A stretch of 34,614 nt of DNA from Lachnospiraceae bacterium (GTDB lineage: Bacteria > Bacillota > Clostridia > Lachnospirales > Lachnospiraceae). The stretch is from the NCBI GenBank assembly GCA_030524705.1, contig JAUNGD010000037.1:1-34614 (forward strand), given 5' to 3'. The translations under genes and the position numbers were made by a program. This document shows, one piece after another, positions 1 through 34,614 of the stretch (its first letter is position 1; each line of letters begins with the position of its first letter). Under the pieces are notes generated by a model that made no database searches, was not told the origin of the DNA, and worked only from the letters and a program-made list of their open reading frames with translations.

Positions 1-49
1 AGTTTTAATTTGCGGCTTAGCACCATTTTTTACCATTCAACTCTTAAAG

Positions 50-142
50 TCAGGTTTGATAATCTCCTGTTTTATCGAGTACAATTTTGATTATTAAACT
101 TTTGTATTTTAAGAAGTACTCTTCAAATCTTTTATTTTTCAT
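50..142 (-). pseudogene. Possible N-terminal fragment of a sigma-70-like factor (30 aa)
   Basis: A 30-residue reading frame starts at an ATG preceded by AAGGA with 7 nt spacing and ends at a TGA. Its residues (KNKRFEEYFLKYKSLI, then KIVLDKTGDYQT) resemble the start of small sigma-70/ECF-like factors of Lachnospiraceae, where the protein normally continues through regions 2 and 4. Here it stops before region 2 is complete, and I see no continuation in the other frames of the remaining 49 bases. It could be a decayed gene, a frameshifted gene cut by the window edge, or a chance small frame. It lies 31 bp downstream of the HIT gene on the same strand. The family resemblance is from memory, not from a search. 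Confidence 0.35.
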
Positions 143-173
143 TTTGTTATCCTTCATCTTTTGTATATTTTTT

Positions 174-578
174 TTAAAACAATCCCAGAATCTCATTCTT
201 ATCTGTCTCAGTCAGCTCTCCCGGCTTCCATGTTACATTTACTGTATCATTCTGATACCGGGGAATAATATGCATATGAAAATGGAAAACCGTCTGTCCT
301 GCAGCCTCCCCATTATTCTGTACCAGATTTACTCCGTCCGCATGCAGCCCTTCCTTCAGAGTAGATGCAACCTTCTTCGCCAGCACGATCGCTTTAGAAG
401 CTGTTTCATCCGGAAGCTCAAACAGATTTGCCGCATGTTTTTTAGGTAAAATCAGCGCATGCCCCTTAGATGCCGGGCCAAGATCCAGAATCACACGAAA
501 ATCCTCATCTTCGTATAAAGTAGCAGACGGAATCTCACCGTTTGCTATTTTGCAAAAAATACAATTATCACTCACCAT
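174..578 (-). CDS. HIT family nucleotide phosphohydrolase (HinT-like)
   Basis: A 134-residue cytoplasmic protein of usual HIT length. It carries the histidine triad HFHMHIIPR (H99, H101, H103), the upstream KGHALILPKKH segment around H40, and an N-terminal CIFC pair (C6, C9) that in Gram-positive HIT proteins helps form a zinc site. Family members hydrolyse nucleoside phosphoramidates and adenylated small molecules through a covalent nucleotidyl-histidine at the central histidine. The ATG has a GAAGGAAGGG ribosome binding site. The gene is monocistronic, with its own sigma-A promoter at 628-656, and diverges from the histidine kinase. The family call is secure; the natural substrate is not visible. 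Confidence 0.95.
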   Translation of the reverse strand: MVSDNCIFCKIANGEIPSATLYEDEDFRVILDLGPASKGHALILPKKHAANLFELPDETASKAIVLAKKVASTLKEGLHADGVNLVQNNGEAAGQTVFHFHMHIIPRYQNDTVNVTWKPGELTETDKNEILGLF

Positions 579-627
579 TTTTCCCTTCCTTCTTCAAAGT
601 CTTGGAATTGCAACATACCACAGTTAT

Positions 628-656
628 ACTATAAAAAGTATGTCGTAAATTGTCAA
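628..656 (-). promoter_or_regulatory. Sigma-A promoter of the HIT gene
   Basis: On the minus strand TTGACA (651-656) is followed by a 17-bp spacer and TATAGT (628-633). This is a consensus -35 and a 5/6 match -10 at optimal spacing, 50 bp upstream of the HIT start codon. It is inferred from sequence only. Confidence 0.75.
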
Positions 657-753
657 CGAATTATTGTTGCTATTTCTTTAATAAAATGCTACACTTTGTA
701 GCGTTCCCGGCAATCAGTCCAACATACTGTATAGAAAAGAGCGTAGAATTATT

Positions 754-1479
754 ATGGAAACATCAGATTCCTTTCATGCAAAAAACTGTGTATCAAATTG
801 CCGTCTTAAGCAGGAATACTGCAATTATATCTCCACATTTTCCCATGAAGTGAAAAATCAGCTTACTCTGATCAACAGTTCTCTTCAGTTGATTGCCAGA
901 GATTACCCGGCAGTATCAGACTTATCGCTCTGGGGTCAGATTCATCAGGATATTCAGGAAACGCTCCATCTTCTGAAGGATGCCTCCGACCTTGCCAAAA
1001 GTGAGCAGATCCAGCCAGGTTCCTTGCCTGTCATGGAACTGATTGAAAAAGTTTATGACTCTTTTTCTCCGTTAATGGAGGAGAAATCCATACACTTTCA
1101 GGTCTCTCTCAAAAATGATCTTAAATCAGCAGTTATCTCTGCAGATCCTTTAAAGCTGAAAGAAGCTGTCACAAATCTGCTCCTTAATGCCGCAGATGCC
1201 GTATCAGGAAACACTTCTTCCCGTGAGATCTCTTTATCAGCTGAACTGAACCAAATGAATCTGTATATTCATATAAGGGACAACGGACCGGGAATCCCGG
1301 AGGAATATCTGCCAACGCTGTTCGAGCCTTTTGTTACACATAAATCCCAGGGCACCGGGCTTGGCCTGGCAATCACCAGGAAGATTATTGAACAGCATGG
1401 AGGTACCGTTACCATCCGTACATCCACCACTTCTCCGAATACTTATACTGACTTTTGCCTGCAGCTTCCTGTATCATAA
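754..1479 (+). CDS. Orphan soluble sensor histidine kinase (HisKA + HATPase_c)
   Basis: A 241-residue protein with no transmembrane segment and no recognisable sensor domain. The dimerisation/phosphoacceptor helix has FSHEVKNQLTLINSSLQL with the probable phosphorylated His31. The ATPase domain has the N box (N141, N145 in NLLLNAADAV), G1 box DNGPGIP near 177, F box LFEPF at 189-193 and G2 box GTGLGLAI at 200-207. Only about 30 residues precede the H box, and they hold three cysteines (C12, C16, C23), which might sense redox state or metal (inference). No response regulator is adjacent, so the partner is elsewhere; a Spo0A-type phosphorelay is one possibility in Clostridia. The ribosome binding site is weak. 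Its stop overlaps the convergent rhomboid gene. Confidence 0.9.
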   Translation: METSDSFHAKNCVSNCRLKQEYCNYISTFSHEVKNQLTLINSSLQLIARDYPAVSDLSLWGQIHQDIQETLHLLKDASDLAKSEQIQPGSLPVMELIEKVYDSFSPLMEEKSIHFQVSLKNDLKSAVISADPLKLKEAVTNLLLNAADAVSGNTSSREISLSAELNQMNLYIHIRDNGPGIPEEYLPTLFEPFVTHKSQGTGLGLAITRKIIEQHGGTVTIRTSTTSPNTYTDFCLQLPVS

Positions 1480-2082
1480 TGTACTGCGTCTTTTTCTGTA
1501 CAAAAGTACTGCCAGCATGAATCCAGCCGCCATACCTCCGATGTGCGCCCAATTATCAACACCGCTGGTCGTCAAGCCTTCTGCCACTGACAATCCGGCC
1601 ATCAGGAGCAGCCGTTTACCGGAATAATCCTCCAGCCGTCCTTTGTTCCGGATCACGATCCATACAAGCGCTCCTATCACTGCAAAAATCGCCCCGGAAG
1701 CACCTGCTGATACGGCAAATTTCTCTGCACGATATTCAAACCAGACGGAAACGATATTTCCGGCAATACCCCCTGCAAAATATATTAGGACATATCGAAG
1801 CTTTCCAACCTCCTTTTCCAAAACATCTCCCAGGAAAATAAGTACCAGCATATTATAAAAAAGATGCTCTGCTCCAAAATGCAGGAACATGCAGGTCACC
1901 AGCCTATAATACTCTTTTCCCTCTGCTATCAGGGGTGCAAAGCTTGCCCCATGCTCCACCATAAAATATATATCTCCCGTATCTCCCAGAAAACATAAAA
2001 CCAGAAAGACAATAATATTTACCAGTACAATGATCAAATTAACAGGCTGCCTTGAACGAACAAAAGAACTGATTTCTTCCAT
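1474..2082 (-). CDS. Rhomboid family intramembrane serine protease
   Basis: A 202-residue multi-spanning membrane protein of the short bacterial rhomboid type. The catalytic serine lies in GASGAIFA (S129), the catalytic histidine in NWAHIGGMAAGF (H180), and HFGAEHLFYNM supplies the conserved His/Asn (H73, N77) of the oxyanion region. Six hydrophobic segments fit a basic rhomboid core. The ATG at 2082 is chosen over an upstream TTG because GAAAGGA sits 6 nt before it. Rhomboids cleave transmembrane segments of client membrane proteins; the client here is unknown. The gene converges on the histidine kinase, with a 6-bp overlap of the two 3' ends. Confidence 0.93.
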   Translation of the reverse strand: MEEISSFVRSRQPVNLIIVLVNIIVFLVLCFLGDTGDIYFMVEHGASFAPLIAEGKEYYRLVTCMFLHFGAEHLFYNMLVLIFLGDVLEKEVGKLRYVLIYFAGGIAGNIVSVWFEYRAEKFAVSAGASGAIFAVIGALVWIVIRNKGRLEDYSGKRLLLMAGLSVAEGLTTSGVDNWAHIGGMAAGFMLAVLLYRKRRSTL

Positions 2083-2159
2083 GATATTTCCTTTCACTAA
2101 AATACTTGACAATGGCTTTCGTTATTTTATCAGCCTACCACAAACGTCATCGTATTTCA

Positions 2160-2208
2160 ATTTTATATTCCTTAAATAAATGAACATTGTCCGTAAAGAA
2201 TATAAAAT
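2160..2208. repeat. 11-bp perfect inverted repeat between divergent genes
   Basis: ATTTTATATTC (2160-2170) and GAATATAAAAT (2198-2208) are perfect inverted arms with a 27-bp spacer, lying between the divergent rhomboid and GNAT genes. They could be an operator or a weak AT-rich hairpin. No U-tract follows and no known consensus matches. Confidence 0.4.
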
Positions 2209-2319
2209 CTTTTCGCATCTAATCCTGCATTTTAACAGCTGATCTTCATATATCATATTGCATTTATGCTCAATATCATGTATGATTCAGGAATAAACAC
2301 GGCAGAAAGAAGATATTTT

Positions 2320-3138
2320 ATGAATAATAATGCATATATCAAATTAATTGAAGAGATTTCACTGAATGCGTGGCCCTCTCATAAAATGGAGCTGTACGAT
2401 GGATGGTTGATTCGCTTTTCCCACAATTACACCCATCGGACCAACAGTGTAACACAAGTTGGCTCTTCTCTGATTCCGGTAGAAGAAAAAGTGGCATACT
2501 GTGAAAAAATTTACGAAAATTATCATACGCCATCTATTTTTAAAATCAGTCCTTTGCTGGATTCCTCCTTTGATCAGCTGCTGGCAGACCGCGGTTACGA
2601 AATACAGCACACAACAGAAGTCATGACCATGGACTTTTCAGATTTTCATCCCTGGCCGTCCATATCCGCAGAATATGAATATTATGGAAGGAACTCCGGG
2701 CTCCCCTCTTTTGTTGTTTATCCCGGAGAAATTATTGTACAGCTGCAGGACCGGATCACAGATGAGTGGATCTCATCTCTGTTTCGTCTGAATGGAACTA
2801 CCAACCCAACACTGCGCAGAATTGTTCCATCTATGTTCAAAGCGATCCCAAAAGAAACGATTGTGGCAAGCATTGAGATAGACGGCCGCATGGTCGCATC
2901 CGGCCTGGGTATCATGGACCGCGGGCATGTTGGCCTGTATGCGATCTATGTGGACGCCAGCTGCCGACATAAAAATTTCGCCCGGGCCATTTGCAGCACC
3001 ATACTGGAAGAGGCCAGAAAAAAAGACACGACAAAGGCATATCTTCAGGTCGTACAGGGAAATACATATGCCAAGCATCTCTATTCTTCCCTCGGCTTTC
3101 GCGATCTGTATACTTATTGGTTCCGTGTAAAAGGCTGA
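2320..3138 (+). CDS. GNAT family N-acetyltransferase with N-terminal extension domain
   Basis: A 272-residue protein. The C-terminal 95 residues form a GNAT fold with the typical progression: a strand around ETIVASIEIDGRMVASG, acetyl-CoA region after LYAIYVDASCRHKNFARAI, and the family-ending NTYAKHLYSSLGF motif. The N-terminal part, with DGWLIRF near residue 27 and NYTHRTNSV shortly after, is typical of a two-domain GNAT subgroup. The pyrophosphate-binding loop is divergent (HKNFA rather than Q/R-x-x-G-x-G/A). The start at 2320 has AGAAAGAAG 7 nt upstream; an ATG at 2266 lacks a ribosome binding site. The acyl acceptor cannot be predicted. The gene ends 4 bp from the convergent FHA gene. Confidence 0.85.
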   Translation: MNNNAYIKLIEEISLNAWPSHKMELYDGWLIRFSHNYTHRTNSVTQVGSSLIPVEEKVAYCEKIYENYHTPSIFKISPLLDSSFDQLLADRGYEIQHTTEVMTMDFSDFHPWPSISAEYEYYGRNSGLPSFVVYPGEIIVQLQDRITDEWISSLFRLNGTTNPTLRRIVPSMFKAIPKETIVASIEIDGRMVASGLGIMDRGHVGLYAIYVDASCRHKNFARAICSTILEEARKKDTTKAYLQVVQGNTYAKHLYSSLGFRDLYTYWFRVKG

Positions 3139-3169
3139 TATTCTATAATTCAGCCACCTGATATTCTAT
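3133..3169. repeat. Short hairpin and 12-bp direct repeat at a convergent 3' junction
   Basis: GGCTGA (3133-3138) and TCAGCC (3150-3155) form a 6-bp stem spanning the stops of the GNAT and FHA genes. CTGATATTCTAT also occurs twice (3135-3146 and 3158-3169), 23 bp apart, the second copy inside the FHA gene's last codons. No U-run follows, so termination is doubtful. A small tandem duplication is the simplest reading. Confidence 0.4.
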
Positions 3170-4510
3170 CTCAGCAAAAGCGATCCTGTCGCCTTCTGCG
3201 AACTGTCTCTCTTCCTGTGGCTGAAGACGCACTCCATTACAAAAAGTTCCATTTTTGCTGTTTAAATCTTTTACATAATAAGTGTCATTCCGGCAGAATA
3301 GCTTTGCATGTATTCTGCTGACGGTGGGAGAATCCAGAAGAACATCGGATTCTCCTTTTATTTTCCCCACACAAATACTCTCTCCGTTCATAGTAATATC
3401 CTGAAATTTGTCCCGGGAACCTGAATGTATGCAGATCAGGCGTACCCCATTATTTTCAAAAGACGGCACAAGACATCTCGTCTCCTCCATCTGCGGCCCC
3501 CTCTGTGGGACTTCATACATTTCTTCCTGCAGTGCTTTATATATTTCACTCTCTTCATCCATCACCCAGCGGCTTTCTTCCTGTTTTTTTCTTTCTTTTC
3601 TGCTGTGCCAGTACTTATTGATCAGCATTTCTACTGATATCAAAAGAAAAAATACTCCGCCGGCTTCCGTAAGATTTAAATAACCAAAATAAAATAAGAT
3701 TTCTATTACGGCAATAAGAAATAAACAAGATAAAAGAAGTACCGGATGAATAATTGAAAACAATTTTCCAGAAACCTTCCCGGAACGTTTTTTCCGCTCT
3801 TTGTGAACCACTTCATAAATATTCTTATCCTCCGGAGGGTTTCTGTCCTCTTTATCTGCAGGATACCCTCGCTTTTCATCTGTATCGCCATATATGTATG
3901 GTTCATTTCGCCTTTCCGGTATTTGTCTTTGCGAAACTTCTTCCATATCCACTCTATGCAATTCTTTTTCTTTAACAGAAGAAAGAATATCCTTCAGAAC
4001 TTTCTGCAGGCTGAAGTTTTCTTCCAGCGCTTTCTGATAGAAACCATATCCTATTGTAACTGCCTGACGGTCCTCGTGATCCAGCCTTTTCAGAATGTAT
4101 TCGGCCAATACCGTAATCGGAGTGTCATTTTGATTTCCGGGAACGTAGCACAATTCAATACTTCTCCGATCCGGTCCGATAAAAATATATTGCGGATCAA
4201 AAACGATCTGAGCCGGATTTAACAAATATTTCTGCATTTCTTCCAATGTACTGCGTATACCTGACAGCACAAAAACAATATCTTGATAAGACATCTTTTT
4301 CTTTTCAAACACACTTTCTAAAGACTGCATGGATGTTATCTCATAATATAATTGCAGGACTCCGTCTTTTCGGGAACTGTAAAAGGACAGCAGCCCGGCT
4401 ATTTTGTTCTGCTCTGCCATTCGGATCCGATAGCCTTCCTCTTCTAGGCCGCCCGGAATTTTCAGGATCAGATAATTGTTCTGCAGATCTCTTTTATATT
4501 CCGCTTTCAC
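3143..4510 (-). CDS. FHA-domain membrane protein of the Tad locus (DUF6382-type N-terminus)
   Basis: A 455-residue protein. An N-terminal cytoplasmic region (1-185) resembles the DUF6382 domain often paired with FHA domains in Firmicutes. A charged linker (186-250) follows, then two hydrophobic segments (about 255-276 and 283-298) and a C-terminal FHA domain (375-450). The FHA domain has SPTVSRIHAKLF and DLNSKNGTFCNGVRL, the Ser/Arg/His and Asn residues that read phosphothreonine peptides. It is the last gene of the pilin transcription unit, with its ATG overlapping the upstream pseudopilin stop (ATGA). Inference: a phosphorylation-responsive assembly or regulatory component of the pilus. The domain call is firm, the role is not. 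Confidence 0.85.
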   Translation of the reverse strand: MKAEYKRDLQNNYLILKIPGGLEEEGYRIRMAEQNKIAGLLSFYSSRKDGVLQLYYEITSMQSLESVFEKKKMSYQDIVFVLSGIRSTLEEMQKYLLNPAQIVFDPQYIFIGPDRRSIELCYVPGNQNDTPITVLAEYILKRLDHEDRQAVTIGYGFYQKALEENFSLQKVLKDILSSVKEKELHRVDMEEVSQRQIPERRNEPYIYGDTDEKRGYPADKEDRNPPEDKNIYEVVHKERKKRSGKVSGKLFSIIHPVLLLSCLFLIAVIEILFYFGYLNLTEAGGVFFLLISVEMLINKYWHSRKERKKQEESRWVMDEESEIYKALQEEMYEVPQRGPQMEETRCLVPSFENNGVRLICIHSGSRDKFQDITMNGESICVGKIKGESDVLLDSPTVSRIHAKLFCRNDTYYVKDLNSKNGTFCNGVRLQPQEERQFAEGDRIAFAEIEYQVAEL

Positions 4511-4953
4511 TCGTCTCCTCCGATAAATAAATCTCCAATGCCCTTCAGTTTTCTGATTGCATCTGCCGGGTTCAAAACCTCACAGTTCCACGTTTTGTAT
4601 ATGGTAAACTCATTTCCTGACAGGTATTTTGCAGTAAATCCGGGAATCGGATATGTGCCCCGCCACACTGCCCTCACTTCTTTTTCTCCTACGGCTACGC
4701 TTCTTCCAATATTCCGGCTTCCCAGAAAACGCTCCTCCCCTACCAGATTTTTTACGGTCTCTGCCGCTTTTTTCCGCTCTTCTGTTTTTATAAAATTGCT
4801 TCCCGCCACAGCTGCCTCACAGGCTGCGCTCTGTGCCACTGCCCGGTCATGAAGATAAAACATACTGATGATCAACGCAGCCAGCACAAAAAATACTGTG
4901 GAAAAAATAACTGCAGCTTCTACTGTATAGCTTCCCTTTAAATATTTTCTCAT
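4507..4953 (-). CDS. TadE-like minor pseudopilin
   Basis: A 148-residue protein with a class III prepilin-like start: a short basic leader (MRKYLKG) then SYTVEAAVIF, so cleavage after G7 leaves glutamate at +5. A single hydrophobic helix (about 9-30) follows, then an extracytoplasmic domain of roughly 115 residues. TadE/TadF proteins are minor pseudopilins needed for Flp pilus biogenesis. A ribosome binding site GGGAGGTTAAGGAAAT precedes the ATG. The gene lies 6 bp after the prepilin peptidase gene and overlaps the FHA gene by 4 bp, so it is translationally coupled. Confidence 0.85.
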   Translation of the reverse strand: MRKYLKGSYTVEAAVIFSTVFFVLAALIISMFYLHDRAVAQSAACEAAVAGSNFIKTEERKKAAETVKNLVGEERFLGSRNIGRSVAVGEKEVRAVWRGTYPIPGFTAKYLSGNEFTIYKTWNCEVLNPADAIRKLKGIGDLFIGGDE

Positions 4954-4959
4954 ATTTCC

Positions 4960-5373
4960 TTAACCTCCCAGCAGCAAAACTCCCAAAAAAAGGAAGGGAA
5001 CAAATGGCATATCATATTTTCGGCTCTTCTTAAGAACTACAATTAAAATAAGTCCATAGAGACCAGACAAGAAGAAGGCCGTAAATAAAAGCTGCAAACA
5101 ATCCATCAGTCCCAGTGATATACCGCAAATAGTAACCAGAATACTGTCTCCATAGCCTATGGACTGTCTGCTGATCCAGGAAATCACAATGCAAATGATT
5201 CCCGGAAGCAAACCTGCAGCTAAATCTGCCGCGCCTGCCCTTTTATCAAAAACATGACCGACGATGGCCATAAAACAGTATAAAATCAAACTCCAGCCAT
5301 ATATCCTGCGGTATCTGATGTCTGTATAAGAGCATACGGCAAATGTACTAAATGTCAGTAATTTCTGATACAT
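4960..5373 (-). CDS. Prepilin peptidase, A24 family (TadV/CpaA-like), copy 1
   Basis: A 137-residue polytopic membrane protease. The two catalytic aspartates of A24 peptidases are present: in YTDIRYRRI (D18) and in GYGDS (D76). There is no N-terminal methyltransferase-type domain, as in TadV/CpaA. The ATG at 5373 is preferred over the overlapping GTG at 5376 because AAGGAG lies 6 nt upstream. It sits between two TadE-like genes whose leaders it may process. A second A24 peptidase is encoded at 13018-13530, so substrates may be divided between them (inference). Confidence 0.88.
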   Translation of the reverse strand: MYQKLLTFSTFAVCSYTDIRYRRIYGWSLILYCFMAIVGHVFDKRAGAADLAAGLLPGIICIVISWISRQSIGYGDSILVTICGISLGLMDCLQLLFTAFFLSGLYGLILIVVLKKSRKYDMPFVPFLFLGVLLLGG

Positions 5374-5376
5374 CAC

Positions 5377-6315
5377 TTACTCCTTCCCGCATTTGGAACA
5401 GGCTCGCATGTTCTCCAGATCGTCTCTGAGTACCTGGTTCACTGTTCTTTTTAATCCGCTGCATTCCAGAGAATTATGGTATCTGTCCCCCTCATTCGTA
5501 ATATATACCCTGCCATTCTGGGACAGTCCACCACACTTTTCACAGCTATGATAGATCCCGCCATTATTATTTCTCAGCATCCCCAAAGCACTCGCCTCTA
5601 CCTCCCGAATAGACAATTTCAGATGTGTACAGTCCGGATCCTCATGGTACACCGTCCCCGTCACTGTCACATAAACATAATCTCCATTAGAGCCTTCATC
5701 CGTTTCACCGCCTCCTTCAGATGGAGGCGTCCTCCCGGTCCAGGCTCTCACCCTGGCTCTTTGAATGAAAAAATTAGCCGGAAGCTTTATAATAGAAACC
5801 GGTGAACGGATCTGATAAGTCAATACAAGATCAATCGCTTCCTTTTCCTTTAAAAAAGTAGACAGAAGCATATTTGTATTCCTTACCGCAGAAGTATCTC
5901 CTGCCTGTGACATTACCTTACTGTGTGCATACGCGGCAGAAAGCGCTCCTGCTGCAATTTCCGGTACTCCCTCCGTATTGCCGCCATATCTTGAAATGTA
6001 CGCCGAAGCAGCTATCAATTTCCCTGTTTCAGATAAGGACGTCCCAAATTTCACCGCTGTTTCCATGACGTTTCCATACTGCATCACGGAAATCATTACA
6101 AACAGGAAAAAGGGAAGAATCACTGCCGCTTCTACCGTCAGCGTACCGCAAAGCGGAGCAAAAAAGAATGTACCTGTATCCCGTTTACGTGCATTTATTT
6201 TAAGGGGAGAGAGATTTTCCTTTCTTAGAATTTTAAATATTAGATGTGAGATTTTTTTGATTTGTAAACTATTTGGGTTATACCTGCTAACCCGTATTAC
6301 AGAATACAGACACAT
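5377..6315 (-). CDS. TadE-like pseudopilin with two C-terminal Cys/His repeats
   Basis: A 312-residue protein. After an unusually long basic N-terminal stretch (1-57) comes the prepilin motif CGTLTVEAAVIL (cleavage after G57, E62 at +5) and a membrane helix to about 78. An extracytoplasmic helical region follows to about 200. The C-terminus holds two related repeats: 214-262 (VYHEDPDC, HSCEKCG) and 269-310 (RYHNSLEC, ACSKCG), each with Y-H-x4-C and a distal C-x-x-C-G. The pattern suggests two metal-binding knuckles or disulfide loops outside the cell (inference). The ATG at 6315 has only a GGGGTGAAAAAG-like site; a shorter product is possible because the leader is long for this class. Confidence 0.8.
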   Translation of the reverse strand: MCLYSVIRVSRYNPNSLQIKKISHLIFKILRKENLSPLKINARKRDTGTFFFAPLCGTLTVEAAVILPFFLFVMISVMQYGNVMETAVKFGTSLSETGKLIAASAYISRYGGNTEGVPEIAAGALSAAYAHSKVMSQAGDTSAVRNTNMLLSTFLKEKEAIDLVLTYQIRSPVSIIKLPANFFIQRARVRAWTGRTPPSEGGGETDEGSNGDYVYVTVTGTVYHEDPDCTHLKLSIREVEASALGMLRNNNGGIYHSCEKCGGLSQNGRVYITNEGDRYHNSLECSGLKRTVNQVLRDDLENMRACSKCGKE

Positions 6316-6371
6316 TCTTTTTCACCCCGCTTTTTTCTAAATCAGAATCGACGCTTATTTCACAATCATTT

Positions 6372-7910
6372 TCAGTATGCAATGCTGCCTTTCTGCAAAA
6401 TCTCCGTATTTCCCCCTGAAGTCCCCATTACGGCTCCGGGCAGTCCCAGAAACACCGGTTTGCAGTTCCATATGGTATTCGTCTCAATCGCTACAATACA
6501 ATTTTCAGCTTTAAATTCCGAAGACTCCTGCTCTGCACGCATCTCTGCCTGAACCATATCAAGAGCACGCATTTTTTGTGAAGAAACAGAACCCATATTT
6601 AAAAGTACCCTCAAATATTCCTGATATGTCAGACCTTTCCCTCTGTCCTTTGCACCCTCTTCCAGTATTTCTGTAATCCTGCCCAGATTATCAATTGTCA
6701 GTGACCAGTCTGATTTTCCTTTCAAAACAGGTACCTTTCCTCCGTCAAGCAAAATACGTACATCTATCAAACTTTCTCCATAAGCCCAGCCCAACAGAAG
6801 AGCGTGCTTAGTCGCTGCCGTCAGAGCCGGTATACCAATGAAGCCTGTCAGTGTCACCGCCAGCCCCTCTGCCTGAGAATTAAGTTCCCGGTCTTGCAGG
6901 CAATACAGATAATTCATTCCTTCCCGGATCAGCAAAAGCCGATTTACAACATATTTCAGATTTTTCTGATCTGTAGCTTTTCCGCCCAATATATATTCCA
7001 GCTGATAATCCAATGTCTCCCCGGAAGTCTGATCGATATAGTTTGGAAAATGCATCATCAGATATTCTCTAAAAAGTACATCCGACACCAGTCCACCATA
7101 CTTTTTTTCTATCTCCAGGTTTCCTTTTCTATTTCTGTTCCCTGAGGGAAGGTTTCTCGTATTTATTTTTTTTTCTGACACATCCTTATCCCATGTTACG
7201 ATTGATAAGGTGCTCTTTTTTCGAAGCTTTGCAATCTCCTTTAAAGGATTATTTTTCGGCTCCTCCGGTATGGTTACCGTCGTCCCGTTTTCTTCCGCCT
7301 CTGATTCTATTGACTGTATTTTTTTCTGTTTTTCATCCTCTAATACCTCTATTTTTGTATCATTACTCTTTTGGTTATCCTCATATTTTTTCTGCCAATT
7401 TTGAATTTTCTCTGTGTCCTTTGTATACTCCAGCAATTTATCTACAGCATTCACAGCCGTATTTGCTTTCATATAAGCAACCGCCTGCTGATAAAAAGGT
7501 TCTCCCTTATTATCAGTCAGCAGCGCATACCTGGATACTTCGCTGTCCTTCAGCTCCAGGTGCCAGGGGTCAAAACACCACGGTGAAAATACTTCCTTTC
7601 TTGGATCGGCATTGTAAGAAACATATTCCTGCAGGTGTTCATTTACCTTTGCAATCTGAAATGAGCCCTCCCCATAAGAACCATCCAGTGAAAAAATATC
7701 GTACTCTTCCAGAAGCCCGTTTTCGAATTCACCAAACAGTGAAAAATTTCCCATACCTGTTATATTTGCAGCCTGTGCCCTTGCCCCCTGTACTCTGACG
7801 GATTCCACCGCTGCACAGATCAGAGAAAGGAACAATACACAAGTTAAACTAAGAAAGACTGTAAATCGATCCTTTAAATCCTTTTCTGTCCATGCATTCT
7901 CCTTATACAC
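6372..7910 (-). CDS. DUF5702-type Tad-associated pseudopilin-like protein
   Basis: A 512-residue protein with one N-terminal membrane segment (about 16-35, FTVFLSLTCVLFLSLICAAVE) followed by VRVQGARAQ, as in the TadE/TadG-like DUF5702 proteins that accompany Firmicutes Tad loci. The rest is predicted extracytoplasmic, with a Lys/Glu/Asn-rich probable coiled coil at about 165-230. The only upstream in-frame start is GTG at 7910, overlapping the flp stop by 8 bp, so translation probably depends on coupling to flp. An AAGGAG lies just downstream of that GTG but would serve only a 14-codon frame. The molecular role of the family is unknown; surface pilus assembly is inferred from context. Confidence 0.8.
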   Translation of the reverse strand: MYKENAWTEKDLKDRFTVFLSLTCVLFLSLICAAVESVRVQGARAQAANITGMGNFSLFGEFENGLLEEYDIFSLDGSYGEGSFQIAKVNEHLQEYVSYNADPRKEVFSPWCFDPWHLELKDSEVSRYALLTDNKGEPFYQQAVAYMKANTAVNAVDKLLEYTKDTEKIQNWQKKYEDNQKSNDTKIEVLEDEKQKKIQSIESEAEENGTTVTIPEEPKNNPLKEIAKLRKKSTLSIVTWDKDVSEKKINTRNLPSGNRNRKGNLEIEKKYGGLVSDVLFREYLMMHFPNYIDQTSGETLDYQLEYILGGKATDQKNLKYVVNRLLLIREGMNYLYCLQDRELNSQAEGLAVTLTGFIGIPALTAATKHALLLGWAYGESLIDVRILLDGGKVPVLKGKSDWSLTIDNLGRITEILEEGAKDRGKGLTYQEYLRVLLNMGSVSSQKMRALDMVQAEMRAEQESSEFKAENCIVAIETNTIWNCKPVFLGLPGAVMGTSGGNTEILQKGSIAY

Positions 7911-8070
7911 TGTTGCTCTGACTTACTATTTTGCTGAAGATACTGTTGACCAGACTGGTCAATTGATTCTTGAATATCAGTACAAGACTGATCAATACCA
8001 CAAGGATAAGAATAATTTCAACTACTCCTACGCCTTCCTCGTCCTTTAGAAATGACTTTAGATGATGCAT
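7903..8070 (-). CDS. flp: Flp-type IVb major pilin
   Basis: A 55-residue protein of the Flp1 type. A short leader ending EEG precedes VGVVEIILILVVLISLVLIF, so A24 cleavage after G13 leaves glutamate at +5, as in class III prepilins. A single hydrophobic helix and a short hydrophilic tail (FSKIVSQSNSV) complete it. It has the strongest ribosome binding site of the cluster (GGAAAGGAGG, 6 nt before ATG), fitting the most abundant subunit. It is the first gene after a leader of about 380 nt and a promoter shared in design with the motor operon. Small size explains why automatic annotation could miss it. Confidence 0.88.
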   Translation of the reverse strand: MHHLKSFLKDEEGVGVVEIILILVVLISLVLIFKNQLTSLVNSIFSKIVSQSNSV

Positions 8071-8463
8071 TTTATGCCTCCTTTCCGGCTTCCCCTGATG
8101 TTAAAATATCAGAATGGCAGGTACTGCAGGAACCATCCTCCCTTCCTCCATATGCAGATACTGATAATCCAGGCTCATGTGCCCTACGCTTAAAAAATTG
8201 CATTTTGATGGAACATTTTAAATTTTCATTATTTTCTCTGGAATTTTAACTGATGTTCTCAGATAAAAAGACTGACCCTGGCCGAAATCCGGGAAACAAA
8301 CTATGACTGCAAGCAAAATATTCTCTGTATGCTTTTGGAGTATGTATCGAATCGGCCTGAGGCTTAGATAAAATGAAAGATCACTTAGAATAATCCTGAA
8401 CTGCTGCTATGTAAATATGCGCCCTGCCTAGTGGAAAGCTTCTGCTTTCTTCTGACAAGATAC
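8071..8463 (-). promoter_or_regulatory. Long 5' leader of the flp operon, with an element shared with the motor operon
   Basis: Between the -10 box and flp lie about 390 nt without a convincing gene. Positions 8349-8400 match the motor-operon leader at 13599-13651. Both contain, on the plus strand, GAAYCGGC, then AGATAAAA, then ATCACTTAGAA, with similar spacing and a trailing TGAA. On the RNA a small GC-rich hairpin can form at this place in both leaders. This suggests a conserved RNA element or a duplicated protein site. I could not match it to a known riboswitch. Confidence 0.5.
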
Positions 8464-8507
8464 ATTATATCATGTTTTTGTGATTTGTAAAGCAGTTTTT
8501 GTGATTT
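8464..8507 (-). promoter_or_regulatory. flp operon promoter with two 21-bp-spaced direct repeats
   Basis: On the minus strand -35 TTTACA (8486-8491), a 16-bp spacer and -10 TATAAT (8464-8469). AAATCACAAAAAC occurs twice, at 8495-8507 upstream of the -35 and at 8474-8486 within the spacer, 21 bp apart and therefore on the same helix face. The arrangement is reproduced at 13682-13725. A regulator binding both copies would cover the -35 region. Confidence 0.75.
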
Positions 8508-8529
8508 ATCAAAAAATATTTTAAACCTG

Positions 8530-9942
8530 CTAGAATGACAGAAAAGCAGGCACCATAAGAATGATCAGCACAACCCCCAGCATCAGCACCATAGGCAGAA
8601 GCAGCTTTGTACCGGCCTGTTCGCCAATTTTACGTGCATGATTCTTACGGTCGTTCATGGAAGTCTCCGCTTCCTGCTCTAAAAGAGAGGTTAATCCCTT
8701 TGAACCCTTCTTCAGATTCTGGGATAAAACAGAGCCGAGCCGAATGTACTCCGGCAGCTGACAGCGCTTTCCAAAGCGTTCATACGCCTGTGCCTCCGAT
8801 ACTCCGCTCTGCATTTCATAGCATGCGCTGGTCACCTCTTCATACACGTACCGTATCTTCTCGCTGTGTCGCCCATGATGTTTTCCGGAAAACAGTATTT
8901 TTTTCCCGCGGCTTTTTTCTTCGGTTGATTTTTGTTTTAAGTACTCTTCTGAAATTCTGGAAAACACACCTTTCATATTCAGACCGGCGCCCAAAAGCAT
9001 TGTCATTTTCCACACAAAATCAGGATAGTCCAGCATCAGCTGATTTCTTCTCATTTCTGCCCTCTTATGCACCATACTGTCCATCTCCAGATAAACACAC
9101 ACCGCCAGGATCAGCGTCAGCATTATAAATGCCTGAAAAGGATTCTCAGAGCTTTTGCTCCATACCACATGCTTTCCTTCCACATGATCCGGGAGTTCCA
9201 GTGTCTCCTTATGGCTGCCGCTTGCATCCGCCAATTCAACCTCCTTTTGAAGTGTCCGATACAACTGCTCCTGTTCAGACAATACTGGTGGAAAAACCCT
9301 GGCATATGTTTCATATATGCTTTCTCTTCCACTACAGGTAAGAACTGCCTGTATCTTCACCAATATACCATTTTCATCCTCCGCCTTTACGATCTCCCCT
9401 TTTTCTCCAATCACTCCATAAGGAACTGTCAGCCAGCTTATCTTTACCGCACCGTCTTTCAGGCTTACCGGAAAATTCAGGCCACTGCGAACCTCATCCA
9501 GAGAATTATTTCCCCCTGGAAGCACGCTTTCCATCTCCTCTGCCGCGGCCTCCAGCAATTGCTGCTTTTCCCGGTCTGTATATTTTCTTTCCTGCACTGT
9601 AAATTCCAGCAGCTGCTCTTCCTCTTCTCCCTCTATCTGTACAGAAAGTTCCTCCTTTCTGTCTCCTTCCCCATAATCGGGACGTATCAAAATCTGAGTC
9701 TCCGTCTCTCCCGGATCTACCATATAAACTACAAAACTTATAACAGAAATCAGTATTCCTCCGATGAGAACTGCCAGTAAAATGGAACACTTCTTAATAT
9801 AATAATTCCGGACTGCCGTCTTGCCTTCCATTGACAAAGAAACCAGTTCCTGATGCATCTCAGATTTTCCCTTCCCCGGCTGATCAAGTTTCAGTATATC
9901 AACCAGGAACTCCCCTGCTCTTTCAAATATCCTTCTGACCAT
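8530..9942 (-). CDS. tadC: TadC-like pilus platform protein with large extracytoplasmic insert
   Basis: A 470-residue inner platform protein. A cytoplasmic N-terminus (1-50), a first membrane helix (about 52-74), an acidic extracytoplasmic insert of about 195 residues (75-270), a second helix (about 270-287), a cytoplasmic type II secretion F-like domain (300-440) and a C-terminal helix (447-468). Proteobacterial TadC proteins are about 280-330 residues and lack such an insert. With TadB it should form the membrane platform on which TadA drives pilin polymerisation. It is the last gene of the motor unit; no terminator is visible between it and the flp promoter, so read-through is possible. 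Confidence 0.82.
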   Translation of the reverse strand: MVRRIFERAGEFLVDILKLDQPGKGKSEMHQELVSLSMEGKTAVRNYYIKKCSILLAVLIGGILISVISFVVYMVDPGETETQILIRPDYGEGDRKEELSVQIEGEEEEQLLEFTVQERKYTDREKQQLLEAAAEEMESVLPGGNNSLDEVRSGLNFPVSLKDGAVKISWLTVPYGVIGEKGEIVKAEDENGILVKIQAVLTCSGRESIYETYARVFPPVLSEQEQLYRTLQKEVELADASGSHKETLELPDHVEGKHVVWSKSSENPFQAFIMLTLILAVCVYLEMDSMVHKRAEMRRNQLMLDYPDFVWKMTMLLGAGLNMKGVFSRISEEYLKQKSTEEKSRGKKILFSGKHHGRHSEKIRYVYEEVTSACYEMQSGVSEAQAYERFGKRCQLPEYIRLGSVLSQNLKKGSKGLTSLLEQEAETSMNDRKNHARKIGEQAGTKLLLPMVLMLGVVLIILMVPAFLSF

Positions 9943-10014
9943 TTCTTCTTACTTCACCTGAATTCCCAGCCGTATTTTGCATTTTACCGTGTATCAATCC
10001 TGTATCCCCCTTTA

Positions 10015-10869
10015 TCACACCTCGATCCGGACAATTTTTCTTCCCCAAAAATATGCCAAAACGTACACTAGAAAGCAGAGAATCATCACGGCTGTCCCCG
10101 TCAGATTCCCATACATGACTTCCAGAAATTCCGGAGAAGTCAGCTTCACATAAGCTAAAATCAGCAGTGGGATCAGACTCATAATATTCTGTTCCATCAT
10201 CTTTCCGGAAAGGCATGTCTCTATTTCCTGCATGGTTTCCTGCTTTTGACGAATGCAGGAAACAGTATTTTGAATCACTGCGATCAGATCTCCTCCCGAG
10301 CGTTTTGCCGTTGTAAAAACTTCTGCAAAGCTCTTTATGTCATCTATGTCGCATCGATACCCCAAATCCATAAAAAGCTCCTCTACACTTCTGTTCATAG
10401 CGATCTGCGCTTCCATGATCCGAAATTCCCATATAATAAATGTATCTGGCTCGTAGACCTTCATAAGTTCCTTTAAAGCCTCCCGCAAACAGTTTTCTAT
10501 AGAATAGCCCGCCTGCAGCGAAGCTGTCACCATCTGCATGCCATCCATAAACTGCCGCTTCATTTCCTGTTGGCGTTTTTTCTTCAGCGTTTTTTTCATT
10601 TCTTTTAAAAACAAAATCATACCGGGCAATAAGATCACGAATGAAATCCATGAATAAAAGAAAAGGTAACTGACACATATATCCAGACCAATATAGACGG
10701 CGATATACTTTACCCATTCGCTGAAGGAAAAACGATACTTCGTATAGTCCCGGCGTATTCCCGGCTTTCTTCCCGCAGACTTCTTTAAATCCGATATCCG
10801 GCTCTTTGAAGCTTCTGCTGCTTTGACAGCTCCCGCCTTCTGACAAGCCTTCCCAGTATATTGCCGCAT
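10015..10869 (-). CDS. tadB: TadB pilus assembly platform protein
   Basis: A 284-residue protein with a basic N-terminus, two membrane segments (about 54-70 and 72-88), a type II secretion F-like cytoplasmic domain (108-235, with GMQMVTASLQAGYSIENCLREA and TTAKRSGGDLIAVI) and two C-terminal helices (226-242, 256-276). The start at 10869 is supported by GGAGGAAGGAGAGG immediately upstream, although it lies 85 bp inside the tadA reading frame in another frame. It is the platform partner of TadC and the TadA motor. Confidence 0.88.
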   Translation of the reverse strand: MRQYTGKACQKAGAVKAAEASKSRISDLKKSAGRKPGIRRDYTKYRFSFSEWVKYIAVYIGLDICVSYLFFYSWISFVILLPGMILFLKEMKKTLKKKRQQEMKRQFMDGMQMVTASLQAGYSIENCLREALKELMKVYEPDTFIIWEFRIMEAQIAMNRSVEELFMDLGYRCDIDDIKSFAEVFTTAKRSGGDLIAVIQNTVSCIRQKQETMQEIETCLSGKMMEQNIMSLIPLLILAYVKLTSPEFLEVMYGNLTGTAVMILCFLVYVLAYFWGRKIVRIEV

Positions 10870-12008
10870 GCATCCTCTCCTTCCTCCTCATATTCATACA
10901 ATATCTGAGTACGTATCTCTCCCGTCTGGCCGTCATATCCCAATATCTCGAGAATCTGCAATACTTTTCTGCTTTTATCCCGTAACCTTCCCAGATGAAC
11001 CATCACATCAATTCCCGAAGCAATCTGCCTTCTGACCGCCGGCAGAGGGATTTCCATTCCCATAAGTACCATTGTCTCAAGTCTCGCCAGCATATCCTCC
11101 GGACTGTTGGCATGGCCCGTAGAAATAGACCCGTCATGGCCTGTGTTCAGTGCCTGTAAGAGATCGATTGCCTCACTGCCCCTGACCTCCCCGATCAAAA
11201 TGCGGTCCGGCCTCATCCGAAGGCTGGATTTGATCAGATCCCGGATAGTAATCTCTTTTTCGCCTTCCGTATTTGCATTTCGTGCCTCCAGACGAACCAG
11301 ATTTTTTACACCCTGAATCTGCAGTTCAGCATTGTCTTCAATCGTAATGATACGCTCATCCTTCGGCACAAAATTGGAAAGAGCATTCATAAAAGTGGTC
11401 TTGCCGGAGCCCGTACCACCGGAAATAAAAATGTTATATCCTGCACAGACAAGCTTTTCCAGAAATGTAACAGCCTCCCGGGATACCGTATCCCAGCGTA
11501 CCAGCTGCTCCATCTGAATCGGATGATCCGGGAAACGCCTTATTGTGATCACAGGGCCATTCAGGGCAACCGGCGGCATTACAATATTGACACGGGCGCC
11601 ATTTTCCAGACGTGCATCCACGATTGGAACAGACTCATTCACAATACGGTTGCATTTCCCCACAATCTGCTGTGCAATATCCTCCAGCCTTTCTTTGGAG
11701 AAAAAACGCTTTTCCCACAATTCCAGCCGTCCATTCCGTTCAATAAATATTCCTTCTGTACCATTTACCATGATTTCCGTCACTGAGTCATCATCAATCA
11801 GCTCCTGCAGGATATCCAGCCGCCGGACAGAATTAAACAATTCCTTTCTAAGATCATTTCGGTCGGAAAGACGGATATAAAATTCAAATCCGGTCTGCAG
11901 GATCAGCTCGTCAATATTCCGGTATATCTCCTCATCCCGGATCTCCCGGCAATTCTCCAGATTTTCCATAAGTTTTTCCCGTAAAGCAGAAAACCGCTTC
12001 TCATCCAT
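10785..12008 (-). CDS. tadA: TadA/CpaF pilus assembly ATPase
   Basis: A 407-residue secretion ATPase of the GspE/VirB11 superfamily, CpaF branch. An N-terminal domain (1-180) carries DDDSVTEIMVNG. The RecA-like core has Walker A GGTGSGKTT (197-205), the Asp-box region ITIEDNAELQ (221-230), Walker B-like ILIGEVRGSEA (270-280) and the His box HDGSISTGHAN (291-301). Hydrolysis powers Flp polymerisation through TadB/TadC. ATG 12008 is chosen: it follows the upstream TGA by 2 nt, with GGAGGAGG about 13 nt before it. A GTG at 12032 is possible but badly placed. The gene overlaps tadB by 85 bp. Confidence 0.95.
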   Translation of the reverse strand: MDEKRFSALREKLMENLENCREIRDEEIYRNIDELILQTGFEFYIRLSDRNDLRKELFNSVRRLDILQELIDDDSVTEIMVNGTEGIFIERNGRLELWEKRFFSKERLEDIAQQIVGKCNRIVNESVPIVDARLENGARVNIVMPPVALNGPVITIRRFPDHPIQMEQLVRWDTVSREAVTFLEKLVCAGYNIFISGGTGSGKTTFMNALSNFVPKDERIITIEDNAELQIQGVKNLVRLEARNANTEGEKEITIRDLIKSSLRMRPDRILIGEVRGSEAIDLLQALNTGHDGSISTGHANSPEDMLARLETMVLMGMEIPLPAVRRQIASGIDVMVHLGRLRDKSRKVLQILEILGYDGQTGEIRTQILYEYEEEGEDACGNILGRLVRRRELSKQQKLQRAGYRI

Positions 12009-12010
12009 CG

Positions 12011-13021
12011 TCAGATCAATTCCTCCTCCCACAAAAGCTTTCTCACGTAATCTCCCATTTCTCCCCAGACAAGCTGCTGTATCATATCCCCTTCTTTTTG
12101 CATGGTCTGTATCGGAAGTCTGAGTTTCTGTGTCTTATCAAGTACCTCCTGCAGATCCAGCATCTGAATAAGCTTTTCATACTGGGCGATTTTGGCCTGA
12201 GAAATCATATCCTCCTGAACCGGCATATAGATTCTGTCGCAGCTTTTCAAAATCTGAAACAATTCATCCACCTGTTCGCTCAAATCCAAAATAATTACAT
12301 CATAATCACAGTAATTCATAATATCCTGAAGAAATTCCATCCACTCACTGCCGGAAACATCCCGGATATCTGCCGGCGAGATCGCCGGGGGCACATATTG
12401 AAGCCCATGGAAGGTCTGGATCACAGAATTCAATCGAAAGATAAAACCATTCTCTTTCTGCCTGGAAAAATAGATGAGATCTGACAGATCTGCCCGGCAC
12501 TTTGTCTGAAAAAGCTCCTCGAATCCTGCAAACTCTTCAAAGTTCAGATACAACACCTGCTTTGTCTCTGCCAAAATCTCTCCCAGAGTCAGTGCAAATG
12601 AAGTCCTTCGAGATCGTCCAACCGGTGAATAAATACCGTACAGCTTTGTTTTATGTGCGACGCTTCCCAAAATATACGGCCGTGGATTCAGTTCTGCATA
12701 ATATTCCATCACCTCAGATAAAATCTGATCTGACGACTGATATTTATAGATAAAGGGATACTCCTCCAGATCCTGCAGCGTCTCACCTTCTGACAGGATA
12801 ATCGTACGGCTAATGGGAAGATCTCTTATCTCATTGCACATAGCCCTGGTAGAGATAAGAAGAATCTCAATTTCATTATCCTTTGCAAATGACTGCAGAC
12901 TTTCCACATTTGTAAAAGCCTGTACCTCAAAAGGTGTTGTTCGTTTTTCATTTAAATAGTCCATAAGGTTGCAAGCATAAGATGCCTCCAGATCACAAAC
13001 TGCAAATATACTCTTTTTCAA
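12011..13021 (-). CDS. CpaE/TadZ-like ParA-family protein with degenerate Walker A
   Basis: A 336-residue protein. The N-terminal part (1-125) resembles the receiver-like domain of CpaE/TadZ, and the C-terminal part a MinD/ParA ATPase. The expected deviant Walker A is SPVGRSRRT at 132-140, in which the usual GKT lysine is arginine; CDYDVIILDLSEQ fits the Walker B strand. TadZ/CpaE proteins position the pilus apparatus at a pole. The TTG start at 13021 overlaps the upstream TGA and has AGGAGG 6 nt before it; a longer frame starting within the peptidase gene is unlikely. Nucleotide hydrolysis may be weak or absent (inference). Confidence 0.78.
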   Translation of the reverse strand: MKKSIFAVCDLEASYACNLMDYLNEKRTTPFEVQAFTNVESLQSFAKDNEIEILLISTRAMCNEIRDLPISRTIILSEGETLQDLEEYPFIYKYQSSDQILSEVMEYYAELNPRPYILGSVAHKTKLYGIYSPVGRSRRTSFALTLGEILAETKQVLYLNFEEFAGFEELFQTKCRADLSDLIYFSRQKENGFIFRLNSVIQTFHGLQYVPPAISPADIRDVSGSEWMEFLQDIMNYCDYDVIILDLSEQVDELFQILKSCDRIYMPVQEDMISQAKIAQYEKLIQMLDLQEVLDKTQKLRLPIQTMQKEGDMIQQLVWGEMGDYVRKLLWEEELI

Positions 13022-13530
13022 ATAATACCTCCTATATAACAAAGAATTCCCAGCAGAACCGGCACAGAGAAACAGAATCTTGCATCCTCCTTTGTTTTTT
13101 CCAGATATGAGTTCCATTGTTTTTCTTTTGAATATTGATCGATATAATCAGATAAGCAGATCAGCCGCTGACTGATATTGTGACGGCGAAGTATGATTGC
13201 CAGTGAAATCATTCCGCCAAAAAGAATTGCCGCTGTGATGCAGGCAAAACAGTCAGAGGGGCCCAGAAATCCTCCCATGACACACATCAGCTTGATATCA
13301 CCTGCCCCTATCATTCGGAAATAATAAAATCCTCCAAACAACAGTATCGGAAGAAATACGCCGCCCAGAAAAAGAAGAAGTCCCATCGCTCCTCTGGCAA
13401 ACAGCTGATATGTCCCGCCCCATAAAATCCCGGTAACTACTATTCCATTGGGAATACGTCCCTCGTGAAGATCAAACAGCACAGCAGTGCCTGCTATGCA
13501 CAGCAAAGATAACATCTGGATTTCTTTCAA
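13018..13530 (-). CDS. Prepilin peptidase, A24 family (TadV/CpaA-like), copy 2
   Basis: A 170-residue polytopic membrane aspartyl protease. Catalytic aspartates are in FDLHEGRIPN (D20) and GAGDIKL (D78). The C-terminal cytoplasmic stretch (about 120-150) is longer than in the other A24 copy at 4960-5373, and the two are clearly different lineages. The start is a TTG preceded by AGGGGGAA at about 11 nt, an indifferent site suggesting low expression. It is the first gene of the motor unit, about 150 nt downstream of the promoter at 13682-13725, and overlaps the next gene by 4 bp. Confidence 0.88.
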   Translation of the reverse strand: MKEIQMLSLLCIAGTAVLFDLHEGRIPNGIVVTGILWGGTYQLFARGAMGLLLFLGGVFLPILLFGGFYYFRMIGAGDIKLMCVMGGFLGPSDCFACITAAILFGGMISLAIILRRHNISQRLICLSDYIDQYSKEKQWNSYLEKTKEDARFCFSVPVLLGILCYIGGII

Positions 13531-13598
13531 ATAATAACATTCCCCCTGTCATATAAATATCCTGTCTCTGTAATTTGTAATCTTCCTGAATCTGTGCC

Positions 13599-13651
13599 GA
13601 ACCGGCTGAAATCCCAGATAAAACAAATGAATCACTTAGAACAATTTTGAA
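13599..13651 (-). promoter_or_regulatory. Motor-operon leader element related to the flp leader
   Basis: This stretch matches 8349-8400 of the flp leader. On the transcript it carries GCCGGUUCGGC, able to fold as a 4-bp hairpin, enclosed by AUCUG and CAGAU, which can pair. It lies between the promoter and the first gene. It could be an RNA element or a duplicated protein-binding region. Confidence 0.45.
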
Positions 13652-13681
13652 ATGAAAGACCGTTTTTCTCTGACAAGATAT

Positions 13682-13725
13682 ATTATAACATGTTTTTGTG
13701 ATTTGTAAAGTAGTTTTTGTGATTT
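13682..13725 (-). promoter_or_regulatory. Tad motor operon promoter with two 21-bp-spaced direct repeats
   Basis: On the minus strand -35 TTTACA (13704-13709), a 16-bp spacer and -10 TATAAT (13682-13687). AAATCACAAAAAC is present at 13713-13725 and 13692-13704, 21 bp apart. Apart from a few bases it duplicates the flp promoter at 8464-8507, including the bases just after the -10 (ATCTTGTCAGA). Confidence 0.75.
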
Positions 13726-13775
13726 AATGAAATTATTTTGAGGAGAAAGAAGGATATAATTCTTTACTTCATTTA

Positions 13776-13829
13776 TTGGTAATGTTATATTCAATTTAAA
13801 CATAATATATCTGTTTTAGTGAACATTAC
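13776..13829 (+). promoter_or_regulatory. Upstream region of the dhaK-like gene with inverted repeat and weak promoter
   Basis: GTAATGTT (13779-13786) and AACATTAC (13822-13829) are perfect 8-bp inverted arms, 43 bp centre to centre. Between them TTGGTA (13776-13781) and CATAAT (13801-13806) could be a poorly spaced (19 bp) -35/-10 pair. The layout would suit an operator pair around a promoter, but the evidence is weak. Confidence 0.3.
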
Positions 13830-13883
13830 TACTCCCAAAAGTTGATTTCTCTATAACAAAATAAAAATATGGAGGGAAGTCAT

Positions 13884-14849
13884 ATGAAATACCTTTCGAA
13901 CCCGGATTTTATCACAAAAGACTGTGCAGACGGATTAGCTCTGGTCTATCCTGAGCTGGTACAGACGCTGCCAGACTCCTTCAATGGCCGTATTCTTCTT
14001 TCCAGTACGATAACTCCCAATCGTGTGAATTTAATTGTCAGCTCCGGCGGAGGCGGAGGCCCATTTTCTAATGCTTTTGCAGCAAGCCCCGATCTGGCAG
14101 ACGCTGTTGTAAACGGCAATATCTGTACGGCTCCCAGCGCTTACGATATTTATGAAGCTGTCAAAAAAATCAACAGCCCGCACGGCTATCTGTTGATGTA
14201 CAACAATTTTATGGGGGATTGGCTCAACAACGATCTGGCTCTGGAATTAATTGAAACAGAAGGCTATAAAGGATGCCTTATTCCGATTTGCGATGATTGC
14301 CTGTCTGTCCCGGAGGACGCTCCCAGAAGCGAGCGCACCGGACTAATCGGTATTCTTTATGCAGTAAAAATTGCGGCGGCCAGCGCCAGAACAGGAGCAT
14401 CCCTGAAAGAAATCGCCGGCCTGATAGAGCATGTAAATCAAAGAATGAGCAGCGTTATGGTCACTTTTGACTTTGAGAAAAAGCTTACCATGCTGGGTGA
14501 AGGCATTTCCGGAGAACCTGCACGGCTCATATATGAAGACCAGTTTACCCTCGAAGCTGCCGCCCGGCTCGCATATGATGTGCTTTACAAAGACCTGGAG
14601 CCAGAAAAAAACGAAAAAATTTATATTCTCATAAATCGGAATCAGTATACGCTGTATGAAGATGCCTTTATACTTTCCAAGCATCTGTACGGCTATTCTC
14701 AGACAAAAACACCCATACATCAAATGAGTGTCGGATATTATGACCGGATGTCGGAATCCTATGGTTTTTCTGTGACCATGCTTTGCGCAGATGCCCGTAT
14801 TGACCCGTTCATGAGAAAACGCTGCTTCACCGAATCTTTTATTGTATAA
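13884..14849 (+). CDS. DhaK-like (DAK1) protein lacking the substrate histidines
   Basis: A 321-residue protein that aligns along its length with the dihydroxyacetone kinase substrate subunit DhaK. The glycine loop is SSGGGGGPFSNAF (53-65), where DhaK has GGGSGHEP. NNFMGDWLNND (107-117) keeps the aspartate (D112) of the family KNYTGD motif. GEGISGEPA (205-213) has serine at 209 where DhaK has the histidine that binds dihydroxyacetone covalently. Both histidines central to the known mechanism are therefore missing. The ATG at 13884 is preceded by GGAGGGAAG; the ATG at 13869 would place that site inside the gene. It forms a two-gene unit with dhaL, with no DhaM nearby. Substrate unknown: a different carbohydrate kinase or a non-catalytic homologue. 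Confidence 0.8.
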   Translation: MKYLSNPDFITKDCADGLALVYPELVQTLPDSFNGRILLSSTITPNRVNLIVSSGGGGGPFSNAFAASPDLADAVVNGNICTAPSAYDIYEAVKKINSPHGYLLMYNNFMGDWLNNDLALELIETEGYKGCLIPICDDCLSVPEDAPRSERTGLIGILYAVKIAAASARTGASLKEIAGLIEHVNQRMSSVMVTFDFEKKLTMLGEGISGEPARLIYEDQFTLEAAARLAYDVLYKDLEPEKNEKIYILINRNQYTLYEDAFILSKHLYGYSQTKTPIHQMSVGYYDRMSESYGFSVTMLCADARIDPFMRKRCFTESFIV

Positions 14850-14865
14850 TAAGGGAGGAATTTTT

Positions 14866-15519
14866 ATGCAGGATATTAACGTCTCCAAACTACAAAAAGC
14901 TCTGTTCCTTGTTTGTGACAAGATCATCGCCGCTGAACCAATGCTTACAGAACTTGATACGATCATCGGCGACGGTGACCACGGTTTTGGAATGCGTATC
15001 GGCTTCAGTGCAATGAAAAAAGAATTATCCAGATATGATTATATGCAGGAAAATAAAATTCCGTATGATCTGTTTAAAGACGCCGGCATGGCCCTGATCC
15101 GGGTCATGGGAGGCACCTCCGGGGTCATCTTCGGCACACTGTTTATCGGCGGACTTCCTGCACTGGAGAACCGACAAACGCTGACGCTCACAGACCTTTC
15201 CGAATATATCTCCATCAGTACTTCTAAAATCCGGCAGCGCGGCAGGGTCGAACAGGGCGACAAAACCATGTACGATGCTCTGTTTCCTGCCTCCGAAGCT
15301 TTAACAGCTTCCGCCCAAAATGGCCTTTCGGTCGAAAAAGCCTTTGAAGCGGCGTATTTTGCAGCAAAGGAGGGAGCTGAAAAAACAAAAGCTATGATAT
15401 CCCGCAAAGGACGCTCCAAAAACTTCAGAGATAAGACCTTAGGGCACATAGATTCCGGTGCTGTTTCTACCACTCTGATTTTTGAAGCACTTTTTGAGTC
15501 TTTTTCCGAACAAAAATAA
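14866..15519 (+). CDS. dhaL: DhaL-like nucleotide-binding subunit (DAK2 domain)
   Basis: A 217-residue DAK2-domain protein. LDTIIGDGDHGFGM carries the three metal-binding aspartates (D31, D36, D38) that hold the Mg-nucleotide. GGTSGVIFGTLF, GDKTMYDALFPA and RKGRSKNFRDKTLGHIDSG match the remaining conserved nucleotide-pocket motifs, so this subunit appears catalytically intact. ATG 14866 has GGGAGGAA at good spacing, 16 bp after the dhaK-like stop. Classical DhaL is rephosphorylated by the PTS protein DhaM; none is in the window, so ATP use or a DhaM elsewhere is needed. Directly after the stop, the same frame continues into a Big_2-like relic. Confidence 0.9.
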   Translation: MQDINVSKLQKALFLVCDKIIAAEPMLTELDTIIGDGDHGFGMRIGFSAMKKELSRYDYMQENKIPYDLFKDAGMALIRVMGGTSGVIFGTLFIGGLPALENRQTLTLTDLSEYISISTSKIRQRGRVEQGDKTMYDALFPASEALTASAQNGLSVEKAFEAAYFAAKEGAEKTKAMISRKGRSKNFRDKTLGHIDSGAVSTTLIFEALFESFSEQK

Positions 15520-15798
15520 CGTTTATTTTGCGAAACTTCCTATTACTATTCTGTTACTCTGCCAAAAGGTCAGACAATCACCCTGAAAATCACAGGTACA
15601 AAAAAGAAGGGTACCGCAGCCATCACAGCAAAAATAGGAAAAAAATATACCTGCATGGTTACGGTCAGAAATCCCTTGACAGCGAAACAGGCAGGCCCTG
15701 GAATGAAATCAAAATACATTATAAATTCCATCACCGGAAAGGTACGTTCCTATGCTCCTTACTTTGGAGTCAATATTAGTAAACATATTTACCGCTGA
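15520..15798 (+). pseudogene. Relic of a bacterial Ig-like (Big_2) surface-protein domain
   Basis: Frame three codons after the dhaL TAA stays open for 92 codons with no plausible start. Residues read SVTLPKGQTITLKITGTKKK, then directly GTAAITAKIGKKYTCMVTV, then NP. Intact Big_2 domains of clostridial surface proteins have this start and end, but with about 25-30 residues between the halves; here the middle is deleted. The downstream 40 residues are not recognisable. This looks like the decayed end of a cell-wall or adhesin protein left beside dhaL. Confidence 0.6.
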
Positions 15799-15819
15799 AT
15801 TTATAGAAAAATAGAGTTT

Positions 15820-15850
15820 CTAAAAATAAGCAGACAAAATCTATTTTTAG
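15820..15850. repeat. 9-bp AT-rich inverted repeat
   Basis: CTAAAAATA (15820-15828) and TATTTTTAG (15842-15850) are perfect inverted arms with a 13-nt loop in the gap between the convergent dhaL and araD units. It may be a weak transcription stop; AT content makes the stem unstable. Confidence 0.25.
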
Positions 15851-15899
15851 TCCTTTAATCTCTGAAACCTTTTTGAACAAATATAATCCAAATTTTACA

Positions 15900-15941
15900 G
15901 CGCCCATGTACAAAGATATTATTCTCTCTGTGCATGGACGC
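15900..15941. terminator. Probable bidirectional terminator hairpin between dhaKL and the sugar operon
   Basis: GCGCCCATGTACA (15900-15912) and TGTGCATGGACGC (15929-15941) form a 13-bp stem with one mismatch and one wobble around a 16-nt loop. It lies about 80 bp past the last gene of the minus-strand sugar operon and in the convergent gap from dhaL. The following U-tracts are poor on both strands, so efficiency is uncertain. The rest of 15850-16020 shows nothing recognisable. Confidence 0.45.
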
Positions 15942-16020
15942 CTTATATTTACAAGCTTTATTTTCTTTTATCTATTTTTGACAACAATATCTTCGCAGAA
16001 TACTTCTCCCCTTACTAAAA

Positions 16021-16728
16021 TTATTTACTGTTTTTTATCTGCCCGTAATAAGCATTCGGACCAAATTTTCTATTATAATGCTTATCCATCATTTCCTGTG
16101 GTACTGGCCTCACATCGCTGTTAATCATCTCACAATTAAATGCCATCTGAGCAACCTTCTCAAGTACAACAGCATTATGTACTGCAGCTTCTGGATCCTT
16201 CCCCCAGGTAAAGGGCCCGTGATTTTTACAGAGAACCGCTGGTGTTGCAGCATAATCCTGTTTTCTCCGCTCAAACTCCTCGGCAATCAGAATACCAGTA
16301 TTTTTTTCATATGCTTCATCAATTTCTTTTTGTGTCAGATTTCTAACACAGGGAATCTCCCCATATATATAATCAGCATGTGTTGTTCCATAGCAAGGTA
16401 TATTTCTTCCTGATTGCGCCCAGCTTGTAGCCCATGTCGAATGGGTATGTACGATTCCTCCTATTTTCGGAAAACGATTGTAGAGGATAGCATGGGTTGC
16501 CGTATCTGATGAAGGATTATAATCTCCTTCCACTGTATTTCCATTTAAATCCACTACTACCATATTGTCGGAAGACAATTCATTATATGGAACCCCACTG
16601 GGTTTGATAACAAACAAGCCCTTTTCCCGGTCAATCCCACTTACATTCCCCCACGTAAATGTAACCAGATTATACTCTGGCAGCAGCATATTTGCCTCAT
16701 AAACCTCTTTTTTCAATTTTTCCAACAT
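16021..16728 (-). CDS. araD: L-ribulose-5-phosphate 4-epimerase (AraD/UlaF/SgbE family)
   Basis: A 235-residue class II aldolase/adducin-fold enzyme of standard length. Zinc ligands H94 and H96 ([14 protein letters not shown]) and H170 (NHGPFTWG) are present. TWGNVSG, KPSGV and SSDTATH form the phosphate and sugar pocket, D119 is in TTHADY, and the C-terminal NAYYGQ tyrosine is conserved. It interconverts L-ribulose-5-P and D-xylulose-5-P, giving the operon an exit into the pentose phosphate pathway. Sequence alone does not separate AraD from UlaF or SgbE. It is the last gene of the minus-strand operon, with AAAGGAAC upstream of the ATG. Confidence 0.92.
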
Positions 16729-16806
16729 ATTTTTCTGTTCCTTTCTTTTATTTTTTAAGCCCGCTCCTCATCTATAAAGCAGTAGGCTCTTTCCCTTTAA
16801 AATCAG

Positions 16807-17367
16807 CTATTCCAGATTTGCATGCCTGGAAAATTCACCCTCAAGCACTATATTCCGCTTCTCTGCCAGCGGAATAACAATCGTATCTCCCAATACCAGC
16901 AGACACTGCTCAAACAAGCTCCCGGATGGTAAAATCGTACGTTTCATATTCTCATAATGAACCTTTGGAGTAAATGCAGGTATTTCAACTAATACATCTG
17001 CCATCTTCCCCAGAGAAGACTCCTTCTTTATCGTAAACACGGCGATATTGCCTCCCAGCTTTTTTGCCTTATTTACGACATTGATTAATCCGCTGGTTTC
17101 GCCGGAACCGGAGCCGACAATCAGCAGATCGCCCTTTTCAAAGGCCGGAGTCGTCGTGTCTCCTACAACATAGCTTTCAAATCCCAAATGCATCAACCGC
17201 ATCGCAATTCCCCGCATCATGAGAAGAGAACGCCCCGCCCCGCTGACATATACCTTTTTTGCTTTCAAAATTTCACCAACTAACAAATCCACCTGGTTTT
17301 CATCTATCTTTTGAAGTGTTTCTGCAATTTCTCTTGCAGCCGCCGCCGCTACATTTTTTATCTCCAT
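16807..17367 (-). CDS. hxlB: 6-phospho-3-hexuloisomerase (PHI)
   Basis: A 186-residue SIS-domain protein. The family run is clear: VYVSGAGRSLLMMRGIAMRL, then MHLGF, VVGDTTTPAFEKGDLLIVGS and GSGETSGL, the GSLFEQ glutamate segment, and the diagnostic C-terminal RHANLE. PHI interconverts D-arabino-3-hexulose-6-P and fructose-6-P, the second step of the ribulose monophosphate cycle. The first enzyme, HxlA, is encoded 5 kb upstream in the same operon. ATG 17367 is chosen for its AGGAGGAAAT site. Its place between an FGGY kinase and araD is unusual; in RuMP operons hxlA and hxlB are normally adjacent. Confidence 0.9.
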   Translation of the reverse strand: MEIKNVAAAAAREIAETLQKIDENQVDLLVGEILKAKKVYVSGAGRSLLMMRGIAMRLMHLGFESYVVGDTTTPAFEKGDLLIVGSGSGETSGLINVVNKAKKLGGNIAVFTIKKESSLGKMADVLVEIPAFTPKVHYENMKRTILPSGSLFEQCLLVLGDTIVIPLAEKRNIVLEGEFSRHANLE

Positions 17368-17399
17368 ATTTCCTCCTGCTGTACACACAGCTTTGTCCG

Positions 17400-18992
17400 T
17401 CAAGACAGACTATCTACTGCTTCTCTTTCTATTTGAATTCCGCTTCTGTATTTTTCGATATATCTTTCAAATCCTGCCATCTCTTTTTCATCTGGATTCA
17501 TAACAATCTTACTGCTGCCTGAAAATACCTTTTCCAAGTAAGCCTGAAGCTCTCCTTTCTGTTCTTCCAGCATATAAGCTGCAAGCAGAGCCATTCCCCA
17601 GGCGCCTCCCTCTCCGGCATGCTCCATCACTGATACAGGAGCGCCAAGAGCTGCCGCCAAAAAACGCTGCGCCACGCCTGTCGTCTTAAATAATCCGCCG
17701 TGCCCTGTCAACGTATCTATTCTTACATTTTCCTGTTTGAGAAGATCCACCCCAACCTTCAGCATCGACATAGAGGAAAAAAGATGTGCCCGCATAAAAT
17801 TGGCCAGCGTAAATTTACTATCCGGTGTTCTGACGAACAAAGGCCTTCCTTCTGGTACATGAATAATCGTTTCACCCGAATAAAATCCGTAAGCCAATAA
17901 ACCTCCGCAATCCTCATCGCCCTCCAGCGCCTGACGATACAAAATTTCAAAAAGTCTGTCCTTATCGCATGAAATACCCAATCCTTCTGCAAATTCTCCA
18001 AACAGCGAAACCCAGGCATTGAGATCAGAGGTTCCGTTATTTACATGAATATTGGCCGCCAAATGTCCCTCTGGGGTCGTTACCAGGTCAATTTCCGGAT
18101 ATACCTTACTCAGCTCCTCTTCTAAAATGATGATTGCAAAAACAGACGTCCCCGCTGAAACGTTACCTGTCCGTCTTGCAACGCTGTTAGTAGCAACCAT
18201 GCCAGTTTCCGCATCCCCTTCAGGCGGGCAGACGGGAACGCCTGCTTCCAGTTTTCCTGTTGGATCTAAAAGCTCTGCTCCTTCCTTTGTCAAAGCTCCT
18301 GCAGCTTCTCCCGCCAGCATGATTTCAGGAAGAATATCCTTCAGTCTCCAATTATAATTTTTTTCTGCAATAAGCTGTTCAAATGCGCGAATCATTCCTT
18401 CATCATAATTCTTTGTTTTAATATCAATTGGAAACATACCGGAAGCATCCCCGATTCCCAGTACCTTTTTTCCTGTCAGTTTCCAATGTACATAGCCAGC
18501 CAGAGTCGTCATAAAAGCAATATCTTTTACGTGCTCCTCATCATTTAGAATTGCCTGATACAGATGTGCAATGCTCCACCTCTGCGGAATATTATATTCA
18601 AATAATTTTGTCAGCTCCTCGGAGGCTCTTTTGGTGATGCTGTTGCGCCACGTCCGAAACGGCACCAGTAATTCATTCCATTGGTCAAATACCAGATATC
18701 CATGCATCATTGCACTGAATCCTATCGTCCCGATTTTTGTCAGAACAATATCATATTTCTGCTTCACCTGTTCCGCCATATCACGATAGCTGCTCTGCAG
18801 TCCTGTCCATACTTCATCCAATGAATAGGTCCATATCCCCTGTTCCAGGCGATTTTCCCACTCATAGTTTCCAGAAGCAATCACTGTATATGCTTCATCA
18901 ATCAGAACAGCTTTTATGCGGGTAGAGCCAAATTCGATTCCCAACGAGGTTTTTCCGTTTTTTATTGCCTCTCTTGCATAATCTATCTCCAT
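17400..18992 (-). CDS. FGGY carbohydrate kinase of the long Clostridia/Bacteroides type (possible L-ribulokinase)
   Basis: A 530-residue sugar kinase. The N-terminal ATPase fold begins [32 protein letters not shown] replaces the GQMHG motif of xylulokinases, followed by [42 protein letters not shown] and the C-terminal [15 protein letters not shown] with [14 protein letters not shown]. Related proteins occur beside araD in arabinose loci of gut bacteria, so L-ribulose phosphorylation is plausible given araD nearby; no araA is in the window. The ribosome binding site GGGAGGAAACAG is good. It is the largest and most divergent of four FGGY kinases in this operon. Confidence 0.85.
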
Positions 18993-19010
18993 CTGTTTCC
19001 TCCCTCTCTG

Positions 19011-19919
19011 TCATTTATTAAAATTACCGCTGGTATTACGGGTAATACATTCCACCAGATTATTCATACATGAGGTCATGGTTACCTCCCTGTTCCAGGC
19101 TACGTATGTGTCTCTGGAGCTGAGCGGCGGATCCATAGGGATTTCCGTAAGCTGAGAATATCTGTAATCCATCTGTGCAATTTCTTTTGTAACGATTGCC
19201 AGGCCAAATCCCTCAAGCGCCAGATTCAGCATGATCGCTGTACTTCCCACCTCCATATATGCTTTGAACTGTACCCCCATTTTCTCCAGCTTTTCATCAA
19301 ACAGCTTTCGCGTATGCGTATTGGAACAATGCATGATAATGGGAAATTCAGCTAATGCGCTCCACTTCAGAGGAGCGACCTTGGCCAGTGCGGCGTATTT
19401 TTCTCCACTTACGACAACCTCATGCATCTCTGTAATTTTTACAAATTCCAGCCTGTCATCATCCACACATTTATTCAATAATCCAATATTAATATCCTTT
19501 TTCAGCAGACCCTTTATTGTCTGTTCGGAATTCGAATAAATAAGCTCTCTTATCAGCACGTTCGGATACATATTGCAGTATTCCCGGATAACAGGTATCA
19601 TAAAATATATAAAAAGATCATCTCCTCCGCCTATAGAAATTTCTCCATAGTCCGAATAACTGATGCGTGAAATCTGATTCACCGTTTTTTCCATAATGTC
19701 CATGCTCTGTTTCACACCATCAAACAGGATTTTTCCTGCCTGCGTCAGCTCGATTCCTTTTTGGTTGCGATACAGCAGCTGGCATCCGATCTTTTCCTCC
19801 AGCTTCGCCATCGCTTTGCTGAGCGCAGGCTGAGAAATATGAATTTCCTCAGCAGCTTTTGTAATATTTTTTGCCAAAGCAATACGGTAAAAATAATACT
19901 CATTAATTTCAAAAAACAT
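19011..19919 (-). CDS. LysR-family transcriptional regulator
   Basis: A 302-residue LTTR. The winged helix-turn-helix spans residues 1-60, with NITKAAEEIHISQPALSKAM in the recognition region. It is followed by a periplasmic-binding-type effector domain (about 90-295) starting at GEISIGGGDD. An AGGAGGAGAAAT site precedes the ATG. Unlike most LysR regulators it is not divergent from its targets but lies inside the sugar operon, 37 bp after xylB and 18 bp before the next kinase, so it is probably co-transcribed and autoregulated. It is the only transcription factor in the operon and the natural candidate to respond to the transported sugar or a phosphorylated intermediate. Confidence 0.93.
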   Translation of the reverse strand: MFFEINEYYFYRIALAKNITKAAEEIHISQPALSKAMAKLEEKIGCQLLYRNQKGIELTQAGKILFDGVKQSMDIMEKTVNQISRISYSDYGEISIGGGDDLFIYFMIPVIREYCNMYPNVLIRELIYSNSEQTIKGLLKKDINIGLLNKCVDDDRLEFVKITEMHEVVVSGEKYAALAKVAPLKWSALAEFPIIMHCSNTHTRKLFDEKLEKMGVQFKAYMEVGSTAIMLNLALEGFGLAIVTKEIAQMDYRYSQLTEIPMDPPLSSRDTYVAWNREVTMTSCMNNLVECITRNTSGNFNK

Positions 19920-19956
19920 ATTTCTCCTCCTGTATCAGTCCCCTTCTGTCCGTCAT

Positions 19957-21480
19957 TCACGTCTTCGCAAGAGCGGAAAAATCTGTTTTTAAATGTTCAT
20001 AAATCCTGTCATAAATCTGATGATATTGCCTGTATTTTGCGGCTTCCGTTTCATTCCATTGAATCGTTTTATCCTCTTTGATGAACCGGTCACATGCAGA
20101 AGGAATATCCGAAAAGGCTCCTGCTCCTACACCTGCGAGAATCGCGGCTCCGTATGCAGGCCCTTCTTCCTGCTGCATTGTGTGTATGTCACATCGGTAT
20201 AAATCTGCCAGAATTTTCTGCCATACGGGGCTTCTGCTTCCGCCGCCGCAGACCCTCATATCCGTTATGCTCACACCTAATTCCTTCAATATATTGTTGC
20301 AGTCGGCCAGACAGTATGCCACGCCCTCCATGATCGCCCGCAGTAAATGCCCCTGGCTATGTATGTTGCTCAGGCCGACAAATGCTCCTCTATAATCAGG
20401 CTCCATATGCGGTGTACGTTCCCCCAGTAAAAATGGCAAAAAAATCAGTTTATCACTGCCAATGGGAATTTCCTTTGTCATCTGATTTATTACCTCATGG
20501 ATATTGCGGCCCTCCTTCAATGCCTGAAGAATAAAATCCTGACAGAACTTTTCCTTAAACCACTCAAGAGACAGTCCGGCAGACTGAGGCCCGCCCATGG
20601 TATGATAGCATCCCGGCACGGCGCAGCAGCATAAATGCAGACCGCCCTCCGGTACTGCAGCGTAATGATCCAAATGGGAATATACGACCGCAGAGGTCCC
20701 TATCGTTGTAAACGCCTGTCCCTCTCTTACAACACCTGTTCCTATCGCAGCGGCCGCATTGTCGCTTGCTCCTGCTACCACAACTGTATTTTCTGACAGC
20801 CCAAGCTCCTCTGCAATCTCCGGCAAAAGAGTTCCCGTAACCTCCTGAGATTCATATACGTTTCCCAGCAATTCTCTGGGAATATTCAACAGCTCCAGCA
20901 CCGTATCTGACCAGCATCTGTTTTTTACATCCAAAAGCTGCATTCCTGTTGCGTCAGATACATCTGTCGCAAAAGCCCCTGTCAGGACATAACGAATATA
21001 GTCTTTCGGAAGAAGTATCTTTTTGCACTTTGCATAAACCTCCGGCCGGTTTTCTCTCACCCACATGATTTTAGCTGCTGTCCAGCCCGCCAGAGGCGGA
21101 TTAGATGTAATATCCAGCCACTTCTCCAAAGACATCATTTCTTTCATTTTTTGAGCCTGTCTGCCGCTTCTCTGATCACACCATATGATGGATCTTCCCA
21201 TAGGCTGGCAGGATTCATCCAGCATTACAAGGCCATGCATCTGTCCGGTCAAGCCAATCCCCGCAACATCCTCCTTGTTCACCTTTGATGCTTCAACAAT
21301 TTTCTTCACAGCGGACAACACCGCTTTTTTCCAATCAAGAGGATCCTGCTCAGCCCATCCGTTTGCCGGTTCATACATGGGATAACCTGCTGATGCCTGG
21401 GCTTTTATATTTCCTGTCTCATCAATTAAAACGGCCTTTGTCGCACTCGTTCCTATGTCAACACCTATTAAATATGTCAT
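19957..21480 (-). CDS. xylB: Xylulokinase (FGGY family)
   Basis: A 507-residue kinase of typical XylB length. YLIGVDIGTSATKAVLID is the N-terminal phosphate loop, TGQMHGLVMLD and IIWCDQRSGRQ are XylB hallmarks, ASDNAAAAIGTG includes the catalytic aspartate, and CGGGSRSPVWQKILADL is the C-terminal nucleotide site. It should phosphorylate D-xylulose at O5 to xylulose-5-P, though XylB-like kinases also accept other ketoses. ATG 21480 has AAAGGAG; an ATG 21 bp upstream lies inside rpe and lacks a site. It follows rpe by 4 bp and so is likely coupled. Confidence 0.9.
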   Translation of the reverse strand: MTYLIGVDIGTSATKAVLIDETGNIKAQASAGYPMYEPANGWAEQDPLDWKKAVLSAVKKIVEASKVNKEDVAGIGLTGQMHGLVMLDESCQPMGRSIIWCDQRSGRQAQKMKEMMSLEKWLDITSNPPLAGWTAAKIMWVRENRPEVYAKCKKILLPKDYIRYVLTGAFATDVSDATGMQLLDVKNRCWSDTVLELLNIPRELLGNVYESQEVTGTLLPEIAEELGLSENTVVVAGASDNAAAAIGTGVVREGQAFTTIGTSAVVYSHLDHYAAVPEGGLHLCCCAVPGCYHTMGGPQSAGLSLEWFKEKFCQDFILQALKEGRNIHEVINQMTKEIPIGSDKLIFLPFLLGERTPHMEPDYRGAFVGLSNIHSQGHLLRAIMEGVAYCLADCNNILKELGVSITDMRVCGGGSRSPVWQKILADLYRCDIHTMQQEEGPAYGAAILAGVGAGAFSDIPSACDRFIKEDKTIQWNETEAAKYRQYHQIYDRIYEHLKTDFSALAKT

Positions 21481-21484
21481 TGCT

Positions 21485-22153
21485 TCACTCCTTTCCTGCA
21501 TATTCTGCCTGACGGCGCAGTTCCCGGATATTTACCTTCATATCGCCTTCAAAAACTGCTTTCCCGGATACGATAATATTTGCTCCGGCCGAAACTACGG
21601 ATCTGATATTCCAAGCCGAAATTCCTCCGTCCACCTCTATTGGTTTTTCCTGCCCATATATTTTCATCTTCCTTTTAAGCTCAGCAATTCTTTCAACAGA
21701 TTCAGGTATAAAGCTCTGTCCCTCCAGTCCCGGTTCCACCGTCATCAGTTGAATCACATCTGCAAGATGAAGAAGCTGCCCGTCCAGAACTTCCAGGCTT
21801 GTACCTGGTTTTATCGCAATTCCAGCCTTCATTCCCAGAGATTTTATTTTAGTCAGAGTTGTTTTTACATCCTTGCACGCTTCATAATGAACTGTCAGCA
21901 CATCTGCCCCCGCAAGCTTCATTTTTTCTGTAAAACGTATTGGTTCATCCACCATCATATGTACATCAAAGACAAGATCGGATGATGAACGAATACTTTG
22001 AATCATTTTCATTCCGAAGGATAAATTAGGAACAAAGCTTCCATCCATCACATCGAGATGTATATAGTCAGCTCCGCTTTCCTTCAATTTCTTTAACTGT
22101 TCTCCCAGGCAATTATAATCAGCCTCCAAAAGAGAAGGTGCAATCTTATACAT
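21485..22153 (-). CDS. rpe: Ribulose-phosphate 3-epimerase
   Basis: A 222-residue TIM barrel. KIAPSLLEAD, HLDVMDGSFVPNLSFG, DVHMMV, LTVHYEA and IEVDGGIS carry the conserved Ser, His, Asp, His and Asp residues of Rpe. The phosphate loop reads MTVEPGLEGQSF where MxVxPGFxGQ is common, a small departure. It interconverts ribulose-5-P and xylulose-5-P; AlsE-type allulose-6-P epimerases belong to the same fold and cannot be fully excluded. ATG 22153 gives standard length and lies after GGGGG with 11 nt spacing; a GTG at 22165 overlapping the hxlA stop is the alternative. It sits directly downstream of hxlA, whose substrate ribulose-5-P it supplies or uses. Confidence 0.9.
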   Translation of the reverse strand: MYKIAPSLLEADYNCLGEQLKKLKESGADYIHLDVMDGSFVPNLSFGMKMIQSIRSSSDLVFDVHMMVDEPIRFTEKMKLAGADVLTVHYEACKDVKTTLTKIKSLGMKAGIAIKPGTSLEVLDGQLLHLADVIQLMTVEPGLEGQSFIPESVERIAELKRKMKIYGQEKPIEVDGGISAWNIRSVVSAGANIIVSGKAVFEGDMKVNIRELRRQAEYAGKE

Positions 22154-22161
22154 AGAGCCGT

Positions 22162-22791
22162 TCACCCCCTGATAGCTCTATACAGCTTTTTTGTTTCTGC
22201 AACAGGATCTGCAGCTTTGAAGATTCCGCCTCCTACAATAATTATGTCCGGTTTCTGCTCTGTATATAAATCTAATGACTGGTATGTGATCCCTCCTGCA
22301 ACTGCCACGGCAGCTTTTCTACAGTATTTTCTTATTTCCTTTAAATCCTCCAGGGGCGTACGTCCCATAGCCTGTTCATCCACCCCCGTATGAACTGCAA
22401 TCACATCCACGCCTATCTCCTCCAGCTCTTCTACCTTGGATTTCATCTCCTGTACGCAAATCATATCCGCTACTATTTTCTTTCCGTTTTCTTTTGCTGC
22501 CCTGACACTGTCTGCCAGTGTAGAGTACTCCGTAACGGCCAACACTGTAACGTAATCAGCGCCCTTTTTAAACAACTCGTCTGCCTCGTAATACCCCGCA
22601 TCCATAATCTTGGAATCACAGAGAATTTCCACATTCCTTGATATTTTCCGAATATCCTCTATGATACCCACGCCATACTGCAAAACGTAGGGCGTCCCCA
22701 GCTCAATAATATCCACATATTCCTGAACCTCCTGAAACAGCTCCAACAGCTTATCGGGCGGCAGCGTATCCATAGCTATCTGCAATTTCAT
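22162..22791 (-). CDS. hxlA: 3-hexulose-6-phosphate synthase (HPS)
   Basis: A 209-residue TIM-barrel enzyme of the orotidine decarboxylase superfamily. D8, E30 (VDIIELGTP), D59, K61 and D64 (CDSKIMDAG), and H134 (VHTGVDEQ) fit the active-site pattern. VADMICVQ, EQAMGRTPLEDL and QKPDIIIVGGGI are HPS-like and differ from 3-keto-L-gulonate-6-P decarboxylases such as UlaD. HPS condenses formaldehyde with ribulose-5-P, or runs in reverse to release them. It is flanked by the RpiB-like gene and rpe, with its partner hxlB downstream in the operon. The ribosome binding site AGGAGG overlaps the end of the preceding gene. Confidence 0.88.
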   Translation of the reverse strand: MKLQIAMDTLPPDKLLELFQEVQEYVDIIELGTPYVLQYGVGIIEDIRKISRNVEILCDSKIMDAGYYEADELFKKGADYVTVLAVTEYSTLADSVRAAKENGKKIVADMICVQEMKSKVEELEEIGVDVIAVHTGVDEQAMGRTPLEDLKEIRKYCRKAAVAVAGGITYQSLDLYTEQKPDIIIVGGGIFKAADPVAETKKLYRAIRG

Positions 22792-22797
22792 AATCTC

Positions 22798-23316
22798 TCA
22801 ATCCTCCTGTTCGTATCCCATACCCCACGCGATAAAATCCGGTTTTTCTAATTGTCTTGCTTCTATCTCCTGGAAAAATTTTTTATTTTTTACAGATGAT
22901 TCCCTCGTCCAGCTAAAAGGTTCATCATACCACGCATCCAATACCTTCTTTGCTGCTTCTGAGGCAAGTATTCTGGCGCCAAGACAAAGAATCTGAGCAT
23001 CCGCACTCTTTCTTGCACGCTCCGCAGAATAGCATTCACTCACATTTGCCGCACGGATACCCCAAAAACAATTCGCCATATGGCAAAATCCAATCCCTGT
23101 GCCGCAGATCAGAAGCGCCAGACGACATTCATCTTTCTGTATTGCTTCACATACTCTGGTTGTAGTGTCCGCGGGAGAATTGTAGGATTCTTCAAACGTC
23201 GGGTTGACATCCAATACTATCTCCGCATTCTTTTCTGTTATCAGATATTCCTTTAATATCTCCTTCAGCTCATATCCTACCGGATCACATCCCAATGCAA
23301 TTTTCACCTTTCCCAT
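22798..23316 (-). CDS. RpiB/LacAB-family sugar-phosphate isomerase with altered active site
   Basis: A 172-residue protein. CGTGIG (71-76) keeps the catalytic-base cysteine C71 of RpiB, and ANCFWGIRAA and ILCLGARI match the family. Two key positions differ: GCDPVG has proline (P12) where RpiB has the substrate-stacking histidine, and ARKSADAQ has S104-A105 in place of the His-Asn implicated in ring opening. The C-terminal tail is about 20 residues longer than in RpiB. An open-chain or shorter sugar phosphate, or another pentulose, may be the substrate (inference). The ribosome binding site AAAGGAGAATAAGGA is strong, and the gene is packed between an FGGY kinase and hxlA. Confidence 0.82.
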   Translation of the reverse strand: MGKVKIALGCDPVGYELKEILKEYLITEKNAEIVLDVNPTFEESYNSPADTTTRVCEAIQKDECRLALLICGTGIGFCHMANCFWGIRAANVSECYSAERARKSADAQILCLGARILASEAAKKVLDAWYDEPFSWTRESSVKNKKFFQEIEARQLEKPDFIAWGMGYEQED

Positions 23317-23333
23317 AATTCCTTATTCTCCTT

Positions 23334-24839
23334 TCAGTGAATCCGCTTCCTGTTTCTTTGAAACAATTCATAATTTGTCTGATATAAATCCTTGTACACA
23401 GCATAGCTTTCCTGGTATCGCTCTTGATTTTCCGTCCTCGGATAGACGATTTTGTCCTTCAGCCGGACCATCTCTCTGCATGCCTCCCGGTAATTTTTAT
23501 ATTGCCCCGTGCCGACCGCCGCTGTGATCGCTGCTCCGAGACACGACTGCTCATGATTGTCTGCAATGTAAACCGGTTTGTCGAAAATATCCGCTTCCAT
23601 CTGCAAAAAAACATCGCTTCTGGCTCCGCCGCCGGAAGCAATCATCGTTTCAGTTGTAATCCCGCTCTCCTCAAAAATCATAAAAGTAGTCTTCATTCCC
23701 AGAATGATTCCCTCCATCACACTTCTGGTCATATGAGCGCGGCCATGAGACAACGTCAGCCCAAAGAAAATCCCCTGTGCATCCGGGTCGTTTACGGGGG
23801 AACGCGAGCCACTTAAATAGGGAAGAAAAACAAGGCCGTTGCTTCCGGGCTCCGCCGTATCCGCCAAAGCTGACATTTCATCATAGGAATTCATATGAAG
23901 GATGTTATTTTTCAGCCATTTTAAAGCCGCTCCGCCGCAGAGATTCGCCCCCATCCAAAACCACATATTCTTTTTTGCATGACAAAATGTATTTACCCGA
24001 AATAATCTGTCAAAAACCGGCCGCTGCGTCGCACAATTCACCGAACAGGAGGTTCCTATATTGGCGATCCAGGGACTTTCCTCACTGATAACGCCATTCC
24101 CGATCTGCTGCATAATAGAATCACCGCCGCCATAAATAACAGGAGTGCCTTCCCGCAGCCCTGTTTCTTCCGCACATTTCACATTTACAGCTCCTGCGGT
24201 TCCGTCTGACTCATAGCAATCCGGAAACAGGCTGTGATCCATACCGAATTGATCCGCCAGCTCCCACGCCCATTCTCCCCGCCTTGTGTCAAACATCAAG
24301 GTAGCGGAGGCGTCGGAATAGTCCGTCGCAATCTCTCCGCACATCTGATACCGAATATAATCCTTCGGCAGCATGACCTTATAAATCTTCTCGTAATTCC
24401 ATTTTTCGTTTTCCTTCACCCAAAGCAACGACGTTAACAGAAAACCAGAAGACAAGTCATTTAATGTTATTTCTTTATATCTTTTTTCCCCGACCACTTC
24501 ATATACGTCTAAGGTCTGCCTGGAGGCTCTCTGATCACACCATATAATCGCATTGCGGATCAGTTCTCCATTCCGGTCTACCATAACCAATCCATGCATC
24601 TGTCCTGAAAAACTGATTCCCTGAATTTCTTCTGTCCTTTGTCCGAGTCCAGCCGTAATTTCACAGATAGTTTCCCTGGTTTTTTCCCATATCAGTTTCA
24701 TATCCTGCTCTGCAAACAGTGCATTCGGCTTACTTATATCATATTCCCGATGCGAGACAGCAACCGTCCGTCCTGTCTCATCCGTCAGCAAAGTCTTGAC
24801 ACTGGAAGTCCCAATGTCTATTCCCATAAAAAGAGCCAT
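23334..24839 (-). CDS. FGGY carbohydrate kinase (xylulokinase-like)
   Basis: A 501-residue kinase. FMGIDIGTSSVKTLLTD begins the ATPase fold; SGQMHGLVMVD and IIWCDQRASRQT are XylB-like. GGGDSIMQQIGNG carries the catalytic Asp region, and ASGGGARSDVFLQMEAD the C-terminal site. It is related to but clearly distinct from xylB at 19957-21480, with differences in the central NIGTSCSVNC and MGANLCGGAALKW segments that line the sugar pocket. The ATG at 24839 follows AGGTGGGGTGG. It is separated from the bicupin gene by 87 bp holding two hairpins. Probable ketose kinase; substrate unknown. Confidence 0.85.
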   Translation of the reverse strand: MALFMGIDIGTSSVKTLLTDETGRTVAVSHREYDISKPNALFAEQDMKLIWEKTRETICEITAGLGQRTEEIQGISFSGQMHGLVMVDRNGELIRNAIIWCDQRASRQTLDVYEVVGEKRYKEITLNDLSSGFLLTSLLWVKENEKWNYEKIYKVMLPKDYIRYQMCGEIATDYSDASATLMFDTRRGEWAWELADQFGMDHSLFPDCYESDGTAGAVNVKCAEETGLREGTPVIYGGGDSIMQQIGNGVISEESPWIANIGTSCSVNCATQRPVFDRLFRVNTFCHAKKNMWFWMGANLCGGAALKWLKNNILHMNSYDEMSALADTAEPGSNGLVFLPYLSGSRSPVNDPDAQGIFFGLTLSHGRAHMTRSVMEGIILGMKTTFMIFEESGITTETMIASGGGARSDVFLQMEADIFDKPVYIADNHEQSCLGAAITAAVGTGQYKNYREACREMVRLKDKIVYPRTENQERYQESYAVYKDLYQTNYELFQRNRKRIH

Positions 24840-24862
24840 TTTTCCACCCCACCTAAGAGCAA

Positions 24863-24925
24863 AGGACTGATGTCTCTCCACACCAGTCCTCAGCCCCAAA
24901 ATTTCTCCGATTCTTTCCAATCGGA
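24863..24925 (-). other. Two tandem intercistronic hairpins
   Basis: Between the bicupin stop and the FGGY start the transcript can form TCCGATT/AATCGGA with a 6-nt loop (24906-24925), then AGGACTG/CAGTCCT with a 14-nt loop (24863-24890). Both stems are perfect 7-bp. Neither is followed by a clear U-run, so processing or partial attenuation inside the operon is more likely than termination. Confidence 0.5.
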
Positions 24926-24926
24926 C

Positions 24927-25844
24927 TTATAATTTCGTAATAGCAAATACTGCTTTTACCGCTTTATCCTCAAAATTGACCAGTTGATACTTTGTTCCCG
25001 CCGGTAAAAAGAAGGTATCCTCAGGCCTTAGCTGAAAGGATTCCTGAAGCTCTGTCAGATTGATCGTGATCGGTCCGTCAATACAAAAAACTGCTGCATC
25101 TCCTTCATGACAGTCCTCTTCTGAACAGCGAGGGCCATACCCGCCCGGCGGAAGAATGAACTCTCCGTAATGTCCATAATCATTACTTCCGATAAAACGC
25201 ATCAGCATAGGGTATTTTGTCCCGTGGATATTATTCAGCTTATCACAGTCTCTCACCGCATATACCGCCTGCGGATACTGTCTTGCCTCTTTTCCGTCCA
25301 CCGGCCAGCTTCCTATATCATCGGTGCATCCCTGCCGGGAAACATTTTTTATTACACTACGCATATCCGGCAAAGCATCATTACAGGGACCTTTATAGAA
25401 TTTTGTCTCTGCATCGGTAGGAATATGAGCGGGGGGAATATCCTCTCCCCAGGCCTTCGGCGTAATAAAATACAGCACCCTCACCTTTTGGTCAGAAAAA
25501 TTATGCGCCTTATGCCATGCTTCCTGCGGCATAAAAAGTCCGTCTCCTGTTTCCAGCCATGCGAACTGACCGTTTCCGCTTCTCTGAACAATCGGTCCCT
25601 TTAAGATATAATAAAATTCATCTCCGGGATGAATATCCAGCGGATCAAATGCACCGCCCGGCCCCAGCTCATAGATACCCAGCATAAATGTATCTGTGCT
25701 GACAATTGTAAACGTGTTGTCACTGGTAAAGGCATTATCCGGCGGATACAATGCTGTGCTGTACTCCTCCTTTCGGATCAGCCGCGGATATTTTTTCCCG
25801 TCTGCAAATGGAAACCTTGTCAAAATATCTGATAATTTCGGCAT
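24927..25844 (-). CDS. Two-domain cupin protein, putative sugar (phosphate) isomerase or lyase
   Basis: A 305-residue bicupin. The first barrel has DIHPGDEFYYILKG and a second histidine-containing motif PQEAWHKAHNF (about residues 70-120). The second has PPGGYGPRCSEEDCHEGD followed by FCIDG and FFLPAGTKY (about 225-290). The His/Glu pattern in the first barrel suggests a metal site, while the second lacks the full set. I do not recognise a characterised family. Its position between a class II aldolase and an FGGY kinase suggests an isomerase or epimerase step on the imported sugar. The ribosome binding site AAGGAGAATGAT is strong and spacing to the aldolase gene is 16 bp. Confidence 0.7.
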   Translation of the reverse strand: MPKLSDILTRFPFADGKKYPRLIRKEEYSTALYPPDNAFTSDNTFTIVSTDTFMLGIYELGPGGAFDPLDIHPGDEFYYILKGPIVQRSGNGQFAWLETGDGLFMPQEAWHKAHNFSDQKVRVLYFITPKAWGEDIPPAHIPTDAETKFYKGPCNDALPDMRSVIKNVSRQGCTDDIGSWPVDGKEARQYPQAVYAVRDCDKLNNIHGTKYPMLMRFIGSNDYGHYGEFILPPGGYGPRCSEEDCHEGDAAVFCIDGPITINLTELQESFQLRPEDTFFLPAGTKYQLVNFEDKAVKAVFAITKL

Positions 25845-25860
25845 ATCATTCTCCTTATAT

Positions 25861-26718
25861 TTACTTACCGTTTCTCATAACGGTAATGATTTCTTTCGCG
25901 CCATCTTTCAAAATTTCATATGCTGTACTTGTCAGCGTATGATAGTAAGTTCTTTCAGGATTCTCCTCAATAATTTTCTGAAGCTTCGGGGCTGCCTGGA
26001 TAGACAGATAAGTATAATAATTTATTTTTGACATTCCTGCTGTAATAGCCGCCTGCAAATCTTTAAACTCCACTCCTGAACTTCCATGCATAACCAGCGC
26101 TGTCTCCTCCGGTACTGCCGCACGAATTTCTTCAAGTCTTTTTATATCCAGCACGGGAGTTTCCTCATAAAATCCATGCTCTGTACCGATGCATACTGCC
26201 AGCGCATCACAGCCCGTTCTTACTGCAAAATCCTTTGCCACCTCCGGATCTGTATAAAATCCGGTCTTATCCTTTGGATCAATGCCTCCATGATTTCCGA
26301 ATCCCGGCATCCGTCCAATCTCTGCTTCAACCGTAATTCCAAGCGGATGCAGCATTTCGCATATTTCTTTGACATTTGACACATTTTCTTCGTACGGAAG
26401 ATAAGAGCAATCATACATTACCGATGAAAAACCACATTTCAATGCTCTCAGGCACATATTGACACTCAGGCCGTGATCCAGATTGACTGCCACCGGAACA
26501 GATGCCTTTTTTGCACATTCTACCATAAACGGTCCGATTACCTCCAAAGGAATATCCTTCTCATGTGCACTTGCATGATCCAGTATCACAGGTGTCTTCA
26601 ATTCTTCTGCCGCATCAACCACTGCTCTTACAATATCAAAGGACGGTGTATTGATTGCAGCGATTGCCATCCGATTTTTCCGCGCCTCCATCAACATTTC
26701 TTGCATATTAACCAGCAT
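25861..26718 (-). CDS. Class II aldolase (fructose-bisphosphate/tagatose-bisphosphate aldolase family)
   Basis: A 285-residue zinc aldolase. NLDHGLS gives the general base region D81 and zinc ligand H82; EAEIGRMPGFG holds E131/E133; GTEHGFY gives H181 and MHGSSG gives H211. The C-1 phosphate loop is HGSSG rather than HGGSG. KINYYTYL (231-238) replaces the NxDT sequence that binds the second phosphate in bisphosphate aldolases, so a ketose 1-phosphate or other substrate is possible (inference). It belongs to the KbaY/GatY/FbaA family. ATG 26718 lies after AGGAGG with 12 nt spacing; the longer frame from 26781 is less likely. An FGGY kinase gene is 93 bp upstream. Confidence 0.85.
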   Translation of the reverse strand: MLVNMQEMLMEARKNRMAIAAINTPSFDIVRAVVDAAEELKTPVILDHASAHEKDIPLEVIGPFMVECAKKASVPVAVNLDHGLSVNMCLRALKCGFSSVMYDCSYLPYEENVSNVKEICEMLHPLGITVEAEIGRMPGFGNHGGIDPKDKTGFYTDPEVAKDFAVRTGCDALAVCIGTEHGFYEETPVLDIKRLEEIRAAVPEETALVMHGSSGVEFKDLQAAITAGMSKINYYTYLSIQAAPKLQKIIEENPERTYYHTLTSTAYEILKDGAKEIITVMRNGK

Positions 26719-26811
26719 AATTAAGCAAATCCTCCTGTAGTTAAAATTTATATTTTTTCGTATAGCGTCGTAAAGCATCAAATTACAGAGCGCCCGAAGA
26801 GATATTAAATA

Positions 26812-28296
26812 CTATAAATTCAAATAAGACTTTTTTACTATATTACTGAAAACTCTGTGTCTCCTTAAAACATGAAGCGCATCTTTCTCCGGTGTATAGC
26901 AACACGCTGTTTTGGAAAACTGTCTGCTGGCTTCACTCAAATCCTTATAACACCCAAATTGCACTGCACACAACATTGCCAAACCGTGAATCCCCGCCTC
27001 TGTATTTTCAAGCGTATATATCCTTTTCCCTGTAATATCTGCTTTTATCTGCATATACGCAGAGGATCGTGACACCCCGCCTGACGCAGTAATTTTATTT
27101 ATTCTGACTCCGCAGTCGTCGGCCAGATCAAACAACTCTGCTGTTTCGCAGCTAAGGCCCTCCAATATTGCCCTGTACAAATGATAAATATCAGCGGTCG
27201 TATCCATTCCAATAAAAGAACCCATGGGTACGTCTATGTCTGGAAAATACGTATTGGACAGATACGGTAAAAAAATAATTCCTGATGAATCCCCTGGACA
27301 ATTCTGGTTCAAATGATCGTATATACTGCATCCCTCCCTCTTACAGATCTGACGGAGCCCGGAAGCAAAATTATTTACAAACCATTTAATACAGTTTCCA
27401 TGCATCAGTCTGCTGAGCAGAGAAATATACATTCCTTTTTGTATAAAAGGCTCTATCTGCAGACCGGCATTTTTCAATTGCTCTGTCTGCTCATTGCCAA
27501 CCAGAAGATTTAATGCCTCAGTAGATCCTTCTCCTAATACGGCATCTCCGGGGACTACTGCGCCGCCCCCAATCGCCGCACTGATCTGATCATGGCATCC
27601 AACCAGAATTTTTACTTCCGCGGGGAGATTCAGTTCCTCACTGACCTCCCTGCGGATGTTCCCCAAAAACGTGCCTGCACTGGTCACCTGCGGAAACAAA
27701 TTCAGATCAATTCCATATGCATCCGCAAGCTTGTCTGACCAGCGGTAAGTATTGATGTCATAAAACAACGTATTGGAGGCTGTCGAATAATCGTACGCTG
27801 CCTCTCCAGACAGCATATATGCGACAAAGCTGTCAACAAACAGAATCTTTCTGGCCTTCTCAAACACTTCCGGTCTCGTTGCCTTCCAGTAGTTGTATTG
27901 ATTCACCGTCGCTATACGCGGCTGGGTCTTCCCTGTTATTTCATACAGCTCCTTTTCCGGGATGCGTCGTTCCAGACATTTCCATACCTCCGTATTACGG
28001 CTGTCTATGTACGTCATCCCGTCATCCATAAGCAGACGGTCTCCTTCGTCCAGGAATGCGATCGTCTCCCCCAGGGAAGACACCGCCGCCGCTTTCACTT
28101 CAGAAGCTGCAGAAGATATTTCCTTCAGAACATCTCTTACACTGTTCCAGATTACAGACAGGCTTAAACAAGCCCATCCATTACGGTTTTTTAAAATTTT
28201 GTACTCCCGCTGGGCACTCTTTTTGACCATACCCTCCTGACTCACCACAGATGCCTTACATCCCGAAGTTCCGACATCAATACCTATAAAATCCAT
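26812..28296 (-). CDS. FGGY carbohydrate kinase of unassigned subfamily
   Basis: A 494-residue kinase. FIGIDVGTSGCKASVVS is the N-terminal phosphate loop. SSLGETIAFLD stands where xylulokinases have GQMHG, and MTYIDSRN replaces IIWCDQR. GCHDQISAAIGGG carries the catalytic Asp region, and ASGGVSRSSAYMQIKADI the C-terminal motif. The sugar-binding positions therefore differ from the other three kinases here. It is the first kinase after the transporter genes and 18 bp downstream of the binding-protein gene, so it is the best candidate for the initial phosphorylation of the imported sugar (inference). The site GGGGAATAT precedes the ATG. Confidence 0.85.
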   Translation of the reverse strand: MDFIGIDVGTSGCKASVVSQEGMVKKSAQREYKILKNRNGWACLSLSVIWNSVRDVLKEISSAASEVKAAAVSSLGETIAFLDEGDRLLMDDGMTYIDSRNTEVWKCLERRIPEKELYEITGKTQPRIATVNQYNYWKATRPEVFEKARKILFVDSFVAYMLSGEAAYDYSTASNTLFYDINTYRWSDKLADAYGIDLNLFPQVTSAGTFLGNIRREVSEELNLPAEVKILVGCHDQISAAIGGGAVVPGDAVLGEGSTEALNLLVGNEQTEQLKNAGLQIEPFIQKGMYISLLSRLMHGNCIKWFVNNFASGLRQICKREGCSIYDHLNQNCPGDSSGIIFLPYLSNTYFPDIDVPMGSFIGMDTTADIYHLYRAILEGLSCETAELFDLADDCGVRINKITASGGVSRSSAYMQIKADITGKRIYTLENTEAGIHGLAMLCAVQFGCYKDLSEASRQFSKTACCYTPEKDALHVLRRHRVFSNIVKKSYLNL

Positions 28297-28313
28297 ATAT
28301 TCCCCGCTAAATC

Positions 28314-29321
28314 CTACCAGCTGTAGTTATCAATATTGCTGGAATCCAGAGCGATCAGTCCAAAGTAAATATTTTCTCCTGTGACAGTCGCTTCTACATT
28401 TTCCAGACCCTCTACTGCAAATGTATCGCCATCTGCATATTCTGTACCGTTCAGCATTTCATTTGCCGCATAAACAGCCGTATATGCCAGATATGCCGGC
28501 TCAGTTACGTATGCACTCTTAACTGTGCCGTCTTCAATATAAGGACGAATAACATCCGGCAGAGTCAATCCCGTAATGTACACGCTCTCCTCAATCGTTC
28601 CCTGCTCTACAGCTTCTTTTACTGCAGCCGCTGCAGAATGCGGTTCATATCCAGAGATACCGATGATAGCCTGAACATCGGGATTTGCAAGCAACAGGTT
28701 CTCAGCATTCTGTTTTGCTACCTCTGTATCGTCATCAGACCACGTTGTTGCAACAATCTCCATATCCGGGTAGTTCTCCGCAATTTCATCTTCAATACCT
28801 GCGAGACGATCCTGCTGATTACCTGCGCTGATGCCGCCGCCCATAACAGCAATTTTTGCATCCTCTGCCACATCCTTGGCAACATCCTGCACAAACATAC
28901 GCCCGCACTCATAATCGCTCGCTGAATTTACATAGAAGGAACGAGCACTCTCTGCGCTGTCTGAATCATACGTAAGAACAAGAATTCCCTGTTCTACAGC
29001 CTTATCAATAGAGGCCTTGCATCCGGCCGCATCATTTGTAGCAATGATGATTGCATCCGGCTGTGCAACAATCGCATCCTCAAGCATATTGATCTGCTCT
29101 GTCGGATCAGCATTCGCCGGTCCGCTGATGATTACCTCAATCCCCAGATCCTTTCCGGCATCCTCCGCACCTGTACATGAGTATACATTCCACGCACCGG
29201 CAACCTCTTTCGGCATGAAATAAATCGTCTTGTCTCCACTCTCCTCGGCGGAAACCGGTAAACACATTCCTGCTGCCATAAGTCCTGCAAGAGCAATTGA
29301 AGCAATTTTTCTGATTTTCAT
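28314..29321 (-). CDS. Sugar ABC transporter substrate-binding protein (RbsB/LsrB-like)
   Basis: A 335-residue periplasmic-binding-protein type I (COG1879-like). The signal peptide (1-25) is MKIRK, a hydrophobic core, then LPVSA before EES. The only cysteine near the cleavage region (C20, in AAGMC) lacks a proper lipobox because methionine is at -1, so lipid anchoring is uncertain. The mature part begins TIYFMPKEVAGAWN and has the alternating lobes of monosaccharide binding proteins (DAIIIATNDAAGCKASIDKA, VQAIIGISGYEPHSAAA). AAAGGAGGATTACT gives strong initiation. It belongs to the ABC importer encoded at 28314-32858. Confidence 0.92.
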   Translation of the reverse strand: MKIRKIASIALAGLMAAGMCLPVSAEESGDKTIYFMPKEVAGAWNVYSCTGAEDAGKDLGIEVIISGPANADPTEQINMLEDAIVAQPDAIIIATNDAAGCKASIDKAVEQGILVLTYDSDSAESARSFYVNSASDYECGRMFVQDVAKDVAEDAKIAVMGGGISAGNQQDRLAGIEDEIAENYPDMEIVATTWSDDDTEVAKQNAENLLLANPDVQAIIGISGYEPHSAAAAVKEAVEQGTIEESVYITGLTLPDVIRPYIEDGTVKSAYVTEPAYLAYTAVYAANEMLNGTEYADGDTFAVEGLENVEATVTGENIYFGLIALDSSNIDNYSW

Positions 29322-29393
29322 AGTAATCCTCCTTTGAATAAAATATAGTTTTGCTGAATTTTCCAGGCCTTTGAAAAATTCTTTTATAAAATC

Positions 29394-29412
29394 CCCCTGC
29401 TTTTGTCAGGAG
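29394..29412 (-). other. Weak hairpin between permease and binding-protein genes
   Basis: CTCCTG and CAGGGG can pair on the minus strand with a 7-nt loop, followed by GATTTTATAAAAG. It may set differential expression of the downstream binding protein, but the stem is short and the claim weak. Confidence 0.25.
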
Positions 29413-29416
29413 TCAT

Positions 29417-30388
29417 TTATCCCTTTTCTCTATGGTTAAATTCCAGGTTTCCTATAATGACTGCGAGCAAAATGATAGCTCCCAGAATTGCCGATTGATA
29501 GTACGCGCTGACATGAACAATATTCATACCACTCTTGAGGTATCCGATAACCAGGATACCAATAAAAGTACCAAACAGCGTACCTTTACCACCGTTAATA
29601 CTGATGCCTCCCAGCAAACACATAGTAATCGCATCAAATTCGTATCCGTCTCCCAGCGCAGCCTCGATACCCTGCATTCTGGAAAGGATTACAATGCCTG
29701 CCAGACCGGAAATAAATCCATTTAACGTAAACAGCCCCATTCTGTATTTCTTTACCTTAATACCCGAAAATTCTGCTGCACTCGCATTATTTCCGATGGC
29801 CCGAATATCAAGTCCAAACCGGGTGTATTTCATTCCAAAAGCAAATATGGCAAAAACTACAATGACAAGAATAAACGAATACGGAATAACTCCAAACAGA
29901 GTACTGTTTCCAAACCAAAAGAAAGATTCATCGGGAAAACCGCGCATCGGTCCGCCTTTACGGAACACATAACACAACCCTCTGAAAGCTGTCATTGTAC
30001 CAAGTGTTACGATTACCGGCTGCATATTCAAAACCGCAATCATAAAACCATTCATCAGACCGATAAGCGTTGCCACTGCCAGCGCTAAAATCACGGCTGC
30101 CGGAATCGGCACAGAATTCTGCATCAAAGCCCCTGCCGTAAATGCGGAAAAACACATGACAGAGCCGACAGAAAGATCAATATCACCAGTCAGCATCACA
30201 AGGGACATAGACGCAGCAATCAATCCGATCTCAGCAAACTTCGACGTGATGTTTGTAAAATTTGCCATTGACGCATAGACAGCAGACTGTGTAGAAAACC
30301 CAATCAGCATTAGTATCAGGATTCCGATCAGGATCACATATCTTCTAAGATTGTAGTTTGAAAGAATTTTTTTCAACTGTATCTTCAT
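29417..30388 (-). CDS. Sugar ABC transporter permease (RbsC-like), second subunit
   Basis: A 323-residue integral membrane protein of the BPD_transp_2 (RbsC/AraH/LsrCD) family with about eight to ten hydrophobic segments. Family signatures are LTGDIDLSVGS near 66-76, NGFMIAVLNMQPVIVTLGTM, the cytoplasmic coupling segment AIGNNASAAEFSGIKV near 200, and LLGGISINGGKGTLFGT. ATG 30388 overlaps the preceding permease stop as ATGA, so the two are translationally coupled and likely form a heterodimeric channel. Confidence 0.93.
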   Translation of the reverse strand: MKIQLKKILSNYNLRRYVILIGILILMLIGFSTQSAVYASMANFTNITSKFAEIGLIAASMSLVMLTGDIDLSVGSVMCFSAFTAGALMQNSVPIPAAVILALAVATLIGLMNGFMIAVLNMQPVIVTLGTMTAFRGLCYVFRKGGPMRGFPDESFFWFGNSTLFGVIPYSFILVIVVFAIFAFGMKYTRFGLDIRAIGNNASAAEFSGIKVKKYRMGLFTLNGFISGLAGIVILSRMQGIEAALGDGYEFDAITMCLLGGISINGGKGTLFGTFIGILVIGYLKSGMNIVHVSAYYQSAILGAIILLAVIIGNLEFNHREKG

Positions 30389-31356
30389 TTATTTCTGTAC
30401 ACCCCCAAACCTTTTCTTTTGAAGACTGCTGAATTCTGCAAAAACTGAACGAGCATGGATACCAGAATCAGGATTCCGGTAAGCGCTGTTACCCAATAGT
30501 CCGTAGAACGAGCCAGAATCATACCATTATTCAAAATCGCCATCGTAAAAGCTCCAAAAACGATACCCAGAACTCTGCCGTATCCTCCGCTCATGCTGGC
30601 TCCTCCCAACAGCACGATCGCTAAAAGAGTATTGATCGTACCTCCTCCGATTTTGGAAGCAAGAATATTCTGATAAATGCTGGAATACAGAATTGCCGCT
30701 ACTGCTACCAGAATACCGGAAAAAACATAGGCGCTCCTTTTCGTCCTTCCAACATGTATTCCCGCCTGTGTCGCCGCATCACTGTTTCCTCCCACCGCAT
30801 AAATCCTTCGCCCCAATCTCGTCTTTGAAAGTATAACCGCCACAAGAACTGCCATAGCAATAAAACAGAGAAACGGAACCGGAATGATGCCGAATAATTG
30901 TTTTGATCCCAGAGCGATCATGAAAGGCTTCGTAATAATATAGGTCTCTACACTGAACATTAACGCAATTCCCCGTATCAGATTCTGAGCCGCAAGAGTT
31001 ACGATCAGATCCGGCAGATTAATCTTAGTCACCAAAAATCCTTTCAAATATCCGACAATTGCTCCCCCGATCACTACAATAAGAAAGATCACAATAAACG
31101 GGAGCTGCTTCGATTCAAGAAATCCAGTCAGCACACACAGTAAAGAAAGAGTAGAACCGATAGAAATATCAATGCCGCCAGTCAATACGATCAAAAACAA
31201 TGCAACACCCAAAATACCGTTAATAGATACCTGCTTCATAATCGTTTTTATATTACTGAAGGCGATAAACCTCGGTGTAATGACTGTAAAAAGGATGATC
31301 AACAGCAACATGGAAATCAAAGGAGCCAGATCCTGCGTTCTTTTCTTATTCTTCAC
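30385..31356 (-). CDS. Sugar ABC transporter permease (RbsC-like), first subunit
   Basis: A 323-residue membrane protein of the same BPD_transp_2 family as its neighbour but clearly non-identical: LTGGIDISIGSTLSLLCVLT, the GYLKGFLVTKINLPDLIVTL segment, coupling sequence AVGGNSDAATQAGIHV and LLGGASMSGGYGR. The GTG at 31356 has AAGGAG 8 nt upstream; a GTG at 31365 overlapping the ATPase stop is the alternative. Together with the other permease, the ATPase and the binding protein it makes a complete high-affinity monosaccharide importer. Confidence 0.93.
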   Translation of the reverse strand: MKNKKRTQDLAPLISMLLLIILFTVITPRFIAFSNIKTIMKQVSINGILGVALFLIVLTGGIDISIGSTLSLLCVLTGFLESKQLPFIVIFLIVVIGGAIVGYLKGFLVTKINLPDLIVTLAAQNLIRGIALMFSVETYIITKPFMIALGSKQLFGIIPVPFLCFIAMAVLVAVILSKTRLGRRIYAVGGNSDAATQAGIHVGRTKRSAYVFSGILVAVAAILYSSIYQNILASKIGGGTINTLLAIVLLGGASMSGGYGRVLGIVFGAFTMAILNNGMILARSTDYWVTALTGILILVSMLVQFLQNSAVFKRKGLGVYRNK

Positions 31357-31361
31357 TTCTC

Positions 31362-32858
31362 TCACTCCTTTCCGCCGGATGCCAGTTTAAGAAGGCGATC
31401 CTGTTCCAAACCCTCTGTCTTTAAAGCCGCAGCAATCCTGCCCTTGTGCATGATCAAAATGCGATCTGTCATCCCCAGTACTTCCGGTGCCTCCGATGAG
31501 ATTAAAATAATTCCCAAATCTTCGGTTTTTACCAGTTGATCAATCAAATTGTAAATCTCTGCTTTGGCGCCGACATCGACACCTCTTGTCGGTTCATTTA
31601 GGATCAGGACCTTCGGATGAATTGACAGCCATTTCGACAAAACAACCTTCTGCTGGTTTCCTCCCGAGAGAAGATTTACATGAGTATTACGGTCAACCGC
31701 TTTAATTGCAAGCGTCTTCATATATTCATCACAGATTTCCTTGTTCCTTGGCCAGTCAATGAGCATTCCCTTTCTGTGCAGATCACAACCCACCATGGAA
31801 ATATTCTCAAACACGGACATTCCCTTTACAAAGCCGTCTTTCTTTCTGTTGAGAGGAACATAGGCCACCTTATTTTGCACCATACTGTCTATGTTCCCTT
31901 TTTTAATCGTATTTCCATCGAGAATTATTTCACCTTTATCTGCTTTTAAGTATCCGAATAAAGTCTCCGCCAATTCTAAAGTACCGGAACCTGCCAGCCC
32001 GTAAATTCCAAGTACCTCTGATTTCATCAGCTCAAAATCAACATCCTCAAAATTTTTTCCGCTGAGTCCTGAAACCTTGAGCAAAACCTCGTCATTCTGT
32101 GTCGGCGTATGAACATAATACTCATCGAGTTCACGTCCAACCATTTTATTGATCATGACTTCAACCGGCGTATCCTTTACTTCTACAACATCTACCACTG
32201 TTCCATTCCGCAGTATCGTTACCCTGTTGCAAATATTTTCAATCTCAACCATCTTATGTGAAACATATATAATCGTGATTCCCTGACTATTCAGCTTCCT
32301 GATAAAATTAAAAAATATTTCGACCTCATTTTCCGGCAAAGCTGCAGTGGGCTCGTCCATGATAATCAGCTCTGCATTCATAGACATTGCCTTTGCAATC
32401 TCTACCATCTGCTGTTCATGAATACTGAGATCACTTCCCATAGCAGTTACATCAATATCCACACCCAGTCTGTTAAGAACCTGTCTTGCATCCTCCAGCA
32501 TTCTCTTTTTCTGAACCATTCCAAATTTACTCACATAATCCCGTCGGTTCAAAAAAATGTTTTCTGCCACGGTCATATTCGGAAAAATATTCAATTCCTG
32601 ATGCATCAGTGCAATCCCATCGTCTGCCGCCTCATCAATGGAGGTATAAGAAACCTCTCTGCCTTTAAACATGATCGTACCAGACGTCCGGGTGTACAAC
32701 CCTGTCAAGATTTTTAAAAGAGTGGACTTGCCGGCACCATTTTCACCTATTAAGCCCATAATCTCGCCTTTTTTCACATCAAGACATGCATGATCCAAAA
32801 CCTTGGCACCGGGAAATACTTTGTCAATATCTTTCATACGAAGAATATATTCATCCAA
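31362..32858 (-). CDS. Sugar ABC transporter ATPase, duplicated (RbsA/MglA-like)
   Basis: A 498-residue protein with two ABC cassettes. Cassette 1 has Walker A GENGAGKST (38-46), a signature region LSIHEQQMVEIAKA and Walker B LIIMDEPTAALP. Cassette 2 has the degenerate Walker A GLAGSGTLELAE typical of RbsA proteins, LLSGGNQQKVVLSKWL and VLILNEPTRGVDVGAK. It energises the two RbsC-like permeases. A GGAAGGGTAGAAGAG site precedes the ATG, and 52 bp separate it from the first gene of the operon. Confidence 0.95.
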   Translation of the reverse strand: MDEYILRMKDIDKVFPGAKVLDHACLDVKKGEIMGLIGENGAGKSTLLKILTGLYTRTSGTIMFKGREVSYTSIDEAADDGIALMHQELNIFPNMTVAENIFLNRRDYVSKFGMVQKKRMLEDARQVLNRLGVDIDVTAMGSDLSIHEQQMVEIAKAMSMNAELIIMDEPTAALPENEVEIFFNFIRKLNSQGITIIYVSHKMVEIENICNRVTILRNGTVVDVVEVKDTPVEVMINKMVGRELDEYYVHTPTQNDEVLLKVSGLSGKNFEDVDFELMKSEVLGIYGLAGSGTLELAETLFGYLKADKGEIILDGNTIKKGNIDSMVQNKVAYVPLNRKKDGFVKGMSVFENISMVGCDLHRKGMLIDWPRNKEICDEYMKTLAIKAVDRNTHVNLLSGGNQQKVVLSKWLSIHPKVLILNEPTRGVDVGAKAEIYNLIDQLVKTEDLGIILISSEAPEVLGMTDRILIMHKGRIAAALKTEGLEQDRLLKLASGGKE

Positions 32859-32910
32859 TCTCTTCTACCCTTCCTTTCAATGCCTTGTAAAATATATCTC
32901 ATTACTCTTT

Positions 32911-34116
32911 TTATACCTCAGGCGCCTCCGGCATTCCGCAGTTATTGCAAAAATGCTTCAGCATTACCATATCTTCACAGGAATTATTCACGATCAGGAC
33001 ACCTTCATTTGCCCGTTTGTGTGACACGAAAAATTCATCCTTCGTCATCTGATTTATTCGTATTACATTTGGCGATTCACATTCCAGGTCTCCGAACATT
33101 CCATGACCGGACAGAAGAATACAGCCGTATGCAGCCTTATCCTTAATCAGTGCAGATTTACCAGGTCTTATTGTCAATTCCTTTGCACCAAAATACGGAT
33201 TTCCATAAGTAATCCATTTAGATACATACTCCTCCGTCTCGCTTTCAATGATTGGACGACGGAAATACTTTTTACGATAATAAGGATCTGTATTTATCTC
33301 CCAGTCAATCAGGCTCATAGTATATTCATACTCATCTTCCGCTTCCTCCGGTACAAGATTGTTCATCTCATCATGTGAGAATGCCGGATAATGGTTATCC
33401 GTATAATTCTCAAATACCGCATAGGATTCACTCATCCACTGCGGCTCATACGTACACCATGCACCACAGCCATGGAGAACACCCGCCGGAGTATACCAGC
33501 CTGTTCCAAGCTCCAGGCGATATGCTCTGGAAAGCTCTACAATTTTATTCTCCTTCGTATCAAAATCTCTGAGCCTTTCCAGTACTTCCTCCTTCGTTAC
33601 AGATGGATCAATCCCCAGATAAGTAATAACATTCGCATTTGCGGCAGACATATTCATCTGCGGCGGATAGTAGTACGCTTCCGGCTTCATGACTGCTCCC
33701 GGCTTACAGCATGCCGCGGCTTCTGTCGGATGAACATGAAAGAAAGAGGTCGTCGCATAATCATAAAATTTTGAGAACATCGGCCACCGTCCGTATTTAT
33801 TCCAAAGTTCTTCTCCAATCAGCTCTTCCTTTAATTCCTCTACTACATCTTTAAAAAAAATACGTTCTCCATCGCAGTCTACATATTGCATACCGAGGTT
33901 TTCCGGTGCATTCTTCACTCCGTGTTCTACCGGAGCCGTTGCACAAAACCAACGCTCCTCAATCATTCCCAATTCATTTCCGTAATAAGTATAATCGTCC
34001 GGATGCAGCCGAAGCCTCCTTCCCGGCATCCATGAATCTCTGGGAATAAAATCCGGGACCATACGAAGAATTCCATTGTTTTTTTTCATTGAATTTTCCA
34101 ATACCTTATTTGCCAT
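32911..34116 (-). CDS. Cupin-fold putative sugar isomerase (mannose-6-phosphate isomerase-like)
   Basis: A 401-residue protein. FFHVHPTEAAACCKPGA followed by MKPEAYYYPPQ recalls the metal site of type I phosphomannose isomerases (His, His, Glu), and later TPAGVLHGCGAWC supplies the second metal histidine. A C-terminal cupin-like region (about 305-400) ends HFCNNCGMPE. The overall similarity to characterised PMIs seems low, so the substrate is open; aldose-ketose isomerisation of the imported sugar is the natural guess. ATG 34116 is chosen for GGGAGGG 6 nt upstream. It is the promoter-proximal gene, ahead of the transporter. Confidence 0.7.
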   Translation of the reverse strand: MANKVLENSMKKNNGILRMVPDFIPRDSWMPGRRLRLHPDDYTYYGNELGMIEERWFCATAPVEHGVKNAPENLGMQYVDCDGERIFFKDVVEELKEELIGEELWNKYGRWPMFSKFYDYATTSFFHVHPTEAAACCKPGAVMKPEAYYYPPQMNMSAANANVITYLGIDPSVTKEEVLERLRDFDTKENKIVELSRAYRLELGTGWYTPAGVLHGCGAWCTYEPQWMSESYAVFENYTDNHYPAFSHDEMNNLVPEEAEDEYEYTMSLIDWEINTDPYYRKKYFRRPIIESETEEYVSKWITYGNPYFGAKELTIRPGKSALIKDKAAYGCILLSGHGMFGDLECESPNVIRINQMTKDEFFVSHKRANEGVLIVNNSCEDMVMLKHFCNNCGMPEAPEV

Positions 34117-34201
34117 GTTGTACCCTCCCAATCATTCACCGCCTAAAATGCAGCATTTTGCTTAATACTTCTTATTTTTTTGTATTTTTCTTGTGCGTTT
34201 T

Positions 34202-34240
34202 ATTCATTTTACCTTTGTTGCATCTGGTTGTAAAATGAAT
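34202..34240 (-). promoter_or_regulatory. Promoter of the sugar operon embedded in a perfect inverted repeat
   Basis: ATTCATTTTAC (34202-34212) and GTAAAATGAAT (34230-34240) are perfect 11-bp inverted arms with a 17-bp spacer. On the minus strand the arms contain TTTACA and TAAAAT separated by exactly 17 bp, a good sigma-A promoter about 85 bp upstream of the first gene. A dimeric regulator on this repeat would directly occlude RNA polymerase. I found no second copy elsewhere in the operon. Confidence 0.65.
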
Positions 34241-34359
34241 AATTCTCATTGGGTACATGACTGAAAGTTATGGCGGAATTTACACTAATTCATAAGAAAT
34301 GCCAAATAAGTAAACATATAAGATAAAATAAATTTATTTTTACTAACGAGAAAAAAAAT

Positions 34360-34396
34360 ATCTAACCAGAAAAAATAGCATCTTTTCTGGTTAGAT
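34360..34396 (-). terminator. Strong rho-independent terminator
   Basis: ATCTAACCAGAAAA (34360-34373) and TTTTCTGGTTAGAT (34383-34396) are perfect 14-bp arms around a 9-nt loop. On the minus strand the stem is followed by ATTTTTTTT. It ends transcription of the gene entering from the right edge and insulates the sugar operon. The surrounding 34241-34359 and 34397-34545 show no gene. Confidence 0.88.
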
Positions 34397-34545
34397 ATAA
34401 CAAATTTCGCTGTGTTATATTTCATAAATCTGCCCAAAATTCAGATTTAGAAAGCATATAAATTAATTATTGTATTATTCAAAAAAGTACAAATCATTCA
34501 GCTATTTATAGCTTGAGCTAATAGTTGACTGTAATAAAAAATTTC

Positions 34546-34614
34546 CTATCTTTCCTTCTCCATATACTTCATATAATTCGTCACCATCATCGCGATCTTG
34601 AACGTCAGCGCATC
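34546..34614 (-). CDS. 3' end of an unidentified gene (partial, 22 codons)
   Basis: The frame DALTFKIAMMVTNYM then KYMEKER ends at a TAG and is open to the window edge. A strong terminator lies 150 bp downstream in the same direction, supporting a real gene end. Too short to identify. Confidence 0.5.
   Translation of the reverse strand, partial: DALTFKIAMMVTNYMKYMEKER

Follow-up and report, generated by a model that had tools for sequence, protein, structure and literature searches.

A window of 34,614 nucleotides from a Lachnospiraceae genome carries, on its minus strand, a 17-gene operon that looks composite: a core for the use of a rare sugar is combined with a pentulose-phosphate module that includes the RuMP enzymes HxlA and HxlB. 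We regard a composite rare-sugar catabolic operon as the best explanation of this gene set and give it a probability of about 0.5. A limited, index-level literature search found no paper joining these genes.

A single operon of 17 genes

Gene-by-gene family matching revealed a single transcription-unit-like run (16021-34131, all minus strand) with intergenic gaps of -17 to 95 bases, measured between the longest ORFs. The operon's 5' end lies at 34131, or at 34116 if an ATG five codons inward is the start, and its 3' end at 16021. From the promoter side, the genes and their surroundings are as follows:

34358..34398, minus: terminator-like hairpin upstream of the operon, 19 pairs then a T run (consensus match only)
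34206..34234, minus: promoter-like site upstream of the operon (consensus match only)
32911..34131, minus: cupin406, putative aldose-ketose isomerase with the fold of phosphomannose isomerase (PMI); first operon gene, likely ATG 34116
31362..32858, minus: RbsA-type sugar ABC ATPase (closest model RbsA, 537.5 bits, under the 745 cut-off)
30385..31365, minus: sugar ABC permease 1 (BPD_transp_2)
29417..30388, minus: sugar ABC permease 2 (BPD_transp_2)
28314..29321, minus: sugar-binding protein, closest to RhaS/LsrB types but under all curated NCBIfam cut-offs
26812..28296, minus: FGGY4, core sugar kinase
25861..26781, minus: class II ketose-(bis)phosphate aldolase, Fba/GatY type (PF01116)
24927..25844, minus: cupin305, two-domain cupin (Cupin_2)
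23334..24920, minus: FGGY3, XylB-type pentulose kinase, added module (TIGR01312 473.4 bits, cut-off 380.25)
22798..23316, minus: RpiB-like isomerase, added module (PF02502)
22162..22791, minus: HxlA, 3-hexulose-6-phosphate synthase, added module (TIGR03128 241.5 bits, cut-off 200)
21485..22165, minus: Rpe, ribulose-phosphate 3-epimerase, added module (TIGR01163 241 bits, cut-off 212.6)
19957..21501, minus: FGGY2, XylB-type pentulose kinase, added module (TIGR01312 510.6 bits, cut-off 380.25)
19011..19919, minus: LysR-family regulator, core
17400..18992, minus: FGGY1, AraK-type L-ribulokinase, added module
16807..17403, minus: HxlB, 6-phospho-3-hexuloisomerase, added module (TIGR03127 216.5 bits, cut-off 160)
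16021..16728, minus: AraD, L-ribulose-5-phosphate 4-epimerase, last gene, added module (NF006047 382.3 bits, cut-off 257; TIGR00760 369.9 bits, under its 389.1 cut-off)
13869..15519, plus: DhaK and DhaL homologs (PF02733, PF02734), convergent neighbours of the operon

Ribosome-binding sites read by eye place the likely starts of the Fba-type aldolase, FGGY3, FGGY2 and HxlB at 26718, 24839, 21480 and 17367, respectively. The preliminary description had named one minus-strand operon with these families, and all of them are present at that place and strand; its finer details need correction, as the importer has two permeases rather than one and hxlA and hxlB are separated by Rpe, FGGY2, LysR and FGGY1. 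The family matches are far above chance (6.6e-72 for HxlA and 2.4e-64 for HxlB). The operon contains two families that go by the name class II aldolase, the Fba/GatY type and AraD (PF00596). Terminator-like hairpins and promoter-like sites occur in the region about as often as in shuffled sequence (37 versus 41.9 and 16 versus 14.0, respectively). The DhaK/DhaL neighbours are possibly part of the sugar system, and homologs of one or both are present at 7 of the 19 cupin406 loci that we fetched.

A probable sugar core joined to a proposed pentulose-phosphate module

The composite reading is based on a single close relative, L034, whose operon contains the PMI-like cupin, the importer, FGGY4 (60% identical), the Fba-type aldolase (87%), the bicupin and, straight after cupin305, the LysR gene (68%), without FGGY1-3, RpiB, HxlA, Rpe, HxlB or AraD. 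No HxlA was found in the L034 genome, and therefore the core seems independent of formaldehyde fixation. The cupin305-aldolase pair also occurs in G155 and G300, which likewise yielded no HxlA, and in G385, which has one elsewhere in the genome. Consequently, the initial idea of an imported substrate that is itself the origin of formaldehyde or a 3-hexulose is not supported. The difference between the two operons presumably reflects gene gain here, gene loss in L034 being a possible alternative. A chimeric assembly was considered and judged unlikely because the added block has core genes on either side (cupin305 and LysR, as present in L034) and because gene G+C keeps within 0.40 to 0.47 across the operon.

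In the pathway that we propose, the core, consisting of the promoter-side genes and LysR, would import a rare aldose, probably a pentose, through the RbsABC-type transporter. Cupin406, a predicted PMI-fold metalloenzyme, would convert this aldose to a ketose, FGGY4 would phosphorylate the ketose, and cupin305 together with the Fba-type aldolase would turn the phosphorylated sugar into triose phosphate and an aldehyde; DHAP-type cleavage is assumed here from the aldolase's family. The added module, whose genes flank LysR, would have been acquired in this lineage. Its AraK-type kinase with AraD and its two XylB-type kinases would bring pentuloses to D-xylulose-5-P, Rpe would convert this to D-ribulose-5-P, and HxlA/HxlB would connect ribulose-5-P and formaldehyde with fructose-6-P. 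We infer the substrates of all operon enzymes, the direction of HxlA/HxlB and, in our opinion, a formaldehyde source outside the core sugar; the operon's 17 genes include no known source gene for the formaldehyde that HxlAB need.

The best solved-structure relatives of the binding protein are LsrB and rhamnose-binding proteins (up to 130 bits), which did not assign it to a sugar. Counting against the proposed pathway, both this protein and FGGY4 fall under all curated cut-offs, for FGGY4 including that of XylB (TIGR01312, 219.2 bits versus 380.25). Of 6 cupin305 homologs outside the window, 5 adjoin an Fba-type aldolase gene or lie within about 5 kb of one, a pairing absent at two annotated rhizobial loci.

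The link from pentuloses to fructose-6-P, suggested as one option at the outset, gains support from three sides. HxlA retains the catalytic set Asp62/Lys64/Asp67 and carries Asp/Val/Ala at UlaD positions 112/139/169, where M. gastri HPS has Asp/Leu/Ala and both UlaD and SgbH have Glu/Arg/Thr; we take these positions to separate synthase from decarboxylase activity, and HxlA is accordingly predicted to be synthase-type. The literature search brought up no paper on a switch between the two activities. In a tree, it falls within an 11-row group (86/94) with no finer placement; the HxlA of L066 was checked singly, outside the residue comparison and the tree. Second, Rpe adjoins HxlA here, and counting this operon the two lie within 10 kb of each other at 7 of 18 loci; the 6 others have both genes on the same strand (raw counts). 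Third, FGGY1, which fails the XylB cut-off (TIGR01312, 117.8 bits versus 380.25), is 66% identical to a kinase whose ORF in the same-genus genome G152 lies directly 3' of an AraA-like ORF, the latter identified by similarity to the AraA of the own genome, a protein that passes NF002795.

Both RuMP enzymes pass curated cut-offs and HxlA has HPS-type active-site residues, but whereas hxlA and hxlB are neighbours at most of the other loci read, in this operon four genes lie between them and they are part of a sugar importer operon. The linkage expected in relatives was found in part: a link to this operon's importer was not seen elsewhere, whereas among the family's other genomes 6 of 14 HxlA loci have an RbsC-type permease within 8 kb (1.6 expected), and therefore hxlAB are repeatedly linked to sugar importers of one kind or another. 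No second locus with the full 17-gene set was found among the genomes examined, which, like the split of hxlA and hxlB, weighs against the composite reading. The presence of formaldehyde-handling enzymes next to Rpe within sugar-importer operons of probably fermenting Lachnospiraceae suggests a possible part in sugar use for the RuMP connection of ribulose-5-P to fructose-6-P, beyond methylotrophy or detoxification.

A putative isomerase family with a predicted PMI fold

Cupin406 of the window has no Pfam or NCBIfam match in profile searches, and the weak Pfam matches of 4 of 21 family members do not include the PMI family. Its predicted overall fold is nonetheless that of type I phosphomannose isomerase (ManA), with which it shares 13% identity. 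Motif mapping located counterparts of PMI Lys86, His99, Lys132, Glu134, His255 and Glu264 in 22 of 22 cupin406 proteins; these residues are mutated in the PMI entries, and we take them to have metal-binding or catalytic roles. The position of PMI Gln97 is His in the family. The counterpart of Arg274 is missing, being replaced in all 22 by Val, Met, Ile or Phe as judged from motif spacing rather than superposition. In contrast to ManA, the gene neighbours suggest that cupin406 acts on unphosphorylated sugars.

Cupin406 had 24 matches of more than 100 bits outside the own genome. Nineteen of these, L034 and the window protein make up the 21-row alignment; the best match, G138 (L039), was checked singly outside it, L049, a short ORF, entered only the tree, and G214:C46, G104 and G057 were left out. 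The family spans two bacterial phyla, as illustrated by L034 and an Arthrobacter plasmid. Ketose kinases lie near cupin406 genes in two of its clades, a kinase neighbour is not consistent in a third clade of 7 sequences, and the window protein occupies a branch of its own. This PMI-fold family is a promising candidate for a new type of rare-sugar isomerase.

Alternative pathways and the closest known systems

The alternative that survives best, which we consider possible though less than probable, is a scavenging operon in which one regulator governs a collection of pentose routes, allowing the use of any one of several pentoses or pentuloses, and no single pathway exists. A set of four dissimilar kinases behind one importer, namely FGGY4, the AraK-type kinase and the two of XylB type, fits this idea, as do the added genes on either side of LysR and the location of araA on another contig and of two more FGGY1 paralogs on two others. 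However, the lone importer and the compact transcription unit point to a single inducing sugar.

A role unrelated to the imported sugar is unlikely. Here HxlA/HxlB would run from fructose-6-P to ribulose-5-P and formaldehyde, or otherwise stand in for a missing transaldolase. Neither the own genome nor 38 of the 47 genomes of the genus has a transaldolase-family match, and all three genus genomes with HxlA above 100 bits (the own genome, G320 and G342) are among those 38. Three of three could readily fall there by chance, however, and the remaining 35 transaldolase-less genomes show no HxlA above 100 bits. With HxlA above 100 bits in only 3 of 47 genomes, we reject HxlAB as a general transaldolase substitute in the genus. 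Furthermore, the own genome has a second hxlAB pair elsewhere, whereas the operon's hxlAB is built into an importer operon.

It is improbable that the imported sugar is a formaldehyde-yielding branched pentose, although this would give most operon genes a role. A D-apiose-like C5 sugar would be isomerised by cupin406, phosphorylated by FGGY4 and cut in a retro-aldol reaction by the Fba-type enzyme into formaldehyde and tetrulose phosphate; the RpiB-like protein would yield erythrose-4-P, and HxlA/HxlB would catch the formaldehyde on ribulose-5-P. In favour of this scheme, the model for D-erythrulose-4-P isomerase (NF051858) is the second-best NCBIfam match of the RpiB-like protein, though at 111.5 bits it is below the 240 cut-off. 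The RpiB-like protein also aligns Ser with E. coli RpiB His99, presumably the ring-opening residue, as do the RpiBs of four loci (L046, L047, L048 and L100), where DhaK/DhaL and an epimerase-like gene are neighbours, and, by eye, that of the Arthrobacter tetritol-type cluster. This Ser is not diagnostic, because it also occurs in the deposited structure 3qd5, a putative R5P isomerase. The missing HxlA of L034, G155 and G300 argues against the scheme. The D-apiose route described in PMC13001218 employs the kinase AplK and the transketolases AptA/AptB; we reject it for this operon, because the 17 genes lack the transketolase and the 14 top matches listed for each FGGY kinase do not include AplK. 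A formaldehyde link for apiose was likewise not found in the index-level search. We hold it very improbable that an anaerobe here isomerises a branched pentose such as apiose with the PMI-fold enzyme, phosphorylates it, releases formaldehyde and tetrulose phosphate, and fixes the formaldehyde on ribulose-5-P supplied by the operon's own kinases and epimerases, so that the sugar pathway would contain a RuMP branch of its own.

Least credible is an ascorbate/diketogulonate-type pathway with HxlA as 3-keto-L-gulonate-6-P decarboxylase, an FGGY kinase as LyxK and AraD as SgbE/UlaF: the neighbours resemble E. coli lyxK-sgbH-sgbU-sgbE and HxlA shares its superfamily with the decarboxylase, but the residues at 112/139/169 lead us to reject a UlaD/SgbH-type enzyme, the best decarboxylase model scores 106 bits against 241.5 for TIGR03128, HxlB is present and a UlaE/SgbU-type epimerase is absent from the 17 genes.

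The operon can also be set against known systems. It shares AraD and an FGGY1 close to the G152 kinase with the clostridial L-arabinose route AraA-AraK-AraD, in which, according to PMC3507653, C. acetobutylicum AraK is characterised and linked to araA; the operon differs in having no AraA. A rhizobial plasmid operon (PepD-cupin-cupin-SBP-ABC-RbsC-AraD-ribulokinase-LysR) shares a cupin305 homolog split in two, an RbsABC-type importer, AraD (49% identical), an FGGY kinase and LysR, but lacks the aldolase, HxlA/HxlB and cupin406. Its LysR, binding protein and kinase are only distantly related to those of the window, and the kinase did not match FGGY1 or FGGY4 at 1e-4. Tetritol/erythrulose operons combine a DhaK-type kinase, RpiB/DerI, TPI or an epimerase and ADH, a set that we take to serve tetritols. 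The window differs from them in the separate branch of its cupin406 and in having no dehydrogenase in the operon; it resembles them in the residue type of its RpiB-like enzyme and in the DhaK/DhaL genes next door, and relatives of cupin406 adjoin such genes on the Arthrobacter plasmid and in several genomes from the family to which the window belongs.

Operon organization and the core shared with a relative

The window spans an entire contig of a draft assembly (3.87 Mb in 145 contigs, completeness 88.3%), and family searches in it bore out both the gene list and the coordinates that the preliminary description had assigned to a sugar operon. The 17 operon genes are separated by intergenic gaps of -17 to 95 bases. 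The features considered here are:

34131 to 16021, minus strand: sugar operon, transcribed in the order cupin406 (a PMI-fold putative aldose-ketose isomerase), RbsA-type ATPase, permease, permease, binding protein, FGGY4, Fba-type class II aldolase, cupin305 (a two-domain cupin), FGGY3, RpiB-like, HxlA, Rpe, FGGY2, LysR, FGGY1, HxlB, AraD
13869 to 15519: DhaK and DhaL homologs, convergent neighbours of the operon
3143 to 9942, minus strand: Tad/type II-like secretion genes (FHA with DUF6382, prepilin peptidase, TadE-like, DUF5702 and a weak T2SSF)

Profile scores exceeded the cut-offs for HxlA (241.5 versus 200), HxlB (216.5 versus 160) and Rpe (241 versus 212.6). AraD passed NF006047 (382.3, cut-off 257) and fell below the stricter TIGR00760 (369.9, cut-off 389.1), and the XylB cut-off of 380.25 was passed by FGGY2 (510.6) and FGGY3 (473.4) and failed by FGGY1 and FGGY4. 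The enzyme families surrounding hxlAB are all already known, and cupin406 is the least expected element. Upstream of the first gene lie a T-run hairpin and a promoter-like site, both of them consensus matches only.

A cupin305 scan of genome contigs, which may omit records very close to the window, returned a single locus (L034). Its operon encodes cupin406 (92% identical to the window protein), the ATPase (82%), two permeases, the binding protein, FGGY4 (60%), the aldolase (87%), cupin305 (89%) and LysR (68%), followed by unrelated genes. FGGY1, FGGY2, FGGY3, RpiB, HxlA, Rpe, HxlB and AraD are absent from the 20.9 kb examined; in the window, these eight genes flank LysR on both sides. A search of the L034 genome, whose completeness is not stated, gave no HxlA match. 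Because of this absence, the core seems independent of formaldehyde fixation, barring loss or another route in L034, as judged from this one comparison. The complete gene set of the window operon was found at no other locus.

Relatives of cupin305 above 100 bits were found in three genomes (the source genome, G155 and G385) of an order-level sample of 392, and in 4 of 47 genus genomes (the source genome; G300 at 73% identity; G341 and G342 at 34–35%). At five of six loci outside the window (L034, L097, G155, G385 and L102) an Fba-type aldolase adjoins cupin305 or lies within about 5 kb of it, the sixth locus being a 3.3-kb contig. The neighbouring phosphorylating system varies: FGGY4 in the window and L034, PfkB-like by eye at L097 and L102, and a fructose-type PTS by eye in G155. 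Cupin305 and the aldolase therefore look like the constant part.

HxlA and a proposed pentulose-phosphate arm

Aligned to E. coli UlaD, the window HxlA has Asp, Val and Ala in place of Glu112, Arg139 and Thr169, three positions that we take to distinguish decarboxylase from synthase; the Mycobacterium gastri synthase has Asp, Leu and Ala there, and the K-12 sequences of UlaD and SgbH both carry Glu, Arg and Thr. Its top solved-structure match is 3f4w, deposited as a putative hexulose-6-phosphate synthase (196 bits), followed by the M. gastri synthase at 137 bits, with 3-keto-L-gulonate-6-phosphate decarboxylases reaching at most 73 bits. Elsewhere, an HxlA homolog directly follows an FGGY kinase (L070:7933-10118), in an operon with a CUT1-type importer by eye; it has Ser rather than Ala at the Thr169 position and possibly a different activity.

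HxlA matches above 100 bits occur in 13 of 299 sampled family genomes, the source genome included, and in 3 of 47 genus genomes (the source genome, G320 and G342). Inspection of all 14 family matches outside the source genome, from 12 genomes, placed a same-strand RbsC-type permease within 8 kb of six (L062, L063, L065, L066, L071 and L072), where 1.6 would be expected from the permease density of those genomes; the corresponding probability of six or more, 0.0024, exaggerates the significance, since the genes stand in a common order at L062, L063 and L066 and the L065 HxlA clusters with those of L062 and L063 in a tree. In 7 of 18 loci (the 14 family loci, two of the source genome, L107 and L108), as a raw count, Rpe lies on the same strand within 10 kb of HxlA (window, L062, L063, L065, L066, L071 and L108). 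We take HxlA and Rpe to be a recurring pair that would join xylulose-5-phosphate to fructose-6-phosphate.

The suggestion that hxlAB are part of the sugar operon's pathway holds in part: they appear to belong to a pentulose-phosphate arm and turn up repeatedly near sugar importers within the family, but in this operon they look added to a core that occurs without them in a relative. Several other hxlA settings were seen. The importer operon of L062, L063 and L066 is conserved across three genera, with HxlA, three HxlB-like SIS genes and Rpe; L062 and L063 additionally have an MtnA-family gene, RpiB and an iron-type alcohol dehydrogenase. An iron-type alcohol dehydrogenase also lies near hxlA at L064 and L067, the latter with DhaK/DhaL; at both loci this may point to a formaldehyde-methanol link. 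The source genome has a second adjacent hxlA-hxlB pair (L058:9357-10572, contig C49) outside any sugar importer operon, its neighbours by eye being ROK-like, PfkB-like and thiamine-type genes.

Two other roles were considered for hxlAB. A bypass for missing transaldolase (PF00923), undetected in 38 of 47 genus genomes, agrees with the presence of all three HxlA carriers among those 38, but is weakened by the remaining 35, which have no HxlA above 100 bits. It is very improbable that the imported core sugar yields formaldehyde, since core carriers should then need formaldehyde handling, yet HxlA was not found in the genomes of L034, G155 and G300, and that of G385 (127 bits) is distant from its cupin305.

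For the pentulose-phosphate arm, FGGY1 and AraD are best read as a route that would convert L-ribulose to L-ribulose-5-phosphate and then to D-xylulose-5-phosphate, because a 66% identical FGGY1 relative immediately follows an AraA-like ORF in G152 and AraK is described as a clostridial ribulokinase within an araA cluster (PMC3507653). FGGY1 relatives above 250 bits occur in 46 of 47 genus genomes; no adjoining araA was seen in G300 or at two paralogs of the source genome (contigs C13 and C27). The AraA of the source genome is encoded on contig C35 and scores above its cut-off (772 versus 622).

An independent rhizobial lineage supports the pentulose reading of cupin305. On plasmids of Agrobacterium and Rhizobium gallicum (L119 and L120), the cupin305 homolog is split between two genes, each encoding a cupin (38% and 44% identical), and is followed by an RbsABC-type importer, AraD (49% identical to the window AraD), a ribulokinase and LysR. 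The kinase matches neither FGGY1 nor FGGY4 at 1e-4, and the annotation of these stretches shows no Fba-type aldolase. Of the 24 matching records, the comparison draws on two, which were read with their annotation; another, from Ensifer, is a more weakly related, unannotated sequence in a different setting. The L119 and L120 operon also carries an aminoacyl-histidine dipeptidase.

The RpiB-like protein and DhaK/DhaL homologs

The RpiB-like protein scores below the cut-offs of both the general RpiB model (116.6 versus 135) and the D-erythrulose-4-phosphate isomerase model (111.5 versus 240). In alignment, Ser replaces the His of E. coli RpiB (1nn4), as it does in four RpiBs of DhaK/DhaL-linked loci (L046, L047, L048 and L100) and, judged by eye, in the Arthrobacter RpiB, whereas the RpiBs of L062 and L063 retain His. 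This substitution is consistent with an open-chain tetrulose phosphate substrate without demonstrating one; a strict reading is countered by 3qd5, whose deposition names it a putative R5P isomerase and which likewise has Ser. The DhaK and DhaL homologs at 13869 to 15519 may belong to the operon's system. On an Arthrobacter plasmid (L122, 94-11167), a cupin406 relative annotated as 'hypothetical protein' lies beside a tetritol/erythrulose-type gene set.
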